Assembly: GCF_000442515.1 (NCBI RefSeq)
Contig: NZ_AQPH01000020.1
Span: forward strand, 1 to 51,472
Source of the DNA: Magnetospirillum fulvum MGU-K5
GTDB lineage: Bacteria; Pseudomonadota; Alphaproteobacteria; Rhodospirillales; Magnetospirillaceae
DNA length: 51,472 nucleotides
Direction: 5' to 3'
Made by a program: the position numbers and the translations under genes. Numbering within the stretch: position 1 is the first letter of the stretch; each line of letters begins with the position of its first letter. Positions 1 through 51,472 of this stretch are shown here, in pieces. The notes under the pieces are model-generated. The model was not told the DNA's origin. It saw only the letters and a list, made by a program, of their open reading frames with translations, and did no database searches.

Positions 1-727
1 TGGTCGAACGCGACCTGACCCAGCCGCATCTGGCCGCCTATCGCGACCGCCTCGGCATGGCCGCCCCCGCTGTGCCTGAGGCCGCGCCCGCCGCACCGCT
101 GACCCTGGCCGAGATTACCGCCACCCGCGCCCTGCCCTTCCTCGACGCGCTGGTGCTGAGTGAAAAGATGCATGTCGTCAGCTTGGATCGCGGCCATGAT
201 CCGGCCCGACTGCGCGCCGCCGCCAGGGGCTGGAGGGAGTTCGCCTGATCGACCCCACCGGCGATCTCAGCGAGTTGTTGCGGGCCTATCGCCTGCGTAC
301 GCTCGGCCTGCTGACCCTGACCCCGCTGTTGATGCTGGCGCTGCTGTCCTGGCGCTATGGCTGGGGCGGCGCGCTCCGGGTGATGCTGCCCGCGACCGCC
401 GCAATCGTGCTGACCCCGCCGCTGCTGGCCCTGGTCGGGGTGGGGTTCAGCTTCTTTGGCGCGATGGGGCTGGTGCTGGTGCTGTCGATCGGCACCGATT
501 ACGCCCTGTTCTGTGCCGAGGACCGCGACCGCGACGCGGCGATTCTGGTCTCGGTCTGTCTGGCGATGCTGACGACCAGCCTGTCGTTCGGGCTGCTGGC
601 CTTCAGCGATGTCGCGGCGGTCCGCGCCTTTGGGGCGACGATGCTGACGGGCGTGCTGCTGGCCTTCCTGCTCGCCCCCTCGGTCAAACAGCGACGCGGC
701 CTTGTCCCGGAGCGCAGAAAGCGATGA
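1..727 (+). pseudogene. MMPL-family exporter, 3' part, apparently frameshifted (ApeM-like)
   Basis: This is the C-terminal part of an RND/MMPL-type membrane exporter; the 5' end lies outside the window. Positions 3-248 read in one frame (a periplasmic-loop-like stretch ending near ARLRAAARG). From about 224 to 727 a second frame carries LIDPTGDLSELLRAYRLR and then about five hydrophobic helices, with the MMPL-typical SIGTDYALF segment. The protein sense jumps frame near 225-235, where one missing C in the GGGGCTGG stretch would rejoin the halves. In aryl-polyene loci an MMPL exporter (ApeM) sits directly before the lipoprotein ApeN, as here. The break may be a real mutation or a sequencing error; family assignment is firmer than pseudogene status. 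Confidence 0.6.
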
Positions 728-1305
728 GCCTCACCACAGTCAAAATCCGCCGAGTCCGCGCCGCCCTGGTCCTCCTGATCGGTCTGGGACTGGCCGCCTG
801 TGCCGCGCCCCCGCCGCCCGAGCCGGGACGGGTGACGATCGCGCCGGGGATCACCCTCTCTCTGCCCAGCCCCGCAGCCCTTGGCCGCAGCGTCGATGCG
901 GTCCAGATCGTCACCGCCCGCCACCGGGGCGACATCTTTGTATTCGAAGGCCGCCTGTCGGTTGGGCCGGACCGATTGCTGCTGGTGGGAACGGATTCGC
1001 TGGGGCGACGGGCCATGACGGTGACCTGGAGCCAGGGGCAGATCACGGTCGAGCGGGCGGCGTGGCTGCCCGACACACTGCGGCCCGAAAATATCCTGGC
1101 CGATATTGTCCTGCTCTATTGGCCCGAAGCGGCGGTGCGTTCCGGCCTGAGCGGGGCCGATCTGACCGAGCAGGCGGGTGACCGCGCCATCGGCAGCGCG
1201 ATCCTGGTGTCATGGCAGGGCGATCCGTGGAACGGAACCGCCCATCTGCGCAACCTCGTCTGGGAGTACGAGTTGGACGTTCGTTCGGTTTTGGTGGGAC
1301 CATGA
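724..1305 (+). CDS. apeN: DUF3261-type lipoprotein of the aryl-polyene locus (ApeN-like)
   Basis: A 193-residue lipoprotein. The N-terminus has charged residues, a hydrophobic helix and a lipobox ending LAAC with Cys26, so it should be lipidated and sit in the outer membrane or periplasm. The mature part begins Pro-rich and continues with a compact beta-rich domain (FVFEGRLSVGPDRLLLVGTD) that matches the small DUF3261 lipoproteins of aryl-polyene clusters. The ATG at 724 overlaps the exporter stop codon in an ATGA junction, and its own stop overlaps the next ATG, which supports translational coupling. A role in delivering or anchoring the polyene lipid is inferred from the neighbourhood only. 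Confidence 0.65.
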   Translation: MSLTTVKIRRVRAALVLLIGLGLAACAAPPPPEPGRVTIAPGITLSLPSPAALGRSVDAVQIVTARHRGDIFVFEGRLSVGPDRLLLVGTDSLGRRAMTVTWSQGQITVERAAWLPDTLRPENILADIVLLYWPEAAVRSGLSGADLTEQAGDRAIGSAILVSWQGDPWNGTAHLRNLVWEYELDVRSVLVGP

Positions 1306-2489
1306 GTGCGCCGCTGTACCTGCCCGCGATGGCGGTCGGCTCCTGCCTCGGGCTGGGCAAGGCCGCGACGGTCGAACCGCTGTTTGCCGGATCGCGCCAA
1401 GGGATTGCCCCCCATCCCGATTATCCCGTCCCGGTCGGCGCGCTGCCGTCCGGTCTGCCCCCGCTGCCGCCCGCTCTGGCGGGGTGGGAATGCCGCAACA
1501 ACCGTCTGCTCGCCGCCCTGGCCGCCGAGATCGGCGACGAGATCAAAGACGCGATCCGCCGCTTTGGCCGTCACCGGATCGCGGTGGTGCTGGGCACCAG
1601 TACCTCCGGCATCGCCGAGGGCGAACAGGCGATCGCCCACCATGCCCACAGCGGGTCCTGGCCCGATGGCTTTCATTACCGTCAGCAGGAAACTGGCGGC
1701 GGTGCCGCCTTCCTCGCCGATCTGCTGGGGCTGACCGGCCCGGCCTATGTCGTCGCCACCGCCTGTTCCTCCAGCGCCAAGGCCCTGGCCAGCGCCGCCC
1801 GGCTGATCCGGTGCGGACTGGCCGATGCCGCGATCGCGGGCGGAGCCGACACGCTGTGCAAGATGACGGTGTCGGGCTTCGGCGCGCTGGAAGCGCTGTC
1901 CTCCACCCCCTGCAATCCGTTCAGCGCCAACCGCGACGGGATCAGCATCGGCGAGGGCGGCGCGTTGTTCCTCGCCAGTCCCGACCCCGCCGAAATCGCC
2001 CTGGTCGGGGTGGGCGAGACCTCGGACGCCCATCATGTCAGCGCCCCCGATCCCGAGGGACGCGGCGCGCTGGCGGCGATGCGGGCCGCGCTGGACGAGG
2101 CCGGTCTGACGCCCGACGAGATCGCTTACGTCAACCTGCACGGCACCGCGACCCGGCTCAACGATGCGATGGAAAGCAAGGCGATGGCGGCGCTGTTTAC
2201 CACCCCGGTCGCCTGTAGCTCGACCAAGGCGATGACCGGCCACACCTTGGGCGCGGCCGGGGCGGTCGAGACGGCGATCCTGTGGCTGACCCTGTCGCGG
2301 CGCTGGAACCCGGACGGTCGGGTGCCGCCCCATCTGTGGGACGGCATCAATGATCCCGATCTGCCGCCGCTGGCGCTGGCCGGGCCGGAAACCCGCCTGC
2401 CCGATCGCGCCCGGCTGGCGGCACTCAGCAATTCCTTTGCCTTTGGCGGCAGTAATTGTTGCCTCGCGCTCAGTCGGGAGGAGTCATGA
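1302..2489 (+). CDS. apeO: beta-ketoacyl-ACP synthase, FabF-like (ApeO-like)
   Basis: A 395-residue condensing enzyme. The Cys-His-His triad of KASI/II enzymes is visible: Cys155 in ATACSSS, His280 in NLHGTAT and His314 in TGHTLGAAGAVE. The C-terminal NSFAFGGSN glycine motif is also present. It should carry out decarboxylative Claisen condensation of malonyl-ACP with the growing acyl chain. Gene order (exporter, lipoprotein, KS, DH, KR, KS) is that of aryl-polyene loci, where this place is taken by ApeO. The ATG at 1302 overlaps the previous stop (ATGA). Whether it acts as chain initiator or elongase cannot be read from sequence. Confidence 0.8.
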   Translation: MSAPLYLPAMAVGSCLGLGKAATVEPLFAGSRQGIAPHPDYPVPVGALPSGLPPLPPALAGWECRNNRLLAALAAEIGDEIKDAIRRFGRHRIAVVLGTSTSGIAEGEQAIAHHAHSGSWPDGFHYRQQETGGGAAFLADLLGLTGPAYVVATACSSSAKALASAARLIRCGLADAAIAGGADTLCKMTVSGFGALEALSSTPCNPFSANRDGISIGEGGALFLASPDPAEIALVGVGETSDAHHVSAPDPEGRGALAAMRAALDEAGLTPDEIAYVNLHGTATRLNDAMESKAMAALFTTPVACSSTKAMTGHTLGAAGAVETAILWLTLSRRWNPDGRVPPHLWDGINDPDLPPLALAGPETRLPDRARLAALSNSFAFGGSNCCLALSREES

Positions 2490-2926
2490 CCCTCGCCCCG
2501 GTCGAAACCCTGCTGCCCCACGAAGCACCGATGTTGCTGCTCGACGAGGCGCTGGCCGCCGATGCCGACAGCGCGCGGGCGGCAGTAACGCCTGCGCCGG
2601 ATCATCTGTTCGCCACCGCCGACGGTATCCCGGTCCATGTCGGGATCGAGCTGATGGCCCAGACCTGCGGACTATGGGCGGGAGCCCAGGCTAGCCGCGA
2701 GGGTGGGCCGGTGCGGCTGGGCTATCTGCTCGGCACCCGGCGCTTTACCGCCAAGACCGACTGGTTCCGCCTGGGCGAGCGGTTGGAAATCTCGGCCCGG
2801 CTGGTGTTTCGCGACCAGGGGATGGGCGTGTTCGATTGCCGCATCGAGGATGCGGCGGGGGAGGTTCTGGCCGAGGCGCAACTGAGCGTCTATCAGCCGG
2901 ATACGGAGGAAGAAGGACGATCATGA
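2486..2926 (+). CDS. apeP: hot-dog fold 3-hydroxyacyl-ACP dehydratase (ApeP-like)
   Basis: A 146-residue single hot-dog domain protein. LLPHEAPMLLLDE near the N-terminus and GIELMAQTCGLWAG at about residues 53-66 fit the dehydratase family of aryl-polyene clusters (ApeI/ApeP, annotated as 3-hydroxydecanoyl-ACP dehydratase-like). It would remove water from the 3-hydroxyacyl-ACP made by the downstream ketoreductase, giving the conjugated polyene. The ATG at 2486 follows a clear GGAGGA ribosome site, and its stop overlaps the next start. The start lies three bases before the end of the upstream ketosynthase gene. Confidence 0.75.
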   Translation: MTLAPVETLLPHEAPMLLLDEALAADADSARAAVTPAPDHLFATADGIPVHVGIELMAQTCGLWAGAQASREGGPVRLGYLLGTRRFTAKTDWFRLGERLEISARLVFRDQGMGVFDCRIEDAAGEVLAEAQLSVYQPDTEEEGRS

Positions 2927-3642
2927 TGTCGAGGACCATTCTCGTCACCGGCGCCAGCAAGGGGATTGGCCGCGCCGTCGCCCAGGCGCTGGGCCGGGCC
3001 GGATTCACCGTCGCAGTCCATTACCATTCCGACCGGGCCGGAGCACAGGAGACCCTGGACTCGATCGGCGGGACGGGGCGGCTGATCGGATTCGACAGCA
3101 GCGACCGCGCCCAATGCCGCGACCGACTGGAGGCCGACATCGCCGCCCACGGTCCCTATTGGGGCATCGTGCTGAATGCCGGGATCGCCCGCGACTGTGC
3201 CTTTCCGGCGATGGAAGACGAAGATTGGGATCAGGTGCTCGGCACCAATCTCGACGGCTTTTACAATGTGCTGCGCCCGACGGTGATGCCGATGGTCTCG
3301 GCCCGCAAGGGCGGCCGGATCGTGACAATGGCCTCGGTCTCTGGTCTGGTCGGCAATCGCGGTCAGGTCAATTATTCCGCCGCCAAGGCCGGGATCATCG
3401 GGGCGAGCAAGTCGCTGGCGCTGGAACTGGCCAAACGCAATATCACCGTCAATTGCGTCGCCCCCGGACTGATCGAGACCCAGATGATCGCCGAAGTCCC
3501 GCTGGACGAGGCGATGAAGCTGATCCCAATGCGGCGGCTGGGCCAACCCGACGAGGTGGCAGCGCTGGTGGCGTTCCTGTGTTCGGACGCGGCCGGGTAC
3601 ATCACCCGGCAGGTGATCTCGGTCAATGGCGGGATGGTGTGA
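2923..3642 (+). CDS. apeQ: 3-ketoacyl-ACP reductase, SDR family (ApeQ/FabG-like)
   Basis: A 239-residue short-chain dehydrogenase. The NADPH motif TGASKGIG is at residues 9-16, LNAG at 84-87, and the catalytic set Ser138, Tyr151, Lys155 (in YSAAK) falls at the same numbers as in E. coli FabG. The C-terminus ends VISVNGGMV, typical of FabG. It should reduce 3-ketoacyl-ACP with NADPH between the ketosynthase and dehydratase steps of polyene synthesis. It starts at ATG 2923, overlapping the dehydratase stop, with AAGGA upstream; a second ATG follows directly at 2926. Its stop overlaps the next start (TGATG). Confidence 0.85.
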   Translation: MMSRTILVTGASKGIGRAVAQALGRAGFTVAVHYHSDRAGAQETLDSIGGTGRLIGFDSSDRAQCRDRLEADIAAHGPYWGIVLNAGIARDCAFPAMEDEDWDQVLGTNLDGFYNVLRPTVMPMVSARKGGRIVTMASVSGLVGNRGQVNYSAAKAGIIGASKSLALELAKRNITVNCVAPGLIETQMIAEVPLDEAMKLIPMRRLGQPDEVAALVAFLCSDAAGYITRQVISVNGGMV

Positions 3643-4871
3643 TGCGCAGAGTGGTGGTAACAGGGATGGGCGGGATCACCGCCCTTGGCAACGATTGGGC
3701 GACGATCGGCCCGGCCCTGCGCGAAGGCCGCACCGCGATACGCTCAATGAGCCCGGAGTGGGACCGCTTCGAGGGGATCAACACCCGCCTCGCCGCCCCG
3801 GTCCTTGATTTCAACGAGCCGGACCATTGGCCGCGCAAGAAGGTCCGCACCATGGGTCGGGTCGCCCGTCTCGCCGTCGCCGCCTCGGAAGCGGCGCTGA
3901 CCCAGGCCGGGTTGCTGTCTGATCCGATCCTCGGCAGCGGCCGGGCGGGAGCGGCGTTCGGCTCGTCGTTCGGCTCGCCGGATTCGGTGCTGGGCTTCTA
4001 TGAACTGAAGATGCACGGCAAGTCGCGCAACCTCAACGCCACCACCTATATCCAGATGATGAGCCAGACCGCCCTGATCAATGTCGGGCTGTTCTTCGGC
4101 CTGACCGGGCGGATGATTCCGACCTCGAACGCCTGCACCTCGGGCAGTCAGGCGATCGGCTTTGCCGCCGAGGCGATCCGTTGGGGCAAGGCTGACGTGA
4201 TGATCGCGGGCGGGGCCGAGGAATTGGACATCACCGATTCCGCGGTGTTCGATACCCTGTTCGCCACCTCGATCCGCAACGATGCCCCCCATCTGACCCC
4301 GCGCCCGTTCGATCGCGACCGCGACGGACTGGTGATCGGCGAAGGCTCGGGCGCCCTGGTGCTGGAAGAGTACGAGCGGGCCAAGGCGCGCGGTGCGACG
4401 ATCTTCGCCGAACTGGTCGGCTTTGGCACCAATTCCGACGGCAGCCACGTCACCCAGCCCCAGGCCGAGACGATGGCGATTGCCCTGAAGCTGGCGCTGG
4501 AGGATGCGGGCCTTCCCCCCGAAGCGATCGGGATCGTCAACGGCCACGGCACCGCCACCGAGGGCGGCGACATCGCCGAGACCCAGGCGACCGCTGCTTT
4601 GTTCGGAGCCAGGATGCCGATCCACTCGCTGAAAAGCTATTTCGGCCATTCGCTGGGGGCGTGTGGGGCGATGGAAGCGTGGCTGGGGATCGAAATGATG
4701 CGCGAGGGCTGGGCCTGCCACACCGCCAACCTCGACAATGTCGATCCCCGCTGCGGCGAGTTGGATTACATCCAGGCCGCACCGCGACGGCTGGAGACCG
4801 AGTATCTGATGAGCAACAATTTTGCCTTTGGAGGGGTCAACACCTCGCTGGTGTTCCGGCGCGTCGGCTGA
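3642..4871 (+). CDS. apeR: beta-ketoacyl-ACP synthase, FabF-like (ApeR-like)
   Basis: A 409-residue KAS II type condensing enzyme, last gene of the polyene operon. The active site is intact: Cys165 in NACTSGSQ, His302 in NGHGTAT and His336 in YFGHSLGACGAMEA. The N-terminus RRVVVTGMGGITALG and the C-terminal NNFAFGGVN match FabF. Two KS genes flanking the DH and KR genes is the usual end of an aryl-polyene cluster, where this one is ApeR. The ATG at 3642 overlaps the ketoreductase stop. The operon ends here; the next feature is an independent small RNA unit. Confidence 0.82.
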   Translation: MRRVVVTGMGGITALGNDWATIGPALREGRTAIRSMSPEWDRFEGINTRLAAPVLDFNEPDHWPRKKVRTMGRVARLAVAASEAALTQAGLLSDPILGSGRAGAAFGSSFGSPDSVLGFYELKMHGKSRNLNATTYIQMMSQTALINVGLFFGLTGRMIPTSNACTSGSQAIGFAAEAIRWGKADVMIAGGAEELDITDSAVFDTLFATSIRNDAPHLTPRPFDRDRDGLVIGEGSGALVLEEYERAKARGATIFAELVGFGTNSDGSHVTQPQAETMAIALKLALEDAGLPPEAIGIVNGHGTATEGGDIAETQATAALFGARMPIHSLKSYFGHSLGACGAMEAWLGIEMMREGWACHTANLDNVDPRCGELDYIQAAPRRLETEYLMSNNFAFGGVNTSLVFRRVG

Positions 4872-4887
4872 CGGCAGCTTTGAATAA

Positions 4888-4941
4888 TTACAAAAACATC
4901 ATCCGCCCGCCATCCTGCGGTAACCCCGACAGAGGCATGAT
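4888..4941 (+). promoter_or_regulatory. promoter with 11-bp-periodic activator box, small-RNA copy 1
   Basis: The box runs 4888-4926. It holds four related 7-mers spaced 11 bp apart: ATTACAA, ATCATCC, GCCATCC and GTAACCC, starting at 4888, 4899, 4910 and 4920 (the third interval is one base shorter or longer depending on alignment). Nine bases later comes CATGAT (4936-4941), a candidate -10. No good -35 is present, as expected for an activator-dependent promoter. The layout resembles the Pho box of PhoB-type regulators, but the regulator is inferred. Near-identical boxes occur at 9298, 14198 and 34374. Confidence 0.55.
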
Positions 4942-4947
4942 GTTCTT

Positions 4948-5062
4948 GACCAGACAGGTAAGACCAACCGATTAACCGGCGAGCTTGAACTCCCCGCCCA
5001 GAGATCGGACCGATCTAAAGTCACAAGCCCCGCACGCCACACCCTCGTGCGGGGCTTTTAAT
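4948..5062 (+). ncRNA. putative small RNA copy 1 with Rho-independent terminator
   Basis: An intergenic unit of about 113 nt between the convergent apeR and LuxR genes. It is about as similar to the units at 9359 and 14259 as they are to each other. A hairpin is formed by GGCG (4978-4981) and CGCC (4995-4998) with the loop AGCTTGAACTCCC. A second hairpin follows (AGATCG/CGATCT around 5002-5017). The end is a strong terminator: an 11-bp stem 5026-5036/5046-5056 followed by TTTT. The CUCCCC loop can pair with Shine-Dalgarno sequences. No convincing reading frame is present. The start is inferred from the -10 position. Confidence 0.6.
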
Positions 5063-6298
5063 TTATGGAACGATGGTCCGGCAGGCGGGGCGGGTCCCGT
5101 TGTCGCCCGGTTCCGCCCGCGACAGGGTGTGCACCGGATTGCTCAGCAGCACCCGGACCAGATCGGCCTGACGTCCCACCCGGGTTTTTTCGAACGCCCG
5201 CTTCATGTGGGTGCGCACGGTGTTCATGCTGATCCCGAGATCGTGGGAAATTTCATCGGGCGAAAGCCCCTCGGCCAGCATCCCGGCGACATCGGCCTCG
5301 GCTCCGGTCATTCCGTACATCTCGCTCAGCGCACCGCGCTGGATTTCGTAATGGACATCGGGATCGCTGGCCAGCAGGACGACCAGCGGCGTTCCCGGCG
5401 CATCGCCCCCCAGATCGATCCGCACCGCACTGACGACAATCGCCAGCGGCGACCGCTCGGAAGCGCGGGAAACAGCAAGGGTGCGGCTGGGCTGGGAATC
5501 TCCCCCCAAAGCGGCGCGATAGCATTCCTCCACCGCCGCCAGAATCCGGGACCGGTTGTGCGACGACGCGGCATGGACCCGGCCGTTCTGAATCGAGATT
5601 TCACCGTCGCGGGCCAGCGAGCGCATCTTTTCATTATGATAGACGACGGTACCGTTGCCTTCGAGCAGGGCCAGCGCCGGGGCAACCCGATCGAGCGCGG
5701 CAAAAGCGGCGTGGCGTTGGCGCTTTTCGGCCTCCGCCAGGGCGAACAGACCCAAAGCCCGGTTGAGATGGGAAGCGACGATCCTCATCCGCGCCAGATC
5801 GGTGGCGTCGAACGGAGGCTGGGTCGGCGAGCGCATCACCCCCACCATCCCGAGGCAGGTGGAATCCACCGCCACAATCGTCCCGAGACTGCACTGAATA
5901 CCGTGCTGCGCCAGGGCATCGTAGGAACGGCGCGCCGCCTTATGGCATTCCAGCGCGATCAGCGGCGCGATCTGGTCGGTCTTACGCTGGGGGAGGACAG
6001 GGAAATTCGACGATGACCACTCGCCCGAGGCCGAGGCCATCGTTTCGAGCCAAAGCTGTTGCGCATCGCGGTCGATGGTGCTGGACAGGGTGCGTTTGAT
6101 TTGTCGGCTGTTAGGCTCGGCCAGCAGAATGAGCCGCATCGGAGCATCGAACATCTCGCCCAGCCGATCCAGAACGCTCATCCACCCGTCTGCGTCGGCC
6201 GCCGACCCGTAACACACGTCAATAAGATCAAGAATCCGCGTCATATCGGCAATCGTGATGCCGCCCTGGTCCATGGTGCCCCCGCCAGCATCACCCAA
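5063..6298 (-). CDS. LuxR-family transcriptional regulator
   Basis: A protein of up to 411 residues with a C-terminal LuxR-type helix-turn-helix: LTGAEADVAGMLAEGLSPDEI then SMNTVRTHMKRAFEKT at about residues 325-375. The N-terminal ~280 residues have no cofactor or phospho-acceptor motif that I can recognise; they look like a GAF/PAS-type sensory region. The longest start is ATG at 6298, but the ATG at 6274 has a better GGGGGC ribosome site. It is transcribed towards small-RNA copy 1 and starts opposite a GGDEF response regulator, so it may respond to a diffusible or metabolic signal. Ligand unknown. Confidence 0.75.
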   Translation of the reverse strand: MGDAGGGTMDQGGITIADMTRILDLIDVCYGSAADADGWMSVLDRLGEMFDAPMRLILLAEPNSRQIKRTLSSTIDRDAQQLWLETMASASGEWSSSNFPVLPQRKTDQIAPLIALECHKAARRSYDALAQHGIQCSLGTIVAVDSTCLGMVGVMRSPTQPPFDATDLARMRIVASHLNRALGLFALAEAEKRQRHAAFAALDRVAPALALLEGNGTVVYHNEKMRSLARDGEISIQNGRVHAASSHNRSRILAAVEECYRAALGGDSQPSRTLAVSRASERSPLAIVVSAVRIDLGGDAPGTPLVVLLASDPDVHYEIQRGALSEMYGMTGAEADVAGMLAEGLSPDEISHDLGISMNTVRTHMKRAFEKTRVGRQADLVRVLLSNPVHTLSRAEPGDNGTRPACRTIVP

Positions 6299-6653
6299 TT
6301 CCGTTCACCTCACCCGCCTGTCGCTCATTTTTCCTCCACGCCTCGTTTGGTGTTGGGCTAGGTACTCTCCCCCCCTCCATACGTAAATACGTAGAGACTA
6401 CGCAAATACACCACCTTTTCGGGTGAGCGTCAGACTTTCTTTATTTATCAAGAGCCTGCCACGGGTCTCGCCGCGATCACCAATGCGCGCATTCCTTTGC
6501 ATTATCATCTATTCAGGTGATGCCGACCGCAGTGCGATTTGTAAGACTGCGCTTTCGACCTGAACGCTCGCACAACACTCCGCCCGACGGGCAAGGAACA
6601 ACAAACGCCCTGCCGCCGATAAAGGTGGAAATTTGACGAACAGGGGGAGAGCC
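6299..6653. promoter_or_regulatory. divergent intergenic region with a repeated 11-mer
   Basis: This 355-bp region lies between the divergent LuxR and GGDEF genes and must hold both promoters. The striking part is TACGTAAATAC (6380-6390) repeated as TACGCAAATAC (6399-6409), a direct repeat with 19-bp offset and one mismatch. The first copy is also part of the inverted repeat TACGTA-AA-TACGTA (6380-6393). It lies about 80 bp upstream of the LuxR start, so it is a plausible operator for that regulator. I see no gene in the rest. Confidence 0.35.
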
Positions 6654-7571
6654 ATGACGATCAGATTTCTCATCGCCGACCGCGATCCGGCCTGCATTCA
6701 ACGGCTCACCTCGATCCTGACGGACAGCACCGACACCTATTGTAAGATCGTGTCGCGAACCTCTGCCGCCGAGGCGTCGGCTGCGCTCAAATCGAAATGT
6801 TACGATGTGGCCCTTCTCGCCTACGATTTCGTGACGGACCCTCGCTTTGAACTGTTCGACTTCCACGGACCGACCACCAACCGGACCGCGATCATCATTC
6901 TCAGTGATTCCCCCCGTAAGGATTGGGCCTTTGCCGCCCTGCAAAAGGGCGCGCAGGATTTCATCGTCAAGGACACGATCGATTCGTTTGGTCTGATCAA
7001 GGCGGTCACCTATGCGATGTTCCTCAAATGCAAGGAATTCGAGTTGCGCGTTTCGGCGCTGCGCGACCCCTTGACCGGGATTGGCAATCGCAATCTCTTT
7101 GACGAACAGGCGGCAACCCTGCTCAATCAAGCCAAGCGCGGCCAGGAAAAGGCCGCCATCCTGTTCATGGATGTCGATGGGCTAAAAGCGGTCAACGATA
7201 CCCACGGCCACGCCCTGGGCGATCGGTTGCTCAATCAGGTCGCGACGCGGATCGTCGGGCAGATGCGGGAAAGCGATGTCGTCGCCCGGGTCGGCGGCGA
7301 CGAGTTCGTTGCGATGCTGACGCATATCAACACCCCCAACAGCATCACCTTGATCGAGCACAAGCTCAATCATGCGGTGTCCCAGACGCCCTATCGGATC
7401 GACGGGATCGATATCCAAATCGGGATGAGTTGCGGAAGTGCGATCTACCCCGACGATTCCCAGGAGATTTCCGACCTGATCCAGATCGCCGACAAGCGAA
7501 TGTACGAGAAGAAAGCCAGGAAGAAAGCGACCCCCTCTCCCTCCCCCGTGCTGTACTGGTCGAAATCCTGA
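6654..7571 (+). CDS. response regulator with GGDEF domain, diguanylate cyclase
   Basis: A 305-residue protein. The first ~120 residues form a receiver domain with acidic residues in IADRDP, candidate phospho-acceptor Asp58 and Lys106. A GGDEF domain follows (residues about 138-290) with an intact GGDEF motif at 214-218 and an inhibitory-site RESD at 205-208, exactly five residues before it. It should make cyclic di-GMP from two GTP and be feedback-inhibited. The start ATG at 6654 is chosen because GGGGGAGA precedes it; an in-frame ATG at 6633 has no such site. The neighbouring HD-GYP protein at 9500-10552 supplies the opposite activity. Confidence 0.88.
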   Translation: MTIRFLIADRDPACIQRLTSILTDSTDTYCKIVSRTSAAEASAALKSKCYDVALLAYDFVTDPRFELFDFHGPTTNRTAIIILSDSPRKDWAFAALQKGAQDFIVKDTIDSFGLIKAVTYAMFLKCKEFELRVSALRDPLTGIGNRNLFDEQAATLLNQAKRGQEKAAILFMDVDGLKAVNDTHGHALGDRLLNQVATRIVGQMRESDVVARVGGDEFVAMLTHINTPNSITLIEHKLNHAVSQTPYRIDGIDIQIGMSCGSAIYPDDSQEISDLIQIADKRMYEKKARKKATPSPSPVLYWSKS

Positions 7572-7760
7572 CCGGACCGCCCTCGCCTCTCTACCGACGA
7601 GGCCAGCACGGACCTCCTCCTTAATCTTTTGCTCCGATTCCCTAAACCATTAGATTATTCTGGTCTGCGATAACGGCTCGCATGAAGGGAATGTGCGCTC
7701 TCGCTCCCGTCTTGTGGCGAACCACACGGCAGGGACGTCGCCTCTCCCCAGAAAGGGAAA

Positions 7761-8375
7761 GTGGTGGAATTACCTCCACGCTTCATTGTTGCTCTGGTTG
7801 ATGGCGATCCCGCCACGCGGGACCGGATCGCCGAAACACTGTCCGTGAACGGGTACGACGTTCGCGCCTATGTCGACGGCACCAGCTTCCTTGAGTCGCA
7901 CGATGCGCTGGCGATCGGCTGCATCCTGATCGACCTCGATCTCGGCACCGATTTCCTCCCCAAGATCCGCAAGCGGGGCTATGACGCTCCGATCATCGTG
8001 ATGTCCGCCGAAGGCAATATCCCGCTGGTGGTCCGCGCCATCCAGTCGGGCGCGCAATCCTGGCTGGGCAAGCCGGTCGATTGCCACCAGTTGCTGTCGG
8101 TGGCAAAGCAGGCGTGTCACCTTCATCGGTTCTATCGCCAGCGCTTTATCCCGGCCAAGGATGCGATCGCGAAATACCAGCGCTTGACCCGGCGCGAAAG
8201 CGACGTCTTCTGGCTGCTGACCAAGGGGATGTCGAGCAAGGAAATCGCCGGTCAGCTTGGGATCAGCGTCCGCACCGTCGAGACCCACCGCGCCCATGTC
8301 TTCGAAAAGTTCGAGGCGACCTCGCTGAAGACCCTGATCGACCTGACCGTTCCGCTCGCCGCCCTCCACGCCTGA
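7761..8375 (+). CDS. FixJ/NarL-type response regulator
   Basis: A 204-residue two-domain regulator. The receiver domain covers residues 8-120 with Asp58 in CILIDLDLG as phospho-acceptor, the MSAEG switch region and GKPVD carrying the conserved Lys. The C-terminal HTH is LuxR/FixJ type: LTRRESDVFWLLTKGMSSKEIA, then GISVRTVETHRAHVFEK. It starts at GTG 7761 (a second GTG follows at once) after AAGGGAAA. No kinase is adjacent in the same operon; the sensor may be one of the kinases further along this region. Confidence 0.85.
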   Translation: MVELPPRFIVALVDGDPATRDRIAETLSVNGYDVRAYVDGTSFLESHDALAIGCILIDLDLGTDFLPKIRKRGYDAPIIVMSAEGNIPLVVRAIQSGAQSWLGKPVDCHQLLSVAKQACHLHRFYRQRFIPAKDAIAKYQRLTRRESDVFWLLTKGMSSKEIAGQLGISVRTVETHRAHVFEKFEATSLKTLIDLTVPLAALHA

Positions 8376-8455
8376 GCCGGAACGGTGCCGGGGACTTTCG
8401 CCTGCCGCCGCATCATGGCATCGTCAACAACCGCGACCAACCCAGAGGGGACGCC

Positions 8456-9241
8456 ATGCCGAGCGAAGCCGATGCGATCTTGCTGACCGAGCGGAGCGGA
8501 GCTGTCGCGACGCTGACCCTGAACCGCCCCGCCGCCCGCAACGCCCTGTCGATGGCGCTGATGCGCGAATTGGAGGCGGGGCTGGCCCGGCTGGCGGAGG
8601 ACACCACGATCAAGGCGGTAGTGCTGGCGGCGAACGGCCCCGCGTTCTGTTCCGGCCACGATCTCAAGGAAATGCGCGGACTGGACGGACGCGACGCGGT
8701 GGCGGCGGTGTTCGATCAATGCGTCCGGGTCATGACCGCGATTGTGCGCCAGCCCCAGCCGGTGATCGCCCGGGTTCACGCGATGGCGACCGCCGCCGGG
8801 TGCCAGTTGGTGGCGTCGTGCGATCTGGCCTTTGCCGCCAGCGACGCCCGCTTCGCGACGCCCGGCGTCAATATCGGGCTGTTCTGCTCGACACCGATGG
8901 TCGCGCTCAGTCGGGCGATCGGGCGCAAGGCGGCAATGGAGATGTTGTTGACCGGCCATCCGATCGACGCCGCCACCGCCGAGCGCTGGGGGCTGATCAA
9001 TCGCGCCGTTCCCGCCGAGGATTTGAACGCCGTCACCGCCGAGATTGCGGCGCTGATCGCCGCGAAATCGGCTTATACGGTCAAGACCGGCAAACAAGCC
9101 TTTTACCGTCAGGCCGAGATGGGGTTGGACGACGCCTACGCCTATGCCGCGCGGGTGATGACCGAGAATATGCTGGCCGCTGATGCCGCCGAGGGAATCG
9201 ACGCCTTCCTGACCAAACGTCCCCCGGTGTGGCGGGACTGA
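8456..9241 (+). CDS. enoyl-CoA hydratase/isomerase family protein (ECHDC3-like), catalytic Glu residues not seen
   Basis: A 261-residue crotonase-fold protein. It has the CoA-binding NRPAARNALS and the oxyanion-hole regions SGHDLKEM and MATAAGCQL. At the position of the first catalytic Glu of true hydratases it has Gln (GCQLVA), and the second region reads PGVNIGLFCSTP with no Glu, so ordinary hydration is doubtful. This is the pattern of the ECHDC3-like subgroup. The ATG at 8456 is preceded by GAGGGGAC. It follows the FixJ-type regulator by 80 bp on the same strand and is followed by small-RNA copy 2. Confidence 0.8.
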   Translation: MPSEADAILLTERSGAVATLTLNRPAARNALSMALMRELEAGLARLAEDTTIKAVVLAANGPAFCSGHDLKEMRGLDGRDAVAAVFDQCVRVMTAIVRQPQPVIARVHAMATAAGCQLVASCDLAFAASDARFATPGVNIGLFCSTPMVALSRAIGRKAAMEMLLTGHPIDAATAERWGLINRAVPAEDLNAVTAEIAALIAAKSAYTVKTGKQAFYRQAEMGLDDAYAYAARVMTENMLAADAAEGIDAFLTKRPPVWRD

Positions 9242-9297
9242 TCGTCCCAGCCCGCGCCGAAGCCAGAAGCGATCCCGTCGCCCTGCACTTTCGGATC

Positions 9298-9352
9298 ATT
9301 ACAAAAATATCATCCGCCCGCCATCCTGCCGTAACCCCGGCCCAGGCATGAT
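9298..9352 (+). promoter_or_regulatory. promoter with 11-bp-periodic activator box, small-RNA copy 2
   Basis: The box runs 9298-9337 and differs from copy 1 at only about two positions. The candidate -10 CATGAT is at 9347-9352, nine bases after the box, exactly as in copy 1. The sequences between box and -10 are less conserved, which supports selection on the box and on the spacing. Confidence 0.55.
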
Positions 9353-9358
9353 GTTTAC

Positions 9359-9475
9359 GACTCGACAGGCAGTACCCCCCGATGGACAGGCGAGCTTGAA
9401 CTCCCCGCTTCGAGATCGGACCCGACACAGTCAAAAGCCCCGCACGCCACACCCTCGTGCGGGGCTTTTCCTTTT
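9359..9475 (+). ncRNA. putative small RNA copy 2 with Rho-independent terminator
   Basis: About 112 nt between the hydratase-like gene and the convergent HD-GYP gene. The central hairpin is kept by different bases: AGGCG (9388-9392) pairs with CGCTT (9406-9410), with the same 13-nt loop AGCTTGAACTCCC as copy 1. The terminator stem (9436-9446/9456-9466) is identical to copy 1 and is followed by TTTT. The strand is set by the T-run and by the upstream box. Confidence 0.6.
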
Positions 9476-9499
9476 CACGGACGGCACGGGAAACGATGG

Positions 9500-10552
9500 T
9501 CAGGCGCTGCCATAGCGTTCGGCCACCGCCAGAATCTGTTCCAGCGAGACCAGAAACGCATCGACGCAGGCCGGATCGAAATGGCTTCCCCGGTTGCTGC
9601 GCAGGAAGTCGAGCGCCTTGTCCAGCGGCCAGGCGGGCTTGTACGGCCGCACACTGGTCAGGGCGTCGAAGACGTCGGCAACGGCGGTAATCCGCCCGGC
9701 CAGGGGAATATCCAGTCCCGATACGCGTTTGGGATAGCCGGTTCCGTCCCACTTTTCATGATGACTGAGCGCGATCGCCGCCGCCATCTGGAGCATGGGA
9801 GATTGATTGTTGCGCAGGATCTGCCAGCCGATCTCGGCATGGGTGGTCATGATCTCGCGCTCTTCCGGGGTCAGAGCCCCGGGCTTCAACAGCACATGGT
9901 CGGGAATGCCGATCTTGCCGATATCGTGCATCGGCGCGGCGGTGAAGATCAGATCGACCTCTTCGGACGGCAGCCCCATCCGCGTGGCAATGATCTGACA
10001 ATAATTGGACATCCGCAGCAGATGCGCCCCGGTTTCGTTGTCGCGAAATTCGGCGGCGCGCGACAGCACCAAAATCGATTCACGCTCGCGCGCGACGATG
10101 GCATGGGTTGCCTTGCGCACCTCCTCGGCCAGCAAAACCGCCTGGGTTTTGGTTTGCTTGTGGTGGCGGCTGAGGCTGAGCAGGTTGCGCACCCGGGTCA
10201 GGAACTCGATCTTATCGACGGGTTTGCGCAGGAAGTCGGTCGCGCCCAACTGAAGGGCGCGATAGCGGACCTCCATCGTGTCCGACGTCGTCACCATGAT
10301 CACCGGAATGTCGGTGCGGCTGGGATTGGTCAAAAAGGCTTCGATGAACTGCAACCCGTTGATCTTCGGCATCACGTAATCGACGATGACCAGATCGACA
10401 TCGTTCTGAAGACACCAACTCAGTGCGACCTGGGGATCTTTGAACGGAACCGCCGCGTCTTCCGCGATCATGCTGGAGACAAGCTGGGTGAGGTGCTTCA
10501 GAACGCTTTCGCTATCGTCGACAATCGCAATCTTTACCGAGCTGTCCGCCAT
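9500..10552 (-). CDS. response regulator with HD-GYP domain, cyclic di-GMP phosphodiesterase
   Basis: A 350-residue protein, RpfG/PdeHG-like in layout. The receiver domain is at residues 6-125 with Asp58 in VIVDYVMP and Lys110. The HD-GYP domain follows: His209-Asp210 in MHDIGKIG, SHHEKWDGTGYP with the GYP motif, and AVADVFDALTS. It should hydrolyse cyclic di-GMP, opposing the cyclase at 6654. The start is placed at ATG 10552 because the receiver begins right after it; upstream in-frame sequence to 10654 is unlike protein. It is divergent from the response regulator at 10769. Confidence 0.85.
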   Translation of the reverse strand: MADSSVKIAIVDDSESVLKHLTQLVSSMIAEDAAVPFKDPQVALSWCLQNDVDLVIVDYVMPKINGLQFIEAFLTNPSRTDIPVIMVTTSDTMEVRYRALQLGATDFLRKPVDKIEFLTRVRNLLSLSRHHKQTKTQAVLLAEEVRKATHAIVARERESILVLSRAAEFRDNETGAHLLRMSNYCQIIATRMGLPSEEVDLIFTAAPMHDIGKIGIPDHVLLKPGALTPEEREIMTTHAEIGWQILRNNQSPMLQMAAAIALSHHEKWDGTGYPKRVSGLDIPLAGRITAVADVFDALTSVRPYKPAWPLDKALDFLRSNRGSHFDPACVDAFLVSLEQILAVAERYGSA

Positions 10553-10768
10553 TTTGAACGCCCTGCCATCTGTCTGAAACACCGTGACAGAGCCGTCAGG
10601 CGGTGCATCATGGTCTCTGGGGAAATGATCGCAGACGATGATGGTCGGAACCAAGGTCTATCTGCGCCATTGCCTCCGCGATTTGCAGATCACCCTCTGT
10701 TTTTTGCGGGTATCGAGACACATCTTTCGGACGAGAATGATCGACCTCTCTGGCGCAGGATTCCGACG

Positions 10769-11461
10769 ATGACCGACACGCACCCCCGCCTTCCCCTGTC
10801 CGCAAACGATTTGGTTCTGGTTGCCGATGACGAAACGTTTTCGCGGTTCATGACGATCGAACGGTTCGGCCAGATGGGGAAGCCGCAGATTTTATCGGCA
10901 CGCGATGGTCACGAAGCCCTGGAGGCGCTGAATGGCAGCCGGGCGACGGAAATCCGGGTGGTGGTGCTTGATTTCAACATGCCGGGCGCCAACGGAATCG
11001 AAGTGTTGAAAGACATCCGCAGCGGCAAACTGGCGGTTCCCCATGACGTGATCGTGATGATGATCACCGGCATCGATATTCTGGGCATTGCCACCGCCGC
11101 GATGGTGCTCGACGTTGACCTGTTCCTCAATAAACCGACCGCGACCGCCGATCTGCGCCGTCATCTGATCGACCTGCTGGGCAGCGAGCGCGATTGTGCG
11201 CCCCCTGCGCATTATGCCGGGCTCGACGTGGACTGGCTGATTTCGGGCCAAGTGATCGACACCACCCTCAGCGGCGGGGAAGACATCCCCCTGGATGCCT
11301 TGAGCGAGGGCATGGTGATCGCCAGCAATCTGCTCGATCCGCATGGTGGATTGCTGGTGGCAGCCGGAACCCGGGTGACCCCCCGGCTGCGGCGTCTGCT
11401 GCGCGGGCTGGCCGCCGCCGGTCTGCCGTTCGAGGGATTAAAGGTGATCCGCCCCATCTGA
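10769..11461 (+). CDS. response regulator with a C-terminal uncharacterised domain
   Basis: A 230-residue protein. The receiver domain has VADDE at 18-22, Asp68 in VVLDFNMPG and Lys in LNKP. The C-terminal ~65 residues (LSEGMVIASNLLDPHGGLLVAAGTRVTPRLRRLL) resemble the small module often found beside HD-GYP domains, here without any HD-GYP. The ATG at 10769 has AGGA upstream. It is convergent with 11474-12172, whose product has the same two-part architecture. Output function unknown; it may act through protein contact. Confidence 0.75.
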   Translation: MTDTHPRLPLSANDLVLVADDETFSRFMTIERFGQMGKPQILSARDGHEALEALNGSRATEIRVVVLDFNMPGANGIEVLKDIRSGKLAVPHDVIVMMITGIDILGIATAAMVLDVDLFLNKPTATADLRRHLIDLLGSERDCAPPAHYAGLDVDWLISGQVIDTTLSGGEDIPLDALSEGMVIASNLLDPHGGLLVAAGTRVTPRLRRLLRGLAAAGLPFEGLKVIRPI

Positions 11462-11473
11462 GCCGCGGCAGGA

Positions 11474-12172
11474 TCAGCCGCGCCCAGGACCTACGGGCAC
11501 TTCGGCCGGAACCTCTTCAACGCCGATTTCTTCCAGCCGCTCGATCAGATGCCGGGTCAATTGAGTGCCCGCCTGCAACAAGGTATTCCCGTCGGCGGCG
11601 ATCAGATCGGCGGCAAGCTTGGTTCCGGGCCGAACCCGCCGAATCGGCGTCATCGGGATCAAGCGCGGCGCGGCGCGGGACGGTGCCGCCGGGTCCATCC
11701 CCTCGGCCGCCGCCAGCATCCCGGCAATATCGAGCGCGGCGTAATACTCGACCGGCTTGATCACCCGAGGCGAATCCGGCGACAGAAAGTGGAACAGCCG
11801 CGTCGCCAGCTTTTCCTTGCCGAACGGCTTCGACATAAAGGAATCGGCATCGAGCGCCAAGGCAACCGCCGTCAGGGCGAAGCTGGTCGAAACGGTGGCG
11901 ACAATGAAATAGGTATCGTGCGGCAACGGCAACCGGCCTTGCCGCAAATCACCCAAGAGTTTGATCCCGGTTTCATCGGGCATGTAATGATCGGAGATCA
12001 CCAGACTGAGGGCGGGATCGGCCTGCATCGCCGCCCGGGCCTCGGCCCCGGACCCGGCAAACACGACATGAAGCGCGCCCAGCGATTCGAACAGCTTGGC
12101 GATCACCTTGCACGAAAACTGTTCGTCATCGACGACCAGAATGCGGAACGACGGGGTAGCTCCTCCAGTCAT
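11474..12172 (-). CDS. response regulator, paralogue of the convergent neighbour
   Basis: A 232-residue protein. The receiver has VVDDE at 13-17, Asp61 in VISDHYMP and Lys in MSKPFG. The C-terminal region PGTKLAADLIAADGNTLLQ followed by AGTQLTRHLIERL matches the C-terminal domain of the protein encoded at 10769-11461. The two genes are tail to tail, 12 bp apart, so they probably arose by inverted duplication. The ATG at 12172 is chosen because AAGGA lies 10 bases before it; an upstream in-frame start at 12199 is possible. Output unknown. Confidence 0.75.
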   Translation of the reverse strand: MTGGATPSFRILVVDDEQFSCKVIAKLFESLGALHVVFAGSGAEARAAMQADPALSLVISDHYMPDETGIKLLGDLRQGRLPLPHDTYFIVATVSTSFALTAVALALDADSFMSKPFGKEKLATRLFHFLSPDSPRVIKPVEYYAALDIAGMLAAAEGMDPAAPSRAAPRLIPMTPIRRVRPGTKLAADLIAADGNTLLQAGTQLTRHLIERLEEIGVEEVPAEVPVGPGRG

Positions 12173-12369
12173 CGGCGGGTCATCCTTGCGAACCGACAAG
12201 AACTATCGCCCGCGGCATGCGGCGAAACGTCTTCGGCGCTTAAATCAAACCAGGATAAGACAGCGTTTGATTATGGCACTGGATGCAGGCGAAAGTCGCG
12301 CCAAAACAACAGGCTTCCACGCGGTGGGGAGAGGACTTTCCGCCCTCCCCCCCGCGTTCATCACCGCAA

Positions 12370-14028
12370 TCACAGACACAAAGCCTCGGGATCGGCCCGC
12401 ATCAAGCGCTTGTTCATCTTACCGATGCTGGTCTTGGCCAAGGTCTTGACGAAGCGGACATGGAGCAGCAGACCATAGCGGGAAACACCCGCCGCCTCGA
12501 TCGCCTTCGCCGAGTAATTGCGTAAGGCATGTTCGGTGATCGTACCGACATGCTCGGGCTTCAAGATCACCAGCGCGACCGGGCGTTCGCCCCACTTCTC
12601 GTCCGGGATACCGATCACGGCGACCTCGTGCACTGCTTCGTGCTTCGAGATAATGTCTTCCAACTGCAAGGACGAGGTCCACTCGCCGCCGGTCTTGATG
12701 ACATCCTTGATCCGGTCGGTCACCTTCAGATAGCCCTCGGCGTTAATGTTGCCGATATCGGCGGTGTGCAGGTATCCGCCGCCCCAAAGACTTTCCGAAT
12801 CCGCCTCGGTCCCGACATAGCCCTGGGTCAGCCAGGGAGAGCGCGCCACGACCTCGCCGGTCGCCCGGCCATTATGCTCGACCTCGCGCATCTCTTCATC
12901 GACAACCCGCAGATCGACCAGTGGCAACGGGCGCCCGGTCTTGGCGCGGATCACCGATTGTTCTTCGTGCGAGCGCTCCAGCATCCGGTTTTCCAGATGC
13001 GCGATCGACAAGACAGGACAGGTTTCCGACATCCCGTAGCCGGTAAAGATGTCGATGCCGCGCTTTTGCGCCGAGGTCGCCATGATTTCGGGCAAGGCCG
13101 ATCCGCCGATCAGAACCTTCCAGCCGGAAAAGTCGGTCCGGCTGGCCTGGGGATGCGACAGGATCATGTGCAGGATGGTCGGAACACAGTGGGAGAAGCT
13201 GACCTTCTCCTCGGCGATCAGGCGACAGATCAATTCGGGCTGATAGCGGCCAGGATAGACCTGCTTCATTCCCATCATCGTCGCCAGATAGGGAAAGCCC
13301 CAGGCGTGGACGTGAAACATCGGCGTGATCGGCATGTAGACATCTTCGCGATGGACATGCCCCTGGTTCGGTGCGCCTCCCAGGGCGGCGGCGCAGCCCA
13401 GCGTGTGGAGGACAAGCTGGCGGTGGCTGAAATAAACCCCTTTGGGATTGCCGGTCGTCCCGGTGGTGTAAAAGGTCGTGGCCTGGGCGTTTTCATCGAA
13501 ATCGGGAAAGTCGTACTCCGGTGACGCCGCCGCCAGCAACGTCTCGTACTCGCCGGCCACGGGGATCGGCGCCACCGCGGACGCGCCTTCCTCGACAATC
13601 ATCACAATTGTCTTCACCGTTTCGAGACGTCCGGCGATTTCCGCCAAAATCGGGAAGAACTCGCTGTTGACGATCAGGAAATCGGCGCGAGCGTGGTTCA
13701 GCGTATAGAGAATCTGTTCCGGGGTGAGGCGGACATTCACCGTATGAAGAATTGCCCCCATCATCGGGATGGCAAAGAACGCTTCGAGATAGCGATGACT
13801 GTCCCAATCCATCATCGCCACGGTCTGTCCGGCCTGGACATCAAGGCCCGCCAACAGATTGGCCAACCGCCCGATACGCTCCTTCAGAGTGCGATAATTG
13901 AAACGGACCCGACCCTGATAGGTAATCTCCTGCTCCGGCGCGATCGCCAGCGGGGTCAGCAAAAGTTGTTTAATCAGCAGCGGATATTGATAGGCAGAAG
14001 GGGTAGAACCGACAACCCGGACGGACAT
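12370..14028 (-). CDS. AMP-forming fatty acyl-CoA synthetase
   Basis: A 552-residue adenylate-forming enzyme of the long/medium-chain acyl-CoA ligase group. The P-loop YTTGTTGNPKG is at about residues 191-201, GYGMSETCPV near 338, and the C-terminal Lys motif KTSIGKMNKR near residue 536. The usual TGD motif reads HTADIG, a mild variant. It activates a carboxylic acid to acyl-AMP and then acyl-CoA. Its upstream side faces the divergently oriented small-RNA copy 3; with the hydratase-like gene at 8456 it hints at fatty acid handling, but they are not in one operon. Confidence 0.85.
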   Translation of the reverse strand: MSVRVVGSTPSAYQYPLLIKQLLLTPLAIAPEQEITYQGRVRFNYRTLKERIGRLANLLAGLDVQAGQTVAMMDWDSHRYLEAFFAIPMMGAILHTVNVRLTPEQILYTLNHARADFLIVNSEFFPILAEIAGRLETVKTIVMIVEEGASAVAPIPVAGEYETLLAAASPEYDFPDFDENAQATTFYTTGTTGNPKGVYFSHRQLVLHTLGCAAALGGAPNQGHVHREDVYMPITPMFHVHAWGFPYLATMMGMKQVYPGRYQPELICRLIAEEKVSFSHCVPTILHMILSHPQASRTDFSGWKVLIGGSALPEIMATSAQKRGIDIFTGYGMSETCPVLSIAHLENRMLERSHEEQSVIRAKTGRPLPLVDLRVVDEEMREVEHNGRATGEVVARSPWLTQGYVGTEADSESLWGGGYLHTADIGNINAEGYLKVTDRIKDVIKTGGEWTSSLQLEDIISKHEAVHEVAVIGIPDEKWGERPVALVILKPEHVGTITEHALRNYSAKAIEAAGVSRYGLLLHVRFVKTLAKTSIGKMNKRLMRADPEALCL

Positions 14029-14197
14029 GAAGCACTCCCTAGCCCGGAAATGACAAAAAGATCACAGATTGTAGCCCAAGGCGTGAAGCGGACATAGGAC
14101 CGGGTTGTCATTCTCCGCGCCTTCCCTTTTCAAGCGAGACACCCCCTTCTGCTTCGCGGAGCAAGCGGGAGATCGGGCAATCATTTGTTTTGAACCA

Positions 14198-14252
14198 TTA
14201 CAAAAATATCATCCCCCCGCCATCCTGCGGTAACCCGGATTGAGGCATTGTG
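14198..14252 (+). promoter_or_regulatory. promoter with 11-bp-periodic activator box, small-RNA copy 3
   Basis: The box runs 14198-14237, nearly identical to copies 1 and 2. The candidate -10 is CATTGT (14247-14252), again nine bases after the box. It is about 170 bp upstream of the oppositely oriented acyl-CoA synthetase start, so the box could in principle also affect that gene. Confidence 0.5.
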
Positions 14253-14258
14253 TTCTTG

Positions 14259-14371
14259 TCCAGACAGGTATGACGACCCGAACGACCGGCGGACTTGAAC
14301 TCCCCGCCTCAAGATCGGATCAATCGTAAAGTCCAAAGCCCCGCACGCCCACCCTCGTGCGGGGCTTTTAC
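14259..14371 (+). ncRNA. putative small RNA copy 3 with Rho-independent terminator
   Basis: About 113 nt between two genes on the other strand, so it cannot be a 3' tail of a neighbour. The hairpin GGCGG (14289-14293) with CCGCC (14305-14309) encloses ACTTGAACTCC. The terminator stem is 14338-14348/14357-14367 with TTTT. Conservation with copies 1 and 2 is clearest in CAGACAGGTA, CTTGAACTCCCCGC, AGATCGGA and the terminator. Confidence 0.6.
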
Positions 14372-14394
14372 GTGTCCGGAGCCTTGGTGCCGCC

Positions 14395-17300
14395 TTATCC
14401 GCTCGCGGTCTTGTTCACGTGGGGGACATGGCGCAGAATCGTCGAGACCAGCGCCTCGGGCGAGATCGGCTTGACCACCCGATCGACCATCCCGGCGGCA
14501 AGGCAGCGGACCCGTTCCTCGTCCATGGCATGAGCGGTCAGCCCGATCACCCGCAGACCGGGGGCGAAGCGGGAAATCTCCTGCGCCAGTCCATAGCCGT
14601 CGAGTTCCGGCATCTGCACGTCAGTCAGCACCAGATCGAAGGCTCCGGCCCCGACCTGAAGCAGATGATCGAGCGCCAGACGGCCATTTTCGAAGCAGAT
14701 AAAGCTCGCCCCTTCGATCTGAAGCATGTCGTCGAGAACAAGACGATTGACCTCGTTATCCTCGGCCCCCAACACCCGCAGCCCGGACAGGCGAGTGGCA
14801 GTCTCGGCTGCGGCATCGGGACGTAGGGAATGTTCGATCAACAGCCGCCGCAGGTGACGGGGACGGAACGGCCGCTCGATCACCACCGCACCGGGCGGGA
14901 TCGCCGCGACGGGGCCGGTCTCTCCCGGCTGGACCAGCACCGCGACCTGCTGTCCGCGGTCAAGCCGCGCCCGTATCGCGGCGGCCTGGGCGGGATCGGC
15001 CAGAGCCTCCCGGTCGATCAGCACCAAGGCAACGTTCCGATCAGACGACAGGTCCGCCGCCGACATCACGCGGCCGCTGGGCAGGCTCCGCAGCGCCTGA
15101 TCCGTCTCGAAATCGGTCAGACCGCGCAGGGCGACCGAGACCTGGGGCCACGGTGGGGCGGGATCGGCCCCAATCAGCGGCACGGCAACGGTGAAGGTGC
15201 TGCCCTCCCCCACCGTACTGTCGAGGGTGATCGCGCCCCCCATCAGATCGACCAGATTGCGTGAGATCGACAGGCCAAGCCCGGTGCCGCCGAACCGGCG
15301 GGTGGTCGATCCGTCGGCCTGCTCGAACGGACGGAACAGACGTCCCGCTGCCTCGGCGGAGATGCCGATCCCGGTATCGCTGATGCTGAGAACCAGTTGG
15401 TTGGGGGTTGTCGCGACACCCAGCGTCACTGTCCCTCCGGTACGGGTGAATTTGATTGCGTTACTGAGCAGGTTGATCAGGACCTGATTCAGTCGGCTGG
15501 GGTCACCCTGGCAGCGCAGGGGAATATCCGGCGCCTCGCGCACCTCGACCCGCAGCCCCTTGTCCCACGCCCGCAAGGCCAGCATGTCGACGGTACGGTC
15601 AACCACCGCGCCGATCTCCATCGGAATCGCCTCGACCGTCATCTTGCCGGATTCGATCTTGGAGAAGTCGAGAATATCGTCGACCACCTGTTTCAAACCG
15701 TGACCGGCATCGAGGATGCGGGTGAATTTCTCCCGCCCTGCCGCCTCGGCACAATCGCGCGCGCCGATTTGGGCAAGGCCGAGGATCGCGCTCAGGGGGG
15801 TGCGGATCTCGTGGCTCATATTGGCGAGAAACTCACGACGCAGATTGGCCAGACGCTCGGCCTCGGCCAGCGCCGCCTCGCGCGCCGCATCGGCCGCCTT
15901 GCGCACCGAAATGTCGCTGAAGCTGACCACCGCGCCGACGATATGGCCGTCACGCACCATCGGATGCGTCGACAGGCTGACTGGGATCACCCGCCCGTTG
16001 GCCGTCCAGAAAAATTCATCGTCCGAACGATAAACGATCCCGGTGTGCAAGGTCTCCAGCAACGGGCAGGTTTCTTTGGCGAAGGGGGTGCCGTCGGGAT
16101 AGCTGTGATGCAGCATCTCAAGGCTGGTCCGCCCGATCAATTGTTCGGGCCGCCAGCCGAGGAGTGCGCTGACCCCCGGATTGACGAAGGTGATGCGGCC
16201 TTTGGTATCGACGCCGTAAATCCCGTCGGGCGTGGATTCGAGGATCAGACGCACGCGGGACTCGGCGCTTTCCAGGTCGGCGGTGCGTTCGGCGACCAAT
16301 TGCTCCAGGCCTTTGCGATAGCGTTCGAGTTCGTCCTCGATCGTCTTGCGCGCCGTGATGTCCTGGCCAAAGGCGGCAAAGCGGGTCGCCGCGATCCGTA
16401 CCGCCGCCAAAGACACCCACACCACCGCCCCAGACGCGGCGACAAAGCGGTATTCGCCACTGATCCGACCAGCCGGACCGGTCAGGATCGCAAAATCCTC
16501 CTGAACCCGGCTCAAATCCTCGGCCGAAACAACATCGCTAAGATGGCGGGCACAGATTTCATCCAGGCTCCACCCCAACATCGCCTCGGCGGCGGGATTG
16601 ACGTCGCCGAAGCGCCCGTCGCTATCCACGACAAAAATCCCGAGGGGAGATTCCTCGACATAGGTGCGGAAACGCTGCTCGCTTTTCCGCAACGCGATCT
16701 CGGTTCGATAACGCTGGGTGATGTCCTCGACGACGGAAACGAAATAATCGGGCTCGCCGTCGGGTTTCGTCACCAGCGCCACGGTCAGGTTGATCCAGAC
16801 GGTGTGTCCCTGCTTGTGGATGTAACGCTTTTCCAGTGTATAGGTCTGGATCTCCCCCGCCAGCATCTGGCGGACACTCTCGATATCGGTATCGAGGTCG
16901 TCGGGATGGGTGATCGCCTGAAAATCAAGGCTGATCAATTCTTCGGCATCGTAGCCGACGATCTCGCACAGCTTGCGATTGACCCGCAACCAGCGCCCCT
17001 CGGGCGACACCAGCGCCAGCCCCATTGCCGCCTGCTCGAACATCGCTTTGAAGCGCTTTTCCCCCTCCTCCAATTGTTCGGCGCTGCGGCGATTTTCCTG
17101 TGCCCGCAATGACGCCAGATGCAGATAGAGGGTGTTGTTCTCCATCAACAGCACGATCAGGGCAATCGCCTCTCCCAGCAGCCCGAACGCCCGCCCGAGA
17201 TACCACCCCAGATCGAAACGGGCGTGGTTGAGCACGGCGGACACAGCGCTGTCGAAAATCCAGATTCCCAGCAGCACCATCAGCCACAGATCAAGATGAG

Positions 17301-18003
17301 TCCGATTATGCAACCGGAACAGCAGCCCCAGGGCGAGCAGGCTCATCGCCCAGGTTCCAAGCGCCACGATGACTTTCGCCGGGTTATCGCGGTGCCCGGT
17401 CATGATCGCGGGCAAATAATCGTGCCCGAGCGTGGTCAGCAGGGTCAAGGCAACCACCACGGCCAGAACGGAAACCAGCGTCAGCACCAAGGCGGTGGGC
17501 ATCGATACGTGGCAGGGGCAATCCCGCAGCGGGGCATAAAGGGCAACGAACAGGGCGAAGCCGCCATGCCACAGGAAGTAGATCCAGGCGGTGCTTTGCG
17601 ACCCAGCCCCCAGCAGCCCGGCGGGCGCGAACAGGCCGGGGAAGCTGAGCGCGTGAACGCAGGCCATCGCCGCGCTGAACAAAAACCCTCCGGCAAGAAT
17701 CAGCAATCCCCAACTCCGCACCATCCGGAACTGGAACAAAAGCAGGGAAACGATGATCAAGCTGAGAGTGACGAACGCCGATTCATAGATCGGCAGGAAC
17801 GCCCAAACCTCGACGAATTGAATCTGGGCAAACGGCGCGACCAGCAGGAACGCGACAAAGGCCAGCCCCGCCGCGATCAGGGCGATCCGCCGCTGCCCCA
17901 CGGTCGGGGCAATCGTAGAGACAAGAGGAAGGGGCGCAAGCGCAGAGAGTTCCGGGATGAGACGGCTCCGCCTTCTCTCCTGATCGTCGGCAGCCTCCCT
18001 CAT
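14395..18003 (-). CDS. hybrid sensor histidine kinase, MASE4-PAS-HisKA-HATPase-REC
   Basis: About 1,202 residues from ATG 18003, which has GAGGTGGAC upstream (an in-frame start at 18090 would add 29 residues). The N-terminal ~260 residues are a multi-helix membrane domain of MASE4 type, with FSAAMACVHALSFPGLFAP and WHGGFALFVALYA. Three PAS domains follow, then HisKA (NMSHEIRTPLSAI), HATPase (NLLSNAIKFT, DTGIGI, GGTGLGLSI), a degenerate receiver-like stretch without a clear Asp site, and a receiver with LTDVQMPELDG. It should phosphorylate its own His and pass phosphate to the receiver. The single-domain partner is unknown; several response regulators lie in this region. Confidence 0.85.
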   Translation of the reverse strand: MREAADDQERRRSRLIPELSALAPLPLVSTIAPTVGQRRIALIAAGLAFVAFLLVAPFAQIQFVEVWAFLPIYESAFVTLSLIIVSLLLFQFRMVRSWGLLILAGGFLFSAAMACVHALSFPGLFAPAGLLGAGSQSTAWIYFLWHGGFALFVALYAPLRDCPCHVSMPTALVLTLVSVLAVVVALTLLTTLGHDYLPAIMTGHRDNPAKVIVALGTWAMSLLALGLLFRLHNRTHLDLWLMVLLGIWIFDSAVSAVLNHARFDLGWYLGRAFGLLGEAIALIVLLMENNTLYLHLASLRAQENRRSAEQLEEGEKRFKAMFEQAAMGLALVSPEGRWLRVNRKLCEIVGYDAEELISLDFQAITHPDDLDTDIESVRQMLAGEIQTYTLEKRYIHKQGHTVWINLTVALVTKPDGEPDYFVSVVEDITQRYRTEIALRKSEQRFRTYVEESPLGIFVVDSDGRFGDVNPAAEAMLGWSLDEICARHLSDVVSAEDLSRVQEDFAILTGPAGRISGEYRFVAASGAVVWVSLAAVRIAATRFAAFGQDITARKTIEDELERYRKGLEQLVAERTADLESAESRVRLILESTPDGIYGVDTKGRITFVNPGVSALLGWRPEQLIGRTSLEMLHHSYPDGTPFAKETCPLLETLHTGIVYRSDDEFFWTANGRVIPVSLSTHPMVRDGHIVGAVVSFSDISVRKAADAAREAALAEAERLANLRREFLANMSHEIRTPLSAILGLAQIGARDCAEAAGREKFTRILDAGHGLKQVVDDILDFSKIESGKMTVEAIPMEIGAVVDRTVDMLALRAWDKGLRVEVREAPDIPLRCQGDPSRLNQVLINLLSNAIKFTRTGGTVTLGVATTPNQLVLSISDTGIGISAEAAGRLFRPFEQADGSTTRRFGGTGLGLSISRNLVDLMGGAITLDSTVGEGSTFTVAVPLIGADPAPPWPQVSVALRGLTDFETDQALRSLPSGRVMSAADLSSDRNVALVLIDREALADPAQAAAIRARLDRGQQVAVLVQPGETGPVAAIPPGAVVIERPFRPRHLRRLLIEHSLRPDAAAETATRLSGLRVLGAEDNEVNRLVLDDMLQIEGASFICFENGRLALDHLLQVGAGAFDLVLTDVQMPELDGYGLAQEISRFAPGLRVIGLTAHAMDEERVRCLAAGMVDRVVKPISPEALVSTILRHVPHVNKTASG

Positions 18004-18454
18004 CGTCCACCTCACGACATTGGAAGAAATTGTTTCGCCGCTGTCGTCGGCTGCACTGGAGAGGTCACGACCAAGGCGGGTGTTTGACACAAAACGCTAT
18101 TACAGACTGAATTCGGTCAAATCCTGCATGTCTGCCTACCGCCAGACCTACCCCAATGGACAAAAGGTATATGACAGCCGCTGCGAAAACCACAACTCTT
18201 TAGATTATCCTCTCATCCTATCTGATTTCAGATCAGCACATATGGCTTTGATACCTTAGGGTATGCCCCCAGAGATTCTACACTAGCGCGAAAACTACAG
18301 AACCGTTGCCGCCGCGACACAGCCTCAACCGAGCGAAGGAGGGACCGCTTATTTTTTCGGGAACAAGGCCCGATGCAATATAGCCTTTGGTAATAGTCGA
18401 TCGCGTGCGGTATCATCGCCACCACGACCATTGCGACAAAATGAGGCGGTCACG
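18004..18454. other. intergenic region between divergent histidine kinase genes
   Basis: I see no gene in these 451 bp. Two short perfect inverted repeats stand out: ATCTGATTTCAGAT (18220-18233) and ATACC-TTAG-GGTAT (18251-18264). Both lie between the divergent kinase starts and could be protein-binding sites. Base composition is lower in GC than the flanking genes. Confidence 0.3.
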
Positions 18455-19549
18455 ATGATTGTGGCGTCGTCCGGCTGGCCCGATCTCGAGCTTCTTGAAG
18501 CCGCGCCGATCCTGGTCTGGCGCTCGGGTCTCGACGGTCTGTGCAACTGGTTCAATGCGTCATGGCTGGCCTATACCGGCCGGACGATGGCGCAGGAATT
18601 GGGCAACGGCTGGACCGAAGGGCTCCATGCCGAAGATTTCGACCGCTGCCTTGAAGCCTATCTCGACGCCTTTGGACGGCACGAGCCGTTCCAGATGGAA
18701 TACCGGATCATGCGGGCCTGCGGACAATATGGCTGGATCGTCGATTACGGCATCCCGATTATCGACCGCGACGGCAACTTCCTCGGCTATGTCGGCTATT
18801 GCTTCGATATCACCGCCCGGCACGAAGCCGAGGAGAAGCGCGACCACCTTTGCCACGACCTTGAACAATCGAACGCCGACCTGGAACAATTCGCCTATGC
18901 CGCCTCGCACGATCTGCGCGAACCGCTGCGCAAGGTGGCGGGCTTTGCCGCATTGCTGGGCAAGAGTTGCGCCAGCAAGCTCAACGATGAGGAACGGGAA
19001 TTCCTTCATTTCGTCCTCGACGGTGCCAAGCGGATGGACGAGATGATCTGCGACCTGCTGGCTTTTTCCCGGGTCGAGCGGTGCGGAGCCCCCCTGGAGC
19101 CGATGGCGCTTGGCGAGGCGCTCGATTATGCCCTGTTCAACCTGTCCCAGACGATTGAGGAGAAGAAAGCCGCGATCGAGATCGGGTTCGACCGAACTCT
19201 GGCGGTGAAGGGTGACCCCCACCAGATCGCCCGGCTGTTCCAAAACCTGATCGGCAACGCGATCAAGTACTGCGCCAAGGACGTCACCCCGCGGATTCAC
19301 CTGGACGCGCTGCTTGTCCCCGAAGGATCGGTCACCCTGACCGTCACCGACAATGGAATCGGCATTCCGCCCGATTCCGCCGAACACGTTTTCCAGCTTT
19401 TCCGCCGCCTTCACACCCACGACGAATATGAGGGGACTGGAGTCGGCCTCTCAATCTGCCGCCGGATCGTCGAACGGCATGGCGGCACGATCTGGGTCAC
19501 CCCCGCCGAGGGCGGGGGATCGGTGTTCCACGTCACCCTGCCCCGCTAA
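18455..19549 (+). CDS. PAS-domain sensor histidine kinase
   Basis: A 364-residue soluble kinase. A PAS domain covers residues about 11-125 (WFNASWLAYTGR, GYVGYCFDIT). HisKA follows, with His152 in AASHDLREPLRK. The HATPase motifs are NLIGNAIKYCAK, DNGIGIPP and GTGVGLSICRRIVERHGG. No transmembrane helix is seen, so it senses inside the cell. The SHDLREPL type is often linked to single-domain or phytochrome-like partners. The ATG at 18455 is preferred, with GAGGCGG upstream; a TTG at 18431 is in frame. Confidence 0.85.
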   Translation: MIVASSGWPDLELLEAAPILVWRSGLDGLCNWFNASWLAYTGRTMAQELGNGWTEGLHAEDFDRCLEAYLDAFGRHEPFQMEYRIMRACGQYGWIVDYGIPIIDRDGNFLGYVGYCFDITARHEAEEKRDHLCHDLEQSNADLEQFAYAASHDLREPLRKVAGFAALLGKSCASKLNDEEREFLHFVLDGAKRMDEMICDLLAFSRVERCGAPLEPMALGEALDYALFNLSQTIEEKKAAIEIGFDRTLAVKGDPHQIARLFQNLIGNAIKYCAKDVTPRIHLDALLVPEGSVTLTVTDNGIGIPPDSAEHVFQLFRRLHTHDEYEGTGVGLSICRRIVERHGGTIWVTPAEGGGSVFHVTLPR

Positions 19550-19800
19550 ATCCGGGATTATCACGCGAATCCGAGGAACAGAACCAATGCCCGGTTGCGA
19601 AATGATGAAGGCAGAAGACCTGATGCCGTAGAAGCCGGCCTGTGATCCCGGTGGGACCGGCGTGGGGTCCGGCGGCCTCCAGGACCCGAGAGCGGGCGAA
19701 CGGGGGCGCCCGGCCTCGTTCGTGTGGGAATAACGTGGGACGGCGACGACGGGGAGGTATTGTGGATCGGCCCGGACAGCATCGACAGGCCACAAAAGGA
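19550..19800. other. intergenic stretch, nothing recognised
   Basis: About 250 bp between the kinase gene and the terminator of tRNA-Arg. It is very G-rich in places. I see no gene, repeat or RNA structure that I can support. Confidence 0.3.
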
Positions 19801-19801
19801 G

Positions 19802-19832
19802 AAGGCCCCAGCGGCATTACCGCTGGGGCCTT
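19802..19832 (-). terminator. Rho-independent terminator of tRNA-Arg
   Basis: A 13-bp perfect stem AAGGCCCCAGCGG / CCGCTGGGGCCTT with a 5-nt loop, three bases beyond the tRNA 3' end. On the minus strand it is followed by a pyrimidine-rich TTCTCCTTTT run. Confidence 0.75.
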
Positions 19833-19835
19833 CAT

Positions 19836-19912
19836 TGGCGCGCCCGGAAAGACTCGAACTTCCAACCCTCAGATTCGTAGTCTGATGCTCTATCCAATTG
19901 AGCTACGGGCGC
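19836..19912 (-). tRNA. tRNA-Arg(ACG)
   Basis: A complete 77-nt cloverleaf with encoded CCA. Acceptor stem GCGCCCG/CGGGCGC, D-arm AGCTCAATTGGATAGAGC, anticodon loop CTACGAA giving ACG, and T-arm GGTTCGAGTC-like. It reads CGN Arg codons after A34 to inosine editing. The terminator at 19802-19832 follows directly. Confidence 0.95.
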
Positions 19913-20134
19913 TTCTCGGTCCGAAGCAATGTGCCCCGGCGAGGAGGCGGAACTTACACAAACCCTCTCCCCCCTGCAAGCCAAAAATTCATCTTTTTTC
20001 GTTACCCCCCTTTCGCCCTCAAACGCTATGGATAGGACCACGCCACGAGTACCACCAATCGAAATGCGGACTTGTGGCAACGGAGATGATTGCGTAAAAT
20101 CCGCCCCAAAGTTTCCGGGGGACGTGCGCCTATC

Positions 20135-20152
20135 ACTGTCCTAAGCGACAGT
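20135..20152. promoter_or_regulatory. inverted repeat upstream of the OmpA-like lipoprotein gene
   Basis: ACTGTC-CTAAGC-GACAGT is a perfect 6-bp inverted repeat 55 bp before the lipoprotein start. It may be an operator or a 5' leader hairpin. Confidence 0.3.
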
Positions 20153-20207
20153 CGTGCCCCTGGCGGTCTTTGTCCGAACCGGCGAACCTGAAGGATCTGC
20201 TAATCCA

Positions 20208-21311
20208 ATGGCCCTGAATAAGACTCACGCCGCAGCGCTTTGCGCGGCTCTCCTCGCAGGCGGATGCACCTTCGCCGAGGATGCGCTGTTCCCGGGAACG
20301 GCGAGCTCGGGCCAGTCGGCGATCACCGAACAAGCCCCCAATGACGGCCCGCCCGCGTTGGGATCGTCCAGCTTCGATCCCGTCGGGGTCACCCCCGCCT
20401 CGTCAAGCGGAACCTATGTCGGGGCCAAGGCGGCGACGCTGCGTAACGATCTTCAGGGGCTTCAGGCGACGCTGGGCCGGCAGAACCAGATGCTGCAACA
20501 GATTCGCTCCGAGACCGTGCAGGATTCCCAGCGCTATCACGGCACTGTCGCCGCGATCAACGCTCGCCTTCAGGTCGGCACCACGCCGGGCAACCCGATC
20601 CTGAACCAGCAATGGAACGCGGCGCAGAACGAGTTGGATCGGATCACCGACGACGTTCTGAAAATGAACCGCCTGACCAACGAAGTCACCGCGTCGTCGA
20701 CGATGGCGGGCTACCTGCTGGAATCCGTCCGCGCTGCCCGCTCGCTGTCCGGCGCGGTTGACGAGGATCACCGCCAGCTTCGCATTCTCGAGGACGAGAC
20801 CAACCGCACCGTGGTGATGGTCGAACGCCTGCTGGGCGAACTGACCAACGACGCGGTTCGTCAGCAGCAATACGTCGCCTCGGAAAAGCAGAACCTCAAC
20901 ACCCTGGCTCTGGGCATCAAGAACGGCGCTCTGTTCGTCGGCAGCCTCAGCAACCAGCCCAATTCCAGCTTCACCGCCCCGGCGGCGCGGGCGGCGGTGC
21001 CGTCCGGCGACCAGCCGCTGGTCACGATCCGCTTCGACAAGCCCAACGTCAATTACGAACCTGCCCTGTACGCCGCGGTCAAGAGCGCGCTGGATCGTCG
21101 TCCCAACGCCACCTTCGACGTTGTCGCCGTCGCTCCGACCGGCTCGAACCCGGCCCAGCAGACCGTCGCCGCCAGCAATGCCCGCCGCAATGCCGAATCG
21201 GTGCTGCGCTCGCTCACCAACATGAACATGCCTGCCTCGCGGGTGCGGGTCAGTGCCAGCACCAGCCCCTCGGCCAGCACCAACGGCGAAGTTCAGGTCT
21301 TCGTCCGCTAA
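20208..21311 (+). CDS. outer-membrane lipoprotein with coiled-coil and OmpA-like C-terminal domain
   Basis: A 367-residue protein. The signal peptide ends in LLAGGC with Cys20 as lipidation site. Residues ~75-230 are rich in Gln/Leu heptad-like runs (LRNDLQGLQATLGRQNQMLQ) and look like a coiled coil. The last ~100 residues (TIRFDKPNVNYEPALYAAV, then NARRNAESVLRSL) resemble an OmpA/MotB-type peptidoglycan-binding fold, without its full consensus. It is monocistronic with a strong terminator. A structural role in envelope organisation is likely; a specific partner cannot be named. Confidence 0.7.
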   Translation: MALNKTHAAALCAALLAGGCTFAEDALFPGTASSGQSAITEQAPNDGPPALGSSSFDPVGVTPASSSGTYVGAKAATLRNDLQGLQATLGRQNQMLQQIRSETVQDSQRYHGTVAAINARLQVGTTPGNPILNQQWNAAQNELDRITDDVLKMNRLTNEVTASSTMAGYLLESVRAARSLSGAVDEDHRQLRILEDETNRTVVMVERLLGELTNDAVRQQQYVASEKQNLNTLALGIKNGALFVGSLSNQPNSSFTAPAARAAVPSGDQPLVTIRFDKPNVNYEPALYAAVKSALDRRPNATFDVVAVAPTGSNPAQQTVAASNARRNAESVLRSLTNMNMPASRVRVSASTSPSASTNGEVQVFVR

Positions 21312-21333
21312 TCCGGACGATAGCTTAAAATGG

Positions 21334-21370
21334 AAAGCCCCGGACCGCAGGCGCGGTTCGGGGCTTTTTC
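21334..21370. terminator. bidirectional Rho-independent terminator
   Basis: A 15-bp stem, AAAGCCCCGGACCGC with GCGGTTCGGGGCTTT (one G-T pair), with TTTTT on the plus side and an A/T-rich other side. It ends the lipoprotein gene and probably also the convergent rpoH gene. Confidence 0.8.
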
Positions 21371-21447
21371 TTTGGTGATCGGAAAAGGCAACCGCGAGAC
21401 GAGGACTTGCCCCGCCTCGCGGCGATATCGTTTGCCGAAACGTTCGG

Positions 21448-22338
21448 TTACTGCGCCCGGTGCGGTTCGGCGGCGGCAGCGGCGGTCTGGACCGACTTCT
21501 GCAACTTCTCGAACGCACGGACCTCGATCTGGCGCACCCGCTCGCGCGAGATGCCGTATTGGCGGGACAGATCGTCGAGCGTCGCCGGTTCCTCGCTGAG
21601 GCGGCGGTGGGTCAGGATCGCCCGTTCGCGCTCGTTGAGGCTGTCGAGTGCGGCGGAGAGAAAGCCCCGGCGGCGGCCCAATTCCTCGCGCTCACCCAGC
21701 TCGGTTTCCTGATCGTCGCGATCATCGACCAGCCAATCCTGCCACTCCCCTTCGCCCTCGGCCCGCAGGGGCGCGTTGAGCGAGTGATCGGGGCTGGAAA
21801 GGCGGCGGTTCATGTTGACGACCTCGTCCTCGCTGACGTCCAGCTTGGCCGCGATCTTGCCGACGATTTCGGCGGGCAGGTCGCCCTCTTCGATCGCCTG
21901 CATCTGGCCCTTCAGCTTGCGCAGGTTAAAGAACAACTTCTTCTGCGCGGCGGTGGTGCCCATCTTCACCAGCGACCAGGAATGCAGGATGTATTCCTGG
22001 ATCGCGGCGCGGATCCACCACATCGCATAGGTGGCGAGGCGGAAGCCGCGATCGGGGTCAAAGCGGCGAACCGCCTGCATCATCCCGATATTGCCTTCCG
22101 AAATCATCTCGCCGAGCGGCAGTCCGTAGCCGCGATAGCCCATCGCGATCTTGGCGACGAGACGGAGATGGCTGGTGATCATCCGTTCGGCGGCGGCGAG
22201 ATCGTCGTTATCGCGATAGCGCTTGGCCAGGACATATTCCTCCTCGGCCGGCAGCATCGGGTATTTGCGGATGTCTTGAAGATAACGCGTCAGGTTGCCC
22301 TCGGGGGCGAGCGACAGGGTCGAAGCGATTGCCGACAT
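21448..22338 (-). CDS. rpoH: RNA polymerase sigma factor RpoH (sigma-32)
   Basis: A 296-residue sigma-70 family factor of group 3. Region 2 reads YLQDIRKYPMLPAEEE, then MISEGNIGMMQAVRRFDP and FRLATYAMWWIRAAIQEYI. The RpoH box QKKLFFNLRKLKG is present, and region 4.2 has TLDDLSRQYGISRERVRQIE. It directs RNA polymerase to heat-shock promoters. The ATG at 22338 is used because GGAGA lies upstream and the typical N-terminus begins there. It shares a terminator with the convergent lipoprotein gene. Confidence 0.95.
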   Translation of the reverse strand: MSAIASTLSLAPEGNLTRYLQDIRKYPMLPAEEEYVLAKRYRDNDDLAAAERMITSHLRLVAKIAMGYRGYGLPLGEMISEGNIGMMQAVRRFDPDRGFRLATYAMWWIRAAIQEYILHSWSLVKMGTTAAQKKLFFNLRKLKGQMQAIEEGDLPAEIVGKIAAKLDVSEDEVVNMNRRLSSPDHSLNAPLRAEGEGEWQDWLVDDRDDQETELGEREELGRRRGFLSAALDSLNERERAILTHRRLSEEPATLDDLSRQYGISRERVRQIEVRAFEKLQKSVQTAAAAAEPHRAQ

Positions 22339-22476
22339 GCTCACGTCTCCTCTTCCGGTGTGGAGGGTTTTCCCTCGTTCACAGAGCGAGGCGCCGACCT
22401 TCGGCACCGCGCCCCGTCTCTCACCGCTCACTGGAGACAGATAATGCCACAGCTATGGGGTCAAGTATACTGGATT

Positions 22477-23460
22477 CTATATCGTCTCTAAAATTTTTAT
22501 CAAAGCATTGATATCCGGAGGTATAGCGCTTTCGAAGCAGAGGGAGCATCCTTTGGTAGGATGCTGGAACCCGAGCAAAAAGGCATGCAAAGCCTGGCGG
22601 GGAAAAGCAGTCAGTGCAGCCCGAACATCCGCAGGTAAGGAGGCCATACGTCCTGACCGAACTCTACCATATGTCTTATCCCCAACCAACGAATGTCCTA
22701 TACTTGTCATATGAACTCTGATCTGGTGAGTTCGACCCGTTGCCAGACGACATTCAACCAAACTGACAGAACCGCCCGCATAGATCTTCACGACACGGTA
22801 GCGGGTCAGCGCCCGCTTCCCGCCACCCGAGACGACGGCCATGGTTTTACGGTCATTGGGATTGCGTCCGATATTGCCTTCGATCTCGCCCGATGATGGC
22901 GACGGCACCCCCCAAACCAGAGCGCGATAGGCCCGTTCCAGAGTGTGGGCGGCAAATTGCTCGGACAGCCCGCGGTGGGCAGCATCGGTCTTTGCCGCCA
23001 CCAGCAGACCGCTGGTGTCCTTATCCAAACGATGCACGATTCCGGGACGGCGAACCCCGCCAATTCCGGCCAGCGACTCGCCGCAATGGGCCAGCAGCGC
23101 ATTGACCAGAGTGAAATCGAGATTGCCCGGCGCGGGATGCACCACCAGCCCCGGCGGCTTGTCGATGACAATCAGATCCTCGTCCTCATGCACCACCGAG
23201 AGCGCGATCTCTTGCGCTTCGGGGATCGCCGGAGCGTCGGGCGGCACGCTGACCTGATAGGATTGCCCGGATTTGACCCGACACGAGGGGTCGAGTATCG
23301 TCGCCCCGTCGAGGCTGACCCGCCCGTCTTCAATCAGCCCTTTGATCCGGCTGCGCGACAGATCGGGCTGTCGCATCGCCAGCCATTTGTCCAGACGTTG
23401 GCCGACCTCGTCGGGCGAAACCGGCTCGGGAGTGTACTCTCGTGAATTCGTCTCGTTCAT
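22477..23460 (-). CDS. rluD: 23S rRNA pseudouridine synthase, RluD-like
   Basis: A 327-residue RluA/RluD-family enzyme. An S4 RNA-binding domain is at residues ~14-75 (RLDKWLAMRQPDLSRSRIKGLI). The catalytic motif HRLDKDTSGLLVAAKT carries the active-site Asp, and RTHQIRVHM is the conserved late motif. It converts uridines in helix 69 of 23S rRNA if it is true RluD. The ATG at 23460 follows AGGGG and fits the family N-terminus. The divergent gene at 23519 starts 58 bp away. Confidence 0.88.
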   Translation of the reverse strand: MNETNSREYTPEPVSPDEVGQRLDKWLAMRQPDLSRSRIKGLIEDGRVSLDGATILDPSCRVKSGQSYQVSVPPDAPAIPEAQEIALSVVHEDEDLIVIDKPPGLVVHPAPGNLDFTLVNALLAHCGESLAGIGGVRRPGIVHRLDKDTSGLLVAAKTDAAHRGLSEQFAAHTLERAYRALVWGVPSPSSGEIEGNIGRNPNDRKTMAVVSGGGKRALTRYRVVKIYAGGSVSLVECRLATGRTHQIRVHMTSIGHSLVGDKTYGRVRSGRMASLPADVRAALTAFPRQALHAFLLGFQHPTKGCSLCFESAIPPDINALIKILETI

Positions 23461-23518
23461 TCCCCTATCATCGCCGATCCGGGCTGCGGCCGCGACCGGG
23501 GAAATTAAGGAATCCGAC

Positions 23519-23890
23519 ATGAAAGCGCTGAAAGCGTTGGTGATCTTTTTAGGGGTGTTGATCGTCGCCGGGGTGGGGCTGGTGATCTATGGCGTGGCGT
23601 CGAAGGTCGGACCGAAACCCGCCCCCGTTGCGTCGAGCACCGCCACCACTGCGCCGACAGCGCCGAATGCCGCGCCCCCCTCCCCGGCCGCGCCGTTTGG
23701 CTCGATCGATATCCCCCTGCCCGATGGAGCGACAATCCAGCAGGTTTTCGCCGCCGGGGACCGCGTCATCGTCCGCGTTGGCACCGGCAAGGGCACCGGC
23801 GACCGCCTGATTGTCCTCGACCCCACCCACGGCCAGGTGAGCGGCAGCTTCGGCTTTGCCGCCGCGCCGGAGGCCAACGCGAAACGATGA
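23519..23890 (+). CDS. small membrane-anchored protein of unknown function
   Basis: A 123-residue protein. It has one N-terminal transmembrane helix (ALVIFLGVLIVAGVGLVIYG), an Ala/Pro/Thr-rich linker (residues 31-60) and a small C-terminal domain predicted outside the cytoplasm (IPLPDGATIQQVFAAGDRVIVRV). This layout is common beside rluD in alphaproteobacteria; no function is known to me. AAGGA precedes the ATG, and the stop overlaps the next start in an ATGA junction, so it is probably co-translated with the JAMM peptidase. Confidence 0.7.
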   Translation: MKALKALVIFLGVLIVAGVGLVIYGVASKVGPKPAPVASSTATTAPTAPNAAPPSPAAPFGSIDIPLPDGATIQQVFAAGDRVIVRVGTGKGTGDRLIVLDPTHGQVSGSFGFAAAPEANAKR

Positions 23891-24333
23891 TCCTGGTTGA
23901 CCGCTCCGATCTGACTGCGGTCTGCACCGCCGCCGAGGCCGCCTTCCCCGCCGAGGGATGCGGCCTGCTGGTCGGACGCGGTGACCGGATCGTGCGAGTC
24001 CGCCAGATCATCCCCGCCGAGAATATGGAGCGGGAGCGGCGCAACGATCGGTTCGAGCTTGACCCCCGCGCCCGCTTTGCCGCCGAACGGGCCGTGCGCG
24101 GTGGCCCCGACCGCATCGTCGGGCACTGGCACTCCCACCCCAATGGCAGCCCGTCGCCCTCGCCCGCCGATATTGCCCGCGCCTTTGAACCCGAGATGAT
24201 CTGGCTGATCGTCGCCGTCACCCAAGATGCCGACGACCTCCCCCGAGCCAAGCCGCCCCGTGCCTTCCGTCTCGATGCCCGGACCGGCATGGCCCAGCCG
24301 GTGCCGCTGCGCCTCTACCCCGCCGCACCGTGA
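23887..24333 (+). CDS. JAMM/MPN-domain metalloprotease (JAB family)
   Basis: A 148-residue single JAB domain. The zinc site is complete: Glu23 in AEGCGLL, and HxHx7SxxD as His82, His84, Ser92 and Asp95. Bacterial JAMM proteins cleave isopeptide or C-terminal extensions of ubiquitin-like and sulfur-carrier proteins. No ThiS/MoaD-like or E1-like gene is next to it. The start overlaps the previous gene (ATGA). Confidence 0.88.
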   Translation: MILVDRSDLTAVCTAAEAAFPAEGCGLLVGRGDRIVRVRQIIPAENMERERRNDRFELDPRARFAAERAVRGGPDRIVGHWHSHPNGSPSPSPADIARAFEPEMIWLIVAVTQDADDLPRAKPPRAFRLDARTGMAQPVPLRLYPAAP

Positions 24334-24390
24334 AAATAGTGCTTGCGTTCGCCAGACGATTCCTCCATAAAGCCGCACCGCGCCTCCAAC

Positions 24391-24466
24391 GTCCCCATCG
24401 TCTAGAGGCCTAGGACACCGCCCTCTCACGGCGGCAACCGGGGTTCGAATCCCCGTGGGGACGCCA
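24391..24466 (+). tRNA. tRNA-Glu(CUC)
   Basis: A complete 76-nt cloverleaf with encoded CCA. Acceptor GTCCCCA/TGGGGAC, anticodon loop CTCTCAC giving CUC, T-loop TTCGAAT. It is followed by a low-GC accessory stretch, so it may have been an integration site, though I do not find a second copy of its 3' end. Confidence 0.95.
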
Positions 24467-24755
24467 ATCGCTTTTCTTCCAGAAAAATGCAGCGTTATCA
24501 ACGACTTGTCAGACCATCGACAAGGCGGCACACACACGCCCAGCCTGCCTTCATGGTAGCTATTACAGGCGGTGTGAACACCTCCCCTCGAAAACGACAG
24601 ATGACCCGGCCGATTCGTGGACGATGGCGGGTTCCGGTTCTACCCGGCGCGGAACATCCGCGCCCAGAGCGATCTTTGATTGAAGTGCGCCCTCTCTTGA
24701 CAGCTTACTGCGCATGGTGGATCAGTTGCTCAAAGCCAATGTCAGGAGGTCCCCC

Positions 24756-24992
24756 ATGCGTCGACCACCCCTGATCCTGTGTGATCTCCTGGCGGGATGT
24801 GCTGGCGGCACTGTAGTCACGGACGGAAACGAATACACAGTCACAGTCAATTGGTCTAGCGGGAAACGATCAGAAGCCCTTTCTGTGGACGATGCTCACT
24901 GCGGAAAGTATGGTCGTGTTGCTCGCCTTAAGGATGCTGGAGCAGATACATTCTGGGTTCATTATGACTGCATCAAGCCCGGATCGAACTGA
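24756..24992 (+). CDS. small putative lipoprotein
   Basis: A 78-residue protein. A short signal region ends LLAGC with Cys15. The mature part has about 60 residues with no family I recognise; it includes YTVTVNWSSGKRSEAL and two Cys. The start ATG at 24756 has a strong AGGAGG site. It is 8 bp upstream of the DUF2971 gene and probably co-transcribed. Base composition is lower in GC than the core genes. Confidence 0.6.
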   Translation: MRRPPLILCDLLAGCAGGTVVTDGNEYTVTVNWSSGKRSEALSVDDAHCGKYGRVARLKDAGADTFWVHYDCIKPGSN

Positions 24993-25000
24993 TAGAAAAG

Positions 25001-26002
25001 ATGCTCCCATCTGCTGATCAGCTAACCCATGAGGCTCATCCAGAGCTGTTCCACTACACAAGCAAGGCTGGCCTTGAGGGGATCATCACCTCTCAGAGTC
25101 TATGGGCGACACGATATGACTGCCTGAACGACTCACAGGAAGTCTTCCAGATCAAGCCACTACTGATCCGATCTCTGGCCGAGCGGTGCAAGCGATATTT
25201 CATGGAGGCCAAAACAGGCAACCTCTCCACGAAGTTGCTGATTGCAAAGCATGGTGGGACCGTAGCTGCGTCGCGAGAGTTTGCCATCAGGACCATCAAC
25301 AGCCTGTACACGGTCTCGTTCGAGGGGAAGCCGAACTCTGTCGCCTACATGACCCCATTCATCACGTCCTTCTGTTCCCATGAGGGGGACAGTGAGTATG
25401 AACGGCAGAACGGCTTGTTGAGCCAGTGGCGTGGGTATGGGCGGGATTCAGGCTTCGCCATCGTGTTCGATACCAAGGCCCTGTGGCAGGCGTTCGAGCA
25501 GGATGCTGCCGTGTACTCCTACACGACGGCACAGTTCCCTGACGCCTATTATACCGACGAGGAGGCCCTCGCTGATCCCAACTTCCAGCCGCTGATAGAG
25601 AACCTGTTCAGGTACTTCCTGTATGCTGAAGACAGGATGGCGGATGTGCTGGGGGAGGCGCTGGTCCCGTTCCTGAACCTCGTCACCCGCAAGAAGCACA
25701 GAGGATTCAGGGAGGAGCGGGAGGTCCGCTTGGTCGTCTTTCCCAGGACAGAAGAAATATTCCGACAGTTCGCCAGTCAGGTTCGGGCTGAAATTGAGTT
25801 CACAGGCAAGCGCAAGGTGGTTCACACGGCCCCTTCTGGGAAGTCTTATGTGGTTCTGTTCGAGGACACGAAGCGCCTTCCTATCAAGCGGATCATCGTT
25901 GGGCCGGGGGCTGATCAAAGGGAGAAGGTACAATTCGCTAAGGATCTGGTCAGGTCGAAGATTCAGATCGTGAGGTCCGAGACGCCTTTCATCGATCGAT
26001 AG
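25001..26002 (+). CDS. DUF2971 family protein
   Basis: A 333-residue protein. The N-terminus LFHYTSKAGLEGIITSQSLWATRYDCLNDSQE and the later SQWRGYGRDSGFAIVFD are typical of DUF2971, whose function is not established. Such genes are often carried in defence or mobile regions. The end of the gene meets a transposase remnant and a 14-bp palindrome at 26002-26015, so the last residues may be altered. GC content is visibly lower than in neighbours, which suggests transfer. Confidence 0.75.
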   Translation: MLPSADQLTHEAHPELFHYTSKAGLEGIITSQSLWATRYDCLNDSQEVFQIKPLLIRSLAERCKRYFMEAKTGNLSTKLLIAKHGGTVAASREFAIRTINSLYTVSFEGKPNSVAYMTPFITSFCSHEGDSEYERQNGLLSQWRGYGRDSGFAIVFDTKALWQAFEQDAAVYSYTTAQFPDAYYTDEEALADPNFQPLIENLFRYFLYAEDRMADVLGEALVPFLNLVTRKKHRGFREEREVRLVVFPRTEEIFRQFASQVRAEIEFTGKRKVVHTAPSGKSYVVLFEDTKRLPIKRIIVGPGADQREKVQFAKDLVRSKIQIVRSETPFIDR

Positions 26003-26015
26003 CAGTTTAAACTGC
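26002..26015. repeat. 14-bp perfect palindrome at the transposase-remnant boundary
   Basis: GCAGTTTAAACTGC begins at the last base of the DUF2971 gene and reads into the IS remnant. It may be a scar of the rearrangement that truncated the IS. Confidence 0.4.
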
Positions 26016-26280
26016 CCGGCCACGGCCTGATGGAGAACCGCTCGGGCCTGATCGTCGACACAATACTGACCCGTGTCTCGGGCCATGCCGAACGGCTGGC
26101 GGCGTTGGACATGATCGAGCCGTTGGCCGACCGGCTCCGCGACATCACGTTGGGGGGCGACCGGGGTTACGATGCCGCCGATTTCGTCGAGGAGCTGCGG
26201 ACGCTCAATGTTCGCCCCCGTGTGGCACAAAACATCAACCGGCGGCGCTCGGCCATCGACCGGCGCACCACCCGCCCCGT
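26006..26280 (+). mobile_element. IS5-type transposase remnant
   Basis: An internal piece of an IS5-family DDE transposase. The frame reads LPGHGLMENRSGLIVDT at the start and GYDAADFVEELRTLNVRPRVAQ further on, ending NINRRRSAIDRRTTRP, all typical of this family. Both ends are missing: the start runs back into the palindrome at 26002, and similarity stops near 26280, where the sequence merges with the 3' flank of the AlaX gene. It cannot be active. Confidence 0.8.
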
Positions 26281-26304
26281 CCTTCCTTCGCGCGGCGAAC
26301 GGGT

Positions 26305-27030
26305 TCAGGCGGGCGGGGACGGCGGATCGAGTACCAGCTTGATCCGGCGGTGGCGCCGGCCCTTCTTCTGCACGTTGGTGACGGTAATCGGGCCGACCTC
26401 GGCGGTCGAGCGGACATGGGTTCCGCCGCAGGGCTGGCGGTCGATCCCGCCGATCCGCACCACGCGCAGCCCCTCGGCCGAGGCCGGCGGCGGGGCGGCA
26501 TCGACGGTGCGGACCAGGGGGACGCCGACGTCCTGAGCGCACTCGATCACGATCGGCTCGTCGCGCGCGACCAGTTGGTTCAGCCGCCTGGTAAGGTCAT
26601 CGCGGTCGATCGTGTCCTCGAGGTCGAAATCCAGTCGGCCGTATTCAGGAAAGATCGCGCAGCCCGTCACCGGCGCGTCGATCGCGCTGCACAGCAGATG
26701 CAGGCAGGTATGCATCTGCATCAGGCGATAGCGCCGCGGCCAGTCGATCCGGGCCACCACCCGCCGCCCGGTCAACACTACCCCGGGCGGCGGGGTCAGC
26801 ACATGCAGGATCCGCAGCCGCCCTGGAATGTAGCGGGTGTCCGCGACCGGCAGGCACAGCCCGTCCTCGAACAGCAGGCTGCCGGTGTCACCGGGCTGGC
26901 CGCCGCTTTCGGCGTAGAACACCGTCTGTTCCAGGCAGACGCCGCCGTCGCTCTGATCGACCACCACCGTCTCGATTTCGCTCAGGTAGGAATCGGCTTC
27001 GAAGCGCTTGATGGTCGGAATGATCGACAT
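26305..27030 (-). CDS. alanyl-tRNA editing protein, AlaX type
   Basis: A 241-residue free-standing editing domain related to the AlaRS C-terminus. The zinc ligands are His107 and His111 (MHTCLHLL) and Cys201 and His205 (QPCGGTH). It hydrolyses Ser-tRNA(Ala) or Gly-tRNA(Ala) and keeps decoding accurate. It appears to be the last gene of a short operon behind a small ORF (7 bp gap) and an EamA transporter. A role for the operon in export or detoxification of an amino acid is an inference. Confidence 0.88.
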   Translation of the reverse strand: MSIIPTIKRFEADSYLSEIETVVVDQSDGGVCLEQTVFYAESGGQPGDTGSLLFEDGLCLPVADTRYIPGRLRILHVLTPPPGVVLTGRRVVARIDWPRRYRLMQMHTCLHLLCSAIDAPVTGCAIFPEYGRLDFDLEDTIDRDDLTRRLNQLVARDEPIVIECAQDVGVPLVRTVDAAPPPASAEGLRVVRIGGIDRQPCGGTHVRSTAEVGPITVTNVQKKGRRHRRIKLVLDPPSPPA

Positions 27031-27037
27031 GGCGTCC

Positions 27038-27175
27038 TCACTGATCGCGGCCGGATGGGGTGGGCATCACTTCGTCGAGGTAATCGGCACCATGGTCGTA
27101 GACGGGGCAGGCATGCGCCAGCCGGTGCATTTCCACTCTGACGACGTCATGAGTCTTTCTGACGAGTTTTTCCAT
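27038..27175 (-). CDS. small protein of unknown function between EamA and AlaX genes
   Basis: A 45-residue ORF in the gap between two likely co-transcribed genes. The product begins MEKLVRKTHDVVRVEMHRL and is rich in His and charged residues. GGAG lies 8 bases before the ATG. I do not recognise a family. Support comes from the tight spacing and ribosome site only. Confidence 0.45.
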   Translation of the reverse strand: MEKLVRKTHDVVRVEMHRLAHACPVYDHGADYLDEVMPTPSGRDQ

Positions 27176-27192
27176 GACAGGCGCTCCAGACG

Positions 27193-28110
27193 TTATTGGC
27201 CTCGTTTGGCGAAATAGAGCCCGACCAGACAAATCGTGATGCCGACGATCTGGCGGACGGTCAGGGTCTCGTGGAACAGGATCCAGGCATAGATCGCCGC
27301 GACCACCGGCTGCATCAGCACGAGCACCGATGACAGCGCGACCGGCACCGGGCGCAGGCATTGCGCCAGCATCCCCTGCCCGACCACATGCGACAGCACC
27401 GCGAGCCCGACCAGCGGCGCCAGATCCTCCAGCCCGGTCGGCACCAGCCGCTGTTCCAGCAGCAGCGCCAGCGGCACCAGGGTAGACAGGCAGCCGAGGC
27501 TGCTGAGATACAGGATCCGCCCTGGGCCGAAGCGGCGGCGCAGTCGGCTAACCAGCAGCAGATACAGGCCGTAGAACACCGCCGTCAGCAGCGCCAGCCC
27601 GTCCCCCAGCGCCGAGGCTAGCGAGGCCTGCAGCGAGGCCGACAACAGCAGAGTGACCCCGCACAGGGTCAGCGCCAGCCCCACCAGGAACGAACGGCGA
27701 ATCCGCTCGCGATAGAGCAGCACCGACAGCGGCACGACGACGAACGGCACCAGATTTGCCAGCAGGTTGGCATTGGCCACCGTGGTGTAATGGAACGAGA
27801 TGTTCCAGAAGGTCAGGTCCAGTCCGAGCAGCGCCCCCGCCGCCCACAGCACCACCAGATCGCGCCGCTCCAGCCGGGGGACGGCCCGGGGCGCCCGTCT
27901 CCGTTCCAGCGCGTCCCAGCCATAGACCAGCGGCAGGGCCAGCAGGATCCGCCACGCCCCGGTGGCGATCGGATCGAGCGGGCTGAGCTTGACGAAGATC
28001 CCGCCGGTGGCGAGGAAACACACCGCCAGGATCACCCCCGCCACCGCGATCACGTCGGGAGAGGCCTGCCCTATCACGGCGGCGGACGACGAACTGTCGG
28101 AGGGACTCAA
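27193..28110 (-). CDS. EamA/DMT-family transporter
   Basis: About 305 residues with ten predicted transmembrane helices in two EamA repeats. The first repeat begins VAGVILAVCFLATGGIFVKL and the second GDGLALLTAVFYGLYLLL. Family members export amino acids, metabolites or drugs. The TTG at 28110 is chosen since GGAAGGAG lies seven bases before it; an ATG at 28167 is in frame but has no ribosome site. It is divergent from a MocR-type regulator, a common arrangement in which the regulator controls the exporter. Confidence 0.8.
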   Translation of the reverse strand: MSPSDSSSSAAVIGQASPDVIAVAGVILAVCFLATGGIFVKLSPLDPIATGAWRILLALPLVYGWDALERRRAPRAVPRLERRDLVVLWAAGALLGLDLTFWNISFHYTTVANANLLANLVPFVVVPLSVLLYRERIRRSFLVGLALTLCGVTLLLSASLQASLASALGDGLALLTAVFYGLYLLLVSRLRRRFGPGRILYLSSLGCLSTLVPLALLLEQRLVPTGLEDLAPLVGLAVLSHVVGQGMLAQCLRPVPVALSSVLVLMQPVVAAIYAWILFHETLTVRQIVGITICLVGLYFAKRGQ

Positions 28111-28225
28111 ATCATCGCTCCTTCCTGGGGGGAAACGCGCGCCGGAAAACCGGCCGACGACATCCATCGATTGATTCGCGCGTTGATTTGACTATCAATC
28201 AGCCATATTGTCCGAATCAATGAAA

Positions 28226-28246
28226 ACATTGTGTGGCAAACAATGT
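28226..28246. promoter_or_regulatory. inverted repeat at the MocR regulator start
   Basis: ACATTGT (28226-28232) and ACAATGT (28240-28246) form a perfect 7-bp inverted repeat with a 7-bp spacer. It covers both possible start codons of the regulator and lies in the divergent EamA/MocR promoter region, so it may be an autoregulatory site. Confidence 0.4.
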
Positions 28247-29610
28247 GGGTTCCCGACCTGAGAAACCGCCATCCGGTCCGCTATCTCGCCATCGTCGAAG
28301 CCCTGGCAGAGGCCATCGCGCGGGGCGCTTTGCGGCCGGGCGACCGCCTGCCGACCCATCGTGAACTGGCGTGGCGGCTGGGGGTCAATGTCAGCACGGT
28401 GACGCGCGCCTATGTCGAAGCGACCCGGCGCCATCTGATTTCCGGCGAGGTCGGCCGGGGCACCTTCGTACTGTCGGAAAGCCGCGAGGCGATGCTGTTC
28501 GGGCTCGACAGCCCGGCAGCCGCCCTGGCGGCGAGAACGATCGACCTGTCGGTCAATATTCCGGCCAGCCCCGGCGACGCCGTCGACGCCGCCGAGATCG
28601 AAGCCACCCTGGCCGATCTGGCGGCGCGGCAGCGTCTGGGCGGGACGCTGGGCCATCCCTCCGCCGCCCTGATCGCCCAGGCCCGGATCGCCGGTGCCAC
28701 ATGGCTCGCAGCGCGCGGCCTCGACATCCGGCCGGGCGACGTGATCCCCACCGCCGGCGCGCAGCAGGCCCTGCTCGCGGTGCTGCTGGCTTTATGCCGA
28801 CCGGGCGACCCGGTGCTGGTCGAGGACCTGACCTTTCCTGGAATCAAGGCGCTGGCCCGCCAGCTCGCCCTGCCGCTGCACGGCGTGGCGACCGATGGAG
28901 AGGGTATCCTGCCCGACGCGCTCGACCGCGCCGCCCGCGCCACCTCGGCCCGGGTGGTGGTGGTGGTGCCGGCGTTGCAGAACCCGACCGGGGCGACGAT
29001 GGGCGCGGCCCGCCAGCAGGCGGTGGCCGAAATCGCCCGCCAGCGCGGCCTCCAGGTGATCGAGGACGATGTCTACGGGATGCTGGCCGAGACCCCGCCA
29101 CTGGCCCGGCTTCTGCCCGAGACCTGCACCATAGTGACCAGCCTGTCGAAATGCGTCGCCGGCGGCCTGCGCTTCGGCGTGATCGCCGGTACCAGCGCGG
29201 CGGTGCGGGCGGTGGCGGCCGAACCGCAGACCACGCTGTGGCCGCTGGCGCCGCTGATGATCGAGATTGCCTGCCGCTGGCTGGAGGACGGCACCGCGCA
29301 GCGGCGGGTCCGCTGGCAACGCGAGGAGATCGCCGCCCGCTACCGGCTGGCCCGCCGCGCCCTGCCCGGCCGCCCCGAAGGCGATCCCCGCCCCAGCCCG
29401 CATGTTTGGCTGACCCTGCCGACCGAGGACCCCGACCCGGCCGCCCTCTGCCGCCGGGCCGGACTGGAGGTGGTGCCGGCGGCAACCTTCGCGGTGACGC
29501 GCGAGCCGCCGCAGCGGATCCGGGTCAGCCTGACCGCCGCCGCCAGCCGCGCCGACCTGAGCCGAGCCTTGGACCGCCTCCACCGCCTCGGAGCGGCGTG
29601 GTCACGGTAA
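28243..29610 (+). CDS. MocR/PdxR-type GntR-family regulator with aminotransferase domain
   Basis: About 455 residues. The N-terminal winged helix (residues ~8-75) has RPGDRLPTHRELAWRLGVN and STVTRAYVEA. The rest is a fold-type I aminotransferase domain with LQNPTGATMG and the PLP-binding Lys in SLSKCVAGGLRFG. Such regulators sense PLP or amino-acid derivatives. A GTG at 28231 could add four residues; neither start has a clear ribosome site. It is divergent from the EamA operon and likely controls it. Confidence 0.85.
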   Translation: MWVPDLRNRHPVRYLAIVEALAEAIARGALRPGDRLPTHRELAWRLGVNVSTVTRAYVEATRRHLISGEVGRGTFVLSESREAMLFGLDSPAAALAARTIDLSVNIPASPGDAVDAAEIEATLADLAARQRLGGTLGHPSAALIAQARIAGATWLAARGLDIRPGDVIPTAGAQQALLAVLLALCRPGDPVLVEDLTFPGIKALARQLALPLHGVATDGEGILPDALDRAARATSARVVVVVPALQNPTGATMGAARQQAVAEIARQRGLQVIEDDVYGMLAETPPLARLLPETCTIVTSLSKCVAGGLRFGVIAGTSAAVRAVAAEPQTTLWPLAPLMIEIACRWLEDGTAQRRVRWQREEIAARYRLARRALPGRPEGDPRPSPHVWLTLPTEDPDPAALCRRAGLEVVPAATFAVTREPPQRIRVSLTAAASRADLSRALDRLHRLGAAWSR

Positions 29611-29912
29611 CGGCCCGGGGAACAAAGGAAAAATACGGGCGTGCCTGCGCCGGACGAATGGATCGTGGTGTGATGAATAGGAACCGCCGCCTCCGGAACA
29701 ATCCGCCGTAACAGCGGAGCGGGCACAGCCAATTGATCTAAATTAACTCTTTGAAGCTTCAGAACTCGTGTCGTCTCCTCGCCGAGACGCCAAATTCCAA
29801 AAAGCTGAATTCGCCAGGAACCGACCGTTACGGTCGCGATCCGGCCTGCTTTCTTCCCCAAAGATGTCTTTGTTCCGGCTTGCTAAATGCGATGGCCGGA
29901 TTGTAGCCTCCG
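29611..29912. other. intergenic stretch, nothing recognised
   Basis: About 300 bp between the MocR gene and the Mur ligase gene. It should hold the promoter of the ligase. I see no gene, repeat or stable structure. Confidence 0.3.
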
Positions 29913-31313
29913 ATGATGGAACATCATCGACGCTATTTTTTCTGCGGCATCGGCGGCAGCGGGATGCTGCCGCTGGCCCTGATCGTCCAGCAACGAGGCA
30001 CCCGTGTCGCCGGATCGGACCGGTCGCTCGATCAGGGGCGCAGCCCCGCCAAGTTCGACTTTCTGCGCGCGCACGGCATTGACCTGTTTCCCCAGGATGG
30101 CAGCGGGATCGTCGACGGGGAAACCGTGCTGGTTACCTCGGCCGCGGTCGAGGAAACCGTTCCCGACGTCCAGGCCGCCCGTCGGGCTGGCGCGACGCTG
30201 ACGACGCGGGCCGAACTGCTGTCCGACCTGTTCAACGCCGCCCCCCGCTCGGTCGGGATCGCCGGGACCAGCGGCAAATCGACCACCACCGGGATGGTCG
30301 GCTGGCTGTTGCGTCAGGCCGGGCAGGACCCCACCATCGTCAATGGCGCGGTGATGCGTAATTTCGTCACCGCCGACACTCCGTTTGCCAGTTCGCTGGT
30401 GGGTGGCGACGATCTGTTCGTCGCCGAGATCGACGAAAGCGACGGCTCGATTGCCCGCTATCGCCCCGATGTCGCGGTGCTGAACAATGTCGCGCTCGAC
30501 CACAAATCAATGGAGGAACTGCGCCGCCTGTTCCGCGACTTCATCGCCAAGGCCCGGATCGCGGTGCTGAACCTCGACAATGACGAGACCGCCGCTTTGG
30601 CAACGACGATCCCGCCCGAACGGCGTCTGACCTATTCGCTGTCCGATCCCGCCGCCGATCTGTTCGCCACCGACATCGTTCCCGCCCGCGACGGGATTGC
30701 CTTTACCGTCCGCGACGCGGCCGGGGGAGCTTGGCCGGTTCGTCTGCTGGTGCCCGGACGCCACAATGTCGCCAATGCCCTGGCGGCACTGGCGGCAGCG
30801 TTGGCCTGCGGCATCGCTCTTGACCGGGCGGCGGCGGCCCTGTCCGGCTTTGCCGGAATTCGCCGCAGGCTTGAGGTGGTGGGGAGTGCGGGTGGCGTCA
30901 CCGTCATCGACGATTTCGCCCACAATCCCGATAAGATCACCGCGACCCTCGCCACCCTCCACGATTTCCCCGGACGGCTGCTGATCTTGTTCCAGCCCCA
31001 TGGGTTTGGGCCGTTAAAGCTGATGCGAGAGGGCTTTGCCGGTTGCTTCGCCGATCATCTTCGGCCCGACGACGTGCTGGTGATGCCCGATCCGGTCTAT
31101 TTCGGCGGCACCGCCGACCGTGCCGTCACCAGTGCCGATATCGTTGGCGATATCGTGGCGCGGGGCCGCGACGCCCGCTTTTTCCCCGAACGGGCCGCCT
31201 GTGGCGAGGCGCTGCTGACGCTGGCGCGTCGCGGCGACCGCATCGTTGTGATGGGAGCGCGTGATGATACCCTGTCGAGCTTTGCCGAAGACCTGCTGCG
31301 GCGGCTGGAATAG
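29913..31313 (+). CDS. stand-alone Mur ligase, MurC-like
   Basis: A 466-residue ATP-dependent ligase of the MurC/Mpl group. The N-terminal domain begins [17 protein letters not shown]. The P-loop is [14 protein letters not shown], the middle domain has [20 protein letters not shown], and [11 protein letters not shown] and [13 protein letters not shown] lie near the end. It is not in a dcw cluster, and DDFAHNP differs from the DDYGHHP of ordinary MurC, so it is probably a paralogue with another substrate, perhaps peptidoglycan recycling. The start at 29913 could be shortened by one Met. Confidence 0.75.
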
Positions 31314-31322
31314 AGCCGAAGA

Positions 31323-32027
31323 TTAATCGCAGGCCCCGTCGCGGCCCAGCCGGATCTGGGCGGCACGGGCGGCGATCAGTCCGGCGCGGCGGCTGACGGC
31401 GGCGGAGGGGCGCGCCGCCGAGCGGTCGAGCGGGGCGGGCAGCACGGCGGTGAGCAACGCCGCCTCGCGCGGGGTCAGCAATGCGGCGGGCTTGCCGAAA
31501 AAGCGCAGTGACGCCGCCTCGGCTCCATACAAGCCCGGCCCGAACTCGGCGATGTTGAGATAGACCTCGAGAATCCGCCGCTTCGGCCACAGCCCTTCCA
31601 GATAGAGGGTCAGATAGGCCTCGGCCCCCTTGCGGACAAAGGTGCGGCCCGGCCACAAAAAGACGTTCTTCGCCGTCTGCATCGAGATGGTGCTGGCCCC
31701 CAGCACCTTGCCGCCGTCTTCATAGCGGTCGATCGCATTGTCGATCGCGTCCCAGTCAAAGCCCCAATGAGTGCAGAATTTGGCGTCTTCCGAGGCGATC
31801 ACGGCGCGGCGCAGGTGGGGCGAAATCTGATCGAGCGAACGCCAGGTCTTGTCGAGGCCATAGCCCTCTACGACGCGCAGCAGCATCAGCGGCGTCACCG
31901 GCGGCGGCACGATCCGAAACAGCAGGGCCAGCGCGAGGGGCAGGCCGATCAGAAGGCCGAGAGCACCCACGACAAGTCGCCGCCGGTTGCGCTGCCACCA
32001 CGGCCCGGGATGGAGCGTTAACGACAT
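31323..32027 (-). CDS. mtgA: monofunctional peptidoglycan glycosyltransferase MtgA
   Basis: A 234-residue GT51 enzyme without a transpeptidase domain. One transmembrane helix is at residues ~18-40. The catalytic Glu80 is in IASEDAKFCTHWGFDW, and later GT51 motifs GASTISMQTAKN and RKGAEAYLTLYLE are present. It polymerises lipid II into glycan strands. The ATG at 32027 follows AGGATGGGG. It is divergent from a lytic transglycosylase-like gene and convergent with the Mur ligase, so three cell-wall genes are grouped here. Confidence 0.9.
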   Translation of the reverse strand: MSLTLHPGPWWQRNRRRLVVGALGLLIGLPLALALLFRIVPPPVTPLMLLRVVEGYGLDKTWRSLDQISPHLRRAVIASEDAKFCTHWGFDWDAIDNAIDRYEDGGKVLGASTISMQTAKNVFLWPGRTFVRKGAEAYLTLYLEGLWPKRRILEVYLNIAEFGPGLYGAEAASLRFFGKPAALLTPREAALLTAVLPAPLDRSAARPSAAVSRRAGLIAARAAQIRLGRDGACD

Positions 32028-32090
32028 AACCCCATCCTGAGCACCCGTGAAGCCTCCCCCGATTGAGCGATTTGTGCGACCATAGCATTG

Positions 32091-33008
32091 ATGCCGAACT
32101 CGCCGCGACGTCCTGGCGCTTCTTCGCCGCCGCTTTCTCCGGCCCGGCCGGTGAGTCCTCCGCCTCGCGTCGCGGCGGAACCCAAAGCCCGTCCCCGTCG
32201 CCGCCCGCCCCGCCGCAAGAAACGACCCCATCGTCTCCGCCTCTGGCGCGACCGGCTGGTCCGGGTCTGGCGGGGGATCAACCGTGTGCCGCCGCTGATT
32301 CTGACCGCTGTGTTGCTGACGGTACTGGCGAACGTGATTATCGGAATCAACATCGCCCACTGGGTGATCCGCAAGCCGACCGAATTGTTGCTGCCGGTCA
32401 GCGATCATTTCGTCAAAAGCCCCGAAGAAACCTGGGAGAGCTATGATGATCTGTTCCGTCGTTTTTCCACCGCCGCGATCTCGCCCGAAATGCTGGCGGC
32501 GCTGGCTCAGGTCGAAAGTGCGGGCAACCCGGCGGCACATACCTATTGGCGCTGGGATGTCGAGGCCCCCGATCTGTTCGGCATCTACCGCCCCGCCTCC
32601 AGCTCGGTCGGGATGTATCAGATGACCGAACCGGCCTATGCCGAGGCCGAACGGTTCTGCATCCGCGATCACCGCGTCATGACCGCCGGGACCGGGGCTG
32701 AGTCCTGCCGCCCGGCGGGAGGCTATTCCCGTGTCCTGCCCGCCCATGCCGTCGAACTGACGGCGATTTACCTCGACCGCGCCGTTGCCCGCGTGCTGGG
32801 CGACCGCCCGGGGCGCAGCGCCACGCCCCAGCAGAAGCAGGACACCGCCGCGTTGGTCCATCTGTGCGGCCCGACGGTGGCGAAACGCTTTGCCCAGGGC
32901 GGATTCCGCCTGACGCCCGGCGAGACTTGCGGCGACCACGATCCCGCCGATTATCTCGCCCAGGTCAACGCCCTCGCCCGCCGCTTCAAAACCCTGGCCG
33001 CGAAGTGA
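32091..33008 (+). CDS. membrane-anchored SLT-like lytic transglycosylase
   Basis: A 305-residue protein. The first ~65 residues are Pro/Arg-rich and cytoplasmic, followed by a transmembrane helix (LILTAVLLTVLANVIIGINI). The outer domain has SLT features: MLAALAQVESAGNP with candidate catalytic Glu142, and SVGMYQMTEPAYAEA. It would cleave peptidoglycan strands. The start is taken as ATG 32091; a TTG lies directly before it. The ribosome site is weak. Confidence 0.75.
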   Translation: MPNSPRRPGASSPPLSPARPVSPPPRVAAEPKARPRRRPPRRKKRPHRLRLWRDRLVRVWRGINRVPPLILTAVLLTVLANVIIGINIAHWVIRKPTELLLPVSDHFVKSPEETWESYDDLFRRFSTAAISPEMLAALAQVESAGNPAAHTYWRWDVEAPDLFGIYRPASSSVGMYQMTEPAYAEAERFCIRDHRVMTAGTGAESCRPAGGYSRVLPAHAVELTAIYLDRAVARVLGDRPGRSATPQQKQDTAALVHLCGPTVAKRFAQGGFRLTPGETCGDHDPADYLAQVNALARRFKTLAAK

Positions 33009-33151
33009 CGCCGGGTCGGTTGGATGGGGTTTGCCGCATTCGATCAAGAGACTTGAAATGCGTTCCGTCGCAATGTGAAGAAACAGAGAGGATGTGGGTG
33101 TAACCTCAGCATCTGCACTCTGCGGCGGGGTCTAAAAAACAGGGGGTATCT

Positions 33152-34045
33152 TTGCGGGCCGTTATCGTTTCGGGAGCCAATGCAGCGTATTATCCCTTGC
33201 TTGAGGGGCTGATCGGATCAATTCGCGCGACGGGGGGACAGGCGGTCGATCTTGCCGTTCTCGACCTCGGTTTGACCGGGCACCAAAGAAAAGACCTCAA
33301 ACGCGACGGAGTGCGGATCATCAATCCGAAATGGGATTGTGACCTCAATACCTTCGCGGCTCGCCCAGACAATTTCTTCAAGGCGATGACGTCCCGGCCA
33401 CGTCTGCCCGACTACCTTCCCGAATACGACGTGGTGATGTGGATCGATTCCGATTGCTGGGTTCAGGATTGGTCGGCCGTGTCCCTTTTTCTGGAAGCCG
33501 CAGAACGAACGGGATTTGCCGCCGTTCCGGAGATCGACCGCTCCTACACTCCGTTCATGGCCAACGGCGCGATACTCGAATGGGTGTTCTCGTGTTTTGG
33601 CCGCTGCTTCGGGCGCGAGGCGGCGATGCGCTTCGGGCATTACCCGCTGATCAATAGTGGCGTCTTTGCCGGGCGGGCCGACGCGCCGCATTGGCGGGCC
33701 TGGGCAGAGGCTCTGGATGCCGCCTTGGCCCAATTGCGCGAGCCTTACTTTTTCTCGGAGCAGACCGCGCTTAATTTTGCGATCCGGGCGCATGGGCTGC
33801 CCTTTGCCGCGCTGCCTGCGCGGTGCAATTGGGTTTGCGGACGCAGCCTGCCCGCCACGACCGATGGCGTGACGCTGTGCGACCCCAATCCTCCGCACGA
33901 CGGGTTGGGAATCGTCCACCTCACAGCGGGGACGAAGAACGGTCTGCGCCCGGTCGTGGGGATCGACGGGACGATGTATCACCGTTCGCTTCGCTGGAAC
34001 GGTCACGACCCGGCCCGTGTCGGGGCCGATATCCGCCGCGACTGA
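33152..34045 (+). CDS. putative GT-A fold glycosyltransferase
   Basis: A 297-residue protein. The N-terminus RAVIVSGANAAYYPLLEGLIGSI is a nucleotide-sugar-binding-like strand-helix. A DxD motif lies in VMWIDSDCWV at about residues 95-103, and YPLINSGVFAG near residue 165 fits GT8-like or related transferases. The start is a TTG with a good AGGGGG site five bases before it; no ATG is available near the conserved start. Acceptor and sugar are unknown. It appears monocistronic. Confidence 0.65.
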   Translation: MRAVIVSGANAAYYPLLEGLIGSIRATGGQAVDLAVLDLGLTGHQRKDLKRDGVRIINPKWDCDLNTFAARPDNFFKAMTSRPRLPDYLPEYDVVMWIDSDCWVQDWSAVSLFLEAAERTGFAAVPEIDRSYTPFMANGAILEWVFSCFGRCFGREAAMRFGHYPLINSGVFAGRADAPHWRAWAEALDAALAQLREPYFFSEQTALNFAIRAHGLPFAALPARCNWVCGRSLPATTDGVTLCDPNPPHDGLGIVHLTAGTKNGLRPVVGIDGTMYHRSLRWNGHDPARVGADIRRD

Positions 34046-34169
34046 GCTTAGGGGGGGGAGCGTTATTACCCCCTTCTTGTTGGGCATGGCAGCCAGAACG
34101 AGAAAGCATGAACGGCCCACCGGGCCGTGCTGTTATCTATATTGCAGCGCAGCATCGGAGGGCTGGGAA

Positions 34170-34304
34170 ATGCTCCGAGAATGGATTCAAAATATTTCAA
34201 CGTTTATGCTGAACCAGATAGTGTCCGATCGCGGTCACATCGGATCCTATATATGGAACCTGGCCCAGGAAGAGCTGGTGCGACGCTATCAGCTTGCAGC
34301 ATAG
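34170..34304 (+). CDS. small protein of unknown function
   Basis: A 44-residue ORF, MLREWIQNISTFMLNQI at the start and ending EELVRRYQLAA. It has a good GGAGGG site seven bases before the ATG, and lower GC than neighbours. It is isolated, about 70 bp before small-RNA unit 4. It could be a real small protein, an amphipathic peptide, or chance. Confidence 0.4.
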   Translation: MLREWIQNISTFMLNQIVSDRGHIGSYIWNLAQEELVRRYQLAA

Positions 34305-34373
34305 TTATACCCGGTCGGCTTTCCAGATGAGGCGGGGAAACGGAGTGCCGGTTCCTTGGGAAAGTTTTGAAAC

Positions 34374-34428
34374 ATTACAAAACAATCATCCACCCGCCAC
34401 GATGCGGTAACCCGACCGCCGGTAATCT
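34374..34428 (+). promoter_or_regulatory. promoter with 11-bp-periodic activator box, unit 4
   Basis: The box runs 34374-34413. Compared with copies 1-3 it keeps ATTACAAAA, ATCATCC, CCCGCCA and TGCGGTAACCC. The -10 candidate TAATCT (34423-34428) again starts nine bases after the box and is a better -10 than in the other copies. Confidence 0.5.
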
Positions 34429-34434
34429 CTCTTC

Positions 34435-34514
34435 ATAAGCTTCTCGAGCCTCAGCCACTCGAACTCCTCCAGTGAAAGCCCCTCCACCACTCCCCCTGGT
34501 GCGGGGGTTTTCCG
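34435..34514 (+). ncRNA. putative small RNA unit 4, diverged body, same loop motif
   Basis: About 80 nt. The body differs from copies 1-3, but CACT (34456-34459) and AGTG (34471-34474) form a hairpin with the loop CGAACTCCTCC, so GAACUCC is shown in the same way, and here it includes the full anti-Shine-Dalgarno CUCCUCC. The terminator stem (CCCC...CACCA with TGGTGCGGGG, 34478-34509) ends with TTTT. No coding sense. Confidence 0.5.
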
Positions 34515-34599
34515 TTTGGGTTCGGCACCGTCTGTTGCCCCGGCGGTTCGATCGTGCCACGATTCCCGCCAGATCAGGCCAGCAGGGGGAATCGCGACC

Positions 34600-34842
34600 A
34601 TGACCGACCGTCCACAAATCCGCCGCCGGACCGCGGCCGACAGTGCGCAGAAATGGGTGGCTCTTGTCTCGGCCCCGGTCTTTTTCCTGATTGCCGGAAC
34701 CCTTGCCAATGGCGGATTGGAAACGGTCAGCACCGTCTTTGCGATCCTGGCGATGGCGATGCCGGCGGTTTTCGTCGGACTGGTGATCCGGGATTGGCTG
34801 CGGGCGGTGCGGGAGCGGCGCGAGGAGGATACCCCGCTCTGA
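34600..34842 (+). CDS. small two-helix membrane protein of unknown function
   Basis: An 80-residue protein with two transmembrane helices (LVSAPVFFLIAGTLA and VFAILAMAMPAVFVGLVI), and charged ends (MTDRPQIRRRT, RERREEDTPL). The ATG at 34600 follows AGGGGGA. It precedes the MarR gene by 60 bp, but a good promoter lies between them, so it is probably separate. I do not recognise the family. Confidence 0.55.
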   Translation: MTDRPQIRRRTAADSAQKWVALVSAPVFFLIAGTLANGGLETVSTVFAILAMAMPAVFVGLVIRDWLRAVRERREEDTPL

Positions 34843-34846
34843 CCGC

Positions 34847-34887
34847 TTGACTCGCAGTAACTGCCCGGGCAATATCTGCCTAGGCAG
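34847..34887 (+). promoter_or_regulatory. marR promoter with two palindromic operators
   Basis: TTGACT (34847-34852), 17 bp, CAATAT (34870-34875) is a near-consensus sigma-70 promoter. The palindrome TGCCCGGGCA (34862-34871) covers the spacer end and the perfect palindrome CTGCCTAGGCAG (34876-34887) lies just after the -10. This is the layout of an autorepressed MarR gene. Confidence 0.7.
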
Positions 34888-34902
34888 TGATTAGAGAGTC
34901 CA

Positions 34903-35376
34903 ATGGCCCCGGTTGTTCCCCCAACCACCCCGATCTATAACGCCGAAAATTACACCTCGGCCCGCAACATCGCCCGCCACATCATCGACATCGCGACCGA
35001 TATGCGAGCGTCGATCGACCGGCGGGTGACTCCGCTTGGCATCAGCGGGGCGCAATGGGTGGTGTTGGTACGTATCGCCAGCGGTGTCGGGGCCAGCGCG
35101 GCGGAATTGTGCCGGGCGATTGGCTATGACAGCGGATCGATGACCCGCATGCTCGACCGGCTGGAGAAGCGGGGGCTGATCTATCGCAGCCGCAGTGTCG
35201 AAGACCGCCGGGTCGTCGAACTGCACCTGACCGATCTGGGCCGGGAATTGTACCCGCAACTGACCACGATCGCGATCGACACCCTGAACTGCTTCCTCAA
35301 GGATTTCACCTCTGCGGAAGCGGACATGTTGATGGGCTTTCTCGACCGGGTCAAAGCGAACGGCACCAGCGAATAA
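34903..35376 (+). CDS. MarR-family transcriptional regulator
   Basis: A 157-residue winged-helix protein. The HTH is ASAAELCRAIGYDSGSMTRMLDRLEKRGLI and the wing is RSRSVEDRRVVELHLT. As usual for MarR proteins it should bind as a dimer to palindromes and release on ligand binding. The palindrome CTGCCTAGGCAG lies both before this gene and between it and the efflux operon, so it very likely represses itself and the pump. No Cys suggesting redox control is placed as in OhrR. Confidence 0.88.
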   Translation: MAPVVPPTTPIYNAENYTSARNIARHIIDIATDMRASIDRRVTPLGISGAQWVVLVRIASGVGASAAELCRAIGYDSGSMTRMLDRLEKRGLIYRSRSVEDRRVVELHLTDLGRELYPQLTTIAIDTLNCFLKDFTSAEADMLMGFLDRVKANGTSE

Positions 35377-35398
35377 CCTCCCTTTTTTGATGATATAG

Positions 35399-35410
35399 CT
35401 GCCTAGGCAG
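35399..35410 (+). promoter_or_regulatory. second MarR operator, before the efflux genes
   Basis: A perfect copy of CTGCCTAGGCAG, identical to that at 34876-34887, lies 35 bp before the outer-membrane factor start. Confidence 0.65.
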
Positions 35411-35445
35411 TGACAGTTAAGGCAACCTTTTAAGGGACCGAACCG

Positions 35446-36879
35446 ATGAACAAGGCATCCGTGGCCACGACATCGCTGCTGGCGCTGCTTGTGGCGGGCT
35501 GTGCCAGTTGGGACGAGATCGACCGCCAATCAGCGCTGACCGACGCGAACGCCCTGCCCCTGGCCGCGACGGCCGGCCCCACGGCCGAGGCCGCGCCCTG
35601 GCCCGCCGAGGATTGGTGGCGCGGCTATCGCGATGAACAACTGAATCAGTTGATCGACGAAGCGTTAGCCGGGAATCCCTCGCTGAAGGTTGCCTCGGCC
35701 CGAATCCGCCGTGCCGCCGCCCAGGCCGGTCTGGCCGAATCCGATTTGTACCCCCACCTCGATGGCAACGGCTCGGTAATCGAGCAGCGTTTTAACAAGA
35801 ACGACGTCTATCCCGACACCCTGGCGGGCAAGGTCCGGACCGCAAACCGGGTCGGGCTGACCGGCTCTTACAGCCTCGATCTGTGGGGCGGGCGCGAGGC
35901 CGAGTATCTTTCCGCGTTGGGGCAATTGCGCGCCAGCGAGATCGATGCCCAGGCGGCCCGGCTCGACCTTGCCGCTGCGATCGCGCAAACCTATGTCCGT
36001 CTGGCCGGAGAGTTCGATCAGCTCGATATCAGCCGCGATCTGTTGCGGCAGAAGCAGGAGATTCAGGCCCTCAACGCCAGACAGGTCCGGGCTGGGTTGG
36101 TCACCGAGGTCGAAACCCGTCAGGCCGAGGCCGCGATCGCCACCGCGCAGGCCGAGATTGTCGCCAGCGAGGACCGGATCACCCTGTTGCAACACGATCT
36201 GGCCGCGCTGGTCGGCAGCGGTCCCGACCGGGGCAGGACGATCGGGCGGCCCAGCCTGACCGTAGCGGCTCCGCTGGGGCTGCCCTCGGCCCTGCCCGCT
36301 GAATTGATCGGCCGTCGTCCCGATATCGTCGCCCAGCGCTGGCGGATCGAGTCGGCAACCCGAAGCGTCGATGCCGCCAAGGCCCAATTCTACCCCAATG
36401 TCGATCTGTCGGCCTTCCTCGGCTTCAAATCGATCGGTCTGTCCCAGTTCCTGACTGCAAGCAGCGTGATGGTCGGCGGCGGCCCGGCGGTGACCTTGCC
36501 GATCTTCGACGCCGGACGGCTGCGCAGTTCCCTGGCCGAGGCGAACGCCACTCTCGACATCTCGGTCGAACTCTATAACGGGGCCATCGTCGACGCATTG
36601 CGCGAGGTCGTCGGTTATCTGACCTCGTGGCGGGCCAATCAGATCCGGCTGGAGCACGATCGCCACGCGGTGACTCATCTGGAAGAGGCTTACCGGCTGG
36701 CGTTCCTGCGCTACCGCGAGGGATTGACCAATTACCTGACCGTTCTGTCGGCAGAAGGCGACCTGATCGCGGAACGCCGCCAGGAGGCCGCGTCACGCAA
36801 CCGTCAATACAGCCTTTCGATCGGACTAGCGCACGCCCTGGGCGGAGGCTTTGCCCCCCAGGTTCTGCCCCCGTCGTAA
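35446..36879 (+). CDS. outer-membrane efflux lipoprotein, NodT/OprM family
   Basis: A 477-residue outer membrane factor. The signal peptide ends LVAGC with Cys19. Two OEP repeats follow: WWRGYRDEQLNQLIDEALAGNP begins the first and WGGREAEYLSALGQLRASEID is typical, with the second repeat ending at NYLTVLSAEGDLI. It forms the TolC-like exit duct for the pump encoded just downstream. It is the first gene after the MarR operator, with AAGGGA upstream of the ATG. Confidence 0.9.
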   Translation: MNKASVATTSLLALLVAGCASWDEIDRQSALTDANALPLAATAGPTAEAAPWPAEDWWRGYRDEQLNQLIDEALAGNPSLKVASARIRRAAAQAGLAESDLYPHLDGNGSVIEQRFNKNDVYPDTLAGKVRTANRVGLTGSYSLDLWGGREAEYLSALGQLRASEIDAQAARLDLAAAIAQTYVRLAGEFDQLDISRDLLRQKQEIQALNARQVRAGLVTEVETRQAEAAIATAQAEIVASEDRITLLQHDLAALVGSGPDRGRTIGRPSLTVAAPLGLPSALPAELIGRRPDIVAQRWRIESATRSVDAAKAQFYPNVDLSAFLGFKSIGLSQFLTASSVMVGGGPAVTLPIFDAGRLRSSLAEANATLDISVELYNGAIVDALREVVGYLTSWRANQIRLEHDRHAVTHLEEAYRLAFLRYREGLTNYLTVLSAEGDLIAERRQEAASRNRQYSLSIGLAHALGGGFAPQVLPPS

Positions 36880-36901
36880 CCTTGCCCAAGGACGTTTTGT
36901 C

Positions 36902-38101
36902 ATGATCGACACCCCCTCCCCTTCCGCAACAGATGAGCGCAACCGCCGCCGCCGCACCCTGCTGATGTCCACCGCCGCCTTGGCCTTCACCGGCCTGGGC
37001 GTCGCCTATGGGCTTTATTGGTGGACCAGCGGCCGTTTCGATATGGCGACCGATGATGCCTATGTCGCGGGCAATGTCATTGCGGTCTCGCCCCAGATTT
37101 CCGGCACGGTGACCGCAATCTATGCCGACGATACCGATTTCGTCGAAGCCGGGCAGGCTCTGGTCGCGATCGACCCGGCCGACACCCGGCTGGCGCTCGA
37201 TCAGGCCGAGGCGACCCTGGCCGAAACGGTGCGCCAAGTCCGGGCGCTGTTCAGCCAGGACGGCGCCCTGGCCGCGACGGTCTCGGCCCAGCAAACCACG
37301 CTGGCCCGGTTAAAGGCCGATCTGGCCCGCCGTCAGCGGCTGGCCGATACCGGCGCGGTCTCTGCCGAAGAGCTGAAACATGCCCGCGATGCGGTCGAGC
37401 AGGCGGAGGCCCAGCTTGCCAGCGCCCGCAAGCAGCAGGAAACCAACCGCGTCCTGATCGACATGACCGGATTGACCAACCATCCCCGCGTCGTTCGCGC
37501 CGCCGCCCAGGTGCGCGAAGCCTATCTGGCCTGGCGGCGGACCTCGGTTCCGGCACCGATCTCCGGTCAGGTCGCCCGCCGCGCCGTCCAGGTCGGCCAG
37601 CGCACCACGCCCGGCACTCCGCTGATGGCGATCGTTCCCTTAAACGAGGTCTGGGTCGATGCCAATTTCAAGGAAGGTCAGGTGGGCGAGATGCGGATCG
37701 GCCAGCCCGCTTTGCTGACCTCCGACATCTATGGCGACAAGGTGCAGTATCGCGGCACCGTGGTCGGACTGGCGGCGGGGACCGGATCGGCCTTTTCGCT
37801 GTTGCCCGCCCAGAACGCGACCGGCAACTGGATCAAGGTGGTCCAGCGGGTGCCGGTGCGGATCGCGCTTGATCCCGTCGATCTTGCTTTGCATCCGTTG
37901 CGGGTCGGGCTGTCGATGGAGGCCCACGTCTCGGTGCGCGATCAGGACGGTCCGCAGCTTTCGACCGGGCGCCAAAGGGACATCGTGGCGCAGACCGGCG
38001 TGTTTGCCGATCTCGACCACGATGCCGACGCGCGGATCGAGGCCCTGATCGCCCGCAACGTCCGCGACGAGCCGACCGTTTCCGGCTCGGGCCGTCGCTG
38101 A
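36902..38101 (+). CDS. EmrA-like membrane fusion protein (HlyD family)
   Basis: A 399-residue periplasmic adaptor. One N-terminal transmembrane helix is followed by ATDDAYVAGNVIAVSPQISG, the classical EmrA/HlyD barrel-sandwich motif, then a long coiled-coil hairpin (residues ~100-210), and APISGQVARRAVQVGQRTTPG. It links the MFS pump to the outer membrane duct. It lies 22 bp after the outer membrane factor with AAGGA before ATG 36902. Confidence 0.9.
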   Translation: MIDTPSPSATDERNRRRRTLLMSTAALAFTGLGVAYGLYWWTSGRFDMATDDAYVAGNVIAVSPQISGTVTAIYADDTDFVEAGQALVAIDPADTRLALDQAEATLAETVRQVRALFSQDGALAATVSAQQTTLARLKADLARRQRLADTGAVSAEELKHARDAVEQAEAQLASARKQQETNRVLIDMTGLTNHPRVVRAAAQVREAYLAWRRTSVPAPISGQVARRAVQVGQRTTPGTPLMAIVPLNEVWVDANFKEGQVGEMRIGQPALLTSDIYGDKVQYRGTVVGLAAGTGSAFSLLPAQNATGNWIKVVQRVPVRIALDPVDLALHPLRVGLSMEAHVSVRDQDGPQLSTGRQRDIVAQTGVFADLDHDADARIEALIARNVRDEPTVSGSGRR

Positions 38102-38132
38102 CCGCCGGTTTGGGCCGCATCGGAGACGAATC

Positions 38133-39680
38133 ATGCCCCCTCCCTCCTTTCCGCCGTTGACCGGCTCTCGGCTGGTGCTGGCCACCGTGGCCTTGTCGCT
38201 GGCGACCTTCATGAACGTGCTCGATACCACCATCGCCAACGTGGCGCTGACCACCATTGCCGGGGATCTTGGCGTCAGCGTCAGCCAGGGAACCTGGATC
38301 ATCACCTCGTTCGGCGTGTCCAACGCGATCGCCGTGCCGCTGACCGGCTGGCTGGTCGGCCGGGTCGGGCAATTGCGGCTGTTTCTGTCGGCGGTGGTGC
38401 TGTTCGTCGTGCTGTCGCTGTTGTGCGGCTTGGCCACCAACCTTGAATCTCTGCTGCTGTTCCGCTGCCTTCAGGGATTGGTGGCGGGGCCGATGGTGCC
38501 GTTGTCCCAGGCCCTGTTACTGCAATGCTATCCCAAGGCCAAGGCCGGGATGGCGATTGCCCTGTGGTCGATGACGACGACGGTCGCCCCGGTGATGGGG
38601 CCGGTTCTCGGCGGCTGGTTGACCGACAACGTGTCCTGGCCGTGGATTTTCTACATCAACCTTCCGATTGGTCTGGTCGCGGCGTGGTTCACCTATGCCA
38701 CGTTGAAAGGCCGCGAAAGCGAAACCAAGAAGTTGCCGATCGACACCATCGGTCTGTCCCTGTTGGTGCTCTGGGTCGGGGCGACTCAGATCATGCTGGA
38801 TAAGGGCAAGGAGCTTGATTGGTTCAATTCGACGACGATCGTGGTTCTGGCCATCGTCGCTGTCGTCGCCTTTACCTTTTTCCTGATCTGGGAACTGACC
38901 GAAAAGCATCCGATTGTCGATCTGACCCTGTTCAAGGGCCGCAACTTCACCACCGGAACCATCGCGATCACCCTGGGCTATGCCGTGTTCTTCGGCAATC
39001 TGGTCCTGATCCCGATGTGGCTGCAAAGCGTGATGGGCTATACCGCGACATGGGCCGGTCTGGTCACCGCGCCGATCGGATTGTTCTCGATCCTGCTGTC
39101 CCCGGTGATCGGGCGGACCATCCACAAGGTCGATCCCCGGCTGTTCGCCACCTTTGCCTTTTTCGTGTTCGCGCTGTGCAGCTTCTGGCGCGGGACGTTC
39201 AGCCCCGACGTCGCAATGTGGGACATCGCCGCCACCCATCTGGTGCAAGGGTTCGCGATGGCGACGTTCTTCATCGCCTTGACCACGGTGATCCTGTCGG
39301 GGTTGGAGCAGCAGCGGATTCCCGCCGCCTCGGGTCTTTATAACTTCATGCGAATCATGGCGGGCTCGTTCGCGGCCTCGGTCTGGACCACGCTGTGGGA
39401 CAACGGCTCGACCCGGCACCACGCTTATCTGACCGAAAGCGTCACCGCTTATTCCGAACCGACCACCCGGTTCGTCGCGCAGACCCAAGCCATGGGCTTC
39501 ACCGCCGCGCAGAGCGATCGACTGCTCGATGGCGAGGTGATGCGCCAGTCCCTGATCCTGTCGATCAACGACCTGTTCTGGCTGTCGGGCCTGCTGTTCC
39601 TGGGGCTGATGGGCTTGATCTGGCTGTCGCGTCCGGTTCGCCAGGGAACACCTCCCGCCAAGACCGGCGGGGAGCGTTAA
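38133..39680 (+). CDS. EmrB/QacA-type MFS multidrug transporter (DHA2)
   Basis: A 515-residue protein with about 14 transmembrane helices. DHA2 markers are visible: ATFMNVLDTTIANVALTTIA in helix 1, TWIITSFGVSNAIAVPLTGWL, and GPVLGGWLTDNVSWPWIFYI (motif C and the segment after it). It is a proton-driven drug exporter that would work with the two preceding gene products as an EmrAB-TolC-like pump. GGAG lies before the ATG. Confidence 0.92.
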   Translation: MPPPSFPPLTGSRLVLATVALSLATFMNVLDTTIANVALTTIAGDLGVSVSQGTWIITSFGVSNAIAVPLTGWLVGRVGQLRLFLSAVVLFVVLSLLCGLATNLESLLLFRCLQGLVAGPMVPLSQALLLQCYPKAKAGMAIALWSMTTTVAPVMGPVLGGWLTDNVSWPWIFYINLPIGLVAAWFTYATLKGRESETKKLPIDTIGLSLLVLWVGATQIMLDKGKELDWFNSTTIVVLAIVAVVAFTFFLIWELTEKHPIVDLTLFKGRNFTTGTIAITLGYAVFFGNLVLIPMWLQSVMGYTATWAGLVTAPIGLFSILLSPVIGRTIHKVDPRLFATFAFFVFALCSFWRGTFSPDVAMWDIAATHLVQGFAMATFFIALTTVILSGLEQQRIPAASGLYNFMRIMAGSFAASVWTTLWDNGSTRHHAYLTESVTAYSEPTTRFVAQTQAMGFTAAQSDRLLDGEVMRQSLILSINDLFWLSGLLFLGLMGLIWLSRPVRQGTPPAKTGGER

Positions 39681-39696
39681 AACAATGGAGGGCACC

Positions 39697-40608
39697 ATGC
39701 AAATCGATCCGAATCCGATAAACGCGCAGCCTCCAACCGGGTGGCGGCTGTGGTGGCTGGCGGTGCGCCCCCGCACCCTGACGATCTCCGTCGCTCCGGT
39801 GATTGCCGGGACCGCGTTGGCTTGGTCCGACCTTGGCCGGGTCGATCCCGGTCCCGCCCTGGGGGCGCTGGCTGGGGCCATCCTGATTCAGGCCGGAGCC
39901 AATCTGCACAACGACGCCGTCGATGCCCTGCGAGGGGGCGATCTGCCGATTCGGCAGGGTCCGGCCCGGGTCACCGCACGCGGCTGGATTCCGGCTGGGC
40001 GGGTGATTGCCGCGGCGAAGCTCTGCCTGGGCCTGGCCGCGCTGGTGGGGCTCTATCTGATCGCCTGCGGCGGGCTGCCGATCCTGGCTTTGGGGGTGGC
40101 GTCGCTGATCGGCGGCTGGTGCTATTCGGGTGGGCCGCGCCCGATTTCCTACACGCCCTATGGCGAGTTGTTCGTCGTCGCCTTTTTCGGAATCGGCGCG
40201 GTCGGAGGCAGCTATTTCCTCCAGACCGGCACGGCGTCGCTTTTGTCGATCGAGGTCGGGCTGGCGATCGGCCTGTTCGCCGCGGCGGTGCTGATGGTCA
40301 ACAATTACCGCGATATCGAAGCCGACCGTCTGGCCTGGAGAAACACCCTGGCGATCCGGGCGGGTACCCGGGCCAGCCAGGTTCTTTACGGCTTGTTCCT
40401 GCTGATGCCGTTCGTCCTGCTGGCCGGTCCGACCGGCCCGACCGGGGGGTGGGTGACGCTGGCGGCGCTGCCGCTCGCCATCGGGCTGATCAGCCGCTTT
40501 GTCTCCGAACCGCGCGGCCCCGCCTTCAATGCCATTCTCGGCAAGACCGCCAAATTGCAGGTGATCGTCGCCCTGCTGTTCGCCGCCGGGACAGGTCTTG
40601 GCCTGTGA
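39697..40608 (+). CDS. menA: UbiA-family prenyltransferase, MenA-like
   Basis: A 303-residue membrane protein with about eight helices. The first Asp-rich motif is NLHNDAVDALRGGD and the second is NNYRDIEADRLAWRNTLA, both as in MenA (1,4-dihydroxy-2-naphthoate prenyltransferase). It would make demethylmenaquinone; a different aromatic acceptor is possible. ATG 39697 is preferred as GGAGGG lies just before it; ATG 39685 is also in frame. It begins 16 bp after emrB, so it may share its transcript. Confidence 0.75.
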   Translation: MQIDPNPINAQPPTGWRLWWLAVRPRTLTISVAPVIAGTALAWSDLGRVDPGPALGALAGAILIQAGANLHNDAVDALRGGDLPIRQGPARVTARGWIPAGRVIAAAKLCLGLAALVGLYLIACGGLPILALGVASLIGGWCYSGGPRPISYTPYGELFVVAFFGIGAVGGSYFLQTGTASLLSIEVGLAIGLFAAAVLMVNNYRDIEADRLAWRNTLAIRAGTRASQVLYGLFLLMPFVLLAGPTGPTGGWVTLAALPLAIGLISRFVSEPRGPAFNAILGKTAKLQVIVALLFAAGTGLGL

Positions 40609-40635
40609 TCGAGAGGCGGCCCCGTCGGCTGGCGG

Positions 40636-41376
40636 TCAGGTGAGTTCGCGCAAGGTCAGCAAGGCCCCCGAGGCGAACAGTAGCCAGACCAGCAGCCGAC
40701 GGAACTGCACGTCGGTCAGCCGACGAAACATCCAGATACCGATATGGACGGAGCCCAAAGTGGCGGGAAGCGCAATCGCGATCATGATCAGCGTGTCCGG
40801 GGTGTAATAGCCCCGCCACGCGAACAGGGCGACGGCGATCCCCAAGATCGTCACGTTAAAGGGGCGGAGCACGGCGCTGGTTTCGCTCTTGGTCCAGGAC
40901 TGCATCGCGCACCACATCGTCGGCAGCGCCCCGGACAGCGACGCCGCCCCGCCCAGCACTCCACCGAGAAAGCCGACCAACGCGTCCACGACCAGCATTG
41001 GGCGCTCGATCTGGGGAAGAGTGCGACGGAACGCGAAAAACGCGCCGTACAGCAGCATAAATCCGGCAATCACCAGCTTTAGCACCGATGCCTCGACCAG
41101 CCCCAGCGCCGCCGTCCCCAGCGGAAGCCCGACCAGCGCTGGCAGCAGAAACCGGGCGAGACGGGTGCCAACGCGGAGATCGCGGCGGATGAGCCAGAGG
41201 CTTTGAAGACCGCTCACCACCGACATTGCGGCAACGATCGCAACCGCCTGCCATGGCGGCATCACCTGAAGCCAGATGCCAAGCGACAGCAGAGCGGTGC
41301 CAAATCCGGCCAGACCGTTGATGAAGCCGCCTGCGGCCGCCCCGGCCAGCAGGGCGAGAGCAAATTCAAACGACAC
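40636..41376 (-). CDS. TauE/SafE-family permease
   Basis: A 246-residue protein with seven to eight helices in two repeats: GGFINGLAGFGTALLSLGIWL in the first and GFLGGVLGGAASLSGALPTMW in the second. Members move sulfite, sulfonates or organic anions. No sulfur-metabolism gene is next to it, so the substrate is unknown. It is convergent with menA. Confidence 0.82.
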   Translation of the reverse strand: MSFEFALALLAGAAAGGFINGLAGFGTALLSLGIWLQVMPPWQAVAIVAAMSVVSGLQSLWLIRRDLRVGTRLARFLLPALVGLPLGTAALGLVEASVLKLVIAGFMLLYGAFFAFRRTLPQIERPMLVVDALVGFLGGVLGGAASLSGALPTMWCAMQSWTKSETSAVLRPFNVTILGIAVALFAWRGYYTPDTLIMIAIALPATLGSVHIGIWMFRRLTDVQFRRLLVWLLFASGALLTLRELT

Positions 41377-41594
41377 GAGCCCCCCCTTCTTCGCTCGCCG
41401 CTGCCGGTTTTCCGGCGACGCGACGTGAGGCCTCGACCCGGTTCCCCAAGGCTTCGCTCACCCTTGGTTTCGTTGGGGATTATGGTCTGCGGGAGGGGTG
41501 GTCGTCTTTCCAGAAATCGATCAGAATCTACGCGGGGTCGATGGCGTCTTATACGCCCGTGTCGCCGGATTCGCCGCAGCGTCCGGCCTCACGG

Positions 41595-42011
41595 CTAGTT
41601 TGAGTAGGTCTCGCACCGGTCGATGTCTTCCAGCATCGTGCTCCGAGGCCATTGGGGCCCGAATAACCCGTTCAGGGTGTAAACGGTCACCAAAGAGGTG
41701 TCCGGATTTTGTGGCGAGGGCGATGCCTCGATCACAGAAAATAGTTCGCTGCCGAAAGATACACGCCTTACATAGGAGATACGAAAGACCTGTGATTTCA
41801 CATTGTCGCTTCGATACATTGTTCCTGGAAAGGAAAAATCTTTGGTGCGTGTTTGCCAGATGCATTCGCCAAGTCTGTCATATTTCATTTTCGACGGCAG
41901 CGTGTAAGCGGGGCCGCGCTGTTTGAACTCCTGGACATTGTTCGTTCCGCAGGCCGCCAGGGCGACCAGCATCGCGGCGGACGCCAGCAGGCGAAGGGGC
42001 GTGTTTTTCAT
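41595..42011 (-). CDS. small lipoprotein, tandem copy 1
   Basis: A 138-residue protein with a signal peptide ending ALAAC (Cys21). The mature part begins GTNNVQEFKQRGPAYTLPSK and ends EDIDRCETYSN. It shares most residues with the product of 42109-42525. I do not recognise the family. The gene has no upstream partner of its own, only the remnant of one, so its expression may depend on read-through from the copy before it. Confidence 0.65.
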   Translation of the reverse strand: MKNTPLRLLASAAMLVALAACGTNNVQEFKQRGPAYTLPSKMKYDRLGECIWQTRTKDFSFPGTMYRSDNVKSQVFRISYVRRVSFGSELFSVIEASPSPQNPDTSLVTVYTLNGLFGPQWPRSTMLEDIDRCETYSN

Positions 42012-42108
42012 CGGCCTGACCTTGGATTTGCACGGTGTCGTCATGAAGCTCTCTATGGGATAGGTCCTGACGGTGCCGCCGGATTCGTGGCGACGTCTGG
42101 TCCAGCGG

Positions 42109-42525
42109 CTAGTTTGAGTAGGTCTCACACCGATCGATGTCTTCCTGCACCCAACTCTGGGGCCATTGCATTCCGAACAGACTGTGCATCGTGTAAACAG
42201 TTACCAGAGAATTGTCCGGATTTTGCGGCGAGGGCGATGTCTCGATCACGAAAAGTAATTCGCTGGTGAGCGAGATATTCTTTACATATGAAATACGAAA
42301 AACCTGAGATCTAACATTTTCGTTTCGAAACATCGTTCCGGGAAAAGACATATCTCTCGAGCGTGTTTGCCAAAGACACTCGCCGATTCTGTCGTATTTC
42401 ATCTTCGATGACAGCGTGTAAGCAGGGCCGTGCTGCTTGAACTCCTGGACATTGTTCGTTTCACAGGCCGCCACGGTGACCAACATCGCAGCGGAAGCCA
42501 ACAGGCGAAAGGACGTGTCTCTCAT
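42109..42525 (-). CDS. small lipoprotein, tandem copy 2
   Basis: A 138-residue protein with a signal peptide ending TVAAC (Cys21). Differences to copy 1 are scattered and mostly conservative (CIWQTRTKDFSFPG / CLWQTRSRDMSFPG), so both are under protein-level selection. Its start overlaps the stop of the upstream gene (ATGA), so this is the ancestral arrangement. Function unknown. Confidence 0.68.
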   Translation of the reverse strand: MRDTSFRLLASAAMLVTVAACETNNVQEFKQHGPAYTLSSKMKYDRIGECLWQTRSRDMSFPGTMFRNENVRSQVFRISYVKNISLTSELLFVIETSPSPQNPDNSLVTVYTMHSLFGMQWPQSWVQEDIDRCETYSN

Positions 42526-42989
42526 TGGCCTGACCTTGATTTACACATGGTCGTCATCGAACTCTCTATTTGGTAGGTCCTAACCGTGATGTAGGTGCCC
42601 TTTTGATTTAAGATGATATATAAAATCTTCCTTTCTTTATCTGCGGTGCAGATCACACTGAACCCATAGTTTGTCACGTAGGGAATAAAAGCATCGTCAA
42701 GTTGACTTTGAAGGCTTCTCCCCCCGTAGTTCGATGAAAGCAGCCGGTATGTACTGGGAGGAATATTTTCCAGAAACGTAACCCGATTAGGTTGATAGAC
42801 CGGGTCGTCGTTCCGTAAAATTGATATTATGGCATCGGAATAGTATGTTAATTTCTCATCATCTTGATAATAGGTGCATGCCGACATCAGCGGCATGGCG
42901 CACAAAAATACCAAAAAACTTGAGATTTTTCTGAATGAATTGGAGTTTAACTTCCAATCTCCAGCATTGCTGTATTTTTTATCTATCAC
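42522..42989 (-). CDS. small lipoprotein of unknown function, upstream of the duplicated pair
   Basis: A 155-residue protein. After a long N-region, a hydrophobic stretch ends LMSAC (Cys38). The mature part is YYQDDEKLTYYSDAII followed by ~100 residues with no family I know. The GC content is clearly lower than in core genes. It is co-translated with 42109-42525. The annotated start may be later than the true leader suggests. Confidence 0.6.
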   Translation of the reverse strand: MIDKKYSNAGDWKLNSNSFRKISSFLVFLCAMPLMSACTYYQDDEKLTYYSDAIISILRNDDPVYQPNRVTFLENIPPSTYRLLSSNYGGRSLQSQLDDAFIPYVTNYGFSVICTADKERKILYIILNQKGTYITVRTYQIESSMTTMCKSRSGQ

Positions 42990-43275
42990 TTATTCATCGA
43001 ATCCTGGCCGCGACACCCATCATGATGGTCACTAGCATGCGGCTAGATTGCAATCAATAGGTAACATCACCACCCATGTGGCGGTTACCATTGGTTTGTT
43101 TGGTCGTAGTCGTCTTTCCATTCGCCTCCCGTTTGAGAAATCGGCGGGGGCAAGCTGTCGTTTTCGAGGGGGAAGAGCAAACGGCTTGGCGTGCCGTGCG
43201 AGACGCATGCGTAATGACCTGCCGAACAACCGGCAAGGCTTTGAAAACACGATGATTTGCGGAACAAGTGGTGCT

Positions 43276-43320
43276 TGGCGTCCCGGAAGGGATTCGAACC
43301 CCTGACCTACGGTTTAGGAA
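43276..43320 (-). other. attachment site: 3' half of tRNA-Arg(CCU)
   Basis: On the minus strand this reads from the anticodon loop TTCCTAA through the T-arm (AGGGG-TTCGAAT-CCCTT) to CCGGGAC-G-CCA. The 5' half of the tRNA is absent: sequence before the loop cannot pair. A tRNA 3' half next to an integrase gene is the mark of a tyrosine-integrase element. The full tRNA should be at the far end, outside the window. Confidence 0.75.
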
Positions 43321-43417
43321 TTAGTGTAAACCCCTTTCACGGGGCTTCACTGGGGCTCATTAATTAGCTTGCTACTCCAGCAATATCAACGATATGTTCG
43401 TCACCGGGGTTCACACC

Positions 43418-43460
43418 GTCCCTACCCCCGTCACGACAAAACTAGGGACAGGCTAGGGAC
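43418..43460. repeat. candidate integrase arm sites
   Basis: TAGGGAC occurs at 43443-43449 and 43454-43460 (as part of the tandem CTAGGGACAGG), and inverted (GTCCCTA) at 43418-43424. They lie between the attachment site and the integrase gene. Confidence 0.4.
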
Positions 43461-43477
43461 AGGATCGGGCAACGAAT

Positions 43478-44761
43478 ATGGCATCCCCTTGGATAACCGT
43501 TGCTCCGGGCATCCGGGCTCGCGACCACGACACCCGCAAACATGGGGTAAAACTCGATCGATATTTTACCGTCCGGTTTTCGGCAGGCGGTCGCCAGATC
43601 GAGGAGGCTTTGGGATGGGCCAGCGAGGGGTGGACGCTGAAACGCGCGCAGGAAGAACTGGGCAAGCTGCGCGAGGCCCAGCGCACGGGCGAAGGTCCCG
43701 CCACCCTGCGCGAGCGGGCCGAGAAGAAGCGAGCTGACGAGGATGTCGTTCGCCGTGAGACCTCCCGCGCAGCCGAAGCGCTCGCCCAGTTGGAGCGGCA
43801 GGAGAAGACCGTAACGGAGTTGTGGGAACGCTACCTCGCGGAAGTCGTGGCGGTCGAGAATCGTGGGCGAACCGTTGTCGACAAACATCGGATTTGGTCG
43901 AAGCGCATTCAGCCTGCAATCGGTGCGCTGAAGATCAAGGACATCACCGAAGCTGATGTCGTCGCCCTGGTACATGCCCCTTTCAAATTTGACAAAGCGG
44001 GTCAGGTCGTCGGCGGCAAAGCCGAAGCGGCGAACATATACCGGTTTCTGCACCACCTATTCGTCAAGGCAAACGCCTGGGGACTGCGGCCCCAAGAACT
44101 CGGCAATCCCCTTCAGAATGTCCACGAACCGAAGGTCAAGCGCCGCGAACGGCTGCTGACCGGCAGCGAGATCGGCGCGTTGATGCGGGTGCTGGACGAA
44201 GCGGTGACCGAGGATAGCGAACACGTTCAGGTCTCCGGGGTGATCCGCGCCGCGATCCTGACCGGGGCCAGAATCACCGAGTTGCTGACCCTTCGTTGGG
44301 ATGCCGTTCGGCGTGAAGACATGGAATTGAACCTCGCCGATACGAAGACGGGATTCTCCCGCCGCCCTATGTCTGGCGAGACCTTGAACCTTCTCGACAG
44401 CCTGGGGCAAATGCCCGGCAGCGCATTTGTTTTCAGAGGGATCGAAGACCCGACCAAGCCGCTTGACTATTATTATGTCAACAAAGCTTTTGGCCGCTTC
44501 ACCGCTGCCGCTGGGATCAGCGGCGTCAGTTTGCACACGATCCGGCATTGGTTTGCAACGATGACAGCGAACAGCGTCAGCAACCCTCGGGTTGGCATGG
44601 CGCTGACCGGCCATAAGAGTCATCAGGCATACATGACCTACATCCATGGCGACAAGGAACAGGCGCGCGCGCTGGCCGACCAACTGGCCGCGTTATCACG
44701 GGGTCTGGGCCAAGCCCAGCCGAAGGTTATTGAGATTACACACGCCAAAAAGAAGGCGTGA
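43478..44761 (+). CDS. tyrosine recombinase / integrase
   Basis: A 427-residue phage-type integrase. The catalytic set is complete: Arg265 (LTGARITELL), Lys290 (ADTKTG), His353 and Arg356 (LHTIRHW), His379 (TGHKSH) and Tyr388 (AYMTYIHGD). The N-terminal DUF4102-like/arm-binding part is at 1-60 and the core-binding domain at ~110-210. It should integrate and excise the element at tRNA-Arg(CCU). It begins 157 bp after the attachment site and points into the element. Confidence 0.92.
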   Translation: MASPWITVAPGIRARDHDTRKHGVKLDRYFTVRFSAGGRQIEEALGWASEGWTLKRAQEELGKLREAQRTGEGPATLRERAEKKRADEDVVRRETSRAAEALAQLERQEKTVTELWERYLAEVVAVENRGRTVVDKHRIWSKRIQPAIGALKIKDITEADVVALVHAPFKFDKAGQVVGGKAEAANIYRFLHHLFVKANAWGLRPQELGNPLQNVHEPKVKRRERLLTGSEIGALMRVLDEAVTEDSEHVQVSGVIRAAILTGARITELLTLRWDAVRREDMELNLADTKTGFSRRPMSGETLNLLDSLGQMPGSAFVFRGIEDPTKPLDYYYVNKAFGRFTAAAGISGVSLHTIRHWFATMTANSVSNPRVGMALTGHKSHQAYMTYIHGDKEQARALADQLAALSRGLGQAQPKVIEITHAKKKA

Positions 44762-44861
44762 CACCGACCGCGCCCGGCGGCACCGGGCAATAGAGCGACC
44801 GACCGGGGTGTTACCAGCACCCCGACCGGCCTGACCACAAAACGAAAACGGAGTTCGAATC

Positions 44862-45164
44862 ATGGCTGCTTTTAATGTAACACAATCTCCCTCTATCCCC
44901 GTCACCAGCCCGATCACCACCGCGTTCGCCGCATGGCGCGCCGGGTGGGAACAGTCCGAGGAAGGCTCGGACGCGCTGTCGGCGTTGGAAGACTGCATTC
45001 AGGCTGCGCCTGCCGCCTCTTTCGGCGACATCGCCGCCAAGCTGGCGCTTGCGCTCGACGGCAAGGACGTTGGTGGCGATGTCCAGGCCCGCTGGATGTT
45101 GGGCGCATTCCACGACGTATTGCGGCTGGCTGGGGTCTCGGAGCCCCTTGCCGCCGCCGCCTGA
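44862..45164 (+). CDS. hypothetical protein of the integrative element
   Basis: A 100-residue, mostly helical and acidic protein (SALEDCIQAAPAASFGDIAAKLALAL). No motif recognised. It has a GGAG ribosome site and a perfect terminator 60 bp downstream, so it is probably a real, separately ended gene. Confidence 0.55.
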   Translation: MAAFNVTQSPSIPVTSPITTAFAAWRAGWEQSEEGSDALSALEDCIQAAPAASFGDIAAKLALALDGKDVGGDVQARWMLGAFHDVLRLAGVSEPLAAAA

Positions 45165-45222
45165 ACCTGACCGCGCGCCGGGCCTGGGTGTCGGTCCTGC
45201 CGCGCCGAACTCGTTATTAATG

Positions 45223-45256
45223 AAGGGAGCCGAAACAGTCGGCTCCCTTTTTTTAT
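45223..45256 (+). terminator. Rho-independent terminator
   Basis: An 11-bp perfect stem AAGGGAGCCGA / TCGGCTCCCTT with a 5-nt loop, followed by seven T. Confidence 0.9.
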
Positions 45257-45528
45257 CCCCGCCGCCCGCCCTAGCCGCAATTCCAGCCACCAGAACCCGC
45301 CATAGTTGAAGGCGAGCCCCGGTCAGTTCGTGAAACTCCAGATAGCTGGAGTGGTTAGTGATAGCCAGGGATATCTAGATACAACAAAACGCATCACAAG
45401 GCTGTTATTCTAAAAAATGCATTTATGCATAATAACGGCGACCGCCGTAAATCTCTGGACTCTCATTTATTTTCACGACTAGTCTCCGCCAATCCCCGGT
45501 GAACGGCGATGAAGAGAGGAGACGAACC
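45257..45528. promoter_or_regulatory. regulatory stretch before the excisionase-like gene
   Basis: About 270 lower-GC bases without a gene. ACTCCAG-ATAG-CTGGAGT (45334-45351) is a perfect 7-bp inverted repeat. ATGCAT-TT-ATGCAT (45417-45430) is a double palindrome about 100 bp before the next start. Both are candidate sites for element control proteins. Confidence 0.35.
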
Positions 45529-45771
45529 GTGAATGTTGTTGATGAACTTAAGGCAGTCTTGCCCCCGATCTTTGCGGGGACCGAACTCGACGGGTTGACG
45601 GGAAAAGCGATCCGCTGGCGGACGATCCAGAACCGGCGCGCCAACCGCGCCCTGCCCGACGATCAGCGCCCGCCGGACGAAGCGTTCGCCCGTTCGGGGA
45701 CCAGGGTTCTTGTGCGCCGTGACATCTTCCTTAATTGGTGGGGCGCCACCCTCACCTCCGCCGCGAACTGA
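45529..45771 (+). CDS. excisionase-like small DNA-binding protein
   Basis: An 80-residue basic protein. The pattern LTGKAIRWRTIQNRRANRALP, then FARSGTRVLVRRDIFLNWW, looks like a MerR/AlpA-like winged HTH used by excisionases and element regulators. It starts at GTG 45529, seven bases after AGGAG; an earlier in-frame GTG at 45499 has no ribosome site. A role in excision is inferred from fold and place. Confidence 0.55.
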   Translation: MNVVDELKAVLPPIFAGTELDGLTGKAIRWRTIQNRRANRALPDDQRPPDEAFARSGTRVLVRRDIFLNWWGATLTSAAN

Positions 45772-45780
45772 AAAAACAAC

Positions 45781-45818
45781 GAAAATCCCCGCTGGCTCGA
45801 CGTCAGTGGGGATTTCTT
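45781..45818 (+). terminator. hairpin after the excisionase-like gene
   Basis: AAATCCCCGCTG pairs with CAGTGGGGATTT (12 bp with a G-T pair) and is followed by CTTGG, so it is a weak terminator or an attenuator in front of the next gene. Confidence 0.45.
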
Positions 45819-45834
45819 GGGAGAAAAAATCTAC

Positions 45835-46359
45835 ATGACCACTTCCGCTAAAAAGCTGGCCATCGGCATGACCCCCGGCATCTCCGAGGGTTATACCGCT
45901 GGCCAGCGCCCCCTGATCCGTCCCGCTCGAATCATCGACACCGTCTGGGCCGAGATCGAAACCCCTTTGCCCGCGCGGATCGAGCCGCCGCTCGCCGCGA
46001 TCATCGCGGCGATCACCGAGACCGTCGCCCGCTGCTACGACCTCCTGGATGAAAAACTCCTGGATGCCAGCGCCGAAGAAAATTTCGGCGGGGACATGTG
46101 GCGAAGGTACCGCTTCGTCGAGGCGGCGGACGCTGCCTGGGCGGCTGCCCGGTGGACCCGTGACAACCATTTCGGGTCGATGGGCGCGCTTCATCTTGAG
46201 GAAATCTACCGGATGGCTCCTGCCGCCCTGGCGGGCTGGACGGCGGCCTTGGCCCAGATCGGCCACGAGTTGAACGCGTTCCGGTCGAAGCCCCACCCGC
46301 GCCCGGTCGAGGCTAACGCGCTTCTCCGCCGTGCCCAGGCGCTGTCGCAGGAGCTGTAG
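45835..46359 (+). CDS. hypothetical protein of the integrative element
   Basis: A 174-residue, helical protein rich in Ala and Trp (AADAAWAAARWTRDNHFGSMGAL). I see no motif. GGGAG lies 11 bases before the ATG. It ends two bases before the primase-helicase gene, so both are in one operon and it may assist replication. Confidence 0.55.
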   Translation: MTTSAKKLAIGMTPGISEGYTAGQRPLIRPARIIDTVWAEIETPLPARIEPPLAAIIAAITETVARCYDLLDEKLLDASAEENFGGDMWRRYRFVEAADAAWAAARWTRDNHFGSMGALHLEEIYRMAPAALAGWTAALAQIGHELNAFRSKPHPRPVEANALLRRAQALSQEL

Positions 46360-46361
46360 CG

Positions 46362-49300
46362 ATGAACGCCCCCGCCACCCTCACCGTCCCCACCACTACC
46401 AACCCCAGGGCGGCGGGGGACTGCGCCCTGACGATCTTGTGGCCCTACGGGCGCAACCCGAAGCCAATGACGAAGGTGTTCATAAAAGACTCGGCAGGGA
46501 ATATCTCTAAGTCTTCATACAGCCGAGTGAAGAACTTCGTTGCTCGCGGCGGCTGCGATGTTGGTGGCGGTCACATTGTCAACATCCGCCAGTTGGCTAG
46601 ACTGCTGGGCCGCATCGAGCAGATGCCGACAGCGACTGTTGTGCGCGGTGTTCTGCTCGATACGGCCAGCCTCAATTGCACGGCCCGCCGTCTGAACGAC
46701 ACCGCCTCGGGCCGCGCCACTTTTCGCGCGGTGGACCAACGCTGGTTGATGATTGATGTCGACGGCGTTGACTGCCCCGCTGGCGTCGACCCCGCCACTG
46801 ATCCCGAGGACGCCGTAGAGCACTTGATCGGGCTGCTTCCCGCAGAATTCCATGATGCGTCGTGCCATTGGCAATGGTCATCATCCCAGGGCATGAAGGG
46901 CGACACCCTGTCCGCTCACTTGTGGTTCTGGCTCGACCGCCCAATTAGTGACATCGAACTGCGCCGTTGGGCGGAGGATTTCAACCAGCGGAATGGCAAG
47001 CTTATCGATCCTGCGCTGTTCAACCCGATCCAGCTGCATTACACGGCGGCGCCGATATTCAAAGACGGCATCCCTGACCCGATTCCCCGCCGATCCGGGC
47101 TTCGGGAGGGCCTTGACGACGAGGTGGCGCTGGTGCTGCCTTCGAAGCCCGAGAAGGCCGTCAGGAATTACGCCAGCGGCAGCACGGGCACCAGCGCCAC
47201 CACCAGCATGGGTGGCGGTCTGGGTGTTGATGGCTACCTCGCAGAGATCGGCGGCCCGCGAGGATTCAGGATCCCGATCAACGCAGCGGTCGGCGCCTTT
47301 TTCGCGGCGAATGGCGCCGACGCCAATCCCGACACCATCAAGGCCCGGCTGCGGGCCGCCATCACCGCCGCCGATCCGGGCAGCCGCAGTAGTGGCGAGG
47401 TCGAGCGCTACGGGAGCGACGAATACCTCGACGGGATCGTCACCTGGGTTGCCGCTCGGCAAGCCGAGGGCGAGATTCGGCGCAGCCTTCCCCGCCTGCC
47501 CGCGCCCGATGCCCGCGCGGCGCGGCACCCTCCCCACTATCCGGCACCCGAATTCAAAGACGCCCAGGCGGCGGGCGAGGCGCAGAAAGCCGTGATCAGC
47601 GAATTCTTCACCGCTGCCAGCACCTTCGTCGCGGCCCGCAGAACGTTCGAGACCCGAAAGGCGGACGCCACCGCTGGCGCCGGTCTCGATCCCGAACTCG
47701 ACACGCCCGATGACGCCCGGCAACGGGGAGGGCTGCGGGGTGCGATCACGCGCAAGGTCGGACTGGAGGTAATGGCTGAATTCGGAATTGCCGACCTTGA
47801 CCACGGCCCGCGCATCCTGGCGTCGGGCGCCCAGGGGCTGGGAAAAACCGCCGCCGCGCTTCACGAACTGGCCGTTCTCGGCACCTTGGAGCAGGTCGCC
47901 GCAATCCGAATTCCGGGCGCGCGGATCGTCGTTTACGCAGCGACAAACGCGATGGCCGAGCAAATGGCCAGCGACTATCGGGCCATCGCGCCACCTTCAT
48001 CGCTGCCGGGCCGAGTGCTTCGCGGGCGGGGTGCCCGCGATCCTGAGAGCGAAGGCGGCGACACGATGTGTTCCCGGTTCGGGGTCGCCAAGCGCCTCGC
48101 CGACCAAGGGTTGGAGGTCGCGCGCCATCTTTGTGACGACCGCGCGCAGTTGGGGCGGAAGCGTTGCAGCTTGATCGATGGGTGCAGCTACCAGTTACAG
48201 ATCAAAGAAATTAGAGAAATGGAGGGTGTTGTCGTGTTCGCGAGTCACGAATACTTCTTCTTGCCCTCGGTCATCGGGACACCTGACATCGTTATCTGTG
48301 ACGAGGACTTGGCACTGAAGGCGCCGGAATGCGTCTCGTTCCATCCCGAACGGATCACAGCATTGGGCGACTGGTGGACGGCGGCACATCGCACCCCCGA
48401 AGCCGCCGCCCGCGCGGCGGATTACTTGGAGGTTGCGCGAAAGGTCCAGTACGCGCTGGTCAACTGCCCCGGTGCCGAGCTCTTGGCTCTGCGGGACAGG
48501 GGGCTCGACGTTGCCGACTTCAAGGCCGCCGCGAGATTTCTTAAGGCGGTCGAGGACGGCGTTGCGGTGGAGATTCACCCCCGGATGGAGGACGGCGAGA
48601 TCGACAACATTCTGGACGGGCTGGAGAAGTCGGAAGTGATCCTGGTCCATCGGTTGATGCACGCCATCGCCGTGGAAATGCCGACCGGGCGGCGAGGTCT
48701 GGTCGGTGTGACGTTCGATCCGAATTACATGGTCACGGTGAATGGAAAAAACGAACGCCAGCAGCGCGTCACCGTTCATTTTCTGCGCGACCCCCATCTC
48801 GCCCCCAGCATTCCCGCGCTGCTTTTGGACGGCACCGGCTCGTTGACACTGAATCGCAAGATATGGGGGGACGAGCTGGTCGAGCGGCGGGTTTCGGTTG
48901 AACGCAATGCCGAGACCACCCAGGTGGTGGGGAAGGGTTTCTCTCGGCTAAGCCTGACGGGCTGCAACCGCAAGGGTGAGGCGATCAGCTCGGCAAAAGT
49001 CGCCGAGGCCGCGAAGCTGCGCGGCGAGCTCTGCAAGACCATCGTCGCCCAGGTCGAGGCCGGGCATGGGCCGGTGTTCGTCTGCACATACTTACAGGCC
49101 TCGAAGCTGCTCGCCGCCGAACTGCCAGCCCCGATGTTGGCCGATCAGCTTGTTCGCTTTGGGCATTTCGGGGGACAACGCGGTCTGAACCGTTGGAAAG
49201 AGTGCAAGACCGCGATAATTGTCGGCAGGAACCAGCAGGCGCCGCACGATTACGAAGACACCGCCCGCGCGTTTTTCGCGGGCGACCTTGAACCGCTTCT

Positions 49301-50261
49301 GATTCTGCCGACCACAGCCGGTGACGACGATCAGGCCGACACAGCAAAATCTCGGGCCGCCAACCGGTTTGTCGAACAGTCGCGCGCTATCCGCCTGCGC
49401 GACGGCACGGTGAAGTGGGTCACCGTCGAGGTTCACCCCGATCTTCGGGTTCAGGAGATTGTCGACCAGACAAGAGAGGGGGAGGCGATGCAGGGCCTGG
49501 ACCGCGTCCGACCGGTTTTCAACCGCCGCCGCCTGATCGTCATGGCGCCGCTGGCGCTGGATTTGACCGTCGACCACGTCGTCGAATGGTCCGACCTGAT
49601 CGGGCGCCAGCACCACAGCTCGAAGGGCGCCCGGCTGGGGGCGGTGTTGGATCGGCACGGCCTGCTGCCCCTGTCGCCGCGTGTGTTGCACGAACTCGCG
49701 CCCGACGTGTTCAAGACACAGAAAGCGGCAGAGCATGCAGTGTTGCATATCGCGCCTTCGCAAAACCCGGCCCCCCGTCGAAGTGTGTCGTTGATCTTTC
49801 GCGTTTTCCGACCGAGACCGCGATCAAGGCCGGACTCGAGGCACTGCTGGGCGTCACTGTCGCCCACCTCTCGATGGGCGGCGATCCCGCGACCGCGCCA
49901 GCCCCCGAGCCGAAGGTCAAGCTTCCGCGTTTCCGACAGGTCAAAATGCGCGACGGCGCGATCATCTGGCTTCCCGATACCCATTGGATTTTCCACGCTG
50001 TGTCGATTACCAACGAAACCGCCGCAAAAAGCCGCGCCATCACCATCGTCCCGCCGCCCGCCAGCCGTGGCGCCCGCCTGTCAACTGGTCCGCATCGCAT
50101 CGACCACCGCCGGGGCGGTGAGGTGGTCGGTCCTGGTCGGCTGCATCAGGCCCACGATCCCGCGCGCGGCATTCCGGGCGACCGGCAATTCCGGGACAGC
50201 ACGAAAGCGGGGGCCTGCACCCGGCCCGCGCGCCCCCGCATCGTCCCGGTGGTCGAGGTGA
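46362..50261 (+). CDS. primase-helicase replication protein of the element (zero-frame product)
   Basis: A large protein, 1,299 residues if read without a shift. The N-terminal part is an AEP/PrimPol-like primase: WLMIDVDGVD at ~130 with metal-binding Asp pair, and SAHLWFWLD at ~183. A helicase-type ATPase follows with Walker A GAQGLGKTAAA (~490) and a Walker B-like VICDED (~645). The later QGLDRVRPV segment (~1045) resembles helicase motif VI. The sequence beyond codon 1134 in this frame reads as a shadow (RRSVSLIFRVFRPRPRSRPD), while the -1 frame is protein-like to 50554. Function: starting DNA replication of the element. Confidence 0.7.
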   Translation: MNAPATLTVPTTTNPRAAGDCALTILWPYGRNPKPMTKVFIKDSAGNISKSSYSRVKNFVARGGCDVGGGHIVNIRQLARLLGRIEQMPTATVVRGVLLDTASLNCTARRLNDTASGRATFRAVDQRWLMIDVDGVDCPAGVDPATDPEDAVEHLIGLLPAEFHDASCHWQWSSSQGMKGDTLSAHLWFWLDRPISDIELRRWAEDFNQRNGKLIDPALFNPIQLHYTAAPIFKDGIPDPIPRRSGLREGLDDEVALVLPSKPEKAVRNYASGSTGTSATTSMGGGLGVDGYLAEIGGPRGFRIPINAAVGAFFAANGADANPDTIKARLRAAITAADPGSRSSGEVERYGSDEYLDGIVTWVAARQAEGEIRRSLPRLPAPDARAARHPPHYPAPEFKDAQAAGEAQKAVISEFFTAASTFVAARRTFETRKADATAGAGLDPELDTPDDARQRGGLRGAITRKVGLEVMAEFGIADLDHGPRILASGAQGLGKTAAALHELAVLGTLEQVAAIRIPGARIVVYAATNAMAEQMASDYRAIAPPSSLPGRVLRGRGARDPESEGGDTMCSRFGVAKRLADQGLEVARHLCDDRAQLGRKRCSLIDGCSYQLQIKEIREMEGVVVFASHEYFFLPSVIGTPDIVICDEDLALKAPECVSFHPERITALGDWWTAAHRTPEAAARAADYLEVARKVQYALVNCPGAELLALRDRGLDVADFKAAARFLKAVEDGVAVEIHPRMEDGEIDNILDGLEKSEVILVHRLMHAIAVEMPTGRRGLVGVTFDPNYMVTVNGKNERQQRVTVHFLRDPHLAPSIPALLLDGTGSLTLNRKIWGDELVERRVSVERNAETTQVVGKGFSRLSLTGCNRKGEAISSAKVAEAAKLRGELCKTIVAQVEAGHGPVFVCTYLQASKLLAAELPAPMLADQLVRFGHFGGQRGLNRWKECKTAIIVGRNQQAPHDYEDTARAFFAGDLEPLLILPTTAGDDDQADTAKSRAANRFVEQSRAIRLRDGTVKWVTVEVHPDLRVQEIVDQTREGEAMQGLDRVRPVFNRRRLIVMAPLALDLTVDHVVEWSDLIGRQHHSSKGARLGAVLDRHGLLPLSPRVLHELAPDVFKTQKAAEHAVLHIAPSQNPAPRRSVSLIFRVFRPRPRSRPDSRHCWASLSPTSRWAAIPRPRQPPSRRSSFRVSDRSKCATARSSGFPIPIGFSTLCRLPTKPPQKAAPSPSSRRPPAVAPACQLVRIASTTAGAVRWSVLVGCIRPTIPRAAFRATGNSGTARKRGPAPGPRAPASSRWSR

Positions 50262-50554
50262 ACGTCCCGCCCGACAACCCGACCGCATCAGCGGTCGTTC
50301 ATCTCGACATTCCGCTCATCGCGCCCCAGCCGAACAGCCCGCCAGCCCAGCCCGGCATCGTCAGGGCTGTTGTCGGCGCGGTACGACCCGCCATGCAGAC
50401 GGCGGCGTCTGGTCCGAGCTATGACCAGATATTGGAACAAGTGACCGGCGGGTCGTTTGCCGACGACGAGGACCGCGCCGAAGCGTTGAGGCGCTGGCAT
50501 GCCGCCGAACTGCCCGCCCAAGCCATGCGGGCGCCGCTGGGGGCAGGTAGATAG
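49763..50554 (+). CDS. -1 frame continuation of the primase-helicase protein
   Basis: From 49763 the -1 frame reads KPGPPSKCVVDLSRF, then LEALLGVTVAHLSMGG and IIWLPDTHWIFHAVSITNE, clearly protein-like for 263 codons. At 49763-49769 the heptamer A-AAC-CCG fits the X-XXY-YYZ slippery pattern in the right phase. A -1 shift there gives APSQ-KPGPPSK, a smooth join and a product of about 1,397 residues. A C-run at 49771-49776 leaves a one-base mutation or sequencing error possible. Confidence 0.6.
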   Translation, partial: KPGPPSKCVVDLSRFPTETAIKAGLEALLGVTVAHLSMGGDPATAPAPEPKVKLPRFRQVKMRDGAIIWLPDTHWIFHAVSITNETAAKSRAITIVPPPASRGARLSTGPHRIDHRRGGEVVGPGRLHQAHDPARGIPGDRQFRDSTKAGACTRPARPRIVPVVEVNVPPDNPTASAVVHLDIPLIAPQPNSPPAQPGIVRAVVGAVRPAMQTAASGPSYDQILEQVTGGSFADDEDRAEALRRWHAAELPAQAMRAPLGAGR

Positions 50555-50950
50555 TTTCCGGCCACAGACACCACCCAGCCGCGAACTGCCGCCCAAGGTC
50601 CGCGCAGCCCTTTGGAATAGGTCGGCGCGGTCGGGCGAGACCGGGTGCGGGGTGGCGGAAGAGGTGGACGGGGTCAGGAGATTCGGCGCGGGGTCGTCGG
50701 CGACGGTTCTATATGCGACGGATCTGGACAGACCAGCTTCCTCAGCCGCTTTGGTGATCGCGCTTTTAGGGCGACCTCCACCGGCACCCTGGCCGACACC
50801 CTTGCGGGGAAGTTTCGTCCCAGTCTGGGACGAAACTTCGGCATCCCGTTCCGCGACCAATTTTGTCCACGCCTTGAAATGAGCCTTCTTCTGGGGCTTG
50901 GTCAGGTCGGCGCGGTGAAAGTTTTCGGCAATCTCGGCCAGCTTAGGCAT
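50555..50950 (-). pseudogene. ParB-like / HTH protein, apparently truncated
   Basis: From ATG 50950 the product begins MPKLAEIAENFHRADLTKPQKK, matching the second half of a ParB nuclease-like domain (AENLHRAELT type), then GRPKSAITKAAEEAGLSRSVAY, a helix-turn-helix. The first half of the ParB domain is missing upstream, and the frame runs on to 50288 only as a shadow of the primase gene. So it is a short form or a remnant. It is divergent from 51014-51256 with paired repeats in between. Confidence 0.5.
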
Positions 50951-50952
50951 TG

Positions 50953-51015
50953 ATTGCGCGAAACATTTCCGGCGTGATATGGTCTCGCAACTACTTTTGG
51001 AGTTGCGCGTAACAT
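50953..51015. promoter_or_regulatory. divergent control region with repeats
   Basis: TTGCGCGAAACAT (50953-50965) recurs as TTGCGCGTAACAT (51003-51015). CGCAACT (50986-50992) and AGTTGCG (51001-51007) form an inverted repeat. It lies between the ParB-like gene and the small gene at 51014. Confidence 0.45.
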
Positions 51016-51256
51016 GGGACGAAAAAGAGACGAGACCCCGAGCCCTGCCGCCCAGCGAATGCGCCTCGTGCGTGAACGGCGGGATCGTGGTGACACCGTG
51101 GTCACAATGCTGATCGGACAGGCAGCTGTTAACCGGCTGGTCGAGCGTGGCCTGCTCGATCCTGGGGCGGCTGGGGACGCGAACGCAGTGACGTCGGCGC
51201 TCTCCCGGCATCTCCGGGATTCGTTGTTTGTTTCACGAAACATTGAAGCCACCTAG
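51014..51256 (+). CDS. small basic protein of the element
   Basis: An 80-residue protein. The middle part (VVTMLIGQAAVNRLVERGLLDP) resembles a short DNA-binding or ribbon-helix-helix-like fold. GGAG is 11 bases before the ATG. Its 3' end contains one of the TGTTTC/GAAACA palindromes. A partition or regulatory role is possible but not shown. Confidence 0.5.
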   Translation: MGRKRDETPSPAAQRMRLVRERRDRGDTVVTMLIGQAAVNRLVERGLLDPGAAGDANAVTSALSRHLRDSLFVSRNIEAT

Positions 51257-51277
51257 GCCTGAATGTTTCCCGAAACA
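51229..51277. repeat. two parS-like 14-bp palindromes
   Basis: TGTTTCACGAAACA (51229-51242) and TGTTTCCCGAAACA (51264-51277) are both TGTTTC-N2-GAAACA, 35 bp apart. They resemble the chromosomal parS site, which has a 4-bp centre. Confidence 0.55.
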
Positions 51278-51278
51278 A

Positions 51279-51472
51279 TCTGACGGGTGCGAGATGCGAG
51301 GTCGGCGGTAGGCGGGAATAGCACACACTTTCAAGCGTGTTACGCGTGCGCGCGCGAGACCAACCAGCGGCGCGCCCCTTCCCCGTCACCCGGCCAGGGT
51401 GCCATTGCGGCACCCGCGCTGAAAGAGCAATTCGGGACACAACACCCAGAAATAGGAATATTCCCCTACATC
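51279..51472. other. window-end stretch within the element
   Basis: No gene is seen. GGGTGCC (51397-51403) and GGCACCC (51409-51415) form a 7-bp hairpin, and an alternating CG-rich stretch lies near 51339-51358. An origin or the next gene's leader is possible. Confidence 0.25.

Follow-up and report, generated by a model that had tools for sequence, protein, structure and literature searches.

Four Units in the Window

The window, meaning the whole stretch of 51,472 nt analysed here, contains four short units at 4888-5060, 9298-9470, 14198-14370 and 34374-34513, all on the plus strand and at the sites where an earlier note on this DNA had placed a family of co-regulated small RNAs. The placement of one unit between two minus-strand genes, described in that note, was confirmed: it is unit 3, flanked by the genes of an AMP-binding enzyme and a hybrid histidine kinase. 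Each of units 1 and 2 is located between convergent genes, and the genes that follow units 1-3 are on the opposite strand. The common upstream box was likewise recovered, as CATTACAAAANNATCATCC (with up to three mismatches) has four occurrences in the window where 0.02 would be expected, and none of 100 shuffles reaches four. The element GCGGTAAC (GCCGTAAC in unit 2) stands at a fixed distance downstream of the box as a -10-like element, and all four units are closed by a strong hairpin followed by a U-run, as proposed for Rho-independent terminators. The predicted features are collected in Table 1.

Table 1. Predicted features of the four units (window positions).
Feature	Position	Strand	Basis or remark
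Unit 1 promoter, box ATTACAAAAACATCATCC and GCGGTAACC	4887..4925	+	Promoter model, box search
Unit 1 -10-like TAACCC	4921-4926	+	
Unit 1 predicted RNA, start inferred	4929..5060	+	Predicted fold
Unit 1 hairpin GGCG-AGCUUGAACUCCC-CGCC	4978..4998	+	Minimum-energy fold and script
Unit 1 intrinsic terminator	5026..5059	+	Predicted fold
Unit 2 promoter	9298..9336	+	Promoter model, box search
Unit 2 predicted RNA, start inferred	9340..9470	+	Predicted fold
Unit 2 terminator	9433..9469	+	Predicted fold
Unit 3 promoter	14197..14235	+	Promoter model, box search
Unit 3 predicted RNA, start inferred	14239..14370	+	Predicted fold
Unit 3 possible hairpin GGCGG-ACUUGAACUCC-CCGCC	14288..14308	+	Script only, not minimum-energy fold
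Unit 3 terminator	14335..14369	+	Predicted fold
Unit 4 promoter	34374..34412	+	Promoter model, box search
Unit 4 predicted RNA, short class B	34415..34513	+	GAACUCCUCC outside any hairpin loop
Unit 4 terminator, C-rich loop	34475..34513	+	Predicted fold

The predicted folding energies of units 1-4 are all below the shuffle mean (z of -3.49, -2.16, -4.02 and -2.02), with 1, 8, 0 and 5 of 200 shuffles, respectively, folding as well or better. The hairpin with a GAACUCC loop that had been attributed to all units held in part. In unit 1 a 4-bp stem is found both in the minimum-energy fold and by script, while the 5-bp stem of unit 3 is found by script alone and is missing from the minimum-energy fold; in unit 2 both procedures favour other pairings, and unit 4 lacks the hairpin, its GAACUCCUCC lying outside hairpin loops. 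The folds do not support the claim that copies 1 and 2 preserve this hairpin by different paired bases; pairing preserved despite base changes is clear only among the relatives located beside a response regulator, described below.

Copies in Other Genomes

A promoter model (R1), built from 47 training promoter regions, among them those of most copies that it went on to find, detected 15 copies in the genome of the window, 13 in Magnetospirillum fulvum and 12 in M. molischianum, and one copy in each of the 14 remaining genomes of the genus that were searched. Copies outside the training set are, in the multicopy species, C102 and the third C39 copy of the genome of the window, five of M. fulvum and five of M. 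molischianum, and elsewhere those of G011 and G014 within the genus, of ten more family genomes and of G025. Altogether the unit was found in 7 genera, that of the window included.

Comparison of the flanks, which covered 11 of the 12 M. molischianum sites (all but C1, at a contig end), indicated that several copies occupy a conserved position across the three species; for the sites of units 3 and 4 and of C37, C42 and C102 in the genome of the window, none of the sites compared in M. fulvum and M. molischianum had a matching flank. Dispersed copies, including these five sites, might be expected of mobile or other DNA-level elements devoid of an RNA product, but this is hardly credible for repeats in which several copies keep their position in three species, promoter and terminator stand in order and pairing is preserved through base change.

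The Single-Copy Form Beside a Response Regulator

In its single-copy form the unit is a predicted RNA gene of about 220 nt located immediately 5′ of a gene for an OmpR-type response regulator (RR), on the same strand, an arrangement present in 34 of 55 family genomes. Family genomes with an RR at least 82% identical contain the unit in 25 of 26 cases (the genome of the window included), and none of the 10 in which the RR is at most 65% identical or absent does so, a 31-nt partial match in G024 being excluded from the count.

The same-strand position directly 5′ of the RR gene, with a terminator in between, could also denote a 5′ leader and attenuator of the RR mRNA, its dispersed copies being by-products, and Rhodobacter offers an example of an sRNA derived from a leader, UpsM (PMC8307010). 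This explanation is regarded as quite unlikely: units 1-3 of the window are followed by genes on the opposite strand, the unit of G025 is on a different contig from the RR and has other neighbours, and a TATGGT/TAAGGT-like element stands between the terminator and the RR gene in most alignment rows.

The single-copy RNA is typically predicted to form four or five hairpins whose loops are C-rich. The 24 RR-adjacent sequences have 2-6 C-rich hairpins per RNA vs shuffle means of 0.8-1.8, but for 11 of these sequences the 60 shuffles included one or more that matched the observed number; the RR-proximal copy in the genome of the window has two C-rich hairpins only, a number that shuffles reach. 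These sequences form the alignment A2, which holds 24 of the 30 RR loci fetched (G025, G026, G057, G045, G052 and G054 have no unit there and were omitted). When the arms of each hairpin were compared with chimeras, after removal of identical rows and of rows lacking the anchor motif (which left 21, 22, 20 and 22 of the 24 rows for H1, H2, H3 and H4), cognate arms exceeded the median chimera in pairing in 17 of 20 rows for H3 and 20 of 22 for H4, with a modest gain for H1 (14 of 21); H2 hardly varies and gave 3 of 22. The covariation term of RNAalifold on the MAFFT alignment was weak (-0.65). Two of the predicted hairpins keep their pairing though their sequence varies between genomes.

Based on the common promoter, the terminators, the unrelated sites in three species and the pairing kept in the single-copy form, the sequences give good support to the proposed family of co-regulated small RNAs, and the four units look like small-RNA genes of a family so far undescribed. 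No paper on these RNAs was present among the open-licence matches listed, and Rfam at the gathering threshold yields two tRNAs only in the window and nothing at 11 further loci.

The Promoter Box and Its Probable Regulator

The box starts with CATTACAAAA, as does the CusR/HprR box, published as CATTACAAAATTGTAATG (PMC9302797). The first ten bases of the latter are those of three of the four window boxes, and unit 1 shares nine of them. The likeness to the Escherichia coli HprR/CusR site, as given in the cited part of that work, is confined to the common CATTACAAAA half-site; the E. coli site is palindromic, whereas the box described here has ATCATC/TTAATC in place of the second palindrome half (PMC9302797). 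The RR of the genome of the window contains receiver and winged-helix domains. Membership of the RR in the CusR/CopR/HprR group was not recovered with the G009 protein, for which TIGR01387 is the best NCBIfam family with 262.6 bits, under the cut-off of 279.2; against the HprR model, also among its best, the RR scored 231.3, under the cut-off of 353. PhoB, CtrA, RpoH and ECF-type promoters were weighed by eye as candidates for the box and set aside when the half-site of HprR/CusR type and the link to the RR gene emerged.

Three genomes in which no such RNA stands before the RR gene have this box and -10 in front of a degP gene that adjoins the RR gene (box scores of 22.2 in G026, 29.9 in G057 and 30.1 in G054), and none of the three was used for the matrix. 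No box was found within the genus at 30 loci of degP homologues (16 of them the closest homologue) in a span reaching from 500 nt upstream to 60 nt downstream of each match start, the best score being -15.0. Among 15 further RR homologues, inspected over about 3.5 kb upstream (1.8 kb in G025), 13 are without a box (5.1 in G041, below 0 in the others), G054 has a strong full match and G045b a moderate one (16.5). The shared box is probably the operator of the adjoining RR, and envelope stress is a probable signal because the box also stands before the RR-adjoining degP gene of these three outgroup genomes.

Relation to CuckooRNA and Other Rfam Families

The analogy with CuckooRNA (ar14, RF02344) drawn in the earlier note stands insofar as the units give weak positive ar14 scores; all of these are under the Rfam cut-off, the gathering score of 58.8 being missed by unit 1 (25.7), the G009 relative (34.2) and the best genome-wide match (49.2 bits). 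CcaF1 is a DUF1127 protein, and CuckooRNA/CcsR loops are C-rich, like those of the units. The Rhodobacter CcsR1-4 RNAs, partnered by ccaF1, represent homologous sRNAs of this kind in Alphaproteobacteria; according to the sections cited they are co-transcribed with ccaF1 under alternative sigma factors, whereas every copy of the present family is preceded by a separate promoter with an RR-type box (PMC8307010). A DUF1127 gene (PF06568) was not detected at E 0.001 in the draft genome of the window, the one genome searched.

It is possible, though doubtful, that the units are true but diverged ar14 members. A unit is the best match of the ar14 model in 12 of 17 genus genomes, with the top at 49.2 bits. 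Against this, the cut-off is exceeded in none of 35 genomes, the top match lies elsewhere than in a unit in G003, G008 and G015, genome searches of G002 and G009 give no match at E 1, a score of 43 is reached in G020 by a locus that is not a unit, and matches below the cut-off also arise in 2 of 14 control genomes from unrelated organisms. The ar14/CuckooRNA loop motif, CCUCCUCCC, is present in one of 24 RR-adjacent units and absent from all 39 units that the multicopy species carry; the shorter CUCCUCC occurs in four RR-adjacent units and in three of the multicopy species, including unit 4. Other C-rich families score too, as 6C RNA (RF01066) gives 39.4 on the G009 relative, below its gathering score of 47, with no listing for unit 1.

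Proposed Function and Comparable Systems

Our favoured explanation, held with somewhat better than even confidence, is that an envelope-stress-type two-component system drives a set of sibling sRNAs, amplified in one lineage, that use C-rich loops to mask Shine-Dalgarno sequences. The phosphorylated RR would bind the box that each copy carries at its -35 region and switch the RNAs on, probably upon envelope stress, and the loops (CUCC, CCCC) would base-pair with target mRNAs at their Shine-Dalgarno regions and prevent translation, a mode that is plausible because the loops are C-rich. The RR-adjacent single-copy gene may represent the ancestral form, whose duplication in the M. fulvum/M. molischianum lineage would have led to 12-15 copies, some of them possibly shortened to the GAACUCC segment and terminator.

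CsrB titrates CsrA. That the C-rich loops likewise titrate an RNA-binding protein or Rho, rather than pairing with mRNA, is unlikely; the presence of several hairpins that vary in their stems and carry similar C-rich loops would suit it, but window-type copies carry just one or two such loops. A small probability is also given to control of translation by a two-component system through a multivalent C-loop RNA, in which several interchangeable loops on freely varying stems would form a sponge for G-rich RNA sites or a C-binding protein, with the dose raised in one lineage by amplification to about fifteen loci. A sponge for a C-binding protein would be the mirror image of CsrB.

Control of sibling sRNAs by one two-component system, as favoured above, has a parallel in Listeria, where LhrC1-5 require LisRK and carry repeated CUCCC motifs in their loops that bind at the Shine-Dalgarno sequence under cell-envelope stress (PMC4132741). 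A regulator-type promoter box is common to all copies here, putatively assigned to the RR. The Listeria family has five copies in a distant, low-GC host, and both its dependence on the regulator and its binding to targets have been demonstrated, whereas we infer them for the present units; unlike the single-copy form, the LhrC genes have no link to the regulator locus described in the cited part of that work (PMC4132741).

The units add a structured RNA family covered by no Rfam 15 family at threshold, for which a regulator type and a probable operator are now indicated; they also make the bacterial use of many sibling sRNAs at once testable. In this context, start-site mapping has been published for M. 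gryphiswaldense MSR-1 (PMC9549626).

A further parallel is provided by SisA-D of Caulobacter (alpha-R8), four sibling sRNAs with UUUCCUCCCU, since most species have a single alpha-R8 copy beside a fixed neighbour and the Caulobacter paralogues are located elsewhere (PMC12559287). According to the cited part of that study the SisA-D promoters are mutually unrelated, whereas here one box is common to all copies (PMC12559287).

Predicted sRNA Units and Their Copy Number

From sequence comparison, the units probably constitute a new family of predicted sRNAs whose functional type is known; the copy number is unusual, the C-rich loops are repeated and there is a likely regulator. The earlier note had proposed four such units in the window, and all of them are present as described (Table). 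Allowing up to three mismatches, the window contains four matches to the box CATTACAAAANNATCATCC, versus 0.02 in shuffled sequences. Units 1-3 can be aligned without gaps over 182 nt, while unit 4 resembles them mainly in its promoter, the string GAACTCC and the presence of a terminator; in all four the folding energy lies under the shuffle mean. The hairpin with a GAACUCC loop that had been ascribed to the whole set was found in unit 1 (4-bp stem) and, by script only, in unit 3 (5-bp stem), but it is not the preferred fold of unit 2 and is absent from unit 4.

Table. Coordinates of the units and of other features mentioned in the text
Feature	Location	Strand	Identity to unit 1	Folding energy z	Remark
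Unit 1	window 4888-5060	+		-3.49	
Unit 2	window 9298-9470	+	69%	-2.16	
Unit 3	window 14198-14370	+	79%	-4.02	
Unit 4	window 34374-34513	+		-2.02	class B (short form)
TTTTGAA motif	window 14188-14194				directly 5' of box
Direct repeat, 300 nt	window 41559-41858 and 42073-42372				78% identity; spacing 514 nt
Hsp20-family gene	L136:7522-8160				genome G009
Box match	L199:1858				genome G020
Box match	L241:2870				genome G045
Small gene, signal-like start	L241:2983-3366				genome G045
Class B unit L037	C42:510				
Class B unit L038	C102:501				

The genome of strain MGU-K5 is a 3.77 Mb draft, of which the window is contig C20. A 39-base gap-free pattern (up to three mismatches) matched 14 sites in it, and the reversed control pattern matched none. 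With R1, an 84-position sequence model whose training set included most of the sites found, the census at E < 1e-6 yielded 15 sites in this genome, 13 in Magnetospirillum fulvum DSM 13234, 12 in M. molischianum DSM 120 and a single site in every one of the remaining 14 genomes of the genus; across these 17 genomes the weakest accepted site had 1.6e-7 and the next match anywhere 0.017. Family-wide, R1 at 0.01 gave a match in 37 of 55 genomes. Among the dispersed copies, C2, C5b and C39 are long forms and those in the window are short. An exact-match search of named genomes, in which records close to MGU-K5 may be absent, returned six stretches, from M. fulvum DSM 13234 and M. molischianum DSM 120. 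The window also contains a 300-nt direct repeat.

Association With an OmpR-Type Response Regulator

In the 14 genomes of the genus with one copy, the unit shares its strand with a gene for a response regulator of 225 aa and starts 307-320 nt 5' of that gene's start codon. This arrangement, with the unit directly upstream of the regulator, was observed in 24 of the 30 loci examined, from seven genera, and in ten further family genomes (34 of 55 in total). The three remaining matches of the 37 are a unit on another contig (G025), a box preceding degP (G026) and a 31-nt partial match (G024). Of the 26 family genomes encoding the regulator with at least 82% identity, 25 have the unit; it is found in none of the ten with a regulator at 65% or less, or without one. 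In the multicopy species the locus carries tandem copies: three in MGU-K5, three in M. molischianum and two in M. fulvum.

Profile searches identified receiver and winged-helix domains in the MGU-K5 regulator and, in the genomes checked, an adjoining HAMP/HisKA/HATPase kinase in MGU-K5, in G033 and, without the RNA, in G057. Among NCBIfam models, the G009 regulator scored best with TIGR01387 (heavy-metal regulator), its 262.6 bits falling short of the cut-off of 279.2. In G009, the RNA gene and an Hsp20-family gene are arranged divergently.

From the box to the -10, 47 aligned promoter regions share 39 positions without a gap, twelve of them invariant, including the TTA in the box and the GTAA around the -10. 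The distance between half-sites such as TTACC and TAATC is 11 bp, the usual spacing for OmpR-type regulators. The box of CusR/HprR, as it appears in an excerpt of PMC9302797, is CATTACAAAATTGTAATG; the window boxes start with CATTACAAAA in three of four cases and with AATTACAAAA in unit 1. Directly 5' of the box, TTTTGAA occurs exactly in 7 of the 47 regions, all seven being dispersed copies of multicopy species, and in near forms in others.

The 47 sites were turned into a weight matrix, which was run over both strands of the collected loci (1.69 million positions, many overlapping) and gave 73 distinct matches above 2. Apart from units, the lowest 25 of these were matches before degP in G026 (22.2) and G057 (29.9), one (21.6) before a gene resembling a histidine kinase by eye in G020, and five at 2.3-17.2 in L042, L198, L168, L170 and L172, loci chosen as weak pattern or model matches. 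A locus added later, from G054, scored 30.1, again before degP. In G026, G057 and G054 the degP product is a trypsin-like protease with PDZ domain, the regulator gene follows on the same strand, and the box is not among the 47 sites of the matrix. In G045, a regulator paralogue has a small gene upstream, and before that gene stands a box match of moderate score (16.5). Weighing against the degP link, no box was found at degP homologues of the genus, nor in 13 of 15 further regulator loci. We read the degP-regulator operon as autoregulated in the outgroups; its operator would now drive the RNA.

RNA Structure and Known Families

The typical regulator-adjacent RNA is predicted to form four or five hairpins, each with a C-rich loop (GCGCUCC, GAACUCC, a C-run, UCCCCCC and the terminator loop). 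By script, the 24 regulator-adjacent sequences have 2-6 such hairpins, at least four in 17, compared with averages of 0.8-1.8 after shuffling; for 11 of these sequences the real count was equalled or exceeded in one or more of 60 shuffles. Of the 24, 20 contain GAACTCC and 21 contain GCGCTCC. In the multicopy species, the regulator-proximal copies are limited to two or three C-rich hairpins.

Covarying hairpin bases in relatives, which the earlier note had named as a check, were evidenced in part. When hairpin halves were exchanged between genomes, pairing worsened, since cognate halves beat the median chimera, mainly in hairpin 3 (17/20) and hairpin 4 (20/22); the values were 14/21 for hairpin 1 but 3/22 for the nearly invariant hairpin 2. 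RNAalifold on a MAFFT alignment detected double changes in 5 of 20 pairs with a small covariation term (-0.65), and hairpins 3 and 4 were absent from its prediction; we think that they are out of register in that alignment.

No Rfam family reached threshold on the units, which scored below it with the ar14 (CuckooRNA, RF02344) and 6C models. The proposed analogy with CuckooRNAs is favored by the top ar14 match being a unit in 12 of 17 genus genomes, but a genome-wide search of 35 genomes gave none over the cut-off. The top match lay elsewhere in G003, G008 and G015; G002 and G009 had no genome-wide match at E 1 (the G009 unit scanned alone scored 34.2), a score of 43 came from a G020 locus that is not a unit, and below-cut-off matches appeared in 2 of 14 unrelated control genomes. 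The CuckooRNA motif, CCUCCUCCC, occurs in 1 of 24 regulator-adjacent units and in 0 of 39 units of the multicopy species. Given these scores, the non-unit and control matches and the rarity of the motif, kinship with CuckooRNAs is only possible. The nearest functional parallel, judging from the matching passages of PMC4132741, would be LhrC with LisRK. No paper on these RNAs was among the matches listed in the open-licence literature; the M. gryphiswaldense transcriptome, in the excerpt of PMC9549626, has one Rfam-predicted sRNA, BjrC80.

Dispersal of the Copies

Flanks were compared for 39 sites of the three multicopy species. Positions common among them are C2a, C2b, C5a, C5b, C15 and the C39 cluster; the unit 1 site is that of one M. 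fulvum copy, and the downstream flank of unit 2 matches that of an M. molischianum copy. In contrast, no flank in the other two species matches those of units 3 and 4 or of the copies on C37, C42 and C102. So, from common versus unmatched flanks, a good part of the expansion would be older than the three species, and some gain or loss would have continued.

L037 and L038 are near-identical class B units, and the 87% similarity of their upstream flanks over 283 nt suggests a larger duplicated segment. The class B units (unit 4, L037, L038, L040 and L041) have TGAGCCTCAGCCACTCA-like hairpins in common, in the version TCGAGCCTCAGCCACTCGA in unit 4, as a second conserved element.
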